From Bacteroidaceae bacterium (GTDB lineage: Bacteria > Bacteroidota > Bacteroidia > Bacteroidales > Bacteroidaceae), in assembly GCA_017503065.1 (NCBI GenBank), contig JAFVTT010000034.1, positions 17,614-81,613 of the forward strand: 64,000 nucleotides of DNA. The letters run 5' to 3'. Positions 1-64,000 of the stretch are shown piece by piece (position 1 is the first letter of the stretch; each line of letters begins with the position of its first letter). Made by a program: the position numbers and the translations under genes. The notes under the pieces are model-generated. The model had not been told where the DNA came from and made no database searches. It was given only the letters and a program-made list of their open reading frames with translations.

Positions 1-1219
1 ATAATTTTCTGTTTTCCTTAAACTTAATTTGTCGTTCAAGATTCATTTCTTCCCTCTTGAATGTTTCAATCGTTGAACGAACACTATTCAGTACTGGAGG
101 AATTTCTGGCTTAATTCCTTTGTTCATTGATAGAATTTCATTTATCAATGCAGACATATCTCCACAGACCTCCTGCAGTTGTCTAAGACTTTCGACGAAC
201 AACAAAGCTCCTGTAATTTTTTCGGCCTTAAACAATGTGGTCAGTTCGTCCGCCATGGTTTCCATCATAACAAACTCATCTTTGTTAAAAGGACGTATAA
301 CGCTGAGACGAATTTCAGATGAAATTGAATCTTTAATTCTGCTTTGAACTTCAGCTGGATTATCCATAATGGCTCGTAAACCCTTCATCATCTCTTCAAC
401 TTCTTTTATCACATATTCACCGATAAATTTTTTCGGGTCAGCTATTGACTGATTAACGAAGTCAGCGATGAAATCAATTGATGCCTCCCAGCTCTCTCGT
501 AGAGGACGATATGCCCTTGTGCATGCCATCAGAGATTTCATGTTGGCATAATAGTAGTGAACAAGGTATGAATACGGCAGGATGACAATATCCTTATACT
601 TGACAGCGAGATTGAAGTACGCCGCACTGCCATAACCAAAATTAGTCCTTAATTCAACTGTAATATCGTCATTGATTGTATGCGTATATGTAGAGTACCC
701 AACAATATCACGAGAGTACAATTTTATATCGTCATATTCTCTTATCTTCTTTACAGTTTCGCTAAGTCGCAGACATTTAATGTATATAGATGCCTTCTTT
801 AGATACTTCTTTTTAGCTGAATGATCGGTCTCTTTTATTTCCTTATCCAGCTTCAACTCTAAAGCCTCCTTGGTTTCTTTGCTGAAACGATGCTTCGCAT
901 TGAAAGCCGTTTCTATTTCCTTAACACCTTTTACATAATCCGCATAAGAAATTTCTTTAGGAACAGAACGGCTGTCTATATAGCTGTCATTGTATTCACT
1001 TGGATAGCAAAAGGCAAAGGCCTTAACTTTAGGAGAAAAGACAGAATAGAAATATGCCGCCATATCGTAAATAGTTCTGTTAGGATTATCCACCATAGCT
1101 CCTAATTCTGCAATGAATACCTCAGAACTTGGTATGTCCATTCTCTTTACACTAAGAGTTGCATCGCTGTTTTCGACTAGTGCAAGTACATATTTTTCAT
1201 TAACTTGATTTTTCTCCAT
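1..1219 (-). CDS. Unknown protein, N-terminal 406 codons (gene runs off the window start)
   Basis: An uninterrupted reading frame runs leftward from an ATG at 1219 to base 1 with no stop, so the C-terminus lies outside the window. The protein begins MEKNQVNEKYVLALVENS. It has no signal peptide or membrane segment. The middle is rich in Lys and Glu, and the part near the window edge is charged and helical (LNSVRSTIETFKREEMNLER), which suggests a coiled coil. I do not recognise a family. The DNA is clearly more AT-rich than the housekeeping genes from 3 kb onward, so horizontal acquisition is plausible. A weak promoter-like CGAACTTTG lies just upstream at about 1242-1250. The next gene upstream (1327-2694) is on the same strand, 107 bp away. 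Confidence 0.75.
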   Translation of the reverse strand, partial: MEKNQVNEKYVLALVENSDATLSVKRMDIPSSEVFIAELGAMVDNPNRTIYDMAAYFYSVFSPKVKAFAFCYPSEYNDSYIDSRSVPKEISYADYVKGVKEIETAFNAKHRFSKETKEALELKLDKEIKETDHSAKKKYLKKASIYIKCLRLSETVKKIREYDDIKLYSRDIVGYSTYTHTINDDITVELRTNFGYGSAAYFNLAVKYKDIVILPYSYLVHYYYANMKSLMACTRAYRPLRESWEASIDFIADFVNQSIADPKKFIGEYVIKEVEEMMKGLRAIMDNPAEVQSRIKDSISSEIRLSVIRPFNKDEFVMMETMADELTTLFKAEKITGALLFVESLRQLQEVCGDMSALINEILSMNKGIKPEIPPVLNSVRSTIETFKREEMNLERQIKFKENRKL

Positions 1220-1326
1220 AACCAGTTTTTATTTTCGAATACAAAGTTCGGGACGTTCTACGAACCTTATGTTCGCCGACAATAAATCTTATAGTATCGT
1301 TAGTTACCATGTGGGCTGATTAGCAT

Positions 1327-2694
1327 CTAAAGGAACATAGACATATACATTGGTAGCAATATCAGGTCCTGCTCTTTACGAATATCCTTCGAGTGAAGGA
1401 GGTATCGTTGCAGGATGCGGGCCGAGAACTTTTTCTGGAATTCATCGATTGAAACATGAAGATTGGATACTGATGACTTGACTTCTATTGGGCATATTTT
1501 TGTTTTACGCGACAATAGAAAGTCTATCTCGTAGTTGTGTTTGCCCGATGGCGTCGGCCACGTGTGGTAATACAACTTATTTCCGGCGGCTGTCAGTATC
1601 TGCGAAACCACGTTCTCATAGACATAGCCCACATCAGCCTTCAGTTTGTCACTCAGCAATTTCTGGTAAATGGCGTTCTCTGTAAATTTATCGTCCCAGA
1701 AAGCGAGAGTGACAAACAGCCCCGTATCTCCGCAAAACAATTTGAACTGGTCGCGGTTGATGTGTGATGCCAGTCCTGCACTTGGGTCGTTAGCATGATA
1801 AGCTATATTGACGGTCATGGAATCTTTGAGGATATTTATCTGACCTCTCAAACGATCCAGTTTGCCACCTTCAATCACGCTACTAATCTGATAGCGAGAT
1901 GCGTTACTGCTTAGTTGAGCAGGAATGGCGTGAAACAGGTCAGAGGTTTGGCCTGATGGATCCAAGTCGTAGAAATCCTCATCGTATAGGTCAAGGATGC
2001 TGCGCTTGCGTTGGTCAACAATGCTCATGTCGTGTGTGTCAAGGTAGTCATTGACTGCCTGGGGCATGCCTCCAACCAAAACATACAGACGGAAATCGCG
2101 CATCATACGACGATTCGTATCGTCACTCAGTGGACTCAAATTGTCGAACATTGTACGCAAAATGGGAATTGTCTGATCGTCTCCCAATGCCCAACGAAAC
2201 TCCTCATAGTCCATAGGATACATATCAAGGCGTGTCTCCTCACTGGGAATGAGAATATTGTTCTGGTGGCTATTCTTGCCTGCTGATTTCCATTTACGTT
2301 TGATGCTCAACAGAGAGCCTGTTTCAATGTAATCGTAGCGTCCGTCGGCCACAAGTGTTTTAATGGCTTGACGGGCTAATGGCTGCTTTTGTATTTCATC
2401 AAAGATGATGACCGACTTGCGTGGTTTCAGGCTTGTCCGATAGTTAAGTTGCAACTGGGTGAAGATGTAGTCTAAATTGGAGACATCTTCAAACAAACGA
2501 TGTATTGCCTGTGTTGCCTTTGAGAAGTCAACCAATATGTAACTCTCGTATTCATGGCGGGCAAACTCCTCGGCAACAGTGGATTTGCCGACACGTCTTG
2601 CACCCCTAATAAGAAGTGCGGTTGTCCCGTGCTGATTTTGTTTCCAACTCAGCATTTGCTCATAGATCTTGCGCCTAAATATTCTTTCTGCCAT
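1327..2694 (-). CDS. AAA-type ATP-binding protein with C-terminal DUF4143-like nuclease-fold domain
   Basis: 455 aa. The N-terminal P-loop domain carries Walker A GARRVGKST (about residues 31-39) and Walker B VIIFDEIQ (about 95-102). The C-terminal part contains EIDFLL...PIEVKSS, the degenerate PD-(D/E)XK pattern of DUF4143 proteins. Such ATPases are abundant in Bacteroidales and archaea, are often mobile and have no settled function; a role in defence or toxin-like biology is only speculation. The DNA is more AT-rich than the region to the right. The ATG at 2694 is the only reasonable start before the P-loop. A promoter-like TACCTTTA lies about 25 bp upstream (2717-2724 on the minus strand). 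Confidence 0.85.
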   Translation of the reverse strand: MAERIFRRKIYEQMLSWKQNQHGTTALLIRGARRVGKSTVAEEFARHEYESYILVDFSKATQAIHRLFEDVSNLDYIFTQLQLNYRTSLKPRKSVIIFDEIQKQPLARQAIKTLVADGRYDYIETGSLLSIKRKWKSAGKNSHQNNILIPSEETRLDMYPMDYEEFRWALGDDQTIPILRTMFDNLSPLSDDTNRRMMRDFRLYVLVGGMPQAVNDYLDTHDMSIVDQRKRSILDLYDEDFYDLDPSGQTSDLFHAIPAQLSSNASRYQISSVIEGGKLDRLRGQINILKDSMTVNIAYHANDPSAGLASHINRDQFKLFCGDTGLFVTLAFWDDKFTENAIYQKLLSDKLKADVGYVYENVVSQILTAAGNKLYYHTWPTPSGKHNYEIDFLLSRKTKICPIEVKSSVSNLHVSIDEFQKKFSARILQRYLLHSKDIRKEQDLILLPMYMSMFL

Positions 2695-3065
2695 CGTTTT
2701 TTAATTTTATTCGGTGTAAAGGTAGATATAAAATCCCAGTTATTAAAGGGAAAAGAATAAAAAATGCCGAAATCCTCAAAGGAATCCATCTTGTATATGC
2801 CGAAATTCTCAATGTGTACCAATCGAATTCATTCGCCACATGAAGTCTTCCCTGTCCAGACAATCCTCTTCGTACAGGATAGAGAACAAGAGAGGACGGG
2901 AATATGTCCTTGCCGATGAAAAGGGCGATTTTGCACAGGACTGATGCCGGAAGCGCTGTGCCGTGCTGCTTCCTCGCGTAATTGTAAGGGTAATGTAAGG
3001 TAGGTTTTGCATGAAGGTATGCCGCTCCTTCATATCTTTGCCGGAGAAACCAAATCCGTGCAATC
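2695..3065. other. Gene-poor gap between divergent genes
   Basis: No convincing gene is seen. The left part is AT-rich and includes the promoter region of the ATPase gene. Two near-identical 15-bp words (TGCCGAAATCCTCAA at 2765 and TGCCGAAATTCTCAA at 2798) lie 33 bp apart. Short frames here are without family resemblance. The right end carries the promoter of the DUF2723 gene. Confidence 0.5.
3006..3040 (+). promoter_or_regulatory. Bacteroidota-type promoter of the DUF2723 gene
   Basis: TTTG at 3006-3009 and TATCTTTG at 3033-3040, spaced by 23 bp, match the -33/-7 consensus. The ATG is at 3066, leaving a leader of about 20 nt. Confidence 0.55.
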
Positions 3066-6000
3066 ATGCAAAAGTTCCGATTCAATCTTGTAGACCGCAT
3101 CATGGGGTGGGTGGCGTTTGCCATTGCCGCCACGGTCTATTGTCTTACGGCAGAGCCTACGGCAAGCCTGTGGGACTGCTCCGAGTTCATCATTTCCGCC
3201 TATAAACTGGAGATAGGCCATCCGCCAGGCGCGCCCTTTTTCATGCTTACGGCCAACCTCTTCTCCCAGTTTGCCTCCGACCCGTCCCAAGTGGCATACA
3301 TGGTGAACATCATGTCTGCCCTGCTCAGTGCCGGGTGCATCATGCTTCTGTTCTGGACGGTGTCCCACCTGATGCGCCGTCTGCTATGCGGTTATGGCGA
3401 GGTGGAGCGTATGCAGGATCTCCTCCTGATTGAAGGTTCCGCGCTGGTGGGCGCACTGGCCTGCATGTTCAGCGATTCCTTCTGGTATTCTGCGGTGGAA
3501 GCGGAGGTTTATGCCTATTCCAGTTTCCTTACCGCCCTGGTGTTCTGGCTCATGCTGAAGTGGGACGAGGAGGCGGATGCCCCCGGTTCTGACCGTTGGC
3601 TTCTGCTCATATCATATTTCATAGGTCTGTCCATAGGTGTGCATCTGCTGAATCTGCTCTGCATACCGGCCATGGTGCTGGTGTATTACTTCCGTAGAAC
3701 GCGGAACGTGGGCATGTGTGGCATCTGCAAGGCATTGCTAATAAGTTTTGCCTTGCTTGGCGGCATACTCTACGGACTCATACCCGGAGTGTTGTGGTTG
3801 GCAGGCAGGGCAGAACTGCTGGCCGTAAACCTGTTGGGACTTCCCTTCAATTCCGGGCTTCTTGCCTTTATATTATTGCTTTCCGTACTGATTGCCTGGG
3901 GGCTGTGGCGCTGGCACGGAACGAAAAGGCTTGTCCTGTCCTGTGTGACCCTGATACTGGTCGGTTTCAGTTGCTATGGTGTAATCCTTGTCCGCTCTGC
4001 CGCCAATCCGCCAATGGACGAGAATTCCCCCGAGGACGTCTTCGCCCTGAAGCGCTACCTCAACAGGGAGCAGTACGAGGATAACCCCCTGTTCTACGGC
4101 CCGACGTACAAGGCAAAGCCCGAATACGAGCGCAAGGGTGACTTTATGGTTGCCAAGCGCAGGGATGGAGAGACCGTCTGGCGCAAGTCGGAGAAGATGG
4201 GGCGCTACATGGATGTGGGCAAGAAGATAGAGTACGTTTACGACCAGAATATGCTTTTTCCACGTATGCACTCGTCACGTCATGCCCAGGCCTATGAGCA
4301 GTGGATGGGAGGCGTGGAGGGACCCACGATGAAGGAAAACATCGGTTTCTTCATCTCCTACCAATTATATTATATGTATATAAGGTACTTCCTGTGGAAC
4401 TTCGTCGGCCGGCAGAACGACATCCCCGGCAACGGAGAGACGGAGCACGGCAACTGGATAACGGGCATAGATGCCGTGGACGGTTTGCTCTTGGGGTGCG
4501 ATATGGACAAACTCCCCTCCGACCTGAGGGAGAACAAGGGACGCAATGTCTATTACGCCCTGCCCCTGCTCTTGGGACTGTTGGGCATGGTGTGGCAACG
4601 CAGGCGAGGCGCTCAGGGCAGGGCACAGTTCCTCGTCACCTTCTGGCTTTTCTTCATGACAGGAATAGCCATAGTCCTGTACCTCAACCAGACTCCCCTG
4701 CAGGCCAGGGAGAGGGACTATTCCTATGCCGGCTCCTTCTATGCCTTCTGCATCTGGGTGGGACTTGGCACCGGTGCGGTGGCCTCGTTGCTGAGGCGCA
4801 TGAAGTTGGGAGAGCGCACCTCGGCTGTTGCCGGCGTGCTCCTGTCTCTGCTTGTGCCCATACAGATGGGATACCAGAACTGGGACGACCACGACCGTAG
4901 CGGACGCTATACCTGCCGCGACTTCGGACGGAACTATCTGGAGACGGCACCCGAGGAGGGCTGTCCCATCATATTCTGCCACGGCGACAACGACACCTTC
5001 CCGCTTTGGTATGTCCAGGAAGTGGAGGGGAAACGCACGGAGGCAAGGGCATGCAATCTGTCCTATGCCGGTGCCGACTGGTACGTGGATCAGATGCTCC
5101 GCCCTGCCTACGGCTCTCCGGCTTTCCCTTTGGGATGGGAAACTGAAGACTATAGTTATGGCAACAACGACGTGGTGCGGATAGAGCCCGAACTGCACGA
5201 CAGGGTCCTTGCCCTCTACAGGCAGGAACCTCACACTCTAAGGAGAATTCTGGGCGAAGAACCGTTCGATATGGCCAACATACTGAGGCATTGGGTGTTC
5301 AACCGCACGGACGGCATGAGCGAGGAGGATGTGCGCCTGCGGCGGTATGTGAAGGCTCTTGCCTGCGGTCGCGAGGACGAATGGGAAACACTGGACATAC
5401 GCTGCATCCCCACCGACACGGCCTTTGCCGTGCAGAAGTCGGGCAAACGTATGCCCCTGTCCTTTGCCGGCAAGGATATGCTGTTCAAGAGCGACCTGCT
5501 GATACTCCAACTCCTCGTAAATGCCGATGAAACCAGGCCTTTGTATGTGACTACGTCCATGAACGTGGATGATGTGGCATATCTTAAACCTCATCTTGTG
5601 CTCGAAGGCCTGCTATATCGCATCGTCCCCTCCGATAGCCTGGAAACGGAAATGCGTGTGGACGTGGAGCGCTTGTACGGCAACATTATGGAGCGCTTTT
5701 CCTACGGCGGCCTGTCCGACACTGAGGTCTATGCCGACTATGATGTAAGGAAGATGGCATACGGTCATCAGCACAAGATGGCCACGCTGATAGACGCCCT
5801 GCTGGGGCAGGGAGACGGAGAGCGCGCCTTGGCCGTGGTGCGCAAATGGCAGAGGGAAATGCCTCCGCAGGTCGTGCCCTATGACGATGCCGCCCTGTCC
5901 ATGCTGCGTTGCCTCTACCATACTGGGCATCACGAGGAGGCCGATACACTTGCCGCGGACATGCTCTCCCGTTCGGTGGAGTGGTTGGATTGGATAGGCA

Positions 6001-6143
6001 CGTTGCGCCCCGAGCGCCGTCGCGGTTCCGCCTTCACGGAATACCGTTGGAATCGTATAATGGAAAGGACCGTGTCCATGTTGTTCCATTACGACAGGAA
6101 AGAACTTCTCAGTACCTATTTCCCCGAACAAATATCAAAATAA
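3066..6143 (+). CDS. DUF2723 (GT117-type) multi-spanning membrane glycosyltransferase-like protein
   Basis: 1025 aa. The N-terminal half has about a dozen hydrophobic segments. After the first comes TASLWDCSEFIISAYKLEIGH, the diagnostic DUF2723 stretch; its acidic residues sit where GT-C transferases place catalytic residues. The C-terminal ~400 residues are soluble and helical, consistent with a periplasmic domain. Family knowledge: DUF2723 is classed as GT117, and the human member TMEM260 is a protein O-mannosyltransferase, so an envelope protein- or lipid-glycosylation role is inferred. The gene overlaps the following small membrane-protein gene by one base (TAATG). A Bacteroidota promoter sits just upstream. 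Confidence 0.85.
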   Translation: MQKFRFNLVDRIMGWVAFAIAATVYCLTAEPTASLWDCSEFIISAYKLEIGHPPGAPFFMLTANLFSQFASDPSQVAYMVNIMSALLSAGCIMLLFWTVSHLMRRLLCGYGEVERMQDLLLIEGSALVGALACMFSDSFWYSAVEAEVYAYSSFLTALVFWLMLKWDEEADAPGSDRWLLLISYFIGLSIGVHLLNLLCIPAMVLVYYFRRTRNVGMCGICKALLISFALLGGILYGLIPGVLWLAGRAELLAVNLLGLPFNSGLLAFILLLSVLIAWGLWRWHGTKRLVLSCVTLILVGFSCYGVILVRSAANPPMDENSPEDVFALKRYLNREQYEDNPLFYGPTYKAKPEYERKGDFMVAKRRDGETVWRKSEKMGRYMDVGKKIEYVYDQNMLFPRMHSSRHAQAYEQWMGGVEGPTMKENIGFFISYQLYYMYIRYFLWNFVGRQNDIPGNGETEHGNWITGIDAVDGLLLGCDMDKLPSDLRENKGRNVYYALPLLLGLLGMVWQRRRGAQGRAQFLVTFWLFFMTGIAIVLYLNQTPLQARERDYSYAGSFYAFCIWVGLGTGAVASLLRRMKLGERTSAVAGVLLSLLVPIQMGYQNWDDHDRSGRYTCRDFGRNYLETAPEEGCPIIFCHGDNDTFPLWYVQEVEGKRTEARACNLSYAGADWYVDQMLRPAYGSPAFPLGWETEDYSYGNNDVVRIEPELHDRVLALYRQEPHTLRRILGEEPFDMANILRHWVFNRTDGMSEEDVRLRRYVKALACGREDEWETLDIRCIPTDTAFAVQKSGKRMPLSFAGKDMLFKSDLLILQLLVNADETRPLYVTTSMNVDDVAYLKPHLVLEGLLYRIVPSDSLETEMRVDVERLYGNIMERFSYGGLSDTEVYADYDVRKMAYGHQHKMATLIDALLGQGDGERALAVVRKWQREMPPQVVPYDDAALSMLRCLYHTGHHEEADTLAADMLSRSVEWLDWIGTLRPERRRGSAFTEYRWNRIMERTVSMLFHYDRKELLSTYFPEQISK

Positions 6144-6373
6144 TGCCTATGACCCTGAAACGCCTCTTCGTGGAACGCACGCACTATGTCGTTTCCGCCC
6201 TTGCCGTATCCCTCATCCTGTTGGGCCTCCTGCTCATGACAGGAGAGGGCAGTAGCAACGAAACCTTCTGTCCCGACATCTTCTCCGCACGGAGGATAAC
6301 CCTCGCACCCCTCCTGTGCCTCGCCGGTTACCTGTTGCTCATTCCGGCCATATTATGGCGCAGAAAGACGTGA
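6143..6373 (+). CDS. DUF3098 family small inner-membrane protein
   Basis: 76 aa, starting at the ATG that overlaps the preceding stop as TAATG; an in-frame ATG at 6149 is an alternative. There are two hydrophobic helices (about residues 14-32 and 51-69) joined by a loop with FCPDIFSARRITLAP. That loop matches the FNPEIFSFRRI-type signature of Bacteroidota DUF3098. Function is unknown; family members usually lie beside envelope genes. Translational coupling to the DUF2723 gene suggests they act in the same envelope process (inference). A longer frame begins upstream inside the DUF2723 gene, but it does not match the family there. Confidence 0.8.
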   Translation: MPMTLKRLFVERTHYVVSALAVSLILLGLLLMTGEGSSNETFCPDIFSARRITLAPLLCLAGYLLLIPAILWRRKT

Positions 6374-6406
6374 AGGTGGGCGGTGGCCATGCGGATGATG
6401 AACTTT

Positions 6407-6466
6407 TGTTGCCGTATCAACACTGCTCTGTTGATACGGCAACAGCGTTCTGTTGATAGTACAACA
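6407..6466. repeat. 60-bp triple-palindrome element, copy 1
   Basis: Three 16-bp units with 5-bp inverted arms, TGTTG-N6-CAACA, lie at 6407-6422, 6429-6444 and 6451-6466. They are separated by 6-bp spacers CTGCTC and GCGTTC, an exact 22-bp period. Unit 1 is the reverse complement of unit 2. The element lies in the gap where the DUF3098 gene and tRNA-Leu converge. Related copies are at 51169 and 62098, and a diverged one at 22183. Confidence 0.85.
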
Positions 6467-6553
6467 AAAACTTGTCCTCACTGAGCGTGTGGCATGATAT
6501 CGGCCAGAGAGAAAAGAAAAGAGAAGTCGCAATGACTCCTCTTTTCTGTTTCG

Positions 6554-6635
6554 TACGCCTGATAGGACTCGAACCTACACGCATCGCTGCACCAGATCCT
6601 AAGTCTGGCGTGTCTACCAATTCCACCACAAGCGC
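6554..6635 (-). tRNA. tRNA-Leu, anticodon UAG
   Basis: 82 nt class II tRNA. The acceptor stem GCGCTTG pairs with CAGGCGT with G-U pairs at two positions. The anticodon stem CCAGA/TCTGG encloses loop CTTAGGA, giving anticodon TAG. There is a long variable arm and the T-loop TTCGAGT. CCA is not encoded. A TACCTTTG promoter element lies just upstream. Confidence 0.95.
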
Positions 6636-6648
6636 AACTTAGATGGTG

Positions 6649-6656
6649 CAAAGGTA
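6649..6656 (-). promoter_or_regulatory. -7 promoter element of tRNA-Leu
   Basis: TACCTTTG on the minus strand lies 13 bp upstream of the tRNA 5' end. No clear TTTG is seen at the -33 position. Confidence 0.55.
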
Positions 6657-6756
6657 CGCCTTTTTTTTGAATTATGCACCATAAGGCCCCATATATCTAT
6701 TCTGAATGAACTATATTTCTCCTCAGGATATGCAATCCCAGGCCTATGTATAAGAA

Positions 6757-6790
6757 AAGGACAGGCGCCATTGTGCAGGCATCTGTCCTT
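6757..6790 (-). terminator. Terminator of the HU-like gene
   Basis: Arms AAGGACAG and CTGTCCTT with internal pairing GCC/GGC form a hairpin directly downstream of the HU stop. It is followed on the minus strand by TTCTTAT. Confidence 0.6.
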
Positions 6791-6812
6791 CTTTATCCGA
6801 AAGCGGAGGAGA

Positions 6813-7106
6813 TTATTCCTTTACTTCCTTCACCTCGGCCACTCTGCTCTGGAACTCGGGGCAGGGCTTGAAGGCGGGGATGTAGTGCTCGGGCACGATG
6901 ATAGTCTCCTTCTTGGTGATGTTGCGGGCAGTTTTGGCGGCACGCTTCTTCAGGTTGAAGGTACCGAAACCACGCAAGTACACGTTCTCGCCGCTTGCCA
7001 TGGTTTCCTTGATGATATTCATGAGGGCCTCAACAGAAGCCAGGGCGGTAGGCTGGTCGATGCCGGTTTCGTGAGAAATGGCACGTACAAGTTCTTGCTT
7101 TGTCAT
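6813..7106 (-). CDS. HU/IHF-family DNA-binding protein
   Basis: 97 aa basic nucleoid protein that bends or coats DNA as a dimer. The N-terminal helices (MTKQELVRAISHETGI) and the arm YLRGFGTFNLKKRAAKTARN...IPAFKPCPEF fit the HU/IHF fold. The position of the usual RNPxTG turn reads RNITKK. The DNA-intercalating proline is therefore missing, as is common in Bacteroidota members. A strong TTTG-N20-TACCTTTG promoter is seen upstream and a hairpin terminator downstream, so it is probably monocistronic and highly expressed. Confidence 0.93.
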   Translation of the reverse strand: MTKQELVRAISHETGIDQPTALASVEALMNIIKETMASGENVYLRGFGTFNLKKRAAKTARNITKKETIIVPEHYIPAFKPCPEFQSRVAEVKEVKE

Positions 7107-7180
7107 AATTATGTGTCTTTATGTGTTGTTATAGTGTTATTCGCAGGGATTATTTGCTGACTTTTAGTCTTTTGCGGGTG

Positions 7181-7212
7181 CAAAGGTACGAATAAGCGAG
7201 CGATTTTCCAAA
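7181..7212 (-). promoter_or_regulatory. Promoter of the HU-like gene
   Basis: On the minus strand, TTTG (7212-7209), 20 bp, then TACCTTTG (7188-7181) form a near-ideal Bacteroidota primary promoter. The spacer ends in CTCGCTTATTCG, a word repeated at two other sites. Confidence 0.75.
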
Positions 7213-7319
7213 TTTATTTGAGAAAATCCGAGCGGGAGTACCTTAGACGATATGTCAGAGGTACGAATAAGCGAGCGAAATAGCAAATAAAGCACAGAAA
7301 GCGGACTTGGCATGTCCGG

Positions 7320-7475
7320 CTATTCCTCTTCGGTCAGTGCCTCGTAGACTTGTATGGCTTTGTCCTTGATGTTGTAGCGGTAGTAGGCATAGTCGAGGTA
7401 GGCCCACAAGTACACCAGCACTACGAAGCAGAGCCAACCGGTCAGTATGGGGTGTTCTTTTATCAGGTCAAGCAT
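7320..7475 (-). CDS. 51-aa single-pass membrane protein in the CobW operon
   Basis: A short frame starts at the ATG at 7475, 18 bp after the CobW stop, and ends at a TAG at 7320. It encodes MLDLIKEHPILTGWLCFVVL followed by VYLWAYLDYAYYRYNIKDK and an acidic tail ending LTEEE. One hydrophobic helix (about residues 10-29) precedes a Tyr-rich juxtamembrane stretch. I know no named family. Tight placement behind a COG0523 GTPase suggests a membrane anchor, partner or metal-related accessory protein (inference). An overlapping frame at 7255-7437 is less likely because it lacks the operon spacing and a sensible composition. Confidence 0.65.
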   Translation of the reverse strand: MLDLIKEHPILTGWLCFVVLVYLWAYLDYAYYRYNIKDKAIQVYEALTEEE

Positions 7476-7493
7476 ATTCTTTATGTCTTTAGT

Positions 7494-8768
7494 TTAATCC
7501 GTGAGGCATGCCTCCAGTTTCTGGCGCAGGTCTTCGATGTCCATGTGTATGCCTATGAAGACGAGTTTCTGCATGCGGTCGCCATAGGTGGGGTCCCAGT
7601 CGTCCTGCAGCCTCTGGTCACGTGCCAGGATGGGCTTGAGTTCCTCCTCGGGCATGGTGGCATACCATTGTCCTGCCTGGTGCAGGGACACCTGTCGGCC
7701 GGCCTGTTCGAAGAGGTAGCACATGTGTTCCTCGCCCTTGAAGTAGCACATGCCCTTGGCGCGTACGATGCTCTTGGGCCATTGGCGTGCCACGAAGTGG
7801 TCGAAGTTGCCAAGGTTCAGAGGGCGGCGGCTGTAGAACACCCATGTGCTGATGCCATATTCGTCGCCATGCGGATGTTCGGCATCGTGATGATGTCCGC
7901 AACAGCAGTGCCCGTCTTCATCGTGGTGATGATGGTGTCCGCAATGCGGGCATGCTTCCCCATCTTCCTCGTGGTGATGGTGATGATGGTGCTCGTCTTC
8001 GTGATGGTGATGCTCCTCCTCATGGTGGGGTTTGTCCAGTTCCTCAATCCATTTTGCCGAGGTGGCAACGGTTTCGAAGTCGAACATGCCGGTGTTGAGC
8101 AGGAGGTCGAGATCCACATCGCAGAAGTTGCACGGGATGATGTCGGCCTTGGGCTGTATGGTGTGCAGTATGGAGCGTATGCGTCCCAGTTCCTCCTCCG
8201 TTACCTCATCGGCCTTGTTGAGCAGTATGGTGTTGCAGAACTCTATCTGCTGGATGACGAGGTTGGCAATGTCGTCCTCGGCTATTCTATTGCCTGTAAG
8301 GTCCAGGCCGCATCCAAACTCGTCCTTCAGGCGGAGTGCATCCACCACGGAGCAGATGCAGTCCAGGGTGGGGATGTGCGTTATGGGGCCTGCGTTGAAG
8401 GTGTTGAGGTCCAGGGACTGCTCGTATGCACAGATGGTCTGTGCTATGGGGGAGGGCTCGCAGATGCCTGAGGCCTCGATGACAATGTAGTCGAAGCGTT
8501 CTGACTTCATCAGGTCGCGGAGTTGCAGGACGAGGTCCATCTTCAGCGAGCAGCAGATGCACCCGTTCTGCAGGGCCACCAGAGAGTCGTCCTGCTGGTC
8601 AACAATGCCGCCCTTCTGTATGAGGTCGGCATCGATGTTCACCTCGCCGATGTCGTTTACGATGACGGCAAAGCGTATACCTCTTTTATTATTAAGTATG
8701 CGGTTCAGCAGGGTGGTTTTGCCGCTGCCCAGATAACCGGTTATGAGTAATACTTTTGTCTCTTTCAT
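7494..8768 (-). CDS. CobW/COG0523-family GTPase metallochaperone with a large His-rich insert
   Basis: 424 aa. G1 P-loop GYLGSGKTT (11-19), the COG0523 metal-binding CxCC motif (C70-I-C72-C73), a G3-like region near IEASGICEP (98-105) and NKAD (184-187) are all visible. Residues 248-300 form a His/Glu/Asp/Cys-rich segment with runs of up to seven His and CPHCG and CCCG clusters. The CobW C-terminal domain follows (SRRPLNLGNFDHFVA...). Family knowledge: these G3E GTPases deliver or store metal, usually Zn, for metalloproteins. The sequence fits a Zn- or Ni-type chaperone more than cobalamin synthesis. It is third in the operon DUF1846-DUF4250-cobW-small membrane protein, with a 3-bp gap to the gene before. 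Confidence 0.9.
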   Translation of the reverse strand: MKETKVLLITGYLGSGKTTLLNRILNNKRGIRFAVIVNDIGEVNIDADLIQKGGIVDQQDDSLVALQNGCICCSLKMDLVLQLRDLMKSERFDYIVIEASGICEPSPIAQTICAYEQSLDLNTFNAGPITHIPTLDCICSVVDALRLKDEFGCGLDLTGNRIAEDDIANLVIQQIEFCNTILLNKADEVTEEELGRIRSILHTIQPKADIIPCNFCDVDLDLLLNTGMFDFETVATSAKWIEELDKPHHEEEHHHHEDEHHHHHHHEEDGEACPHCGHHHHHDEDGHCCCGHHHDAEHPHGDEYGISTWVFYSRRPLNLGNFDHFVARQWPKSIVRAKGMCYFKGEEHMCYLFEQAGRQVSLHQAGQWYATMPEEELKPILARDQRLQDDWDPTYGDRMQKLVFIGIHMDIEDLRQKLEACLTD

Positions 8769-8771
8769 TTT

Positions 8772-8951
8772 CTACCAGAACTTGTTGGTGTCGGGGTTGT
8801 ACTCCATGCCTATGCTGCCCAGTGTGGTGGTGAGTACCTCCTTCTCTATGTTCATGTCCTCGCACAGGGCATCCAGAGTGGGGTAGTAGTCCCTGAGTTT
8901 CATGTTGATGAGGCTCATAAGCATGAAGGGGTCGCGTGGAAGGTCTTTCAT
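8772..8951 (-). CDS. DUF4250 family small protein (59 aa)
   Basis: The frame starts at ATG 8951 and ends at TAG 8772. It encodes a 59-aa soluble protein with MKDLPRDPFMLMSLINMKLR at the N-terminus and YNPDTNKFW at the end. This is the PFMLLSxINMKLRD...NKFW pattern of DUF4250. Function is unknown. The gene is 4 bp downstream of the DUF1846 stop and 3 bp upstream of cobW, so all are probably on one mRNA. Confidence 0.85.
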   Translation of the reverse strand: MKDLPRDPFMLMSLINMKLRDYYPTLDALCEDMNIEKEVLTTTLGSIGMEYNPDTNKFW

Positions 8952-8955
8952 CTTC

Positions 8956-10419
8956 TTACTTCTTGCTTGCAGGGTCGCAGGTCAGGGATATGCCCAGTTT
9001 CTTCAGTATCTTCTGGTCCACCTGGCTCAGCATCACGGTGGAGTGTGCCTGGAGGCCGTTCAGTTCGGGAAGCATGGCCAGGGCACGGCGGCAGTTGGCG
9101 TCGTTAAGCGACAGGACGCTGAGGGCCACCAGCACCTCGTCCATGTGCAGGCGCGGGTTCTTGCCGCCGAGATAGTCCACCTTGGTCTTCTGTATGGGTT
9201 CGATGAAGTCCTGGGGTATGAGTTTCAGTTCGTGGTCAATGCCGGCAAGGTGCTTGATGGAGTTGAGCAGAAGGCTGGCGCATGTGCCCAGCAAGGGGCT
9301 GCTGCCTGCGGTTATCATGGTGCCGTCGCTCAGTTGTATGGCAGAAGACTCGTTGCCGCTCTCCTGTGCGCGTTTCTTGGCCGCCACGGTGGTGATGCGG
9401 TCGTCGGTGGAGATGCCTGCCTGCTTCATGAGCAGACGTATCTTGTTGACCTCCGTTTCGTTCATCGCTCCCATGGCCATCTTGTTGAGGGCGGTATAGT
9501 AGCGGCGTATGATTTCCTGCTTGGAGGCTTCGCGGCACACGTCGTCATTGCAGATGCAGAAACCGAGCATGTTCACGCCCATGTCCGTAGGACTCTTGTA
9601 GGGGCATGTGCCGTAGATGCCGTCGAAGATGCTGGTGAGTACGGGGAAGATTTCCACGTCGCGGTTGTAACTGATAGCCACCTCGTTGTAGGCCTCCATG
9701 TGGAAGGGGTCTATCTCGTTGACGTCGTTCAGGTCGGCGGTGGCCGCCTCGTAGGCGATGTTTACGGGGTGCTTCAGCGGGAGGTTCCATACGGGGAAGG
9801 TCTCAAACTTGGCATAACCGGCGCAGACACCGCGCTTGTGCTCGTTGTAGAGTTGGGACAGGCATACTGCCATCTTGCCGGAACCGGGGCCGGGGGCGGT
9901 GACAATGACCAGGGGACGCTCCGTCTCCACAAAGTCGTTCTTGCCGAAACCCTCGTCGGAGTCAATTAGCGCCACGTTGTTGGGATAGCCCTCGATGGTG
10001 TAGTGGTAGTAGGTCTTTATGCCGAGCGACTCCAGGCGGCGGCGGTATGTTTCGGCGGAACTCTGGCCGTTGAAGTGAGTTATCACCACACTTCCCACCA
10101 TGAAACCGCAGTTCTGGAACTCGCTTCTCAGGCGCAGTACATCCTCGTCGTAGGTGATGCCCAGGTCCTGGCGCACCTTGTTCTTCTCAATGTCCACGGC
10201 ACTGATTACGATAATAATCTCGGCCTGTGAAGACAATTGTGACAGCATCCTCAGTTTGGAATCGGGTTGGAAACCGGGCAGGACGCGGCTGGCATGGTGG
10301 TCGTCAAAAAGTTTTCCGCCCAGTTCCAGATAGAGTTTGCCCTGGAACTGTGCTATCCTCTCCCTGATATGCTCGCTTTGGATGCGGATATATTTGTCGT
10401 TGTCAAATCCGTATTTCAT
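8956..10419 (-). CDS. DUF1846 domain-containing protein
   Basis: 487 aa counted from the start MKYGFDNDKYIRIQSEHIRE. An in-frame extension to 10518 would read through the promoter and is rejected. The sequence contains LYLELGGKLFDDHHASRVL, a block of TVAPGPGSGKMAVCLSQLY type (here VTAPGPGSGKMAVC) resembling a nucleotide-binding loop, and PVWNLPLKHPVNIAYEAATADL, all typical of full-length DUF1846. Structures are known for the family but the activity is unsettled; kinase-like or nucleotide-dependent enzymes have been suggested. It is first in the operon with DUF4250, cobW and a small membrane protein, which hints at a link to metal homeostasis (inference). Confidence 0.88.
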   Translation of the reverse strand: MKYGFDNDKYIRIQSEHIRERIAQFQGKLYLELGGKLFDDHHASRVLPGFQPDSKLRMLSQLSSQAEIIIVISAVDIEKNKVRQDLGITYDEDVLRLRSEFQNCGFMVGSVVITHFNGQSSAETYRRRLESLGIKTYYHYTIEGYPNNVALIDSDEGFGKNDFVETERPLVIVTAPGPGSGKMAVCLSQLYNEHKRGVCAGYAKFETFPVWNLPLKHPVNIAYEAATADLNDVNEIDPFHMEAYNEVAISYNRDVEIFPVLTSIFDGIYGTCPYKSPTDMGVNMLGFCICNDDVCREASKQEIIRRYYTALNKMAMGAMNETEVNKIRLLMKQAGISTDDRITTVAAKKRAQESGNESSAIQLSDGTMITAGSSPLLGTCASLLLNSIKHLAGIDHELKLIPQDFIEPIQKTKVDYLGGKNPRLHMDEVLVALSVLSLNDANCRRALAMLPELNGLQAHSTVMLSQVDQKILKKLGISLTCDPASKK

Positions 10420-10422
10420 AGA

Positions 10423-10485
10423 ATTATCTCGCTTATTACCTTTATAACAAGATACAAAGGTACGAATAAGCGAGATAATTACAAA
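10423..10485 (-). promoter_or_regulatory. Promoter of the DUF1846-cobW operon, framed by a perfect 15-bp inverted repeat
   Basis: On the minus strand TTTG (10485-10482), 19 bp, TACCTTTG (10462-10455). The arms ATTATCTCGCTTATT (10423-10437 on the plus strand) and AATAAGCGAGATAAT (10465-10479) flank the -7 box. They could form a leader hairpin or operator half-sites. Confidence 0.7.
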
Positions 10486-10524
10486 AAAGTATGCTCTTAT
10501 TTTTTCTGTTAGAGCCAAGTTTTT

Positions 10525-11736
10525 TTACCAGTTCACTTCAACGGCATGTTTGAAGTCGCGCATGGGGTCTCCCCAGAGTTCCTGGGAGAGTTTGCGGGTC
10601 TTCTTTGAACTCTTCACTTTGCCGCAGAAAACCTGTTTGCCGTTGATGCGGACGGTCACCTTTTTCTTCAGGTCAACGAGTTGGCCGGACAGGAAGATGC
10701 GCAGGTGTCCGTGCTGTGCAGGAGTGAGGTCCTTGCTGAAGAGCATGTCTATGCCCCAGTGCGGATCCTTCCATGTGGCGTTGTACTTGACGCCATCCAC
10801 CTTGATATCAATGCTGTTGTCGGCATTGGCGGTAAACTCGTATCTGGTGCGGTAGGCATCCGTTTCCTCCAGCACCTGCAGGTTGTAGAATGCATTGCGC
10901 TTAAGCCCGTCCATCTCGAGGTTTTCCCAGATGAAGTGGCGTGGCTGTGCATTGCGCTTGTGTTGCGCCAGCCATGGGGTGGTGGGGGTATAGTCGATGG
11001 AATGTCCTTTGTCGGGGATGAGTTCCACACGATGCTTGTATTCGTTGGGGAAGAGGCGTTGCATGCTGTCCAGTTTCTCGCCTGTGGTCTTTGTGAGCAG
11101 ATGACGGTAGAACATGAAGTCCTTGTCGCCGGTCAGGAAACTCAGTGGAACGTGGGCAAGGTTCTCGACAGGCGCATTTATCAGGGGTTCGCCTCCGGCC
11201 ATGGGACCTGCCGCTGCCCAATAGTCGGCATAGAACGATGCCAGACGCTGGCTTCCGTATCCGCCCTCAGAGATACCGAAGACGTAGATGCGGTTCTTGT
11301 CCACTTCGGGCATGGACATAAGGATGCGCAAGATTCGTTCCCATGTCCATTGCTTGCTGCGCTGCCACCATCTGTACCATGCCCCTTCCTGCGGAATCTG
11401 CGGGACGATGTACATGGAGGGACCGTCCTGGAACATCTTGGCCAGACGGAGACCGTTGGACCATTCGTGCTCTCTGGGACCCGAACCGTGCAGATAGAGG
11501 AACACTGGGTAGCCGTCTTTGGGCATGTCGCCCTTCACTCCCAGGTAGAAGTTCATTTTTGCGTTTGGCTCCAAAGAATCGGGCAGTGTCCAAGTAGTGA
11601 CATTTGCCTTGGAAAGTGAGTCCGTAAGTAGTTTGCGGAACTCTGCCACATCCTGGGCTTCCTTGTTGTTGTCGGCCAGTACTGTTCCACATGTCATCAA
11701 TGCGGAGAGGGCCAGTAACAGGATCTTGATTTTCAT
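10525..11736 (-). CDS. Secreted alpha/beta-hydrolase (esterase/peptidase-like)
   Basis: 403 aa with a signal peptide (1-21, cleaved after VLA). The oxyanion-region motif LYLHGSGPREHEW, nucleophile elbow FGISEGGYG (Ser in GxSxGG) and DKGHSIDYTPTTPW carrying the candidate catalytic His show the alpha/beta-hydrolase fold. An acidic residue in LTGDKDFMFY may complete the triad. The C-terminal ~130 residues look beta-rich and may be an accessory domain. It resembles Bacteroidota secreted esterases/prolyl-oligopeptidase-like hydrolases; the substrate cannot be told. It is probably transcribed alone. Confidence 0.8.
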   Translation of the reverse strand: MKIKILLLALSALMTCGTVLADNNKEAQDVAEFRKLLTDSLSKANVTTWTLPDSLEPNAKMNFYLGVKGDMPKDGYPVFLYLHGSGPREHEWSNGLRLAKMFQDGPSMYIVPQIPQEGAWYRWWQRSKQWTWERILRILMSMPEVDKNRIYVFGISEGGYGSQRLASFYADYWAAAGPMAGGEPLINAPVENLAHVPLSFLTGDKDFMFYRHLLTKTTGEKLDSMQRLFPNEYKHRVELIPDKGHSIDYTPTTPWLAQHKRNAQPRHFIWENLEMDGLKRNAFYNLQVLEETDAYRTRYEFTANADNSIDIKVDGVKYNATWKDPHWGIDMLFSKDLTPAQHGHLRIFLSGQLVDLKKKVTVRINGKQVFCGKVKSSKKTRKLSQELWGDPMRDFKHAVEVNW

Positions 11737-11784
11737 ATCGGTATTAAGTGTTTAAGGTTTTCTTGACAGGCAGGGGTGCAGATG

Positions 11785-12465
11785 TCAGTTTCTGCTTCTT
11801 CCCATAAACATGAGTATGTAATATACGAGTGTTGCCAGAGAGCCGAGGGCGGCGGCGACATAGGTGTAGGCGGCACTGCGCAGGGCATCGTTTACCATAG
11901 GCTGTGTCTCGTATGTAGTGATGCCGGCATTCTTAAGCCATGCGGTTGCCCTCATGCTGGCGTTGATTTCCACCGGCAGGGTGATGAAGGCAAAGAGTGT
12001 GGTCATGGCAAACAGGATGATGCCGCCAAGCATGATCTGCGGGAATGCCTCGATGGTCAGGATACCGATGAGCAGAACCCACTGCATCCAACTGGAAGCG
12101 AAACTTACAACGGGCACCAGAGAACTGCGCATCTTCAGGGGAGCGTAGGCAGTGGCATGCTGTACGGCATGGCCACATTCGTGTGCCGCCACGGCTGCTG
12201 CGGCGACAGAGCAGTCGTTGTACACATCATCGCTGAGGTTCACGGTCTTGTCAACGGGGTTGTAGTGGTCGGTAAGTTGGCCGGGAGTACTGATGACGCG
12301 CACGTCGTAGATGCCGTTGTCGTGCAGCATCTTTATGGCAACATCCTTGCCCGTCATCCTGTTGGGCAGGAATACCTTGCCGTATTTCTCGAATTTGCTC
12401 TTCAGGTTCCACTGAACCAGATAACTCACAAGGGCGATAACGCCGAATAGAATGTAGTATGTCAT
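11785..12465 (-). CDS. Membrane zinc metallopeptidase, YugP type
   Basis: 226 aa. There is an N-terminal transmembrane helix (3-18), then DVAIKMLHDNGIYDVRV and GQLTDHYNPVDKTVNLS, and the zinc motif AAHECGHAVQH (HExxH as HECGH). Three further hydrophobic helices follow. This order is typical of the neutral zinc metallopeptidase family (YugP, Zn_peptidase_2). Its physiological substrate is not known. A 16-bp perfect palindrome lies about 65 bp upstream of the start. Confidence 0.9.
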   Translation of the reverse strand: MTYYILFGVIALVSYLVQWNLKSKFEKYGKVFLPNRMTGKDVAIKMLHDNGIYDVRVISTPGQLTDHYNPVDKTVNLSDDVYNDCSVAAAAVAAHECGHAVQHATAYAPLKMRSSLVPVVSFASSWMQWVLLIGILTIEAFPQIMLGGIILFAMTTLFAFITLPVEINASMRATAWLKNAGITTYETQPMVNDALRSAAYTYVAAALGSLATLVYYILMFMGRSRN

Positions 12466-12529
12466 AATCTGTATAATCTTATACGGTTATTAGCCGTCTT
12501 ATGTGTTTGTTTGCCGTTGCGAAGTTATG

Positions 12530-12545
12530 ACTTGTCCGGACAAGT
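12530..12545. promoter_or_regulatory. 16-bp perfect palindrome upstream of yugP (possible operator)
   Basis: ACTTGTCCGGACAAGT lies directly upstream of TAACTTCG, a 7/8 match to the -7 consensus on the minus strand, so it would sit in the promoter spacer. A second imperfect hairpin, ACGGTTA/TAGCCGT, lies in the leader at 12483-12497. The position suits a repressor operator (inference). Confidence 0.45.
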
Positions 12546-12630
12546 ATGGTGCAACCTCGTGTTAAAAACATATAAAACGGCCAATGTATTAACGAAAGGG
12601 CGTCGTACTTGACAACATTTAACAGAACGG

Positions 12631-14040
12631 TCAGAAGAAGAACCTCATGATGTCGTTGCTGAATGCCAGTATCATCAGACCGAACAGCAGGAAAAGGCCG
12701 AGTTTCTCTATCACGTCCATAACCTTTGCCGAAGGCTGGCGGCCAACGATGCCCTCATAGAGAAGAAGGACAATGTGCCCGCCGTCCAGACCGGGGATTG
12801 GAAGGATATTCATTACGGCAAGGATGATGCTGATGAATGCCGTCATGCTCCAGAACGCATTCCAGTCCCATGTGTTAGGGAATAGGCTGCCGATGGTAAG
12901 GAACGAGCCTACCTGCTGAACGCCTTCCTTGTTGAAGAGATACTTCAAGGACACCACGTAGTCGGACAGGGTGTTCCATGCCAGTTGGAAGCCGGCAGGT
13001 ATACTCTGCAGGAAGCCGTATGATATGTGCTCCGTCTGGATGTCCTTGAGTTGGGTGTCGTCCCACATGACTCCTAATTTGACATCATCGGAAAGTCGCA
13101 TCTGGAGAGTGTCTGGAGTTGCCGCATTCGCGTGGAGGACAACAACGGAAAGACTGAGGGCGCGGAGGCTGTCTTCGTGAGAGCATCCTTCTGCTTCGAT
13201 GATGTCCTGCCTGCGTCCCAGTTCCAGTGTGACGTCGCTGATGTCATAGGTGGGGACACTGCCCACTTCCAGTATGGTGTCGCCTTTCCTGATGCCTGAT
13301 TTTTCGGCAGGGGTACCTTCGGCCACTAATCCCACGATGGGCTTTATGGGCATGGAGAAGAAGTGTGGCTCCTTCTGCATCTCCAGCAGGGACACCCCTT
13401 CTTCCGGCATCTCTATGTCCACGGCATTGCCGTCGCGCAGCACGGTTACCACGCTTGCTTCGGAAATGTCCATCATCAAGGCACCGCTGTAGCCTTCTAT
13501 CTCTTCTCCGTCCACCTTTATGGGTATGTCACCGTTGCGGAAACCTATCTCGTGGGCGATGTGGTTGTAGTTAAGGCCGTTGGGCAGATTGCGCATCGGC
13601 ACTATTTCGCGTCCCCATGTGTACATTATGGCGGAGTATATTACCAATGCTGCGATAAGATTGAACAGGACGCCTCCCACCATGATGAGGAAGCGGCGCC
13701 AGACAGGCTTCTGGTTAAAATCGCTCTCCTGTGGCTCTCTGGCAGCGATGTCCTCGGCGCTCTTTGTCTCGTCCACCATGCCGGCTATGCTCACGTATCC
13801 GCCCAAGGGCAGCCAGCCTATGCCATATTCCGTTTCATTGTCCTTGAAATAGGGGAACAGGCGGGTGAACCACTTGTCCCTTGTTGAGAATATGTGGAAG
13901 TAAGGGTTGAAGAACAGGTAGAACTTCTCCACCTTCACGCCAGAGAACTTGGCGAAGAGAAAGTGTCCGCCCTCGTGGATGAACACCAGCAGGCTCAGGC
14001 AGAAAATAAGTTGCAGTGCTTTTATCAGTATTATTTCCAT
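12631..14040 (-). CDS. rseP: RseP-like site-2 intramembrane metalloprotease (M50)
   Basis: 469 aa. The first helix carries the zinc motif HEGGH (22-26). One or two PDZ domains lie in the middle (KPIVGLVAEGTPAEKSG, GDTILEVGSVP). The third ligand motif LPIPGLDGGH is near the C-terminus. The length and arrangement match RseP. It cleaves membrane-bound anti-sigma factors or signal-peptide remnants; its substrate here is not shown, though the ECF locus at 52 kb is a candidate. It lies 32 bp after dxr, last in a long leftward operon. Confidence 0.93.
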   Translation of the reverse strand: MEIILIKALQLIFCLSLLVFIHEGGHFLFAKFSGVKVEKFYLFFNPYFHIFSTRDKWFTRLFPYFKDNETEYGIGWLPLGGYVSIAGMVDETKSAEDIAAREPQESDFNQKPVWRRFLIMVGGVLFNLIAALVIYSAIMYTWGREIVPMRNLPNGLNYNHIAHEIGFRNGDIPIKVDGEEIEGYSGALMMDISEASVVTVLRDGNAVDIEMPEEGVSLLEMQKEPHFFSMPIKPIVGLVAEGTPAEKSGIRKGDTILEVGSVPTYDISDVTLELGRRQDIIEAEGCSHEDSLRALSLSVVVLHANAATPDTLQMRLSDDVKLGVMWDDTQLKDIQTEHISYGFLQSIPAGFQLAWNTLSDYVVSLKYLFNKEGVQQVGSFLTIGSLFPNTWDWNAFWSMTAFISIILAVMNILPIPGLDGGHIVLLLYEGIVGRQPSAKVMDVIEKLGLFLLFGLMILAFSNDIMRFFF

Positions 14041-14072
14041 TGGAATGTCGTCGTTTGTCTTTTAGATGGTTC

Positions 14073-15218
14073 TTATAATAGTTCTGTTGCGGTTATTCTT
14101 GCTATGCGGTCGGTTTCCAGATAGTCTTCCAGGGACGGCTCTTTGATATATGGTACACGTTCGAGTGTTTTCGCGATGACTTCCGCCATTTGCAGGAAAC
14201 CGCACTTGTCCTGTCGGAAGGCCAGGTTCACCACCTCGTTGGCGGCATTTACCACGCAAGCGGCATTGCCACCACGGCGTATTGCCTCGTATGCCATGGC
14301 CAGGCAGGGGAAACGCTCCAGGTCGGGACGTTCGAATGTCAGATCCTGCATGTCCCACCAGTCTATGCGAGGGAAACTGCTCTCCAATCGGACGGGATAG
14401 GACATGGCCAACTGTATGGGAACCCGCATGTCGGGTGCGCCAAGTTGGGCCTTTACCGCACCGTCCTGGAACTGAACGGCGCTGTGTACTATGCTCTGGG
14501 GGTGTACCACCACCTGTATGCGGTCGGCGTCTACATCGAAGAGCCACTTTGCCTCTATTACCTCGAAGCCCTTGTTCATCATGCTTGCCGAGTCGATGGT
14601 AATCTTGGCTCCCATGTCCCAGTTGGGGTGTTTTAGCGCCTGTGCCGCGGTCACATCCTTCATCTCGTCCAGTGTGAACTTGCGGAAAGGACCGCCCGAA
14701 GCCGTGAGTATGATTTTCTCAATGGGGCTTTCCTCTCCCATAAGGCTCTGGAAGATGGCAGAGTGCTCGCTGTCCACTGGCAGCATGGGCACATTATATT
14801 CCTGGCAGAGTGCCGTTATTAGTTCACCTGCGACTACTAACGTCTCCTTGTTGGCAAGCGCTATGGGCTTGCCAGCCTTGATGGCGGCGATGGTGGGGCG
14901 CAGGCCGCTGAAACCTACCAGTGCCGTCAGCACCATGTCCACGGGTTCCATGGCAACAACCTGGCACAGCGCCTCGCTTCCGGCATATACCTGTATGGGC
15001 AGGTCGGTCAGTGCCTCACGTACGTGGTCATATTTGCTCTCGTCGGCAATTACCACAGCGCATGGCACGAATTTGCGAGCCTGGCTGATGAGCAGGTCGG
15101 CATTGTTTCCGGCCGTTAACACGTATGCCTCGAACAAGTCGCTGTGCTCTTCTATAACCTGTAAGGCCTGTGTACCGATGCTTCCGGTAGAGCCTAATAT
15201 GCAAATCTTCCTTTTCAT
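14073..15218 (-). CDS. dxr: 1-deoxy-D-xylulose 5-phosphate reductoisomerase
   Basis: 381 aa. The NADPH-binding start ICILGSTGSIGTQALQVI, the substrate/metal region LPVDSEHSAIFQ, and ILTASGGPFR and HPNWDMGAKITIDSASMMNKGFE segments are all as in Dxr. It converts DXP to MEP in the non-mevalonate isoprenoid pathway in the cytoplasm. It sits between rimM (6-bp gap) and rseP (32-bp gap), an order often seen in Bacteroidota. Confidence 0.97.
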   Translation of the reverse strand: MKRKICILGSTGSIGTQALQVIEEHSDLFEAYVLTAGNNADLLISQARKFVPCAVVIADESKYDHVREALTDLPIQVYAGSEALCQVVAMEPVDMVLTALVGFSGLRPTIAAIKAGKPIALANKETLVVAGELITALCQEYNVPMLPVDSEHSAIFQSLMGEESPIEKIILTASGGPFRKFTLDEMKDVTAAQALKHPNWDMGAKITIDSASMMNKGFEVIEAKWLFDVDADRIQVVVHPQSIVHSAVQFQDGAVKAQLGAPDMRVPIQLAMSYPVRLESSFPRIDWWDMQDLTFERPDLERFPCLAMAYEAIRRGGNAACVVNAANEVVNLAFRQDKCGFLQMAEVIAKTLERVPYIKEPSLEDYLETDRIARITATELL

Positions 15219-15224
15219 AACTGT

Positions 15225-15725
15225 TTACAAGTCCAAAAGCCCTTCGGGCAGAATCATATATATGGTACGTTCCTTGGCGTCTATCCTCTCGATGAAGTCC
15301 TCTGTGGCAGGGATGAGTTTGTCCCCTACGAAGAAGATTGTATTGGCGGTAGAGTCCTCGACATGTTCTATCTCGCCTATTGCTCCAGCAACGGCGTCCA
15401 CGACCTGCCAACCGGTAAAGTGCCGCCATGTGTATTCGTCATCCTCGCTGGGTTCGGGCGTAAGGTCGTGGGGGAAGTAGACATCCGCCCCGACGTATTC
15501 CATTGCGTCCTCGGCGGTATCTATGTCCTGGAACTTCAGCAGTGCCACGGAATCGCTGCGGAATCGCCACTCTTCCAGGAAGAAGGGTACCTGTATGCCG
15601 TCCACTTCCAGAAAGACATAGTCGGCATCGACCCTGTCCCACACGTCGTCGGTGAAGTTCATGGACAACTCGCCGCTTATGCCGTGTGTGCGTGTCAGTG
15701 TGCCTATTTTGTAGGTATCTATCAT
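15225..15725 (-). CDS. rimM: Ribosome maturation factor RimM
   Basis: 166 aa. The N-terminal RimM domain (YKIGTLTRTHGISGEL) is followed by a PRC-barrel (DDEYTWRHFTGWQVVD...IGEIEHV) and the end LIPATEDFIERIDAKERTI. It binds S19 and the 30S head during late assembly. Its ATG overlaps the murA stop by 4 bp, implying translational coupling. Confidence 0.95.
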   Translation of the reverse strand: MIDTYKIGTLTRTHGISGELSMNFTDDVWDRVDADYVFLEVDGIQVPFFLEEWRFRSDSVALLKFQDIDTAEDAMEYVGADVYFPHDLTPEPSEDDEYTWRHFTGWQVVDAVAGAIGEIEHVEDSTANTIFFVGDKLIPATEDFIERIDAKERTIYMILPEGLLDL

Positions 15726-17029
15726 TCTACTCTGGTAATGTTTGCTCCAAGTTTGTTCAGTCTCTCCTCTATGTTCTCATAGCCACGGTCTATCTGCCCA
15801 ATGTTGTCTATGCGGCTTGTTCCCGAGGCGCTCATGGCGGCAATCAGCATGGCGATACCGGCACGTATGTCGGGCGAGGTCATCTTTCCCCCTTTCAGCA
15901 TGAACTGCTTGTCGTGGCCTATGACTACGGCCCGGTGCGGATCGCATAGTATAATCTGTGCTCCCATGTCGATTAGTTTGTCCACGAAGAACAGTCGGCT
16001 CTCGAACATCTTCTGGTGTATCAGCACGCTGCCCTTTGCCTGGGTGGCAACGACAAGCAGGATACTCAGGAGGTCGGGGGTGAGGCCCGGCCACGGAGCG
16101 TCGGCAATGGTCATTATGCTGCCGTCCAGGAAAGACTCTATCTCGTAGTGTTCCTGCTTGGGGATATAGATGTCGTCTTCCCTGCGCTCCAGGCGTACTC
16201 CGAGGCGCTGGAACACGGTGGGGATGATGCCCAACTGGTCGTAGCGTACATTGCGTATCAGCACGCCCTCGCCGCACATGGCGGCCATGCCTATGAACGA
16301 ACCTACCTCAATCATGTCGGGCAGAATGGTGTGTGATGTTCCGCCGAGTCTCTCCACACCGGTAATGGTAAGCAGGTTGGAGCCTATACCCTCGATCTTT
16401 GCCCCCATGCCGCAAAGCATGGTGCACAACTGCTGCAGGTATGGTTCGCATGCCGCATTGTATATCGTGGTGGTTCCTTCTGCCAGTACGGCCGCCATCA
16501 CGATGTTTGCCGTGCCTGTTACGGAGGCTTCTTCCAAGAGCATGTATGTGCCGTGAAGTCGGTCTGCCTTTATCTCGAAGATCCCTTTCGCGGCATCATA
16601 GGTGAAGTCTGCACCCAGTTTCTGTATGCCCAGGAAATGGGTGTCCAGACGACGGCGCCCTATCTTGTCGCCGCCGGGCTTGCTGACAAAGGCATGTCCG
16701 AACCTGGCAACCAGCGGGCCTACAAACATCACGCTTCCTCGCAGACGTGAGCATCGCTCCAGAAACTCCCCGCTCTGCAGGTAACTGAGGTCTACGCAGT
16801 CTGCCTGAAAGGTCATGTCGCCCTGCCCATGGCGGGTAACCCGCACACCCACATCCTGCAGCAGACGTATCTGGTTGTTCACGTCGGCTATGTCGGGCAG
16901 GTTGCTGATTCTTACGGGTTCGCTGGAAAGCAAGGTGGCGCAGAGCACCTGCAGGGCTTCGTTTTTCGCTCCCTGGGGTGTAATCTCGCCCTTCAGGGGG
17001 CGTCCTCCTTCTATTATGAATGCTGACAT
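15722..17029 (-). CDS. murA: UDP-N-acetylglucosamine 1-carboxyvinyltransferase, Asp variant
   Basis: 435 aa. It performs the first committed step of peptidoglycan synthesis (enolpyruvyl transfer to UDP-GlcNAc). Family landmarks are GGRPLKGEITPQGAKNEALQ and later GGYENIEERLNKLGA-type sequence (here RGYENIEERLNKLGA). The loop that normally reads PGGC-x-IG reads PGGDKIG, with Asp at residue 121 in place of the fosfomycin-target Cys. The Asp form is known to be catalytically active and fosfomycin-insensitive in other bacteria. It overlaps rimM by 4 bp and touches the DUF4290 gene. Confidence 0.96.
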   Translation of the reverse strand: MSAFIIEGGRPLKGEITPQGAKNEALQVLCATLLSSEPVRISNLPDIADVNNQIRLLQDVGVRVTRHGQGDMTFQADCVDLSYLQSGEFLERCSRLRGSVMFVGPLVARFGHAFVSKPGGDKIGRRRLDTHFLGIQKLGADFTYDAAKGIFEIKADRLHGTYMLLEEASVTGTANIVMAAVLAEGTTTIYNAACEPYLQQLCTMLCGMGAKIEGIGSNLLTITGVERLGGTSHTILPDMIEVGSFIGMAAMCGEGVLIRNVRYDQLGIIPTVFQRLGVRLERREDDIYIPKQEHYEIESFLDGSIMTIADAPWPGLTPDLLSILLVVATQAKGSVLIHQKMFESRLFFVDKLIDMGAQIILCDPHRAVVIGHDKQFMLKGGKMTSPDIRAGIAMLIAAMSASGTSRIDNIGQIDRGYENIEERLNKLGANITRVE

Positions 17030-17628
17030 TATTTCTTCTTCTTTCTTTTCAGGATGTTTGTCGGCAGGGTGTGCAGATTGGCGAACTGATGTCCTTCCAG
17101 AGCACTGCTGAGATTCTGTCCCTGGGCGTATGCGTCAATGTCGTTCGCCACTTTCTCTTCGCTCATGACATCCGGATTCCAGGTGAACAGGTTCTGTCTC
17201 ATGCGGTCTGCCGTCTGTCGTACAAGTGCGTCGCGCTCCTCGCCCTCCGGCATTTCGTTCAGATGCTTCAGCGCTTCTTCTATGATGCGTCCGTAGTGCT
17301 TGTGGCGGATCCTGCCCTGTGGCAAGGACATTGGCGAGGGGTGCGATGCAACCTCTGCCTGGGGAATTATCTCCACGGGATAGTCTATGTCGAGTTTGAA
17401 GTCGCTTATCAGTGCCAGGTGATTCCAGAGTTTGCTCTGCACCTCAGGGTTGCCGGCCTTTTCCTGCACCAGGCTTGCCATTACCGACACGATGTTCTGT
17501 GCGCACACCAGGCGTTCCTGCCAGTCCTCGATGGTCAGGCAATGGTTCACCATCTCCTGGATGATACGGCCGTATTCCGACATCTGCAGGCCCGTCTTCT
17601 CCGTGTTGTATTGTAGTGTTCTGTTCAT
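17029..17628 (-). CDS. DUF4290 family protein
   Basis: 199 aa soluble protein. MNRTLQYNTEKTGLQMSEYG at the start, NHCLTIEDWQERLVCAQNIV and a lysine-rich C-terminal tail (ILKRKKKK) match DUF4290, a Bacteroidota-restricted family of unknown function. Its start overlaps the tsaB stop by 4 bp and its stop abuts the murA start, so it is embedded in the cell-wall/translation operon. A basic tail suggests RNA or membrane contact (weak inference). Confidence 0.9.
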   Translation of the reverse strand: MNRTLQYNTEKTGLQMSEYGRIIQEMVNHCLTIEDWQERLVCAQNIVSVMASLVQEKAGNPEVQSKLWNHLALISDFKLDIDYPVEIIPQAEVASHPSPMSLPQGRIRHKHYGRIIEEALKHLNEMPEGEERDALVRQTADRMRQNLFTWNPDVMSEEKVANDIDAYAQGQNLSSALEGHQFANLHTLPTNILKRKKKK

Positions 17629-18317
17629 AATAGGTTCTTGGGCTTTGTGGCTTGAAATTCCTTCAGGTAGAAAGGTTCGAAGTAGGCGGTCGATACCGTT
17701 TCGCCTCTTCTAAGGCGCTGTTCCGCCAATGGTGCGGCATTGCTGGCCAACGGATGTATGCCGTCGATGAATATGGCATTGGGGTGTGTGACTACTTCCT
17801 TGCACTTGTTGCTGCCATTGCCAAAGAAGACCACAGGTCCGCGTTCCAGATATTCCATGTACGTGTTTCCGTCCACAATGTCAGCCTGAATGGGGCGTAC
17901 CTCCTTCAGACTCCGGTCATAAACGGCAGAGTAGACCTCCATTCTTCTGGCATCTATCATGGGTACGAGCAATGAGTTCTCGGGTATCTCCTCGTGATAC
18001 AGGAGCACCGGTACGCACAGCAGTTGCAGGGTAGGTATGGACACGAGGGGTACGTTGCGCCCGTATGCCACGCCCTTTGCCATGCTCACACCGATGCGCA
18101 GGCCTGTGTAACTGCCGGGACCTTCGCTTACCGCCACGGCATCCAGCGGGATGGCATGGCTCTCGGCAAAGGAGAGCGCCTCCTGCACGAACAGTCCGCA
18201 CTGAACGGCATGCGAGGGTCCCTCGTAGTCTTCTTTACGGAAGATTACGTGGTTGTCCTCCGCCACGGCCACGGAGCACACGTTGGTGCTCGTTTCTATG
18301 CTGAGTATTGTTGCCAA
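17625..18317 (-). CDS. tsaB: tRNA threonylcarbamoyladenosine biosynthesis protein TsaB
   Basis: 230 aa. The actin-like ASKHA start MATILSIETSTNVCSVAVAE, the SEGPGSYTGLRIGVSMAKG motif and SIPTLQLL segment are diagnostic. It lacks the metal-binding residues of TsaD, as expected, and works as a TsaD partner in t6A synthesis at position 37 of ANN-decoding tRNAs. The start lies 2 bp from the gmk stop and the stop overlaps DUF4290. Confidence 0.95.
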   Translation of the reverse strand: MATILSIETSTNVCSVAVAEDNHVIFRKEDYEGPSHAVQCGLFVQEALSFAESHAIPLDAVAVSEGPGSYTGLRIGVSMAKGVAYGRNVPLVSIPTLQLLCVPVLLYHEEIPENSLLVPMIDARRMEVYSAVYDRSLKEVRPIQADIVDGNTYMEYLERGPVVFFGNGSNKCKEVVTHPNAIFIDGIHPLASNAAPLAEQRLRRGETVSTAYFEPFYLKEFQATKPKNLL

Positions 18318-18319
18318 TG

Positions 18320-18895
18320 TTATTCTGCGTTTAAGAAATTGCTTATTGTCTTCAGCGTCTCTGCCTTGGCGGTGTCCAGGTCGTCGTTCACGATGATGCG
18401 GTCAAACTGCAGGGCGAAGGACATTTCGTATTCTGCCTTTGCCAGACGCTCCTCTATCTGCTCGGGGCTGTCCGTAGCACGGCCAACGAGACGCTTTCTC
18501 AGTTCGTCCACGCTGGGGGGCTGGATGAAGAGCGCCAAGGCATGTTCGCCATAGAAATTCTTCACGTTGATGCCGCCTTTTATGTCAATGTCGAAGATTA
18601 CGTTCTTGCCGTTCTTCAGTTGTTCCTCCACCTGGCTCTTCAGTGTGCCGTAGTAGCGGTCGGTATACACCTCCTCGTATTCCAGGAACTCGTCGGCCTC
18701 TATCTTTGCCTTGAATTCCTCTGGGGTGAGAAAGAAGTATTCCACGCCGTGCTGTTCCGTGCCGCGTGGAGGGCGCGATGTGGCGCTGATGCTGAATACC
18801 AGGTTCAACTCGGGGTGCTCCTTCGTGAGCCACTGCACTATGGTGCTTTTGCCGCTACCGCTTGGAGCGCTGAATATAAGACATTTTCCGTTCAT
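18320..18895 (-). CDS. gmk: Guanylate kinase
   Basis: 191 aa. The P-loop FSAPSGSGKSTIV, the GMP-binding RPPRGTEQHGVEYFFLTPEEF, and lid region RLVGRATDSPEQIEERL match Gmk. It phosphorylates GMP to GDP. It lies between yicC (34-bp gap) and tsaB in the leftward operon. Confidence 0.97.
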   Translation of the reverse strand: MNGKCLIFSAPSGSGKSTIVQWLTKEHPELNLVFSISATSRPPRGTEQHGVEYFFLTPEEFKAKIEADEFLEYEEVYTDRYYGTLKSQVEEQLKNGKNVIFDIDIKGGINVKNFYGEHALALFIQPPSVDELRKRLVGRATDSPEQIEERLAKAEYEMSFALQFDRIIVNDDLDTAKAETLKTISNFLNAE

Positions 18896-18929
18896 GTTGA
18901 ATTCTTTTTCTTCTTTTTACAGTTCGGCA

Positions 18930-19808
18930 TCAAAGTACGTTCAGTACCTGTTCCTTTATCTGCTCCAGTTCGTCCTTCATCATCACCACAATGTTCTGCA
19001 TCTCTGCCTGGTTGGACTTGGAACCGGTGGTGTTTATCTCTCTGCCCATCTCCTGGGCTATGAAACCCAGTTTCTTGCCCTGCCCGTATTCACCGTCCAG
19101 AGTTTCGCGGAAGTAATCCAGATGGTGGAACAGACGCTGCTTCTCCTCGTTGATGTCCAGTTTCTCTATGTAGAAAATCATCTCCTGCTCCAGGCGGCCC
19201 CTGTCGTACTCCACCTCGGGGATGGAAGAAAGGGCGTCCACCAGTCGCTGGCGAATCTTCTCGGTACGTGCCTTCTCGTAAGGTTCGATACTCTTCATCA
19301 AAGTCTCTATGTTGTCCGCCTTCTCGCGGAACTTCTGCTCCAGAGCCTTGCCCTCCTGGGTGCGGAAATCCATCAGCTGGTTCACTGCCTGTTCGGCCAC
19401 GGTGCGTGCCACGTTCCATTCCTCTTCGGTCAGTTCCTCCACGGTTTCCTGCTTGCTGACGGCATCCGGCATCTTCAGGATTACCTCCGTGAGATTTTCG
19501 GGCACGGGTATGCCGTATTGCGTGTTTGCCTCGTGGAACTGCTGGATGTATTTCTGCATCAGCGGAATGTTCAGTTTGGCTGTCTGCTCCACTTCGTCGC
19601 GCTCTATCCACAGGGAGAACTCCACCTTGCCGCGCAAAAGGGTGTTGCTGATCATGGCACGCAGTTCCATTTCCTTCTCGCGGTAGCACGCGGCTATGCG
19701 TACGGTCAGGTCCAGGGCCTTGCTGTTCAGGGATTTTATCTCGGCGGTAATCTTCTTGTCGTTGTATGTGGCAGAAGCCTTACCGTATCCGGTCATTGAA
19801 AGTATCAT
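18930..19808 (-). CDS. yicC: YicC/YloC-family endoribonuclease
   Basis: 292 aa. MILSMTGYGKA at the start, EIKSLNSKALDLTVRI, and the C-terminal DUF1732 block KKLGFIAQEMGREINTTGSKS...VVMMKDELEQIKEQV are the family hallmarks. E. coli YicC is an RNase affecting small-RNA turnover. It is first gene of the cluster running to rseP. In many Bacteroidota the order is yicC-gmk-nadD; here nadD lies on the other side and is transcribed divergently. Confidence 0.95.
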   Translation of the reverse strand: MILSMTGYGKASATYNDKKITAEIKSLNSKALDLTVRIAACYREKEMELRAMISNTLLRGKVEFSLWIERDEVEQTAKLNIPLMQKYIQQFHEANTQYGIPVPENLTEVILKMPDAVSKQETVEELTEEEWNVARTVAEQAVNQLMDFRTQEGKALEQKFREKADNIETLMKSIEPYEKARTEKIRQRLVDALSSIPEVEYDRGRLEQEMIFYIEKLDINEEKQRLFHHLDYFRETLDGEYGQGKKLGFIAQEMGREINTTGSKSNQAEMQNIVVMMKDELEQIKEQVLNVL

Positions 19809-19864
19809 ACCTTATATAATATAAAATTTGTCTGCAAAAATAGCAAAAATTCGGCAGAAAAGAC

Positions 19865-19872
19865 TAACTTTG
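19865..19872 (+). promoter_or_regulatory. -7 element of nadD
   Basis: TAACTTTG ends only 8 bp before the nadD ATG. With Bacteroidota spacing the leader would be about 4-5 nt. No clear -33 TTTG is seen at the right distance. Confidence 0.5.
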
Positions 19873-19880
19873 TCTTCGAA

Positions 19881-20483
19881 ATGTGCAAGCAAGCGCCAAA
19901 AAAGACAATAACCGGAGTGTATGGGGGAAGTTTCAATCCCATACACCTTGGTCACACCTCCATGGCACGGGAAATAGTACGCCAAGGTTTGGTGGACGAG
20001 ATGTGGTTGGTGGTCAGCCCACAGAATCCTTTGAAGGACAGTGGTTTGTGGGACGATGGCTTCCGCCTCGAACTTGCACGGACGGCAGTTCGTGATGTAG
20101 AGGCGGTGGAGGTGTCGGATGTGGAGTTCGGTTTGCCAAAGCCTAACTATATGGTCAACACCTTGGAAACGCTTTCCGCCCAATTCCCCGACCGTGAGTT
20201 TGTGTTGGTGATAGGACAGGACAATTGGGATTGTTTCCATCGCTGGTACAAATGGGAAGACATCCTTCAGCGTTACCGTCTTATGGTACTCCCCCGGCAA
20301 GCGGGAGAACCATGCGATGATGCACGGCGGAATGAGGTTTGCGGACGGGTCACCTTCGTGGACACGCCGCTGATAAACATCAGCAGTACGTGGATACGCT
20401 CGCAAATCATCGACAATCCACAATACAAAGGCGAGGGTTTGGACTCCAAGGTATGGGAAATGATAAGGGAAAAAATGTTATGA
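19881..20483 (+). CDS. nadD: Nicotinate-nucleotide adenylyltransferase
   Basis: 200 aa. YGGSFNPIHLGHTSMA holds the GxFxPxHxGH nucleotidyltransferase signature and ISSTWIRSQI is the second ATP-binding motif. It makes deamido-NAD from NaMN and ATP. The first Met precedes the domain by about 13 residues and no other Met is available. The promoter -7 box is immediately upstream, so the mRNA is almost leaderless. Its stop overlaps the next start (ATGTTATGA). Confidence 0.94.
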   Translation: MCKQAPKKTITGVYGGSFNPIHLGHTSMAREIVRQGLVDEMWLVVSPQNPLKDSGLWDDGFRLELARTAVRDVEAVEVSDVEFGLPKPNYMVNTLETLSAQFPDREFVLVIGQDNWDCFHRWYKWEDILQRYRLMVLPRQAGEPCDDARRNEVCGRVTFVDTPLINISSTWIRSQIIDNPQYKGEGLDSKVWEMIREKML

Positions 20484-21133
20484 CAAGGATATTTACAATA
20501 CTTCTGGTTGCAGTGTTCATGGCACTGCCTTCCAGAGCTCAGGACACTCCCCTGCGGAAATACGACGTGGCTCCGTGGTCTTACGAGCACGTCTTCGTGG
20601 ATTATGTCAAGGACTACCGTTCGCATCTGATAAACTCCAATGGCGGACAGTACGTGGGGCAGGTCGACGACCGCTATGCCTTGTATGGTTATGGCCAGTA
20701 TATCAACGATTCCGGAGATATTGTCATAGGCAAATTCCGTCAAGGAGAACTCATGCAGGGAATTACTTTGGGCAAGGACAACGCTACGGTTGGAAGCAAG
20801 GGTTTTTATTGCAGTTATAGCCTGACGTCAGGCAAGTTGCAATACATCAGCATGCACGGAGGTCGCGAACTCCTGGAAGTGACAGATAGCACCGACTATA
20901 GTTTTATGTCGCAAACCTTTGCCAATGGTGACAGGTATGTGGGCGAGTTCTATAAGGGCAAACGTCATGGCCTGGGCATATACTATTATGCCGACGGTGG
21001 CTTGTGGTATGGAAGTTTTGTCAATGACATACGTTGCGGTTTCGGTGCGTGGTTCAAGTTGGACAACGATATGGTCATCGGTCTTTGGGAGGGCGAGGAC
21101 GAGCGCAGAAGGGTATATGTGCCCCTAAGATGA
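20480..21133 (+). CDS. Secreted MORN-repeat protein
   Basis: 217 aa when started at the ATG that overlaps the nadD stop. A signal peptide (MTRIFTILLVAVFMALPSRA) is cleaved after SRAQ. MORN-like repeats with YGQYINDSGDIVIGKFRQGE, DRYVGEFYKGKRHGLGIYYY and LWYGSFVNDIRCGFGAWF follow. MORN repeats bind membranes or partner proteins; the function here is unknown. An in-frame extension into nadD would hide the signal peptide and is rejected. It is co-transcribed with nadD and followed 7 bp later by an oxidoreductase gene. Confidence 0.8.
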   Translation: MTRIFTILLVAVFMALPSRAQDTPLRKYDVAPWSYEHVFVDYVKDYRSHLINSNGGQYVGQVDDRYALYGYGQYINDSGDIVIGKFRQGELMQGITLGKDNATVGSKGFYCSYSLTSGKLQYISMHGGRELLEVTDSTDYSFMSQTFANGDRYVGEFYKGKRHGLGIYYYADGGLWYGSFVNDIRCGFGAWFKLDNDMVIGLWEGEDERRRVYVPLR

Positions 21134-21140
21134 TAGTGGT

Positions 21141-22193
21141 ATGGTAAATATTTCTCTCATAGGTCTTGGCCAGCGGGGACAGGTCACACTCGAGCGCCTT
21201 GGGCGTGTGCCGAATGCCAATGTCATGGTCAAGTGCGACGTTGAGACGGATTGGCGCGAAGCCGCCACCCATCCCGATGTGGATCTTGTGTGGATATGCA
21301 CCCCATGGGAATGGCATATGCGTATGGCCGTAACTGCCATGCAGGCAGGAAAGGACGTGGCCCTGGAGGTACCTGCCGCCATGACGGTGGCAGATTGCGA
21401 GACTCTGGTCAGGGTGGCACGCGAGACAGGCAGGCATTGCGTCATGCTGGAGAACTGTTGCTACGACACGTGGCACCTCGGAGTCAGGGAGATGGTTCGC
21501 CGAGGCATGCTCGGACGCATCAAGCACCTTGAGGGGGCTTACGCCCATACCGTGCCCGAAGGCTGGATGCGTGCCCATGGGCGCAGGCAGGGAGGCAACC
21601 CTTACCCCACGCATGCTTTGGGCCCCATGTGCCAGTTGTTGCCGGAAGGGGACACTCTGGATTATCTCGTTTCCCTGTCGTCGCCCATTCCCGGCGACCA
21701 CACTAACACCTCGTTGATTCGCTCCGTTTCAGGCGTGAGCATGCTTTTGCACTATGACATTTCCACTCCACGCCCCTATAGCCGTATGCAGACGGTGTGT
21801 GGCACATTGGGCTTTTTGCAAAAGTATCCCCTGCCTACCGTGTGTCTGGAGTCCAAGGATGGCAATGTCGAACTGAGTGGCGATGAGGCCGTAAAATACG
21901 TCGAGGGGTTCATTCCGCCGTATTTCAAAAGTATGATAGACGAAGGGAAGGCCATCGGTGTCCCCAACGTGATGAACTATATGATGGACCGCCGTCTGCT
22001 GGATTCCATCGAGAAGATACGCGAGGCGCGTACCGCGGGATGTCCAGAACCGTCGTGCCTGGATATGGACGTCTACGATGCGGCTCTTTGGTCGTCGGTC
22101 ATAGAACTCACCGACCTGTCTGCACGTCAGGGATCCGTTCCGGTAATGTTCCCCCGATTTGTCATCGCTTACGACAAGACAAAATCATCGTGA
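21141..22193 (+). CDS. Gfo/Idh/MocA-family oxidoreductase, GH109-like
   Basis: 350 aa. The Rossmann start ISLIGLGQRGQVTLERLG and the motif ICTPWEWHMRMAVTAMQAGK show NAD-dependent Gfo/Idh architecture. NPYPTHALGPMCQLLP...LDYLVSLSSP closely resembles the GH109 alpha-N-acetylgalactosaminidase signature (YPTHGLGP...). It is shorter than typical GH109 enzymes and has no export signal. A cytoplasmic sugar oxidoreductase or NAD-dependent glycosidase is likely, exact substrate unknown. The last codons and stop lie inside the first unit of the 22-bp repeat array. Confidence 0.75.
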   Translation: MVNISLIGLGQRGQVTLERLGRVPNANVMVKCDVETDWREAATHPDVDLVWICTPWEWHMRMAVTAMQAGKDVALEVPAAMTVADCETLVRVARETGRHCVMLENCCYDTWHLGVREMVRRGMLGRIKHLEGAYAHTVPEGWMRAHGRRQGGNPYPTHALGPMCQLLPEGDTLDYLVSLSSPIPGDHTNTSLIRSVSGVSMLLHYDISTPRPYSRMQTVCGTLGFLQKYPLPTVCLESKDGNVELSGDEAVKYVEGFIPPYFKSMIDEGKAIGVPNVMNYMMDRRLLDSIEKIREARTAGCPEPSCLDMDVYDAALWSSVIELTDLSARQGSVPVMFPRFVIAYDKTKSS

Positions 22194-22242
22194 CGACAAG
22201 GGCGAATCATCGTGATGACGAGGGCGAATCATCGTGATGACA
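22183..22242. repeat. 22-bp-period triple repeat (diverged copy 4 of the 60-bp element)
   Basis: AATCATCG starts at 22183, 22205 and 22227, an exact 22-bp period. Each unit has a TCATC-GT-GATGA or similar core. The two spacers are both AGGGCG. The geometry equals that of the TGTTG/CAACA elements but the sequence differs. It overlaps the 3' end of the oxidoreductase gene. Confidence 0.8.
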
Positions 22243-22294
22243 AATTATGTATGTCATGATAAAGACAACCGGTCTTCAACATCAGCCGAAATAC

Positions 22295-22344
22295 TACCAG
22301 CAGGGGATGCTTTCATTTGCATGTGAAAGCATCCCCTGCTGGTA
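22295..22344. terminator. 21-bp perfect inverted repeat at the rpoD 3' end
   Basis: Perfect 21-bp arms (22295-22315 and 22324-22344, core CAGGGGATGC / GCATCCCCTG) enclose an 8-nt loop. They lie in the tail-to-tail gap 17 bp from the rpoD stop. No T-tract follows on either strand, so a role as RNA end-protector is as likely as intrinsic termination. Confidence 0.6.
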
Positions 22345-22360
22345 TGGTATGGATAGGGTC

Positions 22361-23221
22361 TTAACCCAGATATGAGCGCAGTATGCCGGTCTTGTTGGCA
22401 TTGCGGAGTTTGCGGATGGCCTTTTCCCTGATTTGGCGCACACGTTCTCTGGTCAGGCCGAAGCGGTCGCCTATTTCCTCCAGGGTCATTTCCGGCTGTG
22501 CAATGCCGAAACTCATCTCAATGATGTCACGTTCGCGCTCGTTGAGAATCTCCAGCGCACGTGAAATCTCCATCTGCAGACTCTCGTTTATGAGGGTGTG
22601 GTCGGCGGCCGGAGCATCGGTGTTCTCCATTACGTCCAGAGGACTGTTGTCCTCGCCCTCCACGAAGGGTGCATCCACACTGACGTGGCGTCCGCTGGCA
22701 CGCAGGCTGTCGTTAATCTTCTCGGGAACCTCGTTTACCAGTTCTGCCAACTCCTCAGGGCTGGGCTTGCGCTCGAACTCTTGTTCGAACTTGGTGATGG
22801 CCTTGCTTATCTTGTTTACGGCGCTGACCTGGTTCAGGGGCAGACGCACGATGCGGCTCTGCTCTGCCAGAGCCTGCAGGATTGTCTGGCGAATCCACCA
22901 TACGGCATAACTGATGAACTTGAAACCGCGGGTTTCGTCGAACTTCTCGGCGGCCTTGATGAGGCCGACATTGCCCTCGTTGATTAGGTCGGGGAGACTG
23001 AGACCCTGGTTCTGGTACTGCTTTGCCACAGACACCACAAAGCGCAGGTTGCTCTTTACCAAAATGTCCAATGCCTGGCGGTCGCCTTTGCGGATGCGCT
23101 GGCTGAGTTCAACTTCCTCTTCTACTGTCAGAAGTTGCTCGCGTCCGATTTCCTGAAGATACTTGTCCAGTGACTGGCTGTCGCGGCTGGTAATGCTCTT
23201 GGTGATTTTTAGTTGTCTCAT
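22361..23221 (-). CDS. rpoD: Primary sigma factor RpoD (Bacteroidota type)
   Basis: 286 aa, the usual short Bacteroidota primary sigma without region 1.1. Region 1.2 ([16 protein letters not shown]), region 2 with [18 protein letters not shown] and [13 protein letters not shown], region 3 ([12 protein letters not shown]), and region 4 HTH ending [19 protein letters not shown] are complete. It recognises TTTG/TAnnTTTG promoters, many of which are visible in this window. A promoter with TAGCTTTG lies upstream and a long hairpin follows. Confidence 0.97.
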
Positions 23222-23290
23222 TATGCCTTTTTTAATTGTTTGTCATCCTGTTGTTCCGGCGAAAGTGCCGAAACTGCATATTTCAGCGCG

Positions 23291-23321
23291 CAAAGCTACG
23301 CTTTTTTATTGTAATTGCCAA
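23291..23321 (-). promoter_or_regulatory. Promoter of rpoD
   Basis: TAGCTTTG (23298-23291 on the minus strand) with TTG 20 bp upstream (23321-23319). The leader is about 65 nt. Confidence 0.6.
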
Positions 23322-23403
23322 GGAAAAGACGGCGAAATGTTAAAAAGAGGCCTCGAATTCAAAGTATTTTGGACATCCGAGACGTTGATAAACCATAATT
23401 TCT

Positions 23404-23411
23404 TACCTTTG
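23404..23411 (+). promoter_or_regulatory. -7 promoter element of glyS
   Basis: TACCTTTG lies 20 bp upstream of the glyS ATG. The -33 element is unclear (TTG at 23385 is too close). Confidence 0.5.
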
Positions 23412-23431
23412 CGCGAAAAATATTTACGATA

Positions 23432-24976
23432 ATGGCACAACAAGAAGACGTTTTCAAGAAAATCATTTCCCATTGCAAGGAATATGGCTTTGTTTTCCCC
23501 TCAAGCGACATATACGACGGTCTGGGCGCAGTGTACGACTATGGCCAGAACGGTGTTGAACTGAAGAACAACATCAAGCAGTACTGGTGGCAGTCCATGG
23601 TATTGCTTCACGAGAATATCGTAGGTATCGATGCCGCTATTTTCATGCACCCCACCGTATGGAAGGCCAGCGGACACGTGGATGCTTTCAACGATCCCCT
23701 GATTGACAACAAGGACAGCAAGAAGCGCTACCGCGCCGACGTGCTGATAGAGGATCAGTTGGCAAAGTACGACGAGAAGATTGACAAGGAAGTGCAGAAG
23801 GCCGCCAAGAAGTACGGCGAGGCTTTCAACGAAGCAGAGTTCCGTGCCACCAATGCACGCGTGCTGGAGAACCAGCAGAAGCGCGATGCCTTGCACGAGC
23901 GCTTTGCCAAGGCTCTGAACGACGGTGACCTGGCCGAACTCCGCCAGATTATTCTGGACGAGGAGATAGCATGCCCCATCAGCGGCACCAGAAACTGGAC
24001 AGAAGTACGTCAGTTCAACCTGATGTTCTCCACCGAGATGGGTTCCACCGCCGATGGCGCCAACAAGGTGTACCTCCGTCCCGAGACCGCTCAGGGTATC
24101 TTCGTAAACTACCTGAACGTGCAGAAGACCGGACGCATGAAGTTGCCCTTCGGCATAGCACAGATAGGCAAGGCCTTCCGCAACGAGATCGTAGCACGCC
24201 AGTTCATTTTCCGCATGCGCGAGTTCGAGCAGATGGAGATGCAGTTCTTCGTTAAGCCCGGCACAGAACTGGATTGGTTCGGCCAGTGGAAGCAGACACG
24301 TATGGCATGGCACCAGGCCCTGGGCTTCGGTGCTGACAACTACCGTTTCCACGACCACGACAAGTTGGCCCACTATGCGAATGCCGCCACCGACATCGAG
24401 TTCCACATGCCCTTCGGTTTCAAGGAGGTGGAAGGTATCCACTCTCGCACCAACTTCGACCTGTCCAGCCATGCCAAGTACAGCGGCAAGAAGATAGAGT
24501 ACTTCGACCCCGAGACAAACGAGTCATACACTCCGTACGTTATCGAGACTTCTATCGGCGTTGACCGCATGTTCCTGTCCATCATGTGCCATAGTTATGA
24601 GGAGCAGCAGTTGCCCGACGGACAGACACGTACCGTACTGCACCTGCCCGCAGCCTTGGCTCCCGTCAAGTTGGCGGTGTTCCCCCTGACCAAGAAAGAC
24701 GGCATGCCCGAGAAGGCTCAGGAAATCATGAACGACCTGCGCTTCCACTTCAACTGCAAGTACGAGGAGAAGGACCAGATAGGCAAGCGCTACCGTCGTA
24801 TGGATGCCATCGGCTGTCCCTTCTGCGTTACCGTTGACCAGCAGACTTTGGAGGACAACACCGTCACCCTGCGTGAGCGCGACAGCATGGAGCAGCGCCG
24901 TGTGCACATCTCTGAACTCCGCGGCATCATCGAGGACCAGGTGAGCATCACCAGCCTGCTGAAGAAGTTGCTCTAA
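23432..24976 (+). CDS. glyS: Glycine-tRNA ligase, eukaryote-like alpha2 class II
   Basis: 514 aa single-chain enzyme of the alpha2 type rather than the bacterial alpha2beta2 type. The class II motifs are seen in RPETAQGIFVNYLNVQ...PFGIAQIGKAFRNEI (motif 2 region) and VIETSIGVDRMFL (motif 3). The C-terminal anticodon-binding domain starts near APVKLAVFPLTKKDG. It attaches glycine to tRNA-Gly. It has its own promoter and the next gene begins 42 bp after its stop. Confidence 0.96.
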   Translation: MAQQEDVFKKIISHCKEYGFVFPSSDIYDGLGAVYDYGQNGVELKNNIKQYWWQSMVLLHENIVGIDAAIFMHPTVWKASGHVDAFNDPLIDNKDSKKRYRADVLIEDQLAKYDEKIDKEVQKAAKKYGEAFNEAEFRATNARVLENQQKRDALHERFAKALNDGDLAELRQIILDEEIACPISGTRNWTEVRQFNLMFSTEMGSTADGANKVYLRPETAQGIFVNYLNVQKTGRMKLPFGIAQIGKAFRNEIVARQFIFRMREFEQMEMQFFVKPGTELDWFGQWKQTRMAWHQALGFGADNYRFHDHDKLAHYANAATDIEFHMPFGFKEVEGIHSRTNFDLSSHAKYSGKKIEYFDPETNESYTPYVIETSIGVDRMFLSIMCHSYEEQQLPDGQTRTVLHLPAALAPVKLAVFPLTKKDGMPEKAQEIMNDLRFHFNCKYEEKDQIGKRYRRMDAIGCPFCVTVDQQTLEDNTVTLRERDSMEQRRVHISELRGIIEDQVSITSLLKKLL

Positions 24977-25018
24977 TCCCTATTCCATATCCACCCCTTA
25001 AAGCGAACCGGAGAGTTG

Positions 25019-25690
25019 ATGAAGAAATATCTGTATATATTGTTTGCGGCTGTACTGGGTTTGGTGTCTTGTAGCGAGACAGACAACACCTATAATCCCT
25101 ATGAGGATTGGCAAAGCCGCAATGCCAAGTGGTATGAAGACACCGTGCAGGTGGCCCGTCAGGCCATAGCACAGGCAAAGGCCGAGCATGGAGAAGATTG
25201 GGAGGAGCACTGCCAATGGCGCATGTACAAGTCCCTCTTCAGGTCAACGGCCTCCGTAGGTCCTGTTACGGACAGCATCTGCATCCGCATCCTGGAGCGT
25301 GGCACAGATCCTTCAGGGAAAGGTTCGCCTGCCTATAACGACTCCATCCATATCAGTTATAGAGGTTGGCTAATGCCCACCTACAACTATACGGGCAACG
25401 GTTCGGAGATGGGCATGGTTCAAGACGTCTTTGATACCAGTTATTACGGAGAGTACAATCCGGAAACCTCGGCTCCCACTCTGATGAGCGTGCGCAATCT
25501 GATAGAAGGTTTCAGCACCGCCATCCAGTATATGGTAGAGGGCGACGACTGGATGATTTTCATCCCCTACACCTTGGCATACGGCACTGAGGGAAGCGGA
25601 AAGATTCCCGGTTATTCCACCCTCCAGTTCCGTGTCCACATGGTACGCTGGTATGAAAGCGGTACAGGCGTACCGGGCGGATGGGAGTAA
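25019..25690 (+). CDS. FKBP-type peptidyl-prolyl isomerase lipoprotein
   Basis: 223 aa from the ATG at 25019 (a TTG two codons... one codon earlier is a poorer start). The lipoprotein signal ends LGLVSC-SETD. The C-terminal half has FKBP features: ISYRGWLMP, VFDTSYY, LIEGFSTAIQYMVEGDDWMIFIPYTLAYG and the closing strand STLQFRVHMV. It acts as an envelope-anchored foldase (family inference). It is downstream of glyS and ends in a bidirectional hairpin terminator shared with asd. Confidence 0.88.
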   Translation: MKKYLYILFAAVLGLVSCSETDNTYNPYEDWQSRNAKWYEDTVQVARQAIAQAKAEHGEDWEEHCQWRMYKSLFRSTASVGPVTDSICIRILERGTDPSGKGSPAYNDSIHISYRGWLMPTYNYTGNGSEMGMVQDVFDTSYYGEYNPETSAPTLMSVRNLIEGFSTAIQYMVEGDDWMIFIPYTLAYGTEGSGKIPGYSTLQFRVHMVRWYESGTGVPGGWE

Positions 25691-25738
25691 AACGTAAGGG
25701 AAATTCCTAAGCGACATAACAAAAAAACAATCATAAAT

Positions 25739-25774
25739 AAAGGAGGCCATCTCGATGTGAAGATGACCTCCTTT
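25739..25774. terminator. Bidirectional terminator between the FKBP gene and asd
   Basis: Arms AAAGGAGG (25739-25746) and CCTCCTTT (25767-25774) with inner pairing CATCT/AGATG form a strong hairpin in a tail-to-tail gap. On the minus strand it is followed by an AT-rich tract with seven Ts. Confidence 0.8.
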
Positions 25775-25822
25775 GTTGTTGTTGTGTGCTACGCAATGTT
25801 ATGCCATACGACGCTCATTGCC

Positions 25823-26839
25823 TTACCCCTGGAACTTGGGGTCGTTCTGTATGAGCCATTCGGCTATCTGTACGGCGTTGAGGGCGGCACCCTTCTTTAT
25901 CTGGTCGCTCACCAGCCAGAAGGTGAGGCCGTTGGGGTTGCTGATGTCCTTGCGGATACGGCCCACGTAGACATCGTCGCATCCCTCCAGGAAGAGGGGC
26001 ATGGGGTATTCCTTCTTCTCGGGCTCGTCCTGAAGGCGCAGGCCGTTGCCGTTGCGTACAGCCTCCTTGAACTCCTCCACGCTTACGGGACGCTCTGTCT
26101 CTGCCCAGATGGCCTCAGAGTGGCAACGCAGAGAGGGCACGCGAACGCACATTGCAGAGCAGTCGGCATCGGTGTGCATGATCTTCTTTGTCTCGTGGAA
26201 CATCTTCATCTCCTCCTTGGTGTAGCCGTTGTCGGTGAACACGTCAATCTGGGGGATTACGTTGAAGGCCAACTGGTATGCGAACTTCTCTACGGTGGGT
26301 TTCTCGCCGGCCAGCACCTGGCGGTACTGCTCGAACAGTTCTGCCATGGCGGCGGCGCCGGCACCGCTGGCAGCCTGATAACTGGCCACGTGGATGCGGC
26401 GGATGTGGCTGATGTTCTCCAGAGCCTGCAGGGCCACTACCATCATGATGGTGGTGCAGTTGGGGTTGGCTATGATGCCGCGGGGGCGGTCCAGTGCGTC
26501 CTTGGCATTGCACTCGGGCACTACCAGGGGCACGTCCTCGTCCATGCGGAATGCGCTGGAGTTGTCTATCATCACGGCACCATGCTTGGTGATGGTCTCG
26601 GCAAACTCCTTGCTCGTGCCGCCACCGGCGCTGGTGAAGGCAATGTCCACGCCCTTGAAGTCATCGTTGTGCTGGAGGAGTTTCACTTCTATCTCCTTGC
26701 CACGGAAGGTGTATTTGGTTCCGGCGCTGCGCTGGCTGCCGAAAAGCAACAGTTCGTCAATGGGGAAGTTGCGTTCATCCAGAACGCGCAGGAATTCCTG
26801 ACCTACGGCACCGCTGGCGCCTACAATCGCTACTCTCAT
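25823..26839 (-). CDS. asd: Aspartate-semialdehyde dehydrogenase
   Basis: 338 aa. The NADP-binding [14 protein letters not shown], the catalytic-Cys region [17 protein letters not shown], and the C-terminal [15 protein letters not shown] substrate loop are complete. It reduces aspartyl phosphate for lysine/diaminopimelate, threonine and methionine synthesis. It is transcribed alone from a TAATTTTG promoter, divergent from the antiporter gene. Confidence 0.96.
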
Positions 26840-26885
26840 CGTTTATCTTTTTTTGTTTTGATTACTCTGTTTGACAATTTGCGTG

Positions 26886-26893
26886 CAAAATTA
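26886..26893 (-). promoter_or_regulatory. -7 promoter element of asd
   Basis: TAATTTTG on the minus strand, 46 bp upstream of the asd ATG. No clear -33 element. Confidence 0.45.
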
Positions 26894-26947
26894 CGGAAAA
26901 TATTATAAATAAGGTGTACTCTTGCCTATAAATAGCACAAAAAACAT

Positions 26948-26955
26948 TACCTTTG
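26948..26955 (+). promoter_or_regulatory. -7 promoter element of the antiporter gene
   Basis: TACCTTTG ends one base before an ATG at 26957. Transcription would start at about 26959-26962, so that ATG is unlikely to be used and the ATG at 26978, preceded by AGGAC, fits better. Confidence 0.55.
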
Positions 26956-26977
26956 CATGAAATTATACACACAGGAC

Positions 26978-29005
26978 ATGCTTCAGATACTGACATCCAT
27001 ACACATGCCGATGGCATTGGTCACAGACCCCACGTGGGTGTTCTTCGTGGTACTGATGATTATCCTGTTTTCTCCTATCCTGCTCCGCCGCCTCCGCACG
27101 CCCCACATCATAGGCTTGATATTGGCCGGTGTGATGATAGGCCAGCATGGCTTCAACATCATAGAGAGGGACAGGAGTTTTGAAATCTTCGGTCAGGTGG
27201 GAATATACTTCATCATGTTCCTGGCCGCACTGGAGATGAACATGGGCAGTGTGCACCAGTATGGGCGCAAGGGCTTCCTGTTCGGCATGATAACCTACTG
27301 CGTGCCGTTTGCCCTCGGTTTCCTGGCCGCGCACTATCTGCTTGGCTTCGGTGCCATCACGTCGGTCCTGCTCAGTTGTATCCTTGCCTCGCATACGCTG
27401 ATAACGTATCCCATAGTGAGCCGTTTCGGTTTGTCGCGGCATCCTGTGGTGACCGTTTCCGTGGTGGCCACGGCGGTGGCCCTGTTCGTGGCCCTGCTTG
27501 TGCTGGCCATTGCGGTAGGTTCGTTGCAGGAGACAGACTGGAGGTTCTGGGCGTTCTTTACGGTGAAGTGCCTGGCATACGGGGCGTTCATCATATATGC
27601 CTATCCCAGGATAGGGCGCTGGTTCCTGCGCAGGTACGACGAACCGATAATGCAGTTCATCTTCATCCTTTCATTGGTTTTCCTGAGTGCCGCCCTGGCG
27701 GAACTGGCAGGATTGGAGGGATTGTTGGGAGCGTTCCTCGCAGGTCTGTCGGTAAACAGGCTCATCCCCCGTACCTCGCCCCTCATGTCGTACATCCAGT
27801 TTGTGGGCAATGCCCTGTTCATCCCCTATTTCCTGATAGGCGTGGGCATGCTCATCGACCTTAGGGTACTATTCGGCGACATGGATACAATATGGATTGT
27901 GGTGGTGATGGTACTGGTGGGCACGTTCTCCAAATGGCTGGCTTCCTATGTCATGAGCCGCTTCTCCAAGGACCTGAAGGGAGGTTCCCTGCTGATGTTC
28001 GGCCTTACCAACGCGCATGCCGCAGGTGCTTTGGCCATAGTGATGATAGGCACCGACCCGAAAGTGAACCTGATGGATGCCTCGGTGCTCAACGGCACGG
28101 TGATGCTGATACTCTTCTCTTGCATAATAAGCAGTTTTGCCACCAGCGAGGGAGCACGGCGCCTGGCCCTTGTGGACACGGACACCGAGGAGAACCAGGG
28201 TGCATGGCACGGCAAGTGCCTGGTTACGTACAGCCAGCCGGACAGTGTGGGACTTCTGACCCAGTTGGCACTGATAATACGAAATTCCCGTATCCCCGAC
28301 AGTCTGATGGGCCTTACCGTCACTCTCAACGACTACGACGGGGAGGCACAAGGCTACCGCGAGGCCCAGCGCATGCTGGAGGAGGCCACCTCGGTGGCAT
28401 CGGCTGCGGAGGTTGACCTGAAGACCCTCTCGCGCCTGAGCACCAACATAGCGGGCGGTATCCTGCACACCATACGCGAATACGATTGCGGTGAGGTGAT
28501 GGTATGCCTTACCGACCGCACCACGGGCATGCCCAAGTCCAGCCTCGGACCGGTCATAGACCATGTGCTGGAGGGAACAAACCGCGAGGTCATGGCCGTG
28601 CGCCTTATTGTCCCGCCAGGCACCTTGCACAAGGTAATCGTTGCCGTTCCGCAGAAGGCAGAGTACGAGGCAGGCTTCTACAAGTGGCTGGAGCACGTCT
28701 GCCGTATGGGAGAGCAACTGGATTGCCAGTTGGAGTTCCATGCCCACCCCGACACCATGCCCAACATAAAGAGTTACATGTGGCGCTACCATGTGTCCCT
28801 GCGTGCCGAGTACATTGAGATGGCCCTGTGGACAAAGATCATCTCCCTGGCACAAAGGGCCGGTTCCGACGAGATGGTGGTATTCGTCAGCGCACGACCC
28901 GGTTTCATCTCCTATAAGGGTTCGTTCGCAGGCCTGCCCCTGATGATACACAGATATTTCAGTCATACCAGCGTAATGCTGCTATACCCCGACCAGTGGT
29001 CATGA
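26978..29005 (+). CDS. Cation:proton antiporter (CPA2/KefB-like) with cytoplasmic C-terminal domain
   Basis: 675 aa from the ATG at 26978, or 682 aa from 26957. The N-terminal ~400 residues form a Na+/H+ exchanger domain with about 12 helices. Landmarks include [20 protein letters not shown], the AALEMNM segment, [10 protein letters not shown] and [20 protein letters not shown]. The C-terminal ~250 residues are soluble and resemble tandem universal-stress-type domains. It exchanges Na+ or K+ for H+ across the inner membrane (ion not determined). Its stop overlaps the lolD start by ATGA, which suggests coupled translation although the functions seem unrelated. Confidence 0.87.
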
Positions 29006-29655
29006 TAAAGATAGAAGACATAAGGAAGAGTTTCGGCAACCTGCAGGTGCTGAAGGGCATCAGCCTGGAAATTGGCAAGGGCGAGGTGGTGAGCATCGTG
29101 GGTTCCAGCGGTGCAGGCAAGACCACCCTGTTGCAGATCGTAGGCACACTGGACAAGGCCGACTCGGGACGTGTCGTCATTGCCGGCGAGGACGTGACGA
29201 ACCTTTCCTCCGACCGCATGGCGCGTTTCCGCAACAAACACATAGGTTTCGTGTTCCAGTTCCACCAACTCCTGCCCGAATTCACGGCGCTGGAGAACGT
29301 GATGATGCCTGCCTTCATAGCAGGAACCTCGCACAAGGAGGCCAAGAAGCGTGCCATGGAACTGCTCGACTTCATGGGGCTCTCCGAGCGTGCTGCACAC
29401 AAGCCCAACGAACTCTCCGGCGGCGAGAAGCAGCGTGTGGCGGTAGCACGTGCCCTGATGAACAACCCCGAACTGGTGCTTGCCGACGAACCTTCGGGCA
29501 GTCTTGATACCAAGAACAAGGAGGAACTGCACCGCCTTTTTTTTGACCTTAGGGATAAGTTCGGACAGACCTTCGTCATCGTCACCCACGACGAAACCTT
29601 GGCATCGCTCACCGACCGCACCATCAGGATGAAGGACGGGGTGATAGTGGACTGA
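29002..29655 (+). CDS. lolD: LolD-like lipoprotein-release ABC ATPase
   Basis: 217 aa from the ATG overlapping the antiporter stop. Walker [11 protein letters not shown]-loop [16 protein letters not shown], signature LSGGEKQR, Walker B LVLADEP and switch His VTHDE are complete. The [21 protein letters not shown] pattern is typical of LolD, which powers release of lipoproteins from the inner membrane. The LolC/E permease is not in the window. Confidence 0.88.
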
Positions 29656-29978
29656 CCCTCCCCCTTACCCCAACGGACCCGGCGGACCCCTCCCCAACCC
29701 TCCCCTGTATGGGAGGGAGTAGTTACAACCAACAATGAATATTAACCTTTAACAAAATCCTCATTCCCCAGTACTATAAACTCCCTCCCATATAGGGGAG
29801 GGTACGGGGAGGGGTCCACATCAAGCAGTAGGGACACGGCATGCCGTGTCCGAAAGATAACAACGTATAACACAGGCGGACACGGCATGCCGTGTCCCTA
29901 CAATATCAAAATCCTCATTCCCCAGTACCATATACTCCCCTCCCTTGGGAGGGGTAAGGGGGTGGGTCCGATAAACAT
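29656..29978. repeat. Repeat-filled intergenic region between lolD and cvfB
   Basis: There is no gene. A block beginning AAAATCCTCATTCCCCAGTA occurs at 29754 and again at 29908, each time followed by ACTCCC-type G/C-rich inverted repeats (CTCCC...GGGAG). Between the two copies lie two 20-bp palindromes. The second copy forms most of the cvfB leader. Confidence 0.8.
29828..29901. repeat. Inverted pair of 20-bp REP-like palindromes
   Basis: GGACACGGCATGCCGTGTCC at 29832-29851 and again at 29878-29897. The outer bases GTAG...G and CGG...CTAC show that the two copies face opposite ways, as in a BIME-type pair. A third copy is at 47481-47500. Confidence 0.85.
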
Positions 29979-30815
29979 ATGAACATAAAATTAGGACAAA
30001 TAAACACCCTTAGGGTGGTAAAGCAGGTTCCCTTCGGATACTATCTGGATGGCGGACGCATACATGGCGAGATACTACTGCCACAGAACGAGTTGGAGGG
30101 TGATGTGGCCATAGGCCAGGAAGTGGAGGTATTCCTGTATCTCGACCAGGAAGAGCGCCTCATTGCCACCATGCGCAAACCTCTGGCACAGGTGGGCGAC
30201 TTTGCCTTCCTGGAGGTGGCATGGGTCAACAACTTCGGTGCTTTCTTGGGCTGGGGCCTCATGAAGGACCTCTTCGTCCCCTTCCGCGAGCAGAAGATGA
30301 AGATGGTGAAGGGTCAGAGTTACATCGTGCACATTCATCTGGACGAGGACAGCAACCGCATAATGGCCAGCGCCAAGGTGGAACGCTATCTGGACCACGG
30401 CATTGCTCCCTACCGCCGTGGCGACGAGGTGGACATCCTCGTGTGGCAGAAGACCGACCTCGGTTTCAAGGTAATCATAGACAACCGTTGGGGCGGACTC
30501 CTCTACGACTCGCAGGTGTTCCGCGACTTGCGCACAGGCATGCGCACGCGTGCATATATAAATAAGGTGCGCGAGGACGGCAAGATAGACGTCACCCTCA
30601 CCCGTCAGGGTCAGGAAGGTGTGGCCGACTTCAGCGACATCCTGCTGGCATACCTTCAGGACAACGGCGGCCATTGTCCTTTGGGCGACAAGAGTCCTGC
30701 CGAGGACATTGCCCAGACATTCAACGTCAGCAAGAAGGTCTACAAGAAAGCCGTAGGCGACCTCTACAAGCGCCGCCTCATCACCATCACAGACGAAGGA
30801 ATACGTTTGACATAA
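29979..30815 (+). CDS. cvfB: CvfB-like S1 RNA-binding protein
   Basis: 278 aa. Tandem S1-like domains are seen: LGQINTLRVVKQVPFGYYLD..., DFAFLEVAWVNNFGAFLGWG and a third near DEVDILVWQKTDLGFKVIIDN. A C-terminal winged-helix segment follows (DIAQTFNVSKKVYKKAVGDLYKRRLI). This is the CvfB architecture; family members bind RNA and affect virulence or stress genes in Firmicutes. The leader is occupied by repeats and has no obvious ribosome-binding site. A 17-bp stem hairpin follows the stop. Confidence 0.88.
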   Translation: MNIKLGQINTLRVVKQVPFGYYLDGGRIHGEILLPQNELEGDVAIGQEVEVFLYLDQEERLIATMRKPLAQVGDFAFLEVAWVNNFGAFLGWGLMKDLFVPFREQKMKMVKGQSYIVHIHLDEDSNRIMASAKVERYLDHGIAPYRRGDEVDILVWQKTDLGFKVIIDNRWGGLLYDSQVFRDLRTGMRTRAYINKVREDGKIDVTLTRQGQEGVADFSDILLAYLQDNGGHCPLGDKSPAEDIAQTFNVSKKVYKKAVGDLYKRRLITITDEGIRLT

Positions 30816-30835
30816 TAATTACTGCCAAGCATTTA

Positions 30836-30882
30836 ACCCAAATCGGTCATTAGCGCAGAACAGTTTAATGACCGATTTGGGT
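30836..30882. repeat. 17-bp perfect inverted repeat after cvfB, also repeated at 34668
   Basis: ACCCAAATCGGTCATTA (30836-30852) and its exact reverse complement (30866-30882) enclose 13 nt. It could terminate cvfB, although no T-run follows. The left arm recurs at 34668-34684. Confidence 0.8.
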
Positions 30883-30892
30883 CTAATAGTAG

Positions 30893-31177
30893 GGACGCTG
30901 CGTGCAGCGTCCGCTTTGTTTTTCCCATTGTTGAACGACCGCATCACGCTGCATCCCTGTCATTTAACCAGCATTTTTTCGTTGTTTTCCTAAATACTGT
31001 GTCTAAAGTGCCCCAAAAATCATCGTTTTAGACCACCTATCGTGTAATACTGTGTCTAAAGTGATGAAAAATCCGTCGTTTTAGACCACTTATCGTGAGA
31101 TACCATGTCTAAAGTGATGAAAAGTCTGCTTTCGCTCACCGTTCATCGCTGCTTTTCGGACGCTACACGCAGCGTCC
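30893..31177. repeat. Two GGACGCTGC-type palindromes in opposite orientation
   Basis: GGACGCTGCGTGCAGCGTCC at 30893-30912 (9-bp arms) and a decayed copy GGACGCTACACGCAGCGTCC at 31158-31177. The outer bases TAGGGAC / GTCCCT mark opposite orientation. They look like a variant of the GGACACGG family. Confidence 0.75.
30993..31130. repeat. 53-bp tandem repeat, about 2.5 units
   Basis: AATACTGTGTCTAAAGTG starts at 30993 and 31046 and a variant (GATACCATGTCTAAAGTG) at 31099. Each complete unit contains GTCTAAA and TTTTAGAC as an inverted pair about 20 nt apart. Only 2-3 units and no variable spacers, so it is not a CRISPR array. Confidence 0.8.
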
Positions 31178-31810
31178 CTTTCATTGACTGGTGTTTCGCT
31201 TCAACGAACAAAGTGGATGATGATGCCAAGCATTATGCATGGATGTCGTGAGGATGATTTTTACCGCTATTGGGCACTCATTTTGTCGCTATTAGCCGTT
31301 CATCTAACCGCTATTAGCTCTTCGGCGAGGCACTATTGGCGTATGTAAAAAGGCTATCATACGTAGACATGCGGGACCACAGTCGGCAGATTCTTGTTGG
31401 TGGTAGTGAGGGAAAACGTTTGGATATGTGCATAATTGGATAAATTGTTATATATCGTTCTTATTCAAAACTTCTGAGTATTCTTAATCCATTGATACGC
31501 TTTCTGAAGTATAAATCGCAGTGTCATGTTCCATATCTTAGACTGTAAGTGTGCATTCATAGATACAGAATTGAGATTAATTTGTAATTAAAACTTCAAA
31601 GATTTATCGGTTTACAATTAGTTAATTCTTCATGATTTATTGGGTAACGGTGTAACCATTTAGCTATCGGCATAGAATGAACAATAGACATATCATCAAA
31701 GATTTTAAATATTGAATATAGTTTGCTGCTATTCAATTTGAATATGGTGTAGTAAAAACTTTGCACCTAATAGGTAGTTGGATGCCTTATGCTTTATTTT
31801 TTATTGAGTA
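31178..31810. other. AT-rich gene-less stretch
   Basis: No gene is seen on either strand. The sequence becomes increasingly AT-rich toward 31700 and contains no recognisable promoter, tRNA or transposase remnant. It ends at the stop of the outer-membrane protein gene. Confidence 0.5.
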
Positions 31811-34534
31811 TTATTTCTTTTTGTTCAAGTTACACTTGTAAGACAATCTTAAAAGAAAATAGGATGGCAGACTGAAACTTTGCAGTTCAGTACTTCCATA
31901 TTCGTTAAGACTATATTTTACTGATGTATAACTACGAAACAAATCAACGGCAGTAAGTCTGACAAGCATTTTATCACCACGTAAAAAATGACGACCTATG
32001 GTTATGTTGCATACACAATTATTACTATTGAAATCGGGGGTGCTATATCCTCTATGATGAATCATTCCTAAAGAAGCCATGAACGATATTTTAGCCGGTA
32101 ATTTTAAAGTAGCATCGACTCCATATGAGTAGTTCATAATGTTGTCTTGCTCCATACTTTTATTAGTTAACGCGGAGCGTTGCCATTGGATATCACCCTT
32201 AACATCAACTCTATTATTTCCTTTTTCATAAGTAAAAATCAAGGTCTCTTTAATGTCAAGCATACGAAGTGATTTTCGCTCTGTACTTTTGAACGTCTCC
32301 GTGGTGACATAGTTTTGGTTTTGAGCATAGCCAACAGATGTTTCAGAGGATATATAATATGGACTTTCATCACCTAATCTCCATGAATTCCTGGAACCTA
32401 TACTCAAATGCCAAACTCCATCAATATTAATTGGTTTGTGCACAAATCGTCCCGTTTTGGTGTTGTAAGAGTATGATTGGGTTATTTTATCTTGATACCA
32501 GTTCCACTTGGCTTTTAGAATGTGTTGTCTTGTTTTGTGGCTATTATCTAAATAGAATATACTATTTGACAATATTTTTTCATTTTTTAGATGTTGGTTT
32601 CCTACGTACCAGTGCAGAGTGTTAGTAGTATTAGCCGTATTAACCAACATAAGCGCATCTGGAAGAATAGATTCATAGTTTATTTTAAAATCTATAGTTC
32701 TTCGTTTTTTGCCATAAGAGAAACTGAGGCTTGGTTCGAAAAGCCAATAATTACGTATTGAACTAGTGTCAGTATGGTCTTTTGAATAGACAAAACATTG
32801 ATTTGCAAATCGTAAAGGTAATGATAACACAAATGAGGTATTTGATTCATCGGTCCACTTCTCATAAGTATACGAAAACGCTGCCTTTGCAAATCTGTTT
32901 GTCTGCTTTAGGTTGTAACTATTCTGCTCATCTCTGGCAAGGAGATTGATGTCAAAACGCGTGTCTTGTTCCAAATGATGTTTTTGATCATATGATAGGC
33001 TCAATTTATATGTACCATTTCTAAAATCTTTTATGGAATATGTCGTTCCCAACTGAAAGTTCAGATTACTGAATGAGGAATTTATATCATAGTTGTTATA
33101 AAAATTTGATTGCATAAAGAGTGTTTGTCTATTCTCTGTTCCTCGGAGTTTATTGTTGTCATAATTGATTAAGGCACTGACGTCAATAACATCACCCCAA
33201 TTTAGTTTATGTGTGGATGCTATGCTATGAGATAAAGATATTTTTCTTGCGTTGGTGGTTGATTGGAAATCTTGGAATGATGCTGGGCTCTTGTATTCTT
33301 GGGATGAAATATTCTTGCTATCGGAATATAGTATGTTTGTCTGCATCAGGAAATAAAATGGGACTTTCAAGGTAAATGTATTACGAGCAGATACATTAAA
33401 AGAAGAGGTGTTGTTTTGGTTGTACGTGGAATCCCTCATTATAGAGTCTGCTGCTAATATTGTCTCTGCATACTGTGTATCCTCATTCTTGGCATCGGCC
33501 CATCCAACGTAAACCTCCGTATCGTTTTTCCATTTATCTGCATCAATACTAACATTGCCCTGCAGTGTCTCTCTGGTGGTGCGACCTATTCTATAAAAAT
33601 CGTTATTTTCATCCCATTGACCATCTCCCCAAGGTTTATATTCTGAATTTAGATTATTGGCATTGCCAATCAACGTTATTCGCGAATGGTCTGTGAATCT
33701 CATTCCAAATAATCTTCCCCAAAAAGCATCCTGCGTACCACCACCAACCTCTACATTGGCGATGTAGCCCTGCTGGTATTGCCTCTTCATGTTTACATCC
33801 ATTACATAGTCTTTCTTTTCATTTTCCAATCCAGCATATACCGTACGCTCAGTATCTCGATAATATACTTTTACGTTCTGTACCATGTAATAAGGCAGAT
33901 TTTCTAACATTACCCTGTTGTTACCTTTAAAGAAATCTTTGCCATTAAGAAGCATGTAATCGATTTTCTTTCCATTGACGAAAATTTCTCCATTATCCTT
34001 TAATTCCACACCAGGCAACTGTTTGATAAGTCCATCCAACATACTGCCATCAGCCACATTGAATGCATCTGCATTAAAAATAACGGTATCACCTCGGTGT
34101 ACAACCTTGATTTTAGTTGCCACCACCTCTAACTGCTCAAGAGTTTTTTCAAAAGCACGTGACCTACGCTTCATATATATGCATGGTAGGTCTATTTGAG
34201 TGTTTCTAGCAATACGTTTTAGATCATATGTCATATAAGTTGTTTCATAGTCTTTATGCTCGACCTTCAGTATGTATTTATTTTTTCGAGCTGGTACACG
34301 GAACGAAAAGAAAGCATCGTTATTGAATACCATTGCTTCAAAATTGGATATTTCAATACTATCTGATGTCATCAATGTTATCTTGGTGCCATTTTGACCA
34401 ATTTCAGTGAAGCTATCGAGGACTTTGCCTACAAGCAATATACTCCTATCTGTTCCTTTGGTCTGTGCAAATATTTGCACTGTTTGTAGAGTAAGTAAAA
34501 ATAATAATAATAGTTTATTTTGCTTTTTGGTCAT
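31811..34534 (-). CDS. TonB-receptor-like outer-membrane beta-barrel protein
   Basis: 907 aa. A signal peptide (1-23, ends IFAQ) is followed by a carboxypeptidase-regulatory-like beta domain (about 33-115). A plug-like region with HRGDTVIFNADAFNVADGSM, IKQLPGVELKDNGEIFVNGK and LLNGKDFFKGN comes next, then a long barrel rich in alternating aromatic strands ending SYKCNLNKKK. This is the OMP_b-brl_3 type of Bacteroidota. No TonB box is evident. The gene is markedly AT-rich and lies between copies of a 17-bp repeat. The adjacent ABC/two-component genes on the same strand may or may not be functionally linked. Confidence 0.8.
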   Translation of the reverse strand: MTKKQNKLLLLFLLTLQTVQIFAQTKGTDRSILLVGKVLDSFTEIGQNGTKITLMTSDSIEISNFEAMVFNNDAFFSFRVPARKNKYILKVEHKDYETTYMTYDLKRIARNTQIDLPCIYMKRRSRAFEKTLEQLEVVATKIKVVHRGDTVIFNADAFNVADGSMLDGLIKQLPGVELKDNGEIFVNGKKIDYMLLNGKDFFKGNNRVMLENLPYYMVQNVKVYYRDTERTVYAGLENEKKDYVMDVNMKRQYQQGYIANVEVGGGTQDAFWGRLFGMRFTDHSRITLIGNANNLNSEYKPWGDGQWDENNDFYRIGRTTRETLQGNVSIDADKWKNDTEVYVGWADAKNEDTQYAETILAADSIMRDSTYNQNNTSSFNVSARNTFTLKVPFYFLMQTNILYSDSKNISSQEYKSPASFQDFQSTTNARKISLSHSIASTHKLNWGDVIDVSALINYDNNKLRGTENRQTLFMQSNFYNNYDINSSFSNLNFQLGTTYSIKDFRNGTYKLSLSYDQKHHLEQDTRFDINLLARDEQNSYNLKQTNRFAKAAFSYTYEKWTDESNTSFVLSLPLRFANQCFVYSKDHTDTSSIRNYWLFEPSLSFSYGKKRRTIDFKINYESILPDALMLVNTANTTNTLHWYVGNQHLKNEKILSNSIFYLDNSHKTRQHILKAKWNWYQDKITQSYSYNTKTGRFVHKPINIDGVWHLSIGSRNSWRLGDESPYYISSETSVGYAQNQNYVTTETFKSTERKSLRMLDIKETLIFTYEKGNNRVDVKGDIQWQRSALTNKSMEQDNIMNYSYGVDATLKLPAKISFMASLGMIHHRGYSTPDFNSNNCVCNITIGRHFLRGDKMLVRLTAVDLFRSYTSVKYSLNEYGSTELQSFSLPSYFLLRLSYKCNLNKKK

Positions 34535-34667
34535 ATTTAAATATCATAGTTCATAGTCGTAAATAGGCATCCAAATATCGTCATTTTGCGGTAATGCTCC
34601 GTATTTAACTTTTATTCGTAGTAATAGAAAGTCGAAATCGTATATCTCCAGTCTCGACTCTAAATTA

Positions 34668-34684
34668 AACCCAAATCGGTCATT
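34668..34684. repeat. Third copy of the 17-bp repeat, right border of the AT-rich segment
   Basis: AACCCAAATCGGTCATT is identical to 30835-30851. Together with that copy it brackets the outer-membrane protein gene. Confidence 0.75.
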
Positions 34685-34728
34685 GGACCACTTTAATTAA
34701 ATACTACAATAAAAATAGTATAACACAA

Positions 34729-35394
34729 TTATTCGTCCACCACGCAACCGTCGAAGAGGTTGACTATGCGGTCGGAATAGGCGGCATCTCGTGCCGAGTG
34801 TGTCACCATCACTATTGTTGTACCTTCGCGATGCAATTCGCGCAACAGCCCCATCACCTCCAGACCATTCTTCGAGTCAAGGTTTCCCGTAGGCTCGTCG
34901 GCCAGGATTACCTTGGGTTGCATCACCACGGCACGTGCTATGGCAGTACGTTGTTGCTGACCACCCGACAGCTGAGAGGGGAAGTGCTTGGCACGATGCT
35001 CAATGGCCATACGTTTCAGGGCATCGGTGATGCGACGCTTGCGCTCGTCGGCAGGAACTTTCATGTACAATAGAGGCAGTTCGATGTTTTCCTCTACGGT
35101 AAGTTCGTCAATCAGATTAAAGCTCTGGAAGATGAAGCCCAGTGTGCCACGTCTAATCACATTGCGCTCCTTTTCGGTCAGTGCGCACATATCTCTGCCA
35201 TCAAGGAAATACTGACCATCGGTGGGTCTGTCCAGCAAGCCAAGAATATTCAGCAGCGTAGACTTGCCACAACCCGAAGGTCCCATTATGGCTACAAACT
35301 CGCCCTGCTTTACCTCAAGGGAAACGTTAATCAATGCATGCGTCTCAACCTCCTCCGTGCGAAACACTTTTGATATACTATCAGTCTTAATCAT
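34729..35394 (-). CDS. MacB-type ABC transporter ATP-binding protein
   Basis: 221 aa. Walker [11 protein letters not shown]-loop [22 protein letters not shown], signature LSGGQQQR, Walker B VILADEP and switch His MVTHS are complete. The FNLIxxLTVxENIELPL wording places it in the MacB/LolD-like group that drives mechanotransmission transporters. It is 68 bp downstream of its permease gene and under the same sigma-54 promoter (inference). Confidence 0.9.
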
Positions 35395-35462
35395 AATATT
35401 ATCTCGTTAAATTTTCTAATCCATTATCTATACTCGTTCCTCTGCACTCTGTACTCTTTCCT

Positions 35463-37778
35463 CTACGCCTTAATCACCTCTGCTGGTTTCTCCCTGAAGC
35501 ACTGGCGCACCTTCCATGCCACCATGGATGCTACCAGTATGCCTATGCCAAGTACAATGTACACGGGCTGTTGCCATCCCAGTGTGATGCAGGAACTAAA
35601 GGTTTGCAACCACAATGTCATCAGGTAATAGCCCGTACAGATGCCAATCGTGGCGCCTATGAGCACAATGAACATATAGGTGCGGAGAGTGGTGCGAAGG
35701 CACACCCCATAGTTTGCACCGAAGATGCGACGGATTGCAAGGGAGCGGCGCTGGCGTTGGAGGTCGGCACTGACGAGAGTGAGAAGACCGAAGAACGCTA
35801 TGCCAAAGCCTACGACAGAAAGTATGGAATATAGCCACAGATAGTTCTGCTCCTTCTCGTAAGTATCAGATATCATATCTCCAAAGTTGACCACACGGAC
35901 AAGTCCGGCATCCACATTCATGTCCCTACGACGCAACAGTTCCTCCACAGCCGCTATACCTTCTTTCTCCTTGCCGGGATGGAAACAGAAGTAGGCAACA
36001 TTTGTGTCCCAGTTATTGTGATAATGGCTATAGGCAACCAAGTAGGGTTCTTGATGCATATTTATTGTACAAATATCCAGGATACCTACTGCTTCCAAAC
36101 CATTTGGCAGAAAGGGATTCTCTGGTGTGATGCCAAAATACTTCGCGGTATTTGTACCGAGTAAAATCTGACCCATTTTCATTTCAAACTCCCCATCTGC
36201 ATCTTTCCATAGATTTGGCTTGATTTCGAATAGACGCATTGCAGCAGGAGTCAATTGCAAGGTCCACATATTCTTGTCAAATCCCTCAAAGGGCGTGACA
36301 GTATTTGAGGTAACATCATAAAACGGGGCTTGTACGATACAGGTGTCTACTGCTGCTATTGATGCAACCTCATGTGCAAATTCGGTGGAACTGACCAGAA
36401 CCTGGTCTTTTGCATCAGTAGTTTTTATAGTGTAGACTTTGTGTGCATTAAATCCCAAGCCATCGTGGCTGACATACCTCAATTGTCTGCCACCATTCCA
36501 CACCAGAAAGAGCAATAATACGCTGACGCTTATCTGCGTTGTTACAAAGATATGGTTCAAGAACGAGGATTTGCCTTGCGGTGCGCCATGGATGGCTTTC
36601 TTGTACTTTTTGTGTTGCAGATACACAGGTATTGTGCACAGAAAAATCAAGAGCACCACCATTGCGAACCATACCGTCACGAGCCATTGCATCACATCGC
36701 ATTCCGGCATCTGCATATACTCCAGGAAAGCGTTGTAACCCAGTTCCTGTATTATGCACGTACAAAATCCAACGGCAAGAAGTACCAATAGCACCTCGGC
36801 ATAGATGCGTCGCAAGGTGTCGGAACCTGCACCGAAACTCAATCTTAGGCGATGCTCTGTCCAACGGCTTTCGGCATTTGTATTAAGCAATGCCAAGTAT
36901 GAGAATGACGCAGATATGAGCAACAAGGCAGACAGTATAAGGAATATTCCAGGATAAAGGGCTGCCTTCCAGAAACTGCTATTGCTCCACAACAGGTGAA
37001 ACATTCTTACTGGTACCAGTCTTAATGCTGCTACCTTGTCCTCCATATTCTCATTGTTCTGTTCTATCAATGCCATCAAGGCCTTGCTGTCTGTGGTCCT
37101 TGTAACAATCAATGCGATATTGTGTTTACATGTGTATTTACTAAACCATGTCACATTCTCTATCTTACGATATAAAAACGCCTGAGCACCTGTAATCATG
37201 CTTCCTTCTTCTCCTTTGACTATACCACACACTTTTGCCTGTATGCTTTTGTTATGGTCTTCTTCTAAAGTTATCTCCACCATAGTACCCACTAAATCGG
37301 TTGTGCCATACAGAACCTGTGCGGCTTGTTCGGAGACGACCACTTCACCTTCTTCTTGTACAGGTCGGCCGTAGATAAAATCCGCTTGTACCACATCAAA
37401 GAATTCGGGAGTTACCAATAGCACAGGCCTAGTCTGATTGGATGCACTATCTGTCCTTCCTTTTAATTTATTGCCACTTAGTGATGCCATAGTAGCAATC
37501 ATACCTTCAGGCATATTCTTTATCAGTTCGCGTGCTTTTTTTACCGTAAAGAAATAATTGGATTGTGTGAGTCCTTCTGGTGTGTATGCTTGTAAAGCAT
37601 ATACATCGGCATCGTCACCGATGCCATGCTCTTCGTGCGTTATTTCCCATATACCAGCAGCGGAGAATACAAAGGCAGCCATGGCAAACGACAAGATGCC
37701 CACTATGAGGCAGGTCTGTAGCCTGTTGCGCTTGATGTGGCGCAGGGCTTGAAGAAAGTTAATCAGAAGTAGTCTCAT
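35463..37778 (-). CDS. MacB/FtsX-like ABC transporter permease
   Basis: 771 aa from MRLLLINFLQALRHIKRNRLQ. An in-frame extension to 37841 is rejected because it precedes the usual start. The N-terminal helix (about 22-42) is followed by a large periplasmic MacB_PCD domain, three FtsX helices (about 290-400), a second periplasmic domain and a last set of three helices ending in a cytoplasmic EKPAEVIKA tail. This double-FtsX design is common in Bacteroidota. A periplasmic adaptor and TolC partner are absent nearby. It is driven by a perfect -24/-12 promoter, so its expression depends on RpoN and probably on the adjacent response regulator. Confidence 0.88.
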   Translation of the reverse strand: MRLLLINFLQALRHIKRNRLQTCLIVGILSFAMAAFVFSAAGIWEITHEEHGIGDDADVYALQAYTPEGLTQSNYFFTVKKARELIKNMPEGMIATMASLSGNKLKGRTDSASNQTRPVLLVTPEFFDVVQADFIYGRPVQEEGEVVVSEQAAQVLYGTTDLVGTMVEITLEEDHNKSIQAKVCGIVKGEEGSMITGAQAFLYRKIENVTWFSKYTCKHNIALIVTRTTDSKALMALIEQNNENMEDKVAALRLVPVRMFHLLWSNSSFWKAALYPGIFLILSALLLISASFSYLALLNTNAESRWTEHRLRLSFGAGSDTLRRIYAEVLLVLLAVGFCTCIIQELGYNAFLEYMQMPECDVMQWLVTVWFAMVVLLIFLCTIPVYLQHKKYKKAIHGAPQGKSSFLNHIFVTTQISVSVLLLFLVWNGGRQLRYVSHDGLGFNAHKVYTIKTTDAKDQVLVSSTEFAHEVASIAAVDTCIVQAPFYDVTSNTVTPFEGFDKNMWTLQLTPAAMRLFEIKPNLWKDADGEFEMKMGQILLGTNTAKYFGITPENPFLPNGLEAVGILDICTINMHQEPYLVAYSHYHNNWDTNVAYFCFHPGKEKEGIAAVEELLRRRDMNVDAGLVRVVNFGDMISDTYEKEQNYLWLYSILSVVGFGIAFFGLLTLVSADLQRQRRSLAIRRIFGANYGVCLRTTLRTYMFIVLIGATIGICTGYYLMTLWLQTFSSCITLGWQQPVYIVLGIGILVASMVAWKVRQCFREKPAEVIKA

Positions 37779-37867
37779 ATATTTAGTATTTAAGTTTTGT
37801 TGTTGTCGCCTTTGGGGTAACTGTATTCCAGAGCGAGGCAAATGGCAGTCCTACCCTGATATTACCA

Positions 37868-37883
37868 TGCAAAAACCGTGCCA
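37868..37883 (-). promoter_or_regulatory. Sigma-54 promoter of the ABC transporter operon
   Basis: On the minus strand TGGCAC-GGTTT-TTGCA, with GG and GC exactly 10 bp apart, matches the -24/-12 consensus fully. It lies about 90 bp upstream of the permease ATG. Confidence 0.9.
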
Positions 37884-37933
37884 AAACTTTAACTTGCTAA
37901 TAGACGAGGTGTTACGCAAAACATCAACCTTAT

Positions 37934-37979
37934 AAAAGTGTGCGTGTCGGCACAACAGGTGTGCGCTGGCGCACACTTT
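37934..37979. promoter_or_regulatory. Two tandem enhancer sites for the sigma-54 activator
   Basis: Site B, GTGTGCG-CTGG-CGCACAC (37959-37976), is a perfect 7+4+7 palindrome. Site A, GTGTGCG-TGTC-GGCACAA (37938-37955), is a degenerate copy. Their centres are 21 bp apart (two helical turns) and 65-86 bp upstream of the -24 element. The same palindrome occurs upstream of the response-regulator gene. Confidence 0.75.
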
Positions 37980-38001
37980 GGAACGACACAATCAAGACTG
38001 C

Positions 38002-39222
38002 CTACTGAGGCAGGACTATGGTGAAGGTACTGCCACGACCGGGGCTGGACTTTACCTGTAGTCGCCCACGATGCTGCTTGACGATTTGCTTGCAGAGGCT
38101 CAGACCTATGCCGGAACCTTGTGGCTTGGTGGTGAAGAAAGGAACGAAAATACTATCCATGACCTCGGGGAGTATGCCATGGCCATAGTCGCGCACGGAG
38201 ATTTCAATATTGCCGTCGGCCATTCTGCTTGCATTGAGTTCGATGACGCCATCGCTGGCTTCGGATGCATTCTTGACAAGGTTGACGAGCACTTGCATCA
38301 GTTGCCTTGGGTCGGCATAAACCTTAAGAGCGGAGGGGGAGACATTGCAACGAAGCCTGTCGCCATAGAATTGCTCCAAGTCGTTGAAATATTCCTGAAC
38401 AGGCACGGACTCCATCTGTGGCTGAGGGATGCGTGTGAGTTTGCGGTAATTGTTGACAAACTCCAGCAATCCCTTGCTACGGCGGTGTATCACTGCCAGA
38501 GCAGAGTCTGCACGCTCGTCCATCCCATCTGCGGATTCAGACAAGCCGATGATGGGAGTGAGTGAGTTCATTATCTCATGCGTCAGCACGCTCACCAACT
38601 TTTGCCATGCCTCTATCTCCGTTTCTTCAATCACTTCGTGTATGTCCCTAAGGCTGACAATGCGGTAGGTCTGCCTGTCCAGTACAAACTTGCGCGAGCA
38701 TACCAGCATCTCGTACACCGTATTGTGATGGGTGTGCGTCACTTTATGTGCCGAGTGTGTGGCTATCCATTCCTGTGGCATGTCGCGCATGGACCCCAAC
38801 ATCAGTATGGAGGCACGGTTCTGCCATGTTATCTCGCCATCCTCCCTGCACACTAGCACACCAGTGTCTACCTCGTCAAGGACCTGCTCGTAGTAGTGCT
38901 GGCGTATGGCTTCGCTTTGCAGACGTTGCCTGAACATGTCGAACGTGAGGTTCAGTTCCCTGACAATGGCACGCCCAAAGCTGCCCTTGGACGAAGAAAC
39001 CCTGTCCGACGTGTCGCCCATGCGTATCAGTTCTATTGTGCCAAGCATGGTGGACAATAGATGCTTTTGCATGGAGACGATATATATAATAAGGAATACC
39101 TGCACCAGCAGGCATCCGAAGGCGCTGAAGTAGAAATCGTGCAGCAGACACGCTACCAAGGCATAGACGCTCAGCGTGAGCAGGACGGTTGTGCACAGAA
39201 CCTTTAGGGTTAGTCTTGTCAT
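38002..39222 (-). CDS. Membrane sensor histidine kinase (NtrB/NtrY-like)
   Basis: 406 aa from the ATG overlapping the regulator stop (ATGA). Two N-terminal helices (about 7-28 and 31-50) are joined by a very short loop, so sensing is probably within the membrane. A PAS-like region (about 105-200) precedes the H-box VLTHEIMNSLTPI with the phospho-acceptor His215. The ATPase domain has N-box LVNLVKNASEA, DYGHGI and GSGIGLSLCK. It would phosphorylate the sigma-54 activator encoded immediately upstream. A longer start at 39306 would run inside the regulator gene and is rejected. Confidence 0.9.
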   Translation of the reverse strand: MTRLTLKVLCTTVLLTLSVYALVACLLHDFYFSAFGCLLVQVFLIIYIVSMQKHLLSTMLGTIELIRMGDTSDRVSSSKGSFGRAIVRELNLTFDMFRQRLQSEAIRQHYYEQVLDEVDTGVLVCREDGEITWQNRASILMLGSMRDMPQEWIATHSAHKVTHTHHNTVYEMLVCSRKFVLDRQTYRIVSLRDIHEVIEETEIEAWQKLVSVLTHEIMNSLTPIIGLSESADGMDERADSALAVIHRRSKGLLEFVNNYRKLTRIPQPQMESVPVQEYFNDLEQFYGDRLRCNVSPSALKVYADPRQLMQVLVNLVKNASEASDGVIELNASRMADGNIEISVRDYGHGILPEVMDSIFVPFFTTKPQGSGIGLSLCKQIVKQHRGRLQVKSSPGRGSTFTIVLPQ

Positions 39223-40580
39223 AGGCCGTACTTTTCCATCTTTCGGTACAACATGAATCGGGTAATGCCCAGCAGTTTGGACGCACGGCTTACATTGCCT
39301 TCGCAACGCGCCAGTGCCCGCTCTATTGAGATGCGCTCCACGGTTTCCAGGTCTAGCGTCTCTTCCGGATTGGCAGAGGGAGGCCTGTTGAAGCTATCGG
39401 CCGGCAGGTCGTTTATGCCAATAACAGACTTCTTGCACAGGATAACGCCTCGCTCTATCAGGTGTTGCAGTTCGCGCACATTGCCCGGCCAACTGTATTC
39501 CTTCAGTCGTTTGAGCAGTTCGGCAGAAAGCCCGGTGATGTTCTTGGAATACTTGCGGGCATAGATGTTGGTAAAGTGCTTTGCCAGCAGGGGAATGTCT
39601 GTAATGCGTTCGCGCAATGGCGGAACACGCAGTTCTATGGTATTGATGCGATAGAGCAGGTCCTGGCGGAAGGTTCCCTCTGCCACTGCCCTGTGTATGT
39701 CAATATTGGTGGCGCAGATAAGGCGGACATCAATGGGGACGACCTTTGTGGAACCAAGACGCGAGCATTGGCGCTTTTCTATGCATGTCAGCAATTTTGC
39801 CTGAATCTCTGTCCTTAGATTTCCTATCTCGTCCAGAAACAGGGTTCCGCCATTGGCGCTCTCCATGCGTCCTGCCTTGGCACTCAGGGCACCGGTGAAG
39901 GCACCTCGCTCGTATCCGAACAATTCGCCTTCAAATAAGGTCTCGGGTACAGCTCCCAGGTCAATGCCTACAAAGGGTTTGCTATTGCGCAAGGAATGCC
40001 TGTAGATGTATCGTGCCAGGACATCCTTGCCCGTACCGTTCTCGCCAAGGATGAGAATGTTGGCGTCCGTTTTGGCCACTTCCCTGGCAAGGGTAAGCAG
40101 CTGTTGCATGGATTCGCTTTCGCCTATTATCTCCGTGCCGGCATGCGAGGTGCCTGTGGATTGCGCTCTCGCCGTAGATTCCTCGCAGCCCAAACCTTTC
40201 AGCCGCATGGCAGAAGAAAGCATTGTCATCAGTTGGCTCCTCTCCCAAGGCTTGGGCAGGAAGTCTGTGGCACCTGCCTTAATGGCGCGTACCACTTTGG
40301 GCGTATCGCTATAGGCTGTCATCATGATAACAGCCAGGTCCTTGTCTATCTTCAGCATATCCCTGAGCAACTGGAACCCCTCTTCGCCGCTCACTGCATC
40401 GCGGGTGAAGTTCATGTCCATCAGCACTACATCTGGTTTATACTTCTTGCATAGCATCAAGGCACGCTCGGGTGTGTAGGCAACTCTTACCCATTCGCAA
40501 CGTGGCGCCAACTGGTTGTTGATGGTGAAAAGCACATCTGCGTTGTCGTCAACAACAAGGATTTTTCCAAACTTCTCCAT
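39219..40580 (-). CDS. NtrC-type sigma-54-dependent response regulator
   Basis: 453 aa. The receiver domain has acidic pair D11-D12, phospho-acceptor Asp55 (VVLMDMNF) and Lys110. The AAA+ domain has Walker A GENGTGKD (179-186), an intact sigma-54-contacting GAFTGA (226-231) and Walker B LFLDEIG. The C-terminal Fis-type HTH is NVSRASKLLGITRFMLYRKM. It is first gene of a two-gene unit with its kinase. A 14-bp-arm palindrome sits about 97 bp upstream, and the same core lies before the ABC operon, so it probably controls both itself and the transporter. Confidence 0.93.
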   Translation of the reverse strand: MEKFGKILVVDDNADVLFTINNQLAPRCEWVRVAYTPERALMLCKKYKPDVVLMDMNFTRDAVSGEEGFQLLRDMLKIDKDLAVIMMTAYSDTPKVVRAIKAGATDFLPKPWERSQLMTMLSSAMRLKGLGCEESTARAQSTGTSHAGTEIIGESESMQQLLTLAREVAKTDANILILGENGTGKDVLARYIYRHSLRNSKPFVGIDLGAVPETLFEGELFGYERGAFTGALSAKAGRMESANGGTLFLDEIGNLRTEIQAKLLTCIEKRQCSRLGSTKVVPIDVRLICATNIDIHRAVAEGTFRQDLLYRINTIELRVPPLRERITDIPLLAKHFTNIYARKYSKNITGLSAELLKRLKEYSWPGNVRELQHLIERGVILCKKSVIGINDLPADSFNRPPSANPEETLDLETVERISIERALARCEGNVSRASKLLGITRFMLYRKMEKYGL

Positions 40581-40676
40581 TCTATGTCAAAAGCAGATTA
40601 CATTGTCATATGCACGCAAAATTATACATAATAAACGACTCTGCACAGAACAACGCCCTAAAACACCTCTCTTAAA

Positions 40677-40708
40677 AGTAAAAGTGTGCGAAACCGCACA
40701 CTTTTACT
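40677..40708. promoter_or_regulatory. 14+4+14 bp perfect palindrome upstream of the response-regulator gene
   Basis: Arms AGTAAAAGTGTGCG and CGCACACTTTTACT flank AAAC. The core GTGTGCG-N4-CGCACAC equals site B upstream of the ABC operon. This points to autoregulation by the response regulator. Confidence 0.8.
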
Positions 40709-40739
40709 CCTTTACACTTCCATCGTGTCCATGAACCTG

Positions 40740-40757
40740 CCGTACGCCAGCGCACGG
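40740..40757. promoter_or_regulatory. Degenerate third-type regulator site
   Basis: Read on the minus strand, CCGTGCG-CTGG-CGTACGG has the same 7+4+7 layout and the same CTGG centre as the site at 37959. It is 56 bp centre-to-centre from the perfect palindrome. Confidence 0.5.
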
Positions 40758-40783
40758 CCATCAAACTCCAACGTTAGCCTTGG

Positions 40784-41755
40784 TTATTCATATGGCTGCC
40801 ATTCAATCTTAGGATTGGTATTGTAGTACAAGCGGAAATGCTCTTCGAATGTGGATACCTTTCCGAAAGGAACAATGCATCTGTATATGAAAACCTCTTC
40901 TTTCACAGGCACCTCAGTAAGATATTCTCTGTAGAACTTTTTACGATATTCGCAGGTTGCTGGCATCTTGATGGTAAAGGCAACATGGTCATACTGTTCT
41001 TCAGGAATGTCAGCTAACCATAGAACAACTTCTTCCTGCAGCCATGTGTCTTTGGCAAAGAACTCTTTTGCGTTCAGTCTTGGTTGCTTCTGACCATAAT
41101 TGAAAATCATGCTGAAATTATCCAATGTGCCTTGTGGAAGGCATGCGTTCTCTCCCCTTACGAGAAAATGCTCGCTAAGGTTTGTTCCTGGTGCCTTGCC
41201 GAAAAGAGTCTTATCTGCGGTAATGGTAAAATCACCAGTGTGTCGGGCGATATTAAATTTGCACATGGAATAATATTGTAGAAATATGGAATCTTCTGCC
41301 GTTGCGCCAGGAGCAAATTTGTGCGAACTCCGTTTTTCTTCTGGGGTATAGGTTAGTTCGGAACGTGCGCTTTCAACCAGTTTAGCAAATTGACTTTGGG
41401 CCCAGTTGTCTTTTTGTAATTCCGAGGCTACATTTGAGCCTGCTCTCTCTTGGCAAAGCAATATGCAAAAGTTGCCATAATTCAAGGGTGCGTGCTGCGC
41501 GGTACTGTCAATGTGATTATAATCGTAACTATGGTACATATTCGAAGAGTCACGAAAGTAGTAGGTGCCATAATTTACCAATATTTGAAAATCCGTGGTG
41601 TCCAAGACATAGCAAAATGTTCTTCCGAGATTCTCTGGATCATCTATCCAAGCTTCTGGTGCTGGATGGTATCCTGCTATGGGGTAGTCTTTATCGCAGG
41701 ATATCATGGCAACAACCGTGAAGATAGTTAATACTACAAATGATAATTTTTTCAT
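40784..41755 (-). CDS. Lipoprotein of unknown function
   Basis: 323 aa with a lipoprotein signal (MKKLSFVVLTIFTVVAMISC-DKDYP). The mature part contains many aromatic residues and several charged helices, with no motif I recognise. The layout (small beta-rich N-terminal part, EEHFRLYYNTNPKIEW at the end) resembles uncharacterised Bacteroidota cell-surface lipoproteins. It has its own TAACTTTG promoter. Its stop is about 27 bp from a binding site of the neighbouring sigma-54 regulator. Confidence 0.7.
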   Translation of the reverse strand: MKKLSFVVLTIFTVVAMISCDKDYPIAGYHPAPEAWIDDPENLGRTFCYVLDTTDFQILVNYGTYYFRDSSNMYHSYDYNHIDSTAQHAPLNYGNFCILLCQERAGSNVASELQKDNWAQSQFAKLVESARSELTYTPEEKRSSHKFAPGATAEDSIFLQYYSMCKFNIARHTGDFTITADKTLFGKAPGTNLSEHFLVRGENACLPQGTLDNFSMIFNYGQKQPRLNAKEFFAKDTWLQEEVVLWLADIPEEQYDHVAFTIKMPATCEYRKKFYREYLTEVPVKEEVFIYRCIVPFGKVSTFEEHFRLYYNTNPKIEWQPYE

Positions 41756-41798
41756 GAGTCTTAATATTTATATGTGATTTTATGACATTTGATAAAGA

Positions 41799-41806
41799 CA
41801 AAGTTA
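41799..41806 (-). promoter_or_regulatory. -7 promoter element of the lipoprotein gene
   Basis: TAACTTTG on the minus strand, 43 bp upstream of the ATG at 41755. The -33 is unclear. Confidence 0.45.
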
Positions 41807-41858
41807 TGGATTTATTCCTTTTCGCACTCTTATATTTGATTTTTTTTAGATAAATTAA

Positions 41859-41993
41859 CTATGACCCCATGGCCTTGAAATCATGTATCATCTTCTTATT
41901 CCTGTTTAGGTTGTACATACTGTCTTGTACTACCCAATCATCAGTTGGTGTGAACCAAACATCACTTGAGGTATCAACCCATCCCCATTTCAT
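41859..41993 (-). pseudogene. Short frame, probable 3' remnant of a decayed gene
   Basis: 44 codons from ATG 41993 to TAG 41859 encode MKWGWVDTSSDVWFTPTDDW and then VVQDSMYNLNRNKKMIHDFK. The frame continues upstream without a stop for about 15 codons (LLVHTFTNITFSQIK), which reads like the interior of a larger secreted protein, but it has no start and is then closed by a TAA. It could be a relic or a small peptide gene. The rest of the 41756-42257 gap is AT-rich with only a duplicated GTGACAAAAAAG-type word. Confidence 0.35.
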
Positions 41994-42257
41994 CTTGATC
42001 TGCGAAAATGTGATATTTGTAAATGTATGAACAAGTAGTTGATATTTTTATACTTTTTTCAGATTTTACTTACGCAAAAGTATAGTGTTTTACCAACAAT
42101 GAGGATTAAAATCTAAACAAAAAAGTGACAAAAAAGTGACAAAATTGTGCTGAATTTACTAGGTGCGCAAGTGCAATGCGCAGATTATTAGTATATTATC
42201 CCCACTGTATTTTCAGGTGCTTATACAGGTGACAAAAAAGTGATGGAATGAAGTATT

Positions 42258-44084
42258 TTACTTGATAAAGAGTATTTTCTTGTCAAACTCTTCGCCAGAG
42301 CCAGGATAACCAAAGATGGTATTATGAAGTCTTTTTCTTGCATTGGTAGCATAAGAATGCTTCATATTCATGATGTATTCTATCTCGGATGGAGAGAATC
42401 GTGCTTTTACCAACATGCAAACTTGCAATTCTTTATTGGACAGCTTTCCATTCTTGTTTATCGCATATTCAAAATTTGGGAACAGATGTTTGATTGTGTC
42501 CTGAAGCTTTTTCCAATCTTTACTGGTTATTGATGCGTTTTTCTTAGTGAGGCTACTTCTGAACAGATGTACGGCTTCAGATTGACAAAGCATTTCGTTG
42601 GAATCTGTGTGTTTATCCGGCTCAATCATTTTTTCAAACTGCTCTATCATGCCCTTAAGTTGGCTTATCTCTGCAGATTTTGCGAGGATATCTTTGTTGA
42701 TACTAGACAATTCATCGTTATATTGTGACGATTTTATCGTTTCTTCCATAAGAAGTTTTTCTAACTCTTCCTTCTGTAATGTTAGGATATCCAGTTGCCT
42801 TTCTGCCGAACGGAGGGTATCCATAGCATTGTTATGAGCAATACGCAGGTCTGCCGCCTCCTTTTGGGCCAACAGATTTCGATACCTTATATATAATACT
42901 AAGGTGATAAGTATCATTATGGCAATCAGCGCACATATCAGATAGTTCTTGACCAAAGAAGCCTCAGCACTCTTTTGTTTGGCTATTTTTTGTTCTATAC
43001 CATAGTCGTATAACTGCCTGGCATTTATACATGCTTCTGCCACGGAGCTGTCGTAGCATTTGTCCGCCAGTTCGGCATGCAGTGCAAGGTACTTGTATGC
43101 GGAATCCGTCTGGGACATCATGTTGTAAGAGTCGGAAATGTTCTTGTATACATTAACCCTTGTGCCAGGTGTAAGTCCACCAAGGTCTATTTTTCTAAAC
43201 CAATGCAATGCCGAATCTGGATTATTTGTGCCTAGATAGTATCTTCCCTTAAGTATGTAAAGTGCATCTTTGCCATCTCTTATTTTGCGAATAGAAATAT
43301 CTGTGTTGAATATCCTTGCATAATTGTCAAGATAGACAAGGGCTGAATCGTATTTTCCCAATGTAAGGTATGACTTAACGGCATTAACGCAAATCAGATT
43401 TGCATTATAGGTGTCGCCATACCGTATGTAGGCTTGCCGGAGAGAATCTGTCATACGTATGCAATCGTTGAACTTCTTATTTTTATGAAGAGTTGCACAT
43501 ATCAAATCATTAAATGCACTTATTCCTGCTCTGTCCTGAATTATCGATGCGTACCTAAGTGCATTATGTAGTTCACGCTCTTCATCCTGGACGGCATATA
43601 TATAAGCATACACATTAGACATCTGCGAATGTATCAGCATAAGTTGTCTGTAGTCACATTCCTCATCCGTAGTGTCAGCCCTCTCTATTGCATCTCTGTA
43701 TGCCTCCAGGGCTTTCGGGGCACTGCCTAAATCTCTGTATGCACAGCCCAATACATAGTATGCAAGCATCTTTTGGTTGGCATTGCCGTGACGTTCGTAC
43801 CAGTCAACGACTTCAAGCATAACGGAGTCCGTGGTGAAGTTCACATACGCTTTGTTCATGGCCTTGCCCCTGAGAAGTTCGGCATGCATGCGCTCAGACT
43901 TGCTCATGGCGTTGAAATCCATACAATCCAGCATGGTGAGAACGGTGTCAGGATTTTCATCCGACAGCGTGTCCATCATAAGCAGTTGCTGCTCTGTGTG
44001 CTCAGAACGATGGCATGAAGTAGTGCTAACTAACGCAGTAATTATTATGTATATCAGCAAAAAAGCAGAAGTCTTGTTCTTCAT
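42258..44084 (-). CDS. Membrane-anchored TPR protein with C-terminal LuxR-like HTH
   Basis: 608 aa from MKNKTSAFLLIYIIITALVS, with a lipobox-like STTSC. The start at 44108 would coincide with the predicted transcription start, so 44084 is chosen. The N-terminal ~370 residues form TPR-like helical pairs (YYVLGCAYRDLGSAPKALEAY, LGKYDSALVYLDNYAR). One membrane helix follows (about 383-402), then a coiled coil (about 410-500). The C-terminal GKLSNKELQVCMLVKARFSPSEIEYIMNM...ARKRLHNTIFG resembles a LuxR-type HTH. Such Bacteroidales proteins are thought to be membrane-bound regulators; the signal and target are unknown. Confidence 0.8.
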   Translation of the reverse strand: MKNKTSAFLLIYIIITALVSTTSCHRSEHTEQQLLMMDTLSDENPDTVLTMLDCMDFNAMSKSERMHAELLRGKAMNKAYVNFTTDSVMLEVVDWYERHGNANQKMLAYYVLGCAYRDLGSAPKALEAYRDAIERADTTDEECDYRQLMLIHSQMSNVYAYIYAVQDEERELHNALRYASIIQDRAGISAFNDLICATLHKNKKFNDCIRMTDSLRQAYIRYGDTYNANLICVNAVKSYLTLGKYDSALVYLDNYARIFNTDISIRKIRDGKDALYILKGRYYLGTNNPDSALHWFRKIDLGGLTPGTRVNVYKNISDSYNMMSQTDSAYKYLALHAELADKCYDSSVAEACINARQLYDYGIEQKIAKQKSAEASLVKNYLICALIAIMILITLVLYIRYRNLLAQKEAADLRIAHNNAMDTLRSAERQLDILTLQKEELEKLLMEETIKSSQYNDELSSINKDILAKSAEISQLKGMIEQFEKMIEPDKHTDSNEMLCQSEAVHLFRSSLTKKNASITSKDWKKLQDTIKHLFPNFEYAINKNGKLSNKELQVCMLVKARFSPSEIEYIMNMKHSYATNARKRLHNTIFGYPGSGEEFDKKILFIK

Positions 44085-44109
44085 AGGGACGTATAATGGA
44101 AATGACATG

Positions 44110-44141
44110 CAAATATAGGATTTTTACCTGAATTCTGCAAA
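44110..44141 (-). promoter_or_regulatory. Promoter of the TPR/HTH gene
   Basis: On the minus strand TTTG (44141-44138), 20 bp, TATATTTG (44117-44110), an ideal spacing. It decides the start codon of the gene in favour of 44084. Confidence 0.75.
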
Positions 44142-44253
44142 TGCAAAAGCACCGTGCTAACATGATATAGTCAGAGTGGGGCTTTGTAACTTCAATCGCT
44201 TTGACTGAATAAGGACTCCTTATTTGAGATGCAATTACTGTGTTGTTGATGCG

Positions 44254-44299
44254 ATAATCTGCGTAAGTTGCATATTTTGGATATAGTTACGCAGATTAT
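44254..44299. repeat. 13-bp perfect inverted repeat
   Basis: ATAATCTGCGTAA (44254-44266) and its reverse complement (44287-44299) are separated by 20 nt; further GCGTAAGT words follow. It lies in the otherwise empty gap 44118-44354 between the promoter of the TPR gene and the rplS terminator. Confidence 0.7.
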
Positions 44300-44354
44300 T
44301 GCGCAATAACTTGCGTAAGTGTGTACATAGATACAATATGTACAAATAAAGAGA

Positions 44355-44381
44355 AAACGTACGGCATTGTGCCGTACGTTT
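44355..44381. terminator. Terminator of rplS
   Basis: AAACGTACGGC and GCCGTACGTTT, 11-bp perfect arms with a 5-nt loop, are followed by pyrimidine-rich tracts on both strands. It lies 30 bp past the rplS stop. Confidence 0.8.
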
Positions 44382-44411
44382 CCTTTTTTCTTGCTTGTGT
44401 AAAAAGGGGGA

Positions 44412-44777
44412 TTAAGCCTCCTTGCTGGCAACGCGCTTCTCGGCGATGCGAGCCTTCTTACCGGTGAGGTTGCGCAGGTAGTACAACTTGGCGCGACGAA
44501 CCTTACCAATCTTGTTGACAACGATGCTGTCGATGTTGGGAGACTCGATGGGGAAGATACGCTCCACACCAACGGTGCCTGACATCTTGCGAACGGTGAA
44601 GCGCTTTTTGTCACCGTGACCGGCGATCTTGATAACTACACCGCGGTACAGCTGGATACGCTCCTTGTTGCCCTCGACAATCTTGTAAGCTACGGTTACG
44701 GTGTCACCAGCCTTGAATGAGGGGTGCTGCTTGCCGGTAGCAAATGCTTCTTCTGCAATCTTAATTAAATCTGCCAT
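44412..44777 (-). CDS. rplS: 50S ribosomal protein L19
   Basis: 121 aa. [22 protein letters not shown], the [21 protein letters not shown] core and [20 protein letters not shown] are the L19 hallmarks. It sits at the 30S-50S interface. A long leader (about 90 nt) between the promoter and the ATG leaves room for autoregulation. It is transcribed alone, whereas many bacteria couple rplS to rimM and trmD. Confidence 0.97.
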
Positions 44778-44871
44778 TTCTCTTATGACTTTTTAATAGG
44801 TTGTATTGTCATCACTCATAGGCATAACGGGTCACACTTCTCCCCACCAGCGACCTATGGTAAAGCGGGTG

Positions 44872-44905
44872 CAAAGATACGGCTTTTTGTTGAAACTGCC
44901 TCAAA
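44872..44905 (-). promoter_or_regulatory. Promoter of rplS
   Basis: TTTG (44905-44902), 22 bp, TATCTTTG (44879-44872) on the minus strand. Confidence 0.65.
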
Positions 44906-44971
44906 TATAAGAGGAAAAATGCCGTAAAGTGGCGATTTGTGTGTGGAAAGTCCGCTTTACGAGGCGCTTTT

Positions 44972-45676
44972 TCACTCGAAATAGAGGGAAAGGACTATCA
45001 TGTTGGCCGAACTGCTTTCTATGCTGTTGGTGAATTTCATCATGGATTTGTCCAGCAGGTCGTCGCGGTTCTTGCTGATGATGTCCGCCAGGCCGAAGCA
45101 GAATTTCAGTTCTGGTATGAGTTTGAAGTATGGCAGATAGATGTCGCATCCCATGCCCACCTCCAGATAGCAGTCGAAGGTTTTTGCCTTGAAGGCTTCC
45201 TGGTCGTGGTTGTTCAGGCAGAAGGTCGGTGCAAGGCCCAGGGTGAAGTAGGGACGGAAGTTGTTGTAGCGCGGTGCGGCAAACTTCACGGAAATCGGCA
45301 CGGAGATATAGTTGGTGCGCATGTTCTGCGAGGTGTCGCGTGCCGACACGTTGTCGCGCATCTTTATGAACTTCTGCCCGAAGTGCATGGTGGGGGTGAG
45401 GCGCAGTTCCATGTATTTGTTCAGGCGCAACGCACCCAGCACACCCACGCTGAATCCCGGTTCGTACTTGCTGACGTCGGCAAACCATTGCTCGCCCGTG
45501 GCGGGGTCGATGTGGCCGTTGTTCTTCATTTCCATGTCCATGAAGTTCATGCCGAAGAAGAAGCCCCAGTGCAGACGGCGGTTGTCTATGAAGGGCTTGT
45601 TCATGATCGTCTCCTTCTGTGCGAAGGTGCACAGGCATGCGGACAGGAGAAGCAATATGGCGATGGTACGTTTCAT
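44972..45676 (-). CDS. porT: PorT-family outer-membrane beta-barrel protein
   Basis: 234 aa from MKRTIAILLLLSACLCTFAQ, whose signal peptide fixes the start. An upstream in-frame extension to 45757 is rejected. DNRRLHWGFFFGMNFMDMEM, MELRLTPTMHFGQKFI, NYISVPISVKFAAPRYNNFRP and the final strand SANMIVLSLYFE give an 8-strand-type barrel of the PorT family. In Porphyromonas PorT is needed for type IX secretion. Together with gldH at 62 kb it suggests a T9SS-bearing cell; other Omp_b-brl_2 barrels are possible. Confidence 0.75.
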   Translation of the reverse strand: MKRTIAILLLLSACLCTFAQKETIMNKPFIDNRRLHWGFFFGMNFMDMEMKNNGHIDPATGEQWFADVSKYEPGFSVGVLGALRLNKYMELRLTPTMHFGQKFIKMRDNVSARDTSQNMRTNYISVPISVKFAAPRYNNFRPYFTLGLAPTFCLNNHDQEAFKAKTFDCYLEVGMGCDIYLPYFKLIPELKFCFGLADIISKNRDDLLDKSMMKFTNSIESSSANMIVLSLYFE

Positions 45677-45783
45677 ATACATAATAACATGCGCAGGTGT
45701 CGTTTTATTGTACAAATCATCGTTTTTAATGATAAAGACCAACATTTTTATTGCCAACTTCGGTTCATATCATCAAAAATGAT

Positions 45784-45791
45784 TATCTTTG
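45784..45791 (+). promoter_or_regulatory. -7 promoter element of the ferredoxin gene
   Basis: TATCTTTG with a TTCG 21 bp upstream (45759-45762) as a weak -33. The leader is about 60 nt. Confidence 0.5.
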
Positions 45792-45855
45792 CATTGCAAT
45801 CGAGTTCGGATTCGACAACAGACAATAGTATATACTAATTTAAACGACAACAGTT

Positions 45856-46020
45856 ATGGCTTACGTAATTAATGACGATTGTGTTGCTTGCGGCACATGT
45901 ATTGATGAGTGTCCCGTTGGTGCAATTTCTGAGGGCGAGAAGTATTCTATCAATCCCGACGAGTGCACAGAGTGCGGTACTTGCGCTGATGCATGTCCTT
46001 CTGGAGCAATCACTCTCTAA
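45856..46020 (+). CDS. 2[4Fe-4S] ferredoxin
   Basis: 54 aa, MAYVINDDCVACGTCIDECP then a second CTECGTCADACPSGAITL. Both halves have the CxxCxxCxxxCP cluster motif, so two [4Fe-4S] clusters are bound. It is a clostridial-type ferredoxin serving as low-potential electron carrier for anaerobic oxidoreductases. It is monocistronic, with its own promoter and a strong terminator 32 bp after the stop. Confidence 0.95.
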   Translation: MAYVINDDCVACGTCIDECPVGAISEGEKYSINPDECTECGTCADACPSGAITL

Positions 46021-46051
46021 GAAAGATTGGCGCCTCCCTGATGGGAGGAAT

Positions 46052-46090
46052 AAAATCCCTTGCCGTAAGAAGCAAGGGATTTTTGTTTTC
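46052..46090 (+). terminator. Terminator of the ferredoxin gene
   Basis: AAAATCCCTTGC pairs with GCAAGGGATTTT, then TGTTTTCC. A second small hairpin (CCTCCC/GGGAGG) lies just before it. Confidence 0.85.
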
Positions 46091-46153
46091 CTGTATGTGA
46101 GAGGTAAGGTAGGAACGCATGGTTGCCTACCTTATTTATATATATATACGGTA

Positions 46154-47350
46154 TTACTTCAGCAGAGCCAAGGCATCCTTGATGCGCTTGAGTGCCTCGA
46201 TGATGTTCTCGTCGCTGGTGGCGTATGACATGCGGAAGCACTCGGGAGAACCGAAGGAGGCACCGCCCACGGTGGCAACGTGACCGACCTCCAGAAGGTA
46301 CATGGCCAGGTCGTCGCTGTTGTTTATTGTCTGCTCGCCATACTTCTTGCCATAGAAACTGCTGCACTTGGGGAACAGGTAGAAGGCACCCTGGGGATTG
46401 TTGACCTCCAGGCCGGGTATTTCCTTGGCAAGTTTCACTATCAGGTCGCGACGGCGCTCGAATGCCACGCGCATATCCTCCACGCACTGCTGGTCACCGG
46501 CAAAGGCGGCAACGGCAGCCTTCTGGCTGATGGAGCAGGGACCGCTGGTGTACTGGCCCTGGAGTTTGTTGCAACCCTTCACTATCCATTCGGGAGCGGC
46601 GATGAAGCCTATGCGCCAACCGGTCATGGCGTATGCCTTGGAAACACCGTTTACGATTACCACACGGTCCTTGATCTCGGGGAACTGCGCTATGGAGGCA
46701 TGTTCGCCCACGTAGTTGATGTGCTCGTAGATTTCATCGGCAATGACGATGACGCGCTCGTGGCGCAGCAGCACCTCCTTCAGGCCTTCCAGTTCCTCGC
46801 GGCTATACACTGAGCCGGTGGGGTTGCTGGGAGAGCAGAGTATCAAGGCGCGTGTCTTCTCGGTGATGGCAGCCTCCAGTTGTTCGGGTGTTATCTTGAA
46901 GTCCTGTTCTATGCTTGAGGGGATGAACACGGGTGTGGCATCGGCCAGAAGCACCATGTCGGGGTAACTTACCCAGTAGGGGGCGGGGATGATGACCTCG
47001 TCGCCTGCACCTGCCAGGGCCATTATCACGTTGCACACGCTCTGCTTGGCACCGTTTGAGCACAGTATCTGGCTGGGCTTGTACTCCAGGCCGTTCTCTC
47101 TTTGCAACTTCTCTACTATGGCCGCCTTCAGGTCGGGGTAACCGGGCACGGGACTATAGCGGCTCCAGTTTTCCTCTATGGCCTTTATGCCGGCAGCCTT
47201 GATGTGGTCGGGGGTGTTGAAGTCGGGCTCTCCCACACTCATGTTGATGATGTCTATGCCCTGAGCCTTCAGTTCACTGCTCTTCTGGCTCATGGCCAGT
47301 GTGGCACTCGTTGACAGACGTCCGAGTCTTTCGGAAAGAATGTTGTTCAT
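46154..47350 (-). CDS. aspC: Class I aspartate-type aminotransferase
   Basis: 398 aa PLP enzyme. INMSVGEPDFNTPDHI, CSPSNPTGSVYS, the PLP-lysine motif NGVSKAYAMTGWRIGF and the C-terminal Arg motif FRMSYATSDENI are intact. This is the prokaryotic Ib subgroup that makes aspartate or acts on related amino acids. It converges on the ferredoxin gene. Confidence 0.92.
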   Translation of the reverse strand: MNNILSERLGRLSTSATLAMSQKSSELKAQGIDIINMSVGEPDFNTPDHIKAAGIKAIEENWSRYSPVPGYPDLKAAIVEKLQRENGLEYKPSQILCSNGAKQSVCNVIMALAGAGDEVIIPAPYWVSYPDMVLLADATPVFIPSSIEQDFKITPEQLEAAITEKTRALILCSPSNPTGSVYSREELEGLKEVLLRHERVIVIADEIYEHINYVGEHASIAQFPEIKDRVVIVNGVSKAYAMTGWRIGFIAAPEWIVKGCNKLQGQYTSGPCSISQKAAVAAFAGDQQCVEDMRVAFERRRDLIVKLAKEIPGLEVNNPQGAFYLFPKCSSFYGKKYGEQTINNSDDLAMYLLEVGHVATVGGASFGSPECFRMSYATSDENIIEALKRIKDALALLK

Positions 47351-47659
47351 ATTTTGTAGTATTTTAAGGACCCCCTCAGTCTCCCTATAGGGGGAGGAGG
47401 TTTATAGTTTCGGTTATCTGGGTATTCCTTTTAAATCCTGCTTTGCTTTTTTGGAGTATGTCGTAACTGCTCCGCTTTTCGGACACGGCATGCCGTGTCC
47501 CTACCATGCTCTCGCTTACTCGCAGTTTTGACTTCAGCCCCTCCGGGCGTCGACCTTTGGTTCCGTTTTAATCCCGCTTCGCGGTCTTTTCCTCCTTGTT
47601 GCTCGGCATAATCAAAATAAATTTTGCTTCTGCTCTCGCTTCCTGCGTCGGTTCCGTTT
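47351..47659. repeat. Intergenic repeat region between ribBA and aspC with a REP-like palindrome
   Basis: No gene. CTCCC-TATAGGG-type short inverted repeat near 47380 resembles the blocks near 29780. GGACACGGCATGCCGTGTCC lies at 47481-47500 with outer bases CGG...CTAC, the same orientation as the copy at 29878. The rest is GC-skewed filler. Confidence 0.75.
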
Positions 47660-48865
47660 CTACAGTTTGTGTCCCATGCGGAGTTTCTTTGTCTCCAGAT
47701 AGCGGCGGTTGTATTCGTTGGGGGTGATTACCACGGGCACGTTCTCCACAATGTCTAAGCCGTAACCCTCCAGGCCCACACGCTTCACGGGGTTGTTGCT
47801 GATGAGGCGTATCTTGCCGATGCCCAGTTCGCGCAGGATCTGTGCACCCACTCCGTAGTCGCGTTCGTCGGCCTTGAAACCAAGGTGCAGGTTGGCCTCC
47901 ACGGTGTCGTCGCCCTGTTCCTGTAGTTTGTAGGCGGCAATCTTGTTCATCAGGCCTATGCCACGTCCCTCCTGTTGCAGGTACACGACAACGCCCTTGC
48001 CTTCCTTGTCAATCATCTGCATGGCCTGGTGCAACTGCTCTCCGCAATCGCAGCGTCTGCTTGCGAAGATGTCGCCTGTCATGCAACTGGAGTGCATGCG
48101 CACCAGTACGGGTTCCTCGGGTGTCCATTCGCCCTTGAAGATGGCGATGTGCTCCAGGCCGTTGCTCTTCTGGCGGAAGGGGATTATGCGGAAGTGGCCG
48201 TATTCCGTAGGCAGGTCGGCCTCCACACCCTTCTCCACCAGGCTTTCCTGCTTCAGGCGGTATGCTATCAGGTCCTTGATGGTGATTATCTTCATGCCGT
48301 GCTCGCGTGCCACTTCCTTCAGTTGGGGCATGCGTGCCATGGTGCCGTCCTCGTTCAGTATCTCTATGAGCGCGGCGGCAGGCTGGAGTCCGCAGAGGCG
48401 GGCCAGGTCGATGGCGGCCTCGGTGTGTCCTGCCCTCTTCAGCACGCCACGGTCTTGGGCATAGAGGGGGTTGATGTGTCCGGGACGACCGAAATCCGTA
48501 GGTTTCCTGGTGGGGTCGGCCAGTGCGCGTATGGTGGCGGCACGGTCGTGTGTGCTCACACCGGTGGTGCAGCCGTCCAGCAGATCCACGGTGACGGTGA
48601 ACGGGGTGCCCAGCATGCTGGTGTTTGTCTGCACCTGGCGTTCCAGTTCCAGTTCCTCGGCACGGGTGATGGTTATGGGGGCGCAGAGGACACCGCGTCC
48701 GTTCTTCAGCATGAAGTTAACCTTTTCCTCGGTAATCAGTTCTGCCGCGGTGATGAAGTCACCCTCGTTCTCGCGGTCCTCGTCGTCTACGACAATCACG
48801 AATTTGCCTTCCTTGAAGTCTGCCAAAGCATCTTCTATGGTGCTAAGCATGATTTCCTTGTCCAT
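47660..48865 (-). CDS. ribBA: Bifunctional DHBP synthase / GTP cyclohydrolase II
   Basis: 401 aa. The N-terminal RibB domain has [14 protein letters not shown] and [16 protein letters not shown]. The C-terminal RibA domain has [23 protein letters not shown], whose Cys residues bind Zn, and QQEGRGIGL. It supplies both precursors of riboflavin. The start overlaps the LptF-like gene by 23 bp; a start at 48850 would still overlap by 8. No FMN riboswitch is seen because it lies inside an operon. Confidence 0.96.
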
Positions 48866-50768
48866 TATCTGTTTGTTTGTTTATTCGTTCAATGATGAAT
48901 TGTCCTAACTTCTGTATCTGGTTTATGTCCTGATACAACCTGAGCCTGAACCTCCATATCCTGAACCACAGCAGTATGCCCACGGGCAGGCAGATGCCGG
49001 CAATCAGGTTCTTCCTCCGTGTGTTGAATGGGCGTGTATGCGCGTCGGTGTAGAGGATGGGCATGTCGTTCAGCGCACCTATTATGGCGTTGTCCCTGCT
49101 GTTGTGCAACTGTTCCACCAAGGCTTCCGTCCTGTCTTTCAGTTCCCTTACGGTGTGGTCCTCGTGGAAACGGAAGAAGATGGCGTAGTACGAGGGTATG
49201 TTGAGCAGTTTCTTGCGGTTGCTGTACTGTCTGCAATCCTCCGCCAGTGCCTCAATGTCCTTTATAAGTTGCGGATAGTCAGGTTCGTGTATGATGATTT
49301 CCTTCCTGTTCAGTTTGCGTTTGGTTCGTATGCCCAGCAGGCGCTTGAAGAAGTTCTGGTATCCCTCTATGTTGAACACCACGCTGTCCTTGTTGGCTCG
49401 GTTTATCAGGAACAGGCCTATGGGAGTCAGCACCATTGTACTCAGCCAGATGCCGAACCATACCGCCCATTCTCCGCTCTTGGCCATCTTCTCTCCGCCC
49501 GCGTTTATTATGTAGTAGAAGATGAATACCAGCACGCTCACCACCACCGGCACGCCCAGGCCTCCCTTTCGGATGATGGCACCCAGTGGTGCGCCTATGA
49601 AGAAGAAGATGAGGCATGCCAGGCTATGTGTGAACTTCTTCCTGGCCTCCATGTGGTGTCGGCGCAGGGTGGTGTTGGTGCTCTCCGTGCTCATGCCTCG
49701 GAACTCGAACTCTGCTTGTGTGCTTTGCGCGTTGCTCAGGGCGCTCTTTATCACCGTTTTCCTTTGGTCGGGACTCAGGTGCAGATAGGTGGTATCCAGA
49801 GGTTCCTGCTCCTGTGCCTTTGCCACCAGTGCGGCAGAATCCGTCACTTCCTTGGGAAAAGCCCCCTTCAGGTACTGGTTCCTTGCCACTTTGTGGTAGT
49901 GGCGCCCGATGCTGTCGCTCACCGAGTTGAGCGAGTCGATGCCACTCAGTATCTTGGTCAGTTCCTTGGTCTTGGCATCGCCGTTGAACAGGTTGGCATC
50001 CATCATGTTGAAGTTGGCGTCGAAGGGAATCATGGCCACTTCCGTGTGGAATGTCTCGCGCATGTAGGGGATGTTGGCCTTCAGCATGTTTCCCGTTTGC
50101 GAATCCATGTTCCTGAACCTTTCTCCCTCGTACATCGTCAGTCTTAGGTGTTTCTGGTCCTCGGTGCCCTGCAGGCGTGCCGAGTCGGCCAGCACTATCT
50201 CCATCTTGTCGTATCCCCCCTGAGTGCTGTATATCATCACCCCGTGCAGCATGCCCGTCTCAGTGTCCTTCCTCTGCACGAAGATGCTGTATCCGGGTAT
50301 GTCGCTATAGAAGATGCCTTCGGGTATGTCCAGTTCGGGCGATTTCTGCCTCATGCTCCAAAGCAATGTGGCCAGTTGGCGTGTGGCCTTGGGCTGTATG
50401 CGGTCCTGGAAAACGAAACTTGCTCCGCACACCAGCAGTGCCACTATGAAAATGGGGAACAGTATCCTCACCAGAGGAACGCCTGCCGCCTTCATGGAGA
50501 GGAGTTCCAGTTTCTCTCCCATGTTGCCGAAACTAATCAGCGATGCCAGCAATACGGCCAGGGGCAGGGACATGGGCACGAGAGTCAGGCTTGCATAGAA
50601 AAAGAACTCCAAAAGCACATCCCAACTCAATCCCTTTCCCACCAGGTCATCTATGTATTGCCAGATGAACTGCATGATGAAGATGAACAGGCATATGAAG
50701 AAAGTGCCCGCAAACAGGAGCAGGTAGTTCTTCAGTATGTACAGGTCTAACTTCTTTATTATTCTCAT
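48843..50768 (-). CDS. LptF/LptG-family permease
   Basis: 641 aa from [20 protein letters not shown]; an in-frame extension to 50825 would include the promoter and is rejected. The N-terminal three helices with [23 protein letters not shown], a periplasmic beta-jellyroll region, and three C-terminal helices ([21 protein letters not shown]) match YjgP/YjgQ. An extra ~180-residue C-terminal extension with a further two-helix hydrophobic part is specific to Bacteroidota. It probably serves LPS transport from the inner membrane with LptB. Translationally overlapped with ribBA. Confidence 0.88.
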
Positions 50769-50787
50769 GCGCGCGTAATAATCCGCG

Positions 50788-50795
50788 CAAAGGTA
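50788..50795 (-). promoter_or_regulatory. -7 promoter element of the lptF-like/ribBA operon
   Basis: TACCTTTG on the minus strand, 19 bp upstream of the chosen ATG at 50768. This supports that start over 50825. Confidence 0.6.
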
Positions 50796-50867
50796 CAAAA
50801 AAGGCATTACAGTAGGGTGTGGCACGTGCTATTTTGTAAATTTGTGATAAAATTATGCGCCAACTTC

Positions 50868-50898
50868 TTGGCAGTTTCAAATTATTGTCATACCTTTG
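50868..50898 (+). promoter_or_regulatory. Promoter of tRNA-Met
   Basis: TTG at 50868-50870, 20 bp, TACCTTTG at 50891-50898, 42 bp before the mature tRNA 5' end. Confidence 0.6.
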
Positions 50899-50940
50899 CA
50901 CTCGCAAATCAGCAAGACCTCCGCACGTCGGAGTGGTAAT

Positions 50941-51014
50941 GGCGGGATAGCTCAGCTGGTTAGAGCGTCGGATTCATAATCCGAAGGTCATGGGTTCAAG
51001 TCCCATTCCCGCTA
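50941..51014 (+). tRNA. tRNA with CAU anticodon (elongator Met; Ile2 not excluded)
   Basis: 74 nt cloverleaf. Acceptor GGCGGGA/TCCCGCT, D-arm GCTCAGCTGGTTAGAGC, anticodon stem TCGGA/TCCGA with loop TTCATAA, T-arm ATGGG-TTCAAGT-CCCAT, discriminator A. The G-U first acceptor pair and overall sequence fit elongator tRNA-Met of Bacteroidota. Confidence 0.93.
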
Positions 51015-51019
51015 CAGGA

Positions 51020-51050
51020 AAAGGAAACTCGTTTCGGGTTTCCTTTTTTT
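51020..51050 (+). terminator. Terminator of tRNA-Met
   Basis: AAAGGAAAC / GTTTCCTTT hairpin followed by a run of T. Confidence 0.85.
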
Positions 51051-51168
51051 CGTTATGCGCCCGGCGCGAGCATTCCTTGGAAGCCATGAGGTTCTGTTGC
51101 TTCTTTCCAAGGCTTGGACAGAAGTCTTGTCGTGCAATCGTGCCGCACGCCTACCGATGATAAAGTTT

Positions 51169-51228
51169 TGTTGCCGTATCAACACGGCTCTGTTGATACG
51201 GCAACAGGACAGTGTTGATACGGCAACA
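51169..51228. repeat. 60-bp triple-palindrome element, copy 2
   Basis: Units TGTTG-N6-CAACA at 51169-51184, 51191-51206 and 51213-51228 with spacers CGGCTC and GGACAG. Units 2 and 3 are identical and unit 1 is their exact reverse complement; units 1 and 2 equal those of copy 1. It lies between tRNA-Met and the convergent DUF4252 gene. Confidence 0.88.
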
Positions 51229-51255
51229 AAATATCACCGCCACTAAATGCCTTCC

Positions 51256-51735
51256 TTATTCTTGTTTTGCGGACTTGAACATTTGCAGGATGTTGGAAAC
51301 GTTGAATGTGCCGGAGAATACTATCAGTACAGTGTCGTCGTTGTTTTCGTTCACCATCACTATTATCGAGTTGTCTTTGCCTCCCTTGTGGTAGATGTCT
51401 ACGTTGTTGTCTTTCTCTGCTATCTGCATCAGCCTTTCGTAGGAGTGCTTTTTTATGATGTCCATCGCTTCGGACTTCAGGGACTTCTTTGTGGCTTTCT
51501 CCGATGTGATAACCTGTATGCTTTTCAATTTGCTTCCTATCTCGCTGATGTCCACTCCGTTGATGCTTGGCATGACATCAGTGCCGAAGAGTTTCAGCAT
51601 GGCTTCGGATATGTAGACGTATGTCACGTTCTTTGAGTCGGCGAATTTGTCAAAAGGATTGTCTTGCGCATTTGCGTTGATGCAGCTAAGTGCTATGATA
51701 AGAAAGGCAAACGCCTTGGCTATAAATTGTTTCAT
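51256..51735 (-). CDS. DUF4252 domain-containing secreted protein
   Basis: 159 aa with signal peptide (1-23, ends NANA-Q). FADSKNVTYVYISEAMLKLF, IGSKLKSIQVITSEK and the beta-strand-rich IIVMVNENNDDTVLIVFSGTF match DUF4252, a Bacteroidota family of unknown function that is commonly encoded with ECF sigma factors. Last gene of the operon; 1 bp after the gene upstream. Confidence 0.85.
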   Translation of the reverse strand: MKQFIAKAFAFLIIALSCINANAQDNPFDKFADSKNVTYVYISEAMLKLFGTDVMPSINGVDISEIGSKLKSIQVITSEKATKKSLKSEAMDIIKKHSYERLMQIAEKDNNVDIYHKGGKDNSIIVMVNENNDDTVLIVFSGTFNVSNILQMFKSAKQE

Positions 51736-51736
51736 G

Positions 51737-52165
51737 TCATTTTAATGTTAGGGTGTTGTTAAGTGTGTGCCGTGTCTTGGCCGCAATGTCTTCGGCTTTT
51801 TCCAGATGCCTCATCCCCTTGTCCAGATTGTATGCAAGCAGATAGAGTGCTTTTTCTGCCTCGATGCGTGCCAGTTCCGGGTTATCGAATGTGTCTCTGT
51901 GGGCAATGTCTACCTTGTCGTCAAGGGTTGTGATGCCGGCTATGCAGATGAGTGCCGAGAGGCATGCCGCTATGGCAATGTTGCGGTAAAGGCGGAATCT
52001 GGCGGAAATGCTTCTCGCGGGAGTCTTCGTTTCTGTTGCCGGAACGGTGTGTCTCTCCTCGTCTTTCGCCCATTGGTCAATTTTCATGGAGAGCCTTTCT
52101 TCCAATCCTTCGGGAATGTGGACTTCAACGGTCCTTTCCAGATCCAGGTATTTCATTTCATCCAT
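51737..52165 (-). CDS. Putative anti-sigma-like single-pass membrane protein
   Basis: 142 aa. A cytoplasmic N-terminal part of about 62 residues rich in charge precedes one membrane helix (IAIAACLSALICIAGITTL, about 64-82). A short periplasmic part with helical ARIEAEKALYLLAYNLDKGM follows. No zinc-binding motif is seen. Its start overlaps the sigma-factor gene by 13 bp, the usual place for an anti-sigma factor, hence the tentative call. Confidence 0.65.
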   Translation of the reverse strand: MDEMKYLDLERTVEVHIPEGLEERLSMKIDQWAKDEERHTVPATETKTPARSISARFRLYRNIAIAACLSALICIAGITTLDDKVDIAHRDTFDNPELARIEAEKALYLLAYNLDKGMRHLEKAEDIAAKTRHTLNNTLTLK

Positions 52166-52665
52166 GATTGTGCTATTTTGGTGAATTGTTCTTTAAGTTT
52201 CTCTCGTGTTCGCATCACTATCTGTCTGAGGTTGTTCTGTTTCAGGCCTGTGGCCGATTCTATCTCTTCGTAGGAAAGTTCCTCAATCACGTACATTGTC
52301 ATTACATCCCTCTCCTTTTGTGGCAGGCGTTCGATGAGGCTTTTCATCAGGAAGGCTTCGTCCCTCCTTTCCGCTTTCGTGTCCGGACGGCCATGCTCCG
52401 CAGGTTCGTTGTAATCCTCCAGGGGAGCGGAGGTGTCGGGCGCTTTCTGCCGTACCTTGTCCAGATGGATGTTCTTCATCATTATAATAAGGTAGGCTTC
52501 GCTTGTCGTCTCATGCGTAAGGAGGTCGCGCTTTTGCCACATCCGCATGAAGGTGTCCTGAAGCAGGTCCTCTGCATCCTGCACGTTGCCGGTGAACCCG
52601 AATGCCACCCTGTATAGCATTCTGTGGTAGGGCATGAACCTTTCCTTGAATTCTTGCGGACTCAT
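52153..52665 (-). CDS. ECF-type RNA polymerase sigma factor
   Basis: 170 aa. Region 2 has FGFTGNVQDAEDLLQDTFMRMW; region 4 has LPQKERDVMTMYVIEELSYEEIESATGLKQNNLRQIVMRTREKLK. It directs RNA polymerase to a small regulon, probably including its own operon. Genes after it encode the putative anti-sigma and a DUF4252 protein; a second DUF4252 gene lies 24 bp upstream. Confidence 0.93.
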   Translation of the reverse strand: MSPQEFKERFMPYHRMLYRVAFGFTGNVQDAEDLLQDTFMRMWQKRDLLTHETTSEAYLIIMMKNIHLDKVRQKAPDTSAPLEDYNEPAEHGRPDTKAERRDEAFLMKSLIERLPQKERDVMTMYVIEELSYEEIESATGLKQNNLRQIVMRTREKLKEQFTKIAQSWMK

Positions 52666-52689
52666 TGTCGGACTTGATTCTTCAGTACC

Positions 52690-53220
52690 TTACTCAGAAC
52701 TGATAGTTATGTTTTTTTCTTCTTTCAGTTCTACCGCCTGCATTACCTCTTCGGCACTCATTTCGCCCACAATGTGTATAATGATGGTGATGCATTTGTT
52801 GTCCTTGCTTGTGTCTATGCGGATAATGACATCCTTGAATGTGCCGCTTTCCTCGATGCCATAATATTGGACAAGAGGGAAAAGCGTCCATGTGTCACTA
52901 AACATGTCGGTGACGTTGCTCTTCTTCTCGTACAGGTTCTCGTAGCCATCGATGTTCTTGATGTTTTCGGTGAGGGCTTCTCTTTGTCGCTCATTCAGGT
53001 TTACTTGTAGTATTTCAACCTTTTCCAATGTCTGTGCCACGGCAAACTCCTTCGGGTCGATGTACTGCATTTTCTTTGCCTTCTTCTTGATTGCCTTAGT
53101 CATGTTCTCATACTCCGCCCCCTTTACTTTCCGATATTGCTTCATGAGGTGGTCGGCATCTTGTGCAAAGGCGCTGCATGCCACTATGAGCATTGCCAGT
53201 GATAGGATAATCTTCTTCAT
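52690..53220 (-). CDS. DUF4252-like secreted protein, second paralogue
   Basis: 176 aa with signal peptide (MKKIILSLAMLIVACSAFAQ). The fold-level pattern (Lys-rich helices, then DVIIRIDTSKDNKCITIIIHIVG) parallels the protein at 51256, so the operon has two paralogues flanking the sigma/anti-sigma pair. Unknown function; possibly the envelope component that the sigma system monitors. Confidence 0.75.
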   Translation of the reverse strand: MKKIILSLAMLIVACSAFAQDADHLMKQYRKVKGAEYENMTKAIKKKAKKMQYIDPKEFAVAQTLEKVEILQVNLNERQREALTENIKNIDGYENLYEKKSNVTDMFSDTWTLFPLVQYYGIEESGTFKDVIIRIDTSKDNKCITIIIHIVGEMSAEEVMQAVELKEEKNITISSE

Positions 53221-53450
53221 GTTGTCTGTGTTTGGTTTGCTAAATAAAAGTTCTCGTAAATTTACGTCTTCTATCTAAGCAAACGGGAATATTGCGCTCT
53301 CTGTTACAGGAAACGTACAAAATTTTCAAAAAAGTCGTGTGTTGTTATAACCGCAAATCGCTCATTAGGCTGTTGCACGCTAATGATGCCGTCTTTTATC
53401 GCCTGTTCAAAACAAAGGCTGTTACCATCGTAACGCTAATGGCTGGGTTG

Positions 53451-53491
53451 GGTAAAAACAAAGGTCTCTACTTGTGTTGTAAAGACCTTTG
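53451..53491 (-). terminator. Terminator of the GH20 gene
   Basis: CAAAGGTCT (53459-53467) and AGACCTTTG (53483-53491). On the minus strand the hairpin is followed by TTTTTACC. The remainder of 53221-53450 shows no convincing gene. Confidence 0.8.
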
Positions 53492-53509
53492 CTTTTGATT
53501 CTTCTATGT

Positions 53510-55585
53510 TTACGGGTTTGCCGTGCAGATGCCACGGCGGTGCATGTCGCGGCTGATGCGGGCAAGACGCTTCAGGAAGTCCTGATAGTCGCGGTTCTTC
53601 TGTAGGCTCCATCCTGCCTCGCTGAGTGCCAGGGCACGGGGGAAGGCCATGTAGTAGAGGCGCTCGGTGGAGTTGATGCACTCGCTCCACAGGGTACCTG
53701 CCACGCCGAAGAGGTTGTTGGTCTCGAAGTCCTTGTCGTATCCCCATGCAGGGTCAAGTCTGTAGGTCTGTGCCAGTGAGGTTACGGGCATGCCCCAGTT
53801 CACCTCCGGCATGTCGCCCTTGGCGGCAGGGTAGTCAAGATAGCAATGCTCGCCGGGGCAAAGCATGATTTTTGCGTTGCAGCGTATGGCCGCATCAATG
53901 GCCGTGGCGGTAAGTCCGTGACGCCATGCGAAGACGATGCAGCCGGGTTGTATCTCGTGGAAATCGGTTTCGTACCAGAACATGGGCGTCTTGTCCAACT
54001 TCCTGTGCAGGAAGTCGATGACACGGTCGAACATGTACTTCTGCAACCTCCAGTTGTCGTTTCTGGAACCCGGTTGGGGCTTGGTGTCGGGAGAGGACAT
54101 TATTTCTTTCAGCAATGCCTGGCAACTCTCGCACCCCGACCAGCACTCAAGCGGAGGATTGCCCGCCTCGTCGCCCCCAAGGTGTACGTACTTTGAGGTA
54201 AAGACGGAGGATAGTTCCGTGAAGACGTTCTCCAGGAACTCGTAGGTGAACTCGTTGCTGGGACAAAGCAGGTTGTCGGAAACTCCGCAGGTGGTGCGTA
54301 TGGGCAACTGTACGGCTCCGCACGTCAGTTCGGGGTAGCAATGTATGGCCGCCACCTGATGGCCGGGCATTTCTATTTCGGGGATTATCTCCACATGGTA
54401 TTGCGAGGCGAAGGCAACCAGTTCCTTCATCTGCTCCTGGGTGTAGAAACCGCCTATGGGCATCTGCATGTCGTCCATGCCAACACGGAAACTTCCCAGT
54501 TCCGTCAGACGGGGATACTTCTTTATCTCTATGCGCCATGCCTGGTCATCGGTAAGGTGCAGGTGCAGAGCATTCATCTTGTATCTGGCCATCTCCACCA
54601 CCATGCCCTTCAGGTCCTCGAAGGGGATGAATATGCGGCAGGGGTCGACCATCAGTTCACGCATCCCGGTACGTGGGCTGTCCTCTACGGTTACGGCATT
54701 GAGGTATGCCAGCCTTCCGCCCTCCTGCTCGGGGACAAGCATCTGGTCGAGGGTCATTATACCATAGAACACACCCGTGACATCGGCACCCGTGATACTG
54801 ATTCCCTTCTCGTCAATGACAAGCCTGTAGGCCTCCTTGCCGCCAATCTTGTTGTCAATGCCGAGGGTGATGGGGCACTTACCCTTGTTAGAGTTCTGGA
54901 TGCCGAGTCTATGGCTTAGGACCTCCTTGAGACGCTCCTGCTCGTTGGCCAGGGATGCCGGTGCAATAATTTTTCCCAAAGACTTGGTGCTGAGCGTCTT
55001 GCCAGAGTGGTAGGCGATACGGTTGGGCACTGGGATGATGGCATACTCGTCGGGGCATTGTTCCGCCACGGTTCTGGGTTTCTTGAAGAAGCGCTCCCAG
55101 TTGGGGGCATTCTTGTAAGCCCTCTTGGTTCCCTTTGGCACGACGAGTCTTATCTTGCTGACGTCCACACCACTGAAGGCATCCTCTGCCAATAGGGGTG
55201 GGGTAGGGGCGAGGACGGTGAGGGTCTTCAGGCCTGTGCAATTACCGAAAGCACGGCTCTCTATCCTCTCGGTTCCGGCAGGCAGGATGAGGCTCTCGAT
55301 GCTGTCGCAGGCAAACAGAGCTTGGCTCCCTATGATGCGGAGTTTGTCGGGAAAGACAATTTTCTTTAGCCTGTGGCGTGAGTGCAGGGCATTTTGCCTG
55401 ATGCTGTCACAATCGGCCAGACTCATGTCCAGTTCCTCCATGTCCCAGTGCAGGTCGCGCAACTGGCGGAAATCATCGTTCCAACCTCCACAACGGAAGG
55501 CGCCTTCCTTTTTCACAATCTGTGCCTGTGCCAGCGTGCCTGCAAGGGCGAGCATGACAATGAGCAGTGTTAAGCACTTCTTCAT
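53510..55585 (-). CDS. Beta-N-acetylhexosaminidase (GH20) with N-terminal BspA-like leucine-rich repeats
   Basis: 691 aa. Signal peptide (1-21). Residues about 40-150 form LRR_5/BspA-type repeats (LKKIVFPDKLRIIGSQALF, SIESLILPAGTERIESRAFG). Residues about 180-300 are the GH20b domain and about 305-685 the catalytic barrel. The catalytic pair Asp472-Glu473 is in VHLGGDEAGNPP; ALHLHLTDDQAWRIEI is also typical. It removes terminal GlcNAc/GalNAc from glycans outside the cytoplasm. The LRR may help glycan or host-surface contact (inference). Promoter TATCTTTG is upstream. Confidence 0.9.
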   Translation of the reverse strand: MKKCLTLLIVMLALAGTLAQAQIVKKEGAFRCGGWNDDFRQLRDLHWDMEELDMSLADCDSIRQNALHSRHRLKKIVFPDKLRIIGSQALFACDSIESLILPAGTERIESRAFGNCTGLKTLTVLAPTPPLLAEDAFSGVDVSKIRLVVPKGTKRAYKNAPNWERFFKKPRTVAEQCPDEYAIIPVPNRIAYHSGKTLSTKSLGKIIAPASLANEQERLKEVLSHRLGIQNSNKGKCPITLGIDNKIGGKEAYRLVIDEKGISITGADVTGVFYGIMTLDQMLVPEQEGGRLAYLNAVTVEDSPRTGMRELMVDPCRIFIPFEDLKGMVVEMARYKMNALHLHLTDDQAWRIEIKKYPRLTELGSFRVGMDDMQMPIGGFYTQEQMKELVAFASQYHVEIIPEIEMPGHQVAAIHCYPELTCGAVQLPIRTTCGVSDNLLCPSNEFTYEFLENVFTELSSVFTSKYVHLGGDEAGNPPLECWSGCESCQALLKEIMSSPDTKPQPGSRNDNWRLQKYMFDRVIDFLHRKLDKTPMFWYETDFHEIQPGCIVFAWRHGLTATAIDAAIRCNAKIMLCPGEHCYLDYPAAKGDMPEVNWGMPVTSLAQTYRLDPAWGYDKDFETNNLFGVAGTLWSECINSTERLYYMAFPRALALSEAGWSLQKNRDYQDFLKRLARISRDMHRRGICTANP

Positions 55586-55612
55586 TTCTGTCTTTATTGG
55601 TTATTGTTGATG

Positions 55613-55671
55613 CAAAGATATAAATTAAAGTGTAGACTTGACCATAATTTGATAAAAAAGATGTATCTTTG
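55613..55671. promoter_or_regulatory. Divergent promoters of the GH20 gene and the IMP cyclohydrolase gene
   Basis: Minus strand TATCTTTG at 55620-55613 serves GH20. Plus strand TATCTTTG at 55664-55671, with TTG at 55638-55640, serves the cyclohydrolase gene. Confidence 0.6.
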
Positions 55672-55717
55672 CACACATCTTTAATATAAGGGAAAATAAC
55701 AATAAAAAAATAGCGAA

Positions 55718-56311
55718 ATGTCACAGACAAAGAAGATCAAGCGCGCTTTGGTTAGCGTATTCCACAAGGACGGTCTCGATGAGATTCTCCGCACTTTGCA
55801 CGCTCAGGGCGTGGAACTGTTGAGCACCGGCGGTACACAGTCTTTCATCGAGAGCCTCGGTATCCCCTGCGTGAAGGTTGAGGACGTTACAACATATCCC
55901 AGCATCCTGGGCGGTCGTGTGAAGACCCTGCATCCCAAGGTGTTCGGCGGCATCTTGGGCCGTCGCGACCTGGAAGGCGACCGTCAGCAGATGGAGCAGT
56001 ACGAGATTCCCGAGATAGACCTGGTTATCGTTGACCTCTATCCCTTCGAGCAGACCGTGGCCAGCGGTGCAAGCGAGGCAGATATCATCGAGAAGATTGA
56101 TATAGGCGGCATCAGCCTGATCCGTGCCGGAGCAAAGAACTTCAACGACGTCATCATCGTGCCCAGCAAGGCAGAGTACCAGCCCCTGTTGGAACTCCTC
56201 CAGAAGAAGGGCGGCGAGAGCGACATCGAGGACCGCAAGTGGTTTGCCGCACAGGCCTTCGGCGTGAGCAGCCACTACGACACTGCCATTCACGAGTATT
56301 TCACCAAGTAA
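55718..56311 (+). CDS. purH: Stand-alone IMP cyclohydrolase (N-terminal half of PurH)
   Basis: 197 aa. It covers only the MGS-like domain: RALVSVFHKDGLDEILRTL, LSTGGTQSFIESLGIPCVKVEDVTTYPSILGGRVKTLHPKVFGGIL and RAGAKNFNDVIIV. The protein ends cleanly at a TAA after HEYFTK, and no AICAR-transformylase domain follows in any frame. It closes the purine ring from FAICAR to IMP; the transformylase must be encoded elsewhere. It precedes mreB by 30 bp. Confidence 0.92.
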   Translation: MSQTKKIKRALVSVFHKDGLDEILRTLHAQGVELLSTGGTQSFIESLGIPCVKVEDVTTYPSILGGRVKTLHPKVFGGILGRRDLEGDRQQMEQYEIPEIDLVIVDLYPFEQTVASGASEADIIEKIDIGGISLIRAGAKNFNDVIIVPSKAEYQPLLELLQKKGGESDIEDRKWFAAQAFGVSSHYDTAIHEYFTK

Positions 56312-56341
56312 CCATCGTCAGCAACCGGAACATACGCATAA

Positions 56342-57361
56342 ATGGGATTCTTTAGTTTTACCAAAGAAATAGCCATGGACTTGGGTACTGCCAATACCAT
56401 CATCATCAGTGATGGCAAGGTGTTGGTGGACGAACCCAGCGTGGTAGCATTGGACCGCCGTACGGAGAAGATGATTGCCGTGGGCGGCAAGGCCAAGATG
56501 ATGTACGAGAAGACCAACCCCGACATCCGCACCATCCGTCCTTTGCGCGACGGTGTGATTGCAGACTTCAATGCCTGCGAGCAGATGATGCGTGGTCTTA
56601 TCAAGAAGATTCATACCGGCACGCACCTGTTCACCCCCTCCCTGAAGATGGTCATCGGCGTGCCCAGCGGTTCTACAGAAGTGGAACTGCGTGCCGTGCG
56701 CGACAGTGCCGAGCATGCCGGCGGACGTGAGGTGTATCTCATCTACGAACCCATGGCCGCAGCCATAGGCATCGGTTTGGATGTCCTCGCTCCCGAGGGC
56801 AACATGATAGTAGACATAGGTGGCGGTAGCACAGAGATTGCCGTTATCAGTTTGGGTGGTATCGTGGCCGACAAGAGTCTTCGTGTGGCAGGTGACGAAC
56901 TCACAGCCGACATCCAGGAATACATGTCGCGCCAGCACAACGTGAAGGTCAGCGAACGTATGGCCGAGCGTATCAAGATTAACGTGGGCGCCGCTCTTAC
57001 CGACCTTGGAGACGAGGCTCCCGAGGACTATATCGTGCATGGTCCTAACCGTATTACGGCTCTGCCTATGGAGGTCCCCGTATGCTATCAGGAGATAGCG
57101 CGTTGTCTGGAGAAGACGGTTGCAAAGATCGAGACCGCCATTCTGCAGGCATTGGAGGAAACTCCCCCCGAACTGTATGCCGACATCGTGCACAACGGCA
57201 TCTATCTGGCCGGTGGCGGTGCATTGCTGAAGGGTTTGGCACGCCGACTGACAGACAAGATAAACATCCCCTTCCACGTGGCCGAGGACCCTCTGCATTG
57301 CGTGGCCAAGGGTACGGGTATCGCACTGAAGCACATACAGGAGTTCTCGTTCTTGATGTAA
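56342..57361 (+). CDS. mreB: Rod-shape-determining actin homologue MreB
   Basis: 339 aa. Phosphate-1 region MDLGTANTII, GVPSGSTEVELRAVRDSAEHAG, phosphate-2 VDIGGGSTEIAVISLGGIV and adenosine motif LAGGGALLKGLARRL are complete. It forms membrane-associated filaments that orient lateral wall synthesis with the MreC/D, PBP2 and RodA encoded next. First gene of the cell-shape operon proper. Confidence 0.97.
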   Translation: MGFFSFTKEIAMDLGTANTIIISDGKVLVDEPSVVALDRRTEKMIAVGGKAKMMYEKTNPDIRTIRPLRDGVIADFNACEQMMRGLIKKIHTGTHLFTPSLKMVIGVPSGSTEVELRAVRDSAEHAGGREVYLIYEPMAAAIGIGLDVLAPEGNMIVDIGGGSTEIAVISLGGIVADKSLRVAGDELTADIQEYMSRQHNVKVSERMAERIKINVGAALTDLGDEAPEDYIVHGPNRITALPMEVPVCYQEIARCLEKTVAKIETAILQALEETPPELYADIVHNGIYLAGGGALLKGLARRLTDKINIPFHVAEDPLHCVAKGTGIALKHIQEFSFLM

Positions 57362-57372
57362 TTTATAACAAG

Positions 57373-57398
57373 GCCTCATCCATTCGCGTGGATGAGGC
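57373..57398 (+). promoter_or_regulatory. Hairpin between mreB and mreC
   Basis: GCCTCATCC (57373-57381) and GGATGAGGC (57390-57398) form a 9-bp stem in the 46-bp gap, ending 9 bp before the mreC ATG. It could attenuate or mask the mreC ribosome-binding region, lowering MreC relative to MreB. Confidence 0.6.
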
Positions 57399-57407
57399 TT
57401 GCGTCAC

Positions 57408-58229
57408 ATGCAGGGCATCATAGATTGGATTCGCAGGAACACGCACTGGTTGGTACTTCTTCTTCTGGAGAGTATCAGCCTTGCTTTGTTGGTGTCGTTC
57501 AACGGCTATCAGGGCAGTGTGTGGTTCTCCGGTGCCAATCGTGTGGTGGGGCAGGTTCAGGAGTGGCAGCAGGAGTGTCTGGCATATTTGCACCTGGGCA
57601 CGCTGAATGCCGAACTCACGTCAAGAAACCTTCAACTCGAACGTGAACTGGAGGTGCTCCGCAACGAGGTGAATGAACTGAGGCACGACAGTTCCTATAC
57701 GGAGCGGACCTTGGCCGCCAAGTTGCGTGATCTGCCTGTATTGCCGGCGCGTGTGGTGGGCAATAGCATCACGTTGCGCGACAATTACATCACCATAGAC
57801 AAGGGTGCCAAGGACGGAGTCAGACCCAAGATGGGCGTTGTGTGCGGAACGGGTGTTGTGGGAATCGTCTCGCAGGTGACCGACCATTATGCCGTTGTCA
57901 TGTCCGTGCTCAACAGCAAGTCGAGCGTGTCATGCCGTCTGCGTGGAAGCAGTTATTTCGGTTACTTGCACTGGTATGGCGGTAATGTCCTGTGCGCAAG
58001 CCTCGATGATGTTCCGCGCCATGCCAATTTCAAGGTGGGCGATGCCGTAGAGACTAGCGGTTTCAGCAATGTCTTCCCCCCGGGCATATTCGTGGGCAGG
58101 ATAATACAGATACGTGACAGTAGGGACGGACTCAGTTATCAACTGACGGTGCAACTCTCCTCGGACCTTGCCAACATACGTGATGTGGCGGTAATTCTGA
58201 ACGATCATGATACAGACATTGTTCCATAG
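57408..58229 (+). CDS. mreC: Rod-shape-determining protein MreC
   Basis: 273 aa from the ATG at 57408 (a TTG three codons earlier is less likely). One N-terminal helix (about 12-30), a coiled coil (LNAELTSRNLQLERELEVLRNEVNEL) and the periplasmic beta domains with ARVVGNSITLRDNYITIDKGAKDGVRPKMGVV. It bridges MreB/RodA and PBP2. The 3' end overlaps mreD by 23 bp. Confidence 0.94.
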   Translation: MQGIIDWIRRNTHWLVLLLLESISLALLVSFNGYQGSVWFSGANRVVGQVQEWQQECLAYLHLGTLNAELTSRNLQLERELEVLRNEVNELRHDSSYTERTLAAKLRDLPVLPARVVGNSITLRDNYITIDKGAKDGVRPKMGVVCGTGVVGIVSQVTDHYAVVMSVLNSKSSVSCRLRGSSYFGYLHWYGGNVLCASLDDVPRHANFKVGDAVETSGFSNVFPPGIFVGRIIQIRDSRDGLSYQLTVQLSSDLANIRDVAVILNDHDTDIVP

Positions 58230-58716
58230 GCTGGGGCTCATGTTCCTTGTGATGCTGTTGCAGGTTCTTGTGTGCAATCACATAAACCTGTGGGGGTATG
58301 CCGTGCCGTTGCTGGGAGTGATGGTACTGTTTCATGTGCCCCTGAATGCAGGACGTATCGGCAACATGCTCATGGCTTTCTTCACCGGTCTTGTGCTCGA
58401 TGCCTTCAGCAATACACCGGGTGTGGCGGCCGGTGCCATGACCTTCGCCGCCTTTGTACAGCATCCACTCCTGCATGCCATGGCACCCAAGGATGCCGTG
58501 GAGGATGCCATCCCCAGTGCAGGACTGATGGGCAGGTACACGTATTTTGCATACATTGCCATACTGATGGCCGTGCATCACATGGTGTATTTCATGTTCG
58601 AGGCCTTTACGTTTTTCAATGCTCTGGACCTGTTCCTGCGCTTCCTCGGAAGTTATGTCTTGTCCATGTTGCTGGCATTGTCCATAGAAATGATGTTGTC
58701 GTCCAAGGAGAAATAG
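58207..58716 (+). CDS. mreD: Rod-shape-determining protein MreD
   Basis: 169 aa, almost entirely hydrophobic with five to six helices; NHINLWGYAVPLLGVMVLF and GLVLDAFSNTPGVAAGAMTF are typical of Bacteroidota MreD. Position between mreC (overlap) and the PBP2 gene (4-bp gap) supports the call. Confidence 0.92.
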   Translation: MIQTLFHRLGLMFLVMLLQVLVCNHINLWGYAVPLLGVMVLFHVPLNAGRIGNMLMAFFTGLVLDAFSNTPGVAAGAMTFAAFVQHPLLHAMAPKDAVEDAIPSAGLMGRYTYFAYIAILMAVHHMVYFMFEAFTFFNALDLFLRFLGSYVLSMLLALSIEMMLSSKEK

Positions 58717-58720
58717 ACTT

Positions 58721-60607
58721 ATGGCCACAACAGAGAAGAACAAGAAGAAATACGAACTCCACAAGCGCAAGTATGTGTTGGGAGGCATTGCGTGCGTAAT
58801 CATTTTCACATATATCCTCAGGCTCTTCTCCTTGCAACTGCTCAGCGAGGACTTCAAGGAGAGTGCCGACAGCAATGCCTTCCTGAAGCACATACTGTTC
58901 CCGGCCCGTGGTGCCATAACCGACCGCAACGGCAAGTTGTTGGTGTACAACCAGCCTGCCTACGACATAATGGTGGTGATGAAGGAACAGGTGGGCGTGG
59001 ATACCGTTGACCTGTGCAATACCCTTGGCATCACTCCCGAGTGGTACAAGCGCCGCATGGATGAAATACGCGACCCACGGCGCAATCCCGGCTATAGCCG
59101 ATACACCCAGCAGTTGTTCATGAGCCAGTTGTCGGCCGAGGAGTTCAGTACCTTCCGCGAGAAACTCTTCTGCTATCCCGGTTTCTATATACAGAAGCGA
59201 AGCATACGCCAATACTCCTATCCCTATGCTGCACACGTCCTTGGCGATGTGGGTGAGGTGGGACCGAAAGACATAGAGCGTGACGGCTATTACCGTAGCG
59301 GTGACTATATAGGCAAACTTGGCATAGAGCGTCAGTACGAGGAACAGTTGCGTGGTGAAAAGGGTGTGGAGATACTTCTACGCGACTCGCGTGGACGTAT
59401 CAAGGGACGTTATCAGAACGGCAAGTTCGACGAACCTCCCGTTCCCGGCAAGAACCTCACCCTGTCCATAGATGTGGAGTTGCAGGCTCTTGGCGAGCGC
59501 CTTATGACGGGCAAGAAGGGTGGTATCGTGGCCATAGAACCCTCCACGGGCGAGATACTTTGTATGGTCAGCAGCCCCACCTACGATCCCCGTATGATGG
59601 TGGGACGCCAGCGCGGTGCCAACAACAACCTCCTTTCACGCAATCCCCACAAACCCTTGTTGAACCGTGCCATAATGGGACAGTATCCTCCCGGTTCCAC
59701 CTTCAAGACCACTCAGGCACTAACCTTCCTGCAGGAAGGCATCATCACGCCGCAGACGCTTTTCCCGTGTAGCATGGGCTTCCGTTTCAAGGGCCTTACG
59801 GTGGGATGCCATGCTCATGGCGCCCCCATTCCCCTGGTGCCATCTTTGGCCACTTCGTGCAACAGTTACTATTGTTGGGGACTCTTCCAGATGTTCTCCA
59901 ACCGCAAGAAGTATGCCACCGTGCAGGATGCCATGACCAGATGGAAGGACTATATGGTTTCCATGGGTTTCGGCTATGCCCTCGGCGTGGACCTCCCGGG
60001 CGAGAAGCGTGGCATGATTCCCAACGCTCCGTATTACGACAAGGCATACCGCGGGTCGTGGAACGGCCTTACCGTCATTTCCATTTCCATAGGACAGGGC
60101 GAGGTGAATGCCACACCCTTGCAGATTGCCAACCTTGGTGCCACCATAGCCAACCGCGGTTGGTTCATCACTCCCCATGTGGTAAAGGACATCCAGGACG
60201 AGGATTTGGATACGTTGTACACAACCCGTCGCTACACCATGGCAGAACGCTCCAATTACGAATACGTGGTGCAGGGCATGCGCCAGGCGGTGCTTGCCGG
60301 TACGTGCCGTGCTGCCAATTCTCCACACTACGAGGTTTGCGGCAAGACGGGCACGGCACAGAATCCTCACGGTCAGGACCATTCGGCCTTCATGGGGTTC
60401 GCACCGATGAACGACCCCAAGATAGCCATCTGCGTATATGTGGAGAACGGTATTTGGGGGGCTACGTTCGGTGTGCCGATAGGTTCCCTGATGATGGAAC
60501 AGTACCTGACCGGCGGTCTCTCGCCGGAGAGTGAGGAGAAAGCAAAGACGTTTGAGGAACGACATCTAATATCCGTAGACAATGCCTTCAGCAAGCAAGA
60601 AAAATAA
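58721..60607 (+). CDS. mrdA: Penicillin-binding protein 2 (elongasome transpeptidase)
   Basis: 628 aa. N-terminal membrane helix (about 22-39), dimerisation domain (ARGAITDRNGKLLVYNQPAYDI) and transpeptidase domain with SxxK as STFK (in QYPPGSTFKTTQAL), SxN as SCN (TSCNSYYCWG) and KTG (VCGKTGTAQN). It cross-links lateral-wall peptidoglycan with RodA. Its 3' end overlaps rodA by 26 bp. Confidence 0.96.
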   Translation: MATTEKNKKKYELHKRKYVLGGIACVIIFTYILRLFSLQLLSEDFKESADSNAFLKHILFPARGAITDRNGKLLVYNQPAYDIMVVMKEQVGVDTVDLCNTLGITPEWYKRRMDEIRDPRRNPGYSRYTQQLFMSQLSAEEFSTFREKLFCYPGFYIQKRSIRQYSYPYAAHVLGDVGEVGPKDIERDGYYRSGDYIGKLGIERQYEEQLRGEKGVEILLRDSRGRIKGRYQNGKFDEPPVPGKNLTLSIDVELQALGERLMTGKKGGIVAIEPSTGEILCMVSSPTYDPRMMVGRQRGANNNLLSRNPHKPLLNRAIMGQYPPGSTFKTTQALTFLQEGIITPQTLFPCSMGFRFKGLTVGCHAHGAPIPLVPSLATSCNSYYCWGLFQMFSNRKKYATVQDAMTRWKDYMVSMGFGYALGVDLPGEKRGMIPNAPYYDKAYRGSWNGLTVISISIGQGEVNATPLQIANLGATIANRGWFITPHVVKDIQDEDLDTLYTTRRYTMAERSNYEYVVQGMRQAVLAGTCRAANSPHYEVCGKTGTAQNPHGQDHSAFMGFAPMNDPKIAICVYVENGIWGATFGVPIGSLMMEQYLTGGLSPESEEKAKTFEERHLISVDNAFSKQEK

Positions 60608-62063
60608 GGAACAGAGCATCATCCGCAATTTGGACTGGTTCACGTTGTTCATCTTCGTGGTCCTTGTTGCCATGGGTTGGATGAGCGTGTGCGGCGCCAG
60701 TTACGACTTCGATCAGGGAACCCAGTTGCTGGACTTTTCATCCCGAAGCGGCATGCAGATGGTGTGGATTCTCACTTCCCTTGTGCTGGGCAGTGTCATC
60801 CTGTGTGTGGACGACCGCCTTGTGGAGAGTCTATCCTATATTATATATATAGGTTTCATAGTCCTGCTGTTTGTCACGCCCATGCTGGCCCACGACATCA
60901 AGGGCAGTCTGTCGTGGATAAAGATAGGCCCGTTCAGTCTTCAGCCGGCAGAGTTTGCCAAGTTTGCCACTGCCCTTTGTGTCGCCAAGGTGATAAGTTC
61001 CTTCAATTTCGACCTTTCCCGTTGGCGCGACCTCATTATTAGCACCATCCTTGTTCTTCTTCCCATGGGGCTTATCGTCATGCAGAAGGAGACGGGTTCG
61101 GCTCTGGTCTATCTTGCTTTCTTCCTGATGTTCTATCGCGAGGGCATGATAGGCAGTATCCTCTTTGCAGGAGCCGCGGCGGTGTTCTACTTCGTGGTGG
61201 GAGTCAGGTTTGCCGATGCTCCCTTGTGGGACATACCCCAAATCAGCATGGGCGAGTTCCTCGTTCTGGCCGGCATACACCTGTTTTCGGCCGGCATGAT
61301 GTGGGTGTACACCTCGCTGAGGAAACCGTTCCTGCAGGTTCTGCTCTTCGGTATGTCGGCCTATGTGCTGGCCGTCCTGTATGCCAAGTATCTGATTCCC
61401 GTCAATACCTGTTGGGTGCAATGGATTGTGCTTGTCGTTATGGTGGGCTATCTCTTCTACCTGTCGGTGCGCGAACAGTTGCTTTCATACGCGCTCATAG
61501 CCCTGTTTGCCATAGGCAGTACCGGTTTCTTCTATTCCGTAAACTATGTGCTCAGCGATGTGCTCCAACCGCATCAGCAGACGCGCATCCGTGTTCTCCT
61601 TGGATTAGAGGACGACCCCAAGGGAGCCGGCTATAATGTCATCCAGGCAAAGATTGCCATCGGTTCGGGCGGATTGCATGGCAAGGGTTTCCTGAACGGA
61701 ACCCAGACAAAGTTGAAATACGTGCCCGAGCAGGACACCGACTTTATCTTCTGCACAGTGGGAGAGGAACAGGGGTTTGTGGGTAGTGCCCTGGTGCTGG
61801 CTATTTTCCTCGTCTTCATCCTCAGACTCATACATCTTGCCGAGCGCCAACCACTCCGCTTCGGCCGTGTCTATGGGTATTGTGTCATGAGCGTTTTCCT
61901 GTTCCACGTCTTCATCAACGTGGGCATGGTGCTGGGCTTAACCCCCGTCATCGGCATCCCGTTGCCTTTCTTCAGTTACGGCGGTTCCTCCCTGTGGGGC
62001 TTCACCATCCTCCTTTTCGTTTTCCTGAGGATAGATGCAGCCCGCAACCGCATGCAGCATTAA
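60582..62063 (+). CDS. rodA: SEDS peptidoglycan glycosyltransferase RodA
   Basis: 493 aa with about ten helices. SLSWIKIGPFSLQPAEFAKF, the extracytoplasmic loop GKGFLNGTQTKLKYVPEQDTDFIF with the essential Asp region, and TPVIGIPLPFFSYGGSSL are the SEDS signatures. It is longer than the usual ~370-400 aa, with extra hydrophobic segments between about 190 and 320. It polymerises lipid II together with PBP2. Last gene of the shape operon. Confidence 0.96.
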   Translation: MPSASKKNKEQSIIRNLDWFTLFIFVVLVAMGWMSVCGASYDFDQGTQLLDFSSRSGMQMVWILTSLVLGSVILCVDDRLVESLSYIIYIGFIVLLFVTPMLAHDIKGSLSWIKIGPFSLQPAEFAKFATALCVAKVISSFNFDLSRWRDLIISTILVLLPMGLIVMQKETGSALVYLAFFLMFYREGMIGSILFAGAAAVFYFVVGVRFADAPLWDIPQISMGEFLVLAGIHLFSAGMMWVYTSLRKPFLQVLLFGMSAYVLAVLYAKYLIPVNTCWVQWIVLVVMVGYLFYLSVREQLLSYALIALFAIGSTGFFYSVNYVLSDVLQPHQQTRIRVLLGLEDDPKGAGYNVIQAKIAIGSGGLHGKGFLNGTQTKLKYVPEQDTDFIFCTVGEEQGFVGSALVLAIFLVFILRLIHLAERQPLRFGRVYGYCVMSVFLFHVFINVGMVLGLTPVIGIPLPFFSYGGSSLWGFTILLFVFLRIDAARNRMQH

Positions 62064-62097
62064 GCGCCTCCCTCCTTTGTCGTGGCGGTTCATCCTT

Positions 62098-62157
62098 TGT
62101 TGTACTGTCAACAGGACAGTGTTGTCGTATCAACAGACCTTTGTTGTCGATGCAACA
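62098..62157. repeat. 60-bp triple-palindrome element, copy 3
   Basis: Units TGTTG-N6-CAACA at 62098-62113, 62120-62135 and 62142-62157, spacers GGACAG and GACCTT. The arms are conserved while the central six bases differ between units. It lies in the gap where rodA and gldH converge. The first spacer GGACAG equals one in copy 2. Confidence 0.88.
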
Positions 62158-62202
62158 AAAAGTATGCGTCACCAGTACATGCTATAAGCAAAGTGAGGAC
62201 CA

Positions 62203-62679
62203 TCATCGGATGGCCCTCACTTTTATTCCTATGTCTGTGATGTGCGGCAGCACTTCGCGCGACATTATATGGTATAGTTTCATGTTTCCTTTCTGCCCTT
62301 TCTTCAGCATCAGGGTGGTATCGCTGTGGCTGTATGCTTTCATGGTCACGCCTTTCCCCTTGGAGTAGGCCTCGCTGCTTCCCATTTCTATGCAGACTGT
62401 ATCCTTGTGTATCTTTATCGGGGATTGTAGCGACAGTTCCCTGATAAGGTACACCCTCCGGTAGGGGAACTGGTGTGCGCTGCGTATTTCCGTGTCTACG
62501 GCATAGCGGCCTTCCATGTTTGCCGGAGGAAGTTCGAAGGCAATGGTGTCGTTCCTGCTCCATCCGTCCATGCTGATGTGCTTGTACTGGTGTTGGACGA
62601 TGTCGCCGATACAACTACTGAGCAGGAGCGTCAGGATTGCTGCCGTGATTGTCCTTTGCAGAGTTGCCTTGGTTGTCAT
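62203..62679 (-). CDS. gldH: Gliding-motility lipoprotein GldH family
   Basis: 158 aa from the ATG at 62679, which gives a good lipoprotein signal (MTTKATLQRTITAAILTLLL, then SSC). An in-frame start further upstream would bury the signal. HISMDGWSRNDTIAFELP, QFPYRRVYLIRELSL and the closing HIMSREVLPHITDIGIKVR match GldH. In gliding Bacteroidota GldH supports the motility/type IX secretion machinery. The start overlaps the ricT gene by 65 bp in another frame. Confidence 0.88.
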   Translation of the reverse strand: MTTKATLQRTITAAILTLLLSSCIGDIVQHQYKHISMDGWSRNDTIAFELPPANMEGRYAVDTEIRSAHQFPYRRVYLIRELSLQSPIKIHKDTVCIEMGSSEAYSKGKGVTMKAYSHSDTTLMLKKGQKGNMKLYHIMSREVLPHITDIGIKVRAIR

Positions 62680-63772
62680 TGCGCTTGTTCTTCTTCTTTT
62701 TCTTGCTTGCCAGTTGGGCGTCAAAGCGTCCCAGGTCTTCCTGTGTGGCAAGGTCTATGGGGCGTGCCTTCTCCTTGTTGGCATCCTTGGACAGGGTGAC
62801 GGGGTTTTCGCCCCTCTTGTTCTGTGCTATGATTTCCATGGCACGCTCTGCCGTGATGGTGGTGATGTTGGCGGCGAAGTGCTTGTCCGAGGAATAGGAG
62901 ACGAGTCCTGCCAGGATGTCGGCCTTGAAGAAGAACCACTCGCCTTCCTGCGTGTTCAGCACTATGTCCCTGTGGGGAAGTTTGCGGCCGGCCTCCATGT
63001 ACTGGTCTACCTCGTAGTTCATGCAGCACTTCAGTTTGGCGCACTGTCCTGCCAGTTTCTGGGGATTGAGCGACAGGTTCTGGAAGCGTGCCGCCGCAGT
63101 GCCCACACTGGTGAAACTCTTTATCCATGTGGAGCAGCACAGTTCTCTGCCGCAAGGGCCGAAACCGCCTATGCGCCCGGCTTCCTGACGTGCGCCTATC
63201 TGCTTCATCTCTATCCTAACGTGGAACACCTCTGCCAGCACCTTGATGAGTTGGCGGAAGTCCACGCGTCCGTCGGCGATGTAGTAGAAGATAGCCTTGT
63301 TGCCGTCGCCCTGATACTCCACATCACCGATTTTCATCTCCAGTCCGAGGTCCTTGGCAATCTGGCGTGACTCTATCATGGTCTGGTGCTCGCGTGCCTT
63401 TGCCTGCTCGTACTTTTCCATGTCGCCCTCCTTTGCCAGGCGATACACGCGCTTTATCTCCTCCTCGCTCTTCAGGTTGGCCTTCTTCACCTGCAATGCT
63501 GCAAGTGTGCCGGTCAGTGTCACTATGCCTATGTCGTGGCCGGGGTTGCCCTCCACGGCCACTATGTCGCCTTTCTTCAGTTCCAGTCCGTTGGAGTTGT
63601 GGTAGTATCCCTTGCGGGTGTTCTTGAACTGCACCTCCACCAGGTCCGTCACCTCTGTGTTGTTGGGAATGTCGGCCATGTAGTCGCACACGTTCAGTTG
63701 CGTGTAGTGGTTGGTATGCCACCCCTTGCTGCAAAGGCCGCGTCCTCCGCCTGATATATATTTATGTTCCAT
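62615..63772 (-). CDS. ricT: PSP1/RicT (YaaT)-like protein
   Basis: 385 aa. The PSP1 domain (VEVQFKNTRKGYYHNSNGLELKKGDIVAVE...) and the Cys motif GGFGPCGRELCCSTWI...KLKCCMNYE, which in RicT helps hold iron-sulfur clusters, are present. A long Lys-rich tail (SKKKKKNKRNDNQGNS) is likely disordered. In Bacillus RicT works in the Y-complex affecting RNA processing. The ATG overlaps the stop of the upstream holB-like gene (TAATG). Confidence 0.92.
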   Translation of the reverse strand: MEHKYISGGGRGLCSKGWHTNHYTQLNVCDYMADIPNNTEVTDLVEVQFKNTRKGYYHNSNGLELKKGDIVAVEGNPGHDIGIVTLTGTLAALQVKKANLKSEEEIKRVYRLAKEGDMEKYEQAKAREHQTMIESRQIAKDLGLEMKIGDVEYQGDGNKAIFYYIADGRVDFRQLIKVLAEVFHVRIEMKQIGARQEAGRIGGFGPCGRELCCSTWIKSFTSVGTAAARFQNLSLNPQKLAGQCAKLKCCMNYEVDQYMEAGRKLPHRDIVLNTQEGEWFFFKADILAGLVSYSSDKHFAANITTITAERAMEIIAQNKRGENPVTLSKDANKEKARPIDLATQEDLGRFDAQLASKKKKKNKRNDNQGNSAKDNHGSNPDAPAQ

Positions 63773-64000
63773 TATTGTATTAGTAGTACTATCATTTTCA
63801 ATGCAAAGTCAAAGAAGATCATCTTCGGGTTCACGTTCTGCTCTATGTCGCGCTGGCATGCGGACAGTTCTTCCATGATCGGTATTACGTTCTTCTCGTT
63901 CACGAAACGTGCGAAGTTGGTGCTGAAGGCCGCCTCCTCTTCTGTCTCGTAGACCAGTTCTTGACGTTTGAAGTTGTACATGAAGTTCTCTCTGATGAGG
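63772..64000 (-). CDS. holB: 3' end of a DNA polymerase III delta' subunit-like gene (continues beyond the window)
   Basis: The frame is open from 64000 to a TAA at 63772 and gives the last 76 residues: LIRENFMYNFKRQELVYETE, then EEEAAFSTNFARFVNEKNVI and NPKMIFFDFALKMIVLLIQ. The short sequence and the position directly before PSP1/ricT fit the C-terminus of Bacteroidota HolB, part of the clamp loader. The internal Met at 63981 is not the start. The call rests on context as much as on sequence. Confidence 0.65.
   Translation of the reverse strand, partial: LIRENFMYNFKRQELVYETEEEAAFSTNFARFVNEKNVIPIMEELSACQRDIEQNVNPKMIFFDFALKMIVLLIQ

Follow-up and report, generated by a model that had tools for sequence, protein, structure and literature searches.

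Three short tandem arrays in the 64-kb stretch of Bacteroidaceae DNA analysed here (the window), each built of palindromic units of the form TGTTG-N6-CAACA (family F1), represent one family within a wider class of 22-bp palindromic arrays. This class is carried by relatives of Bacteroides and Prevotella from the gut, and its spelling differs from species to species. The arrays look more like parking sites of DNA-binding proteins than like RNA hairpins; whatever the nature of their reader or spreader, it touches the ends of many gut-bacterial genes. The constant 22-bp architecture, the fixed, contact-like bases and the species-specific spelling point to a fast-evolving DNA-recognition system, for whose discovery the arrays are ready-made baits. 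Even as passive repeats, they would account for variation at the 3' ends of genes and could be used as strain markers.

Arrays in the window and in the nearest genome

The following arrays occur in the window (here and below, genes were called with a simple ORF scorer and ARAGORN and not taken from an annotated record):

6407..6466, no strand: F1 array, three TGTTG-N6-CAACA units, 22-bp period, TTTT/AAAA flanks
22167..22250, no strand: separate 22-bp array with a TCATC-GT-GATGA core, about 3.5 units
31265..31318, no strand: weak additional lag-22 array between converging genes 995 bp apart, its 22/30 lag matches being equal to the threshold
51169..51228, no strand: F1 array, three units, neighbours tRNA-Met (50941-51015, + strand) and a - strand gene
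62098..62157, no strand: F1 array, three units, 34 bp past rodA and ahead of a - strand gene

The original prediction of three copies, each with three exact units at 22-bp steps, is confirmed: the window contains nine exact motif matches, all inside the three F1 arrays, while 100 shuffles yield a mean of 0.09 and never reach nine. With tRNA-Leu and tRNA-Met counted as genes, all three arrays lie in convergent gaps, and a lag-22 scan of the window (threshold 22/30 matches) found no array outside such gaps. The first array is flanked by a short + strand ORF and tRNA-Leu (6553-6635, - strand); the - strand gene beside the second has a GFO_1090 match below the cut-off. In the nearest genome (G001), the first two arrays have the same letters (loci L058 and L055), and the third shows two base differences in its third unit, one of them in an arm. 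The array at 22167..22250, located where an oxidoreductase-like gene (matches below the cut-off) ends, faces a gene for a sigma-70-type sigma factor. It had been described (22183-22242) as sharing the period and the 6-bp spacers of F1; the 22-bp period is correct, but only 2 bp separate the arms (TCATC-GT-GATGA) and successive units are 10 bp apart, unlike the 16+6 layout, and the sequence family is a different one. A plasmid search covering window positions 21000-29000 (8 kb) gave no match, and IMG/VR viruses contain no exact F1 pair.

Requiring one perfect unit and at most two mismatches per unit, we found 23 F1 arrays in G001, 20 with three units and 3 with four. The dominance of three units could stem from the spread of a master copy. 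The arms of these arrays deviate at 3 of 720 positions, and the 80 exact motifs from the window and the G001 stretches (the nine of the window duplicate G001 loci) comprise 36 distinct interior hexamers up to reverse complement; arms thought to be fixed are thus nearly so, and the six central bases vary as proposed. A whole-genome search of G001 for two-unit pairs with up to three mismatches returned 45 pairs with none, 4 with one, 0 with two and 1 with three, the control giving 0; decayed F1 copies are therefore nearly absent. Inside 763 kb of G001, 69 of 71 F1 motifs belong to arrays. The flanks carry a weak motif only, which extends to about -17, and a clean empty site was not found for F1.

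The wider class: period, position and turnover

Among congeners, palindromic tandem arrays concentrate at lag 22. Beyond column-permuted controls, 58 of 79 lag-22 arrays are palindromic, as are 6 of 19 lag-21 repeats and 3 of 11 lag-23 repeats, and the 22-bp period is common to families with unrelated sequences. Inside each family the period is exact, as predicted; across the class, some arrays have a period of 23 bp and a few one of 21 bp, which weakens a strict argument from two helical turns. The arrays are dispersed intergenic palindromes with many copies, specific to a species: the TGTTG and GGCG families are present in G001 and in none of 60 relatives, and the AACACGTT family comprises 213 pairs in another genome, G009. 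One genome carries several families (F1, F2, F3 and others). A reading by proteins would require several of them per genome or one broad reader, which speaks against it.

The predicted confinement to tail-to-tail gaps is refuted. The F1 arrays of the window lie between converging genes, but those of G001 are mostly codirectional (14 of 23, one of which is the third copy of the window, whose neighbouring gene is provided by a G001 insertion), with 8 in convergent gaps and 1 in a divergent gap. Tabulated over stretches not picked for F1, gap orientation reveals an enrichment that is not exclusive: there are 13 arrays per 91 convergent, 17 per 339 codirectional and 4 per 121 divergent gaps (convergent versus rest, p=0.0014; divergent versus rest, p=0.20, not significant). 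This set excludes L035, whose lag-22/23 segments add three convergent arrays and bring the counts to 16/93, 17/344 and 4/123, respectively. The AACACGTT arrays of G009 number 23 per 68 codirectional, 11 per 26 convergent and 3 per 32 divergent gaps (divergent versus rest, p=0.0034), i.e. 34 codirectional and 42 convergent arrays per 100 gaps of at least 60 bp, densities that are high estimates, as the stretches were picked on contigs with hits. Within codirectional gaps, 20 of 23 arrays in G009 are closer to the upstream stop; outside G009 the figure is 10 of 17, a weak 3' bias.

Units turn over at the orthologous loci compared. At the sigma-factor locus, G001 has only about 1.5 units (by eye), the window 3.5 units of 22 bp, and a sister genome (L017) 4.5 units of 23 bp with other arms; the arrays read CTTAAC/GTTAAG in G006 and CATAAC/GTTATG in G009. 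Units have been altered jointly and with compensation, both between the window and L017 and between G006 and G009. On the 3' side of rodA, an array is present in 5 of the 18 congeners whose match is full-length, and the sequence families differ. These observations fit neutral or selfish palindromic minisatellites: slippage would lengthen a 22-bp seed, template switching or gene conversion would keep its copies uniform, and the array would persist at innocuous positions, not in promoters or genes; such harmless insertion would also yield the convergent enrichment. Joint compensated change is what slippage or gene conversion predicts; it is not predicted for a protein of fixed specificity, and it counts against a reading by protein. 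Minisatellites, however, leave unexplained why, at 23 loci, the arms are near-invariant while the interiors drift, and why families of unrelated sequence share the 22-bp period; we consider this explanation rather unlikely.

RNA hairpins or sites on double-stranded DNA

A second possibility, already raised in the original prediction, is that the arrays act as RNA hairpins at transcript 3' ends, as terminators or as blocks to 3' exonucleases, in both directions between converging genes. The 3' bias in the codirectional gaps of G009 agrees with this, as do the five-T runs that 5 of 34 palindromic arrays in codirectional gaps have at their sense 3' edge (an F1 array in L049, the other four belonging to G013 and G026); in addition, the F1 array at L042 13451, with a five-T run on the minus strand, was caught by the terminator screen. 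A U run following the stem, as in intrinsic terminators, is nevertheless found in a minority of arrays: a five-T run follows 2 of the 23 F1 arrays of G001 with both strands counted, and many F1 arrays have T runs ahead and A runs behind. At the gathering threshold, Rfam recognizes nothing in the window beyond two tRNAs. When we looked for arrays standing in place of terminators, the detector found very few terminators anywhere.

Mispairs give no RNA strand signature. The excess of G-T over A-C expected of transcribed hairpins is absent from the arrays, with sense-strand ratios of 45:49 in 34 arrays and 17:19 in G009, whereas RNA controls from the same DNA show 14:3 for terminator-like hairpins and 13:1 for tRNA stems (Fisher p=0.016 and 0.0014, respectively); excluding arrays from the terminator control leaves the 14:3, from 40 hairpins, unchanged. 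Core polarity is independent of transcription, since the asymmetric AC centre in codirectional clusters of G009 runs along the gene in 10 cases and against it in 10. For 112 G009 units, which were found via the AACACGTT core itself so that the flank columns alone count, the columns at -5 (A), -3 (C) and -1 (T) are nearly fixed, in alternation with variable columns at -4, -2 and +10. Of seven flank pairs, pair 1 has a small Watson-Crick excess (108 versus 106.1, sd 0.4), and pairs 2-7 have none. Because covariation is slight, G-T equals A-C and the core ignores the direction of transcription, these results argue against RNA hairpins, which we regard as improbable, and for stacked sites on double-stranded DNA.

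Two further patterns concern the F1 interiors. The b1:a3 triplets are complementary in 49 of 60 cases, versus 30.2 by chance; the pair types, counted by eye in 20 arrays, are CGA:TCG (7), TAT:ATA (5) and TGT:ACA (1). This may reflect three pair types in copies that could be related or, alternatively, a long hairpin. An avoidance of palindromic N6 within the unit was rejected, as it was gone on unique units (1 full palindrome versus 2.4 expected, P=0.28).

Arrays of tyrosine-recombinase core sites, with inverted 8-bp arms around a free crossover region of 6-7 bp (8+6+8=22, 8+7+8=23), would account for the hypervariable 6-mer between fixed arms and for the layouts of F3 (CAGTACTC-6-GAGTACTG) and of one 23-bp family (CAGTCCTC-7-GAGGACTG), but neither inversion nor deletion was seen between the window and G001 at the three F1 arrays, and this origin is very improbable. 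To our knowledge, stacked three-unit arrays are not a substrate of any tyrosine recombinase.

The reading we prefer, with confidence that is about evenly balanced, regards the arrays as dispersed, REP-like DNA elements whose stacked pseudo-palindromic sites would be recognized, as double-stranded DNA, by a putative protein. The dimeric protein bound side by side that was originally proposed is putative, with indirect support from near-invariant arms, drifting interiors, little covariation and the independence of core polarity. In these elements a few sites, mostly three, follow one another head to tail every two helical turns (22 bp); the stacks lie between genes, in many cases at a 3' end, and every species has families of its own. 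According to this model, a trans-acting dimeric (or multimeric) protein would read the fixed positions, its copies probably lying side by side on one helix face, and their stacking would set the 22 bp. Species would differ as the recognition sequence and its partner turn over; transposition by an enzyme yet to be named and gene conversion are candidate routes of spread. More specifically, fast-evolving proteins, each species with its own, might coat the stacks at gene 3' ends as orientation-independent roadblocks or insulators, the recognition code changing from one close species to the next and the 22-bp stacking being kept. Such roadblocks, which we think doubtful, would parallel protein-bound terminator arrays in a bacterial setting.

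Comparison with known repeats

In operator arrays of repressors and nucleoid proteins, inverted half-sites are stacked a whole number of helical turns apart, the contacted bases being fixed and the spacers free. The present arrays likewise have half-site positions that stay fixed while other bases drift independently (one of seven G009 flank pairs having a small pairing excess); they differ in that most lie in convergent or codirectional gaps and that they come to tens to more than 100 copies.

No published description of this array class was found in the literature searched, and the earlier statement that no family with this layout has been described is nearly right, although REPs and the 22/23-nt tandem repeats of Porphyromonas gingivalis come close. 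PINSR of Prevotella intermedia/nigrescens is likewise a lineage-specific intergenic repeat (177-184 copies) without terminal inverted repeats or an assigned function; it differs in being 188 bp long with one consensus, and the section of the source covered mentions no 22-bp palindrome array (PMC4755523). The BrickBuilt MITE of P. gingivalis is likewise from Bacteroidales and consists of intergenic tandem 23-nt repeats without spacers, in 19 copies. Compared by the description in the part of the source covered, it has a leader and tail of its own, IS5-like terminal repeats, up to 22.8 units and a single family, and no word beginning with 'palindrom' appears in the main text (PMC4596501). The same part lists tandem repeats of P. 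gingivalis including 22-, 23- and 41-nt kinds, and for strain W83 cites 22- and 23-nt repeats without locations (PMC4596501).

RAYT-driven REPs were rejected as a candidate: six array-bearing genomes (G001, G006, G009, G013, G022, G026) have no match to the Y1 transposase (PF01797), where a miss is possible as they are 85-89% complete. Overall, a RAYT match is present in 11 of the 30 genomes searched, including the array carriers G004, G028, G036 and G071. No GTAG/CGTC tag stands out in the column counts of F1 or G009.

The nearest known systems, set beside the arrays by published descriptions, are the P. gingivalis 22/23-nt repeats and the REP/BIME palindromes. In the part of the source covered, REPs (GTAG and CGTC families) are likewise short, palindromic, intergenic and species-specific, with many copies and several types per genome, mostly close to 3' ends in gaps of the convergent or unidirectional type (PMC3733652). 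There, how often GT pairs occur in the stems of REPs is taken to support a function in RNA (PMC3733652); compared with REPs so described, our arrays show no G-T excess and stack strictly head to tail at 22 bp.

Arrays in the window and its nearest genome

The window contains three three-unit arrays of the TGTTGN6CAACA family (F1), as originally noted, with nine exact units against 0.09 matches expected by chance. The array beside the sigma-70-type sigma-factor gene, which had been taken for a fourth copy of the same element, does possess the 22-bp period but differs in sequence, with a core of TCATC-GT-GATGA. The window arrays are:

6407-6466, F1 copy 1
51169-51228, F1 copy 2
62098-62157, F1 copy 3
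22167-22250, sigma-factor array (22183 copy)

With tRNAs included as genes, the window has six convergent gaps 60 bp or longer; a clear array lies in four of these and a weak one in a fifth. For the window protein at 26957-29002, the closest named relatives lie in MAGs labelled Bacteroidaceae or Prevotellaceae, many of which come from the guts of deer, cattle, sheep and buffalo. G001 is the nearest genome, with 36% of sampled 31-mers in common with the window; 14.5 kb including copies 2 and 3 align at 97% identity. Each of the three F1 arrays has a counterpart at the corresponding position in G001, without any base change in copies 1 and 2 and with two changes in the third unit of copy 3. Between copy 3 and the next terminator, G001 has about 740 bp (L055 15537-16276) without counterpart at window 62170-62184; by eye, two small + strand ORFs in this insertion resemble a HigB/HigA-type toxin-antitoxin pair.

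A genome-wide search of G001 yielded 45 exact two-unit F1 matches, and the pattern read backwards yielded none. These matches form 22 arrays, or 23 with one single-mismatch array. The proposed confinement to tail-to-tail gaps does not hold, since only 8 of the 23 are convergent, 14 are codirectional and one is divergent. Among 61 genomes of relatives, and again among 121 drawn from the family, G001 is the only one with the F1 pattern.

A wider class of 22-bp arrays

F1 is one repeat of a wider array class with a lag of 22 bp. For each lag, a 30-bp segment was counted if 22 or more of its bases recurred at that distance. The window and the G001 stretches chosen for F1 contain 31 places at lag 22, against 0-3 at each of lags 19-21 and 23-26; in the 25 loci taken from named relatives there are 13 (three of L035 being duplicated in L036), against at most 3 at the same neighbouring lags. 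Single stretches from 20 congeners gave 24 places at lag 22, 15 each at lags 14 and 21, none at 20 and two at 23. In 400 kb of G001 picked without regard to F1, lags 22, 14 and 21 gave 11 each and lag 18 gave nine. The peaks at lags 14 and 21 seem to be due to 7-bp simple tandem repeats, which by eye make up most of these places in the congeners. Such repeats (TTCAATC-like, GAATGAA-like) occur at several places in the genus (L091-L110, L151-L170); G001 has another short tandem type, 10-bp CCTAGGA-type repeats of lag 20 (L060 2116-2195, L151 3373-3429). In 396 kb of G009, 50 places at lag 22 stand against at most five at any other lag from 14 to 33. Stretches from 20 other families of the order gave three lag-22 places, of which two are N runs. 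For other genera of the family, 5 of 17 stretches showed lag 22, in some cases within ORFs or without palindromic symmetry.

A sharper census additionally demanded a repeated inverted repeat. The same 400 kb of G001 then retain six places at lag 22, two at lag 23 and at most one at every other lag; the congeners retain eight at lag 22, three at lag 21 and at most two elsewhere, other genera of the family one, and the stretches of other families none. Of 79 lag-22 arrays, 58 exceed column-permuted controls in palindromy, compared with 3 of 11 lag-23 and 6 of 19 lag-21 repeats. The class comprises unrelated sequences: GGGACGCGTCCC, AAGACGCGCGTCTT, CGCCGCGTGCGGCG, AACACGTT, CAGTACTC-TCGTGA-GAGTACTG and others. 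At L035 13690-13935, two unrelated 22-bp arrays adjoin within one 1.2-kb convergent gap.

Species-specific families and turnover

The array families are species-specific. The two-unit GGCG-N11-CGCC pattern has 77 exact matches in G001 (control 0) and none in 60 other genomes. The AACACGTT family, counted on both strands in 61 genomes, has 213 matches in G009, 162 in G010, 17 in G006 and at most 11 each in seven further genomes; its backward control matches once each in G016 and G036. Of 18 congeners with a full-length rodA match, five carry arrays behind it (G001, G006, G009, G013, G004), of at least four different sequences; the remaining 13 showed none within 330 bp. In G003 (L088) the rodA match is followed by an extended tract of AAAGCCCCCGCCGC-like repeats.

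At the sigma-factor locus the unit number is about 1.5 in G001, 3.5 at 22 bp in the window and 4.5 at 23 bp in the relative's locus L017, while G006 and G009 possess AACACGTT arrays instead. The units of two orthologous arrays changed together:

window 22167-22250, 22-bp period, arms ATCATC/GATGAC
L017 5175-5290, 23-bp period, arms GTCACC/GGTGAC

Both arms changed jointly (by eye). The + strand gene end enters the L017 array, so that its last codons differ from those in the window.

Recognition, gene context and known relatives

We favour recognition as double-stranded DNA over RNA pairing because the arms are fixed while the interior drifts, covariation is slight, G-T and A-C mispairs are equal, and core polarity is independent of the gene. 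The F1 arms contain three mismatches per 720 positions and enclose 36 different hexamers; partly decayed copies are nearly absent. Across 112 G009 units, which were located via their core so that its constancy is no evidence, the flank columns alternate base by base between fixed and variable. Of seven flank pairs tested, pairs 2-7 do not covary (Watson-Crick pairs observed/expected, for example, 36/32.8, 48/49.0, 71/72.4 and 46/54.1); pair 1 has 108 versus 106.1 expected (sd 0.4). The G009 stretches also hold 14 exact single AACACGTT cores outside arrays, and the asymmetric core lies along the gene in ten clusters and opposed in ten.

RNA pairing would fit the compensated changes of units between species and the terminator-like T run ending 5 of 34 codirectional arrays. 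Yet on the sense strand of codirectional gaps G-T and A-C mispairs number 45:49 in 34 arrays (41:47 at a stricter cut, 75:69 at a looser one), and 17:19 in the G009 arrays, whereas terminator-like hairpins of the same DNA show 14:3, a ratio unchanged in the 40 hairpins left when arrays are excluded, and 18 tRNA acceptor stems 13:1. RNA pairing is thus disfavoured. With double-stranded DNA as the recognized form, we infer a protein bound along stacked sites; slippage and gene conversion probably also shape the arrays.

In stretches not chosen for F1, arrays number 13 per 91 convergent, 17 per 339 codirectional and 4 per 121 divergent gaps (convergent versus rest, p=0.0014; divergent versus rest, p=0.20), and the upstream stop codon is the nearer one for 10 of 17 codirectional arrays. 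The corresponding G009 counts are 11/26, 23/68 and 3/32 (divergent versus rest, p=0.0034), with the upstream stop nearer in 20 of 23; these rates are high estimates, as the stretches were picked on contigs with hits, but the contrast among gap types should hold.

The arrays are REP-like in distribution (REPs being dispersed intergenic palindromes) and operator-like in anatomy. The REP-linked Y1 transposase RAYT (PF01797) has no match in G001, G006, G009, G013, G022 and G026, each 85-89% complete; some other array-carrying genomes do have one. Among the matches listed for the open-access literature, the scope of the search, no description of the class was found. The nearest published neighbours come from the same order: PINSR (PMC4755523), and BrickBuilt along with the 22/23-nt P. 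gingivalis repeats cited in its paper (PMC4596501).
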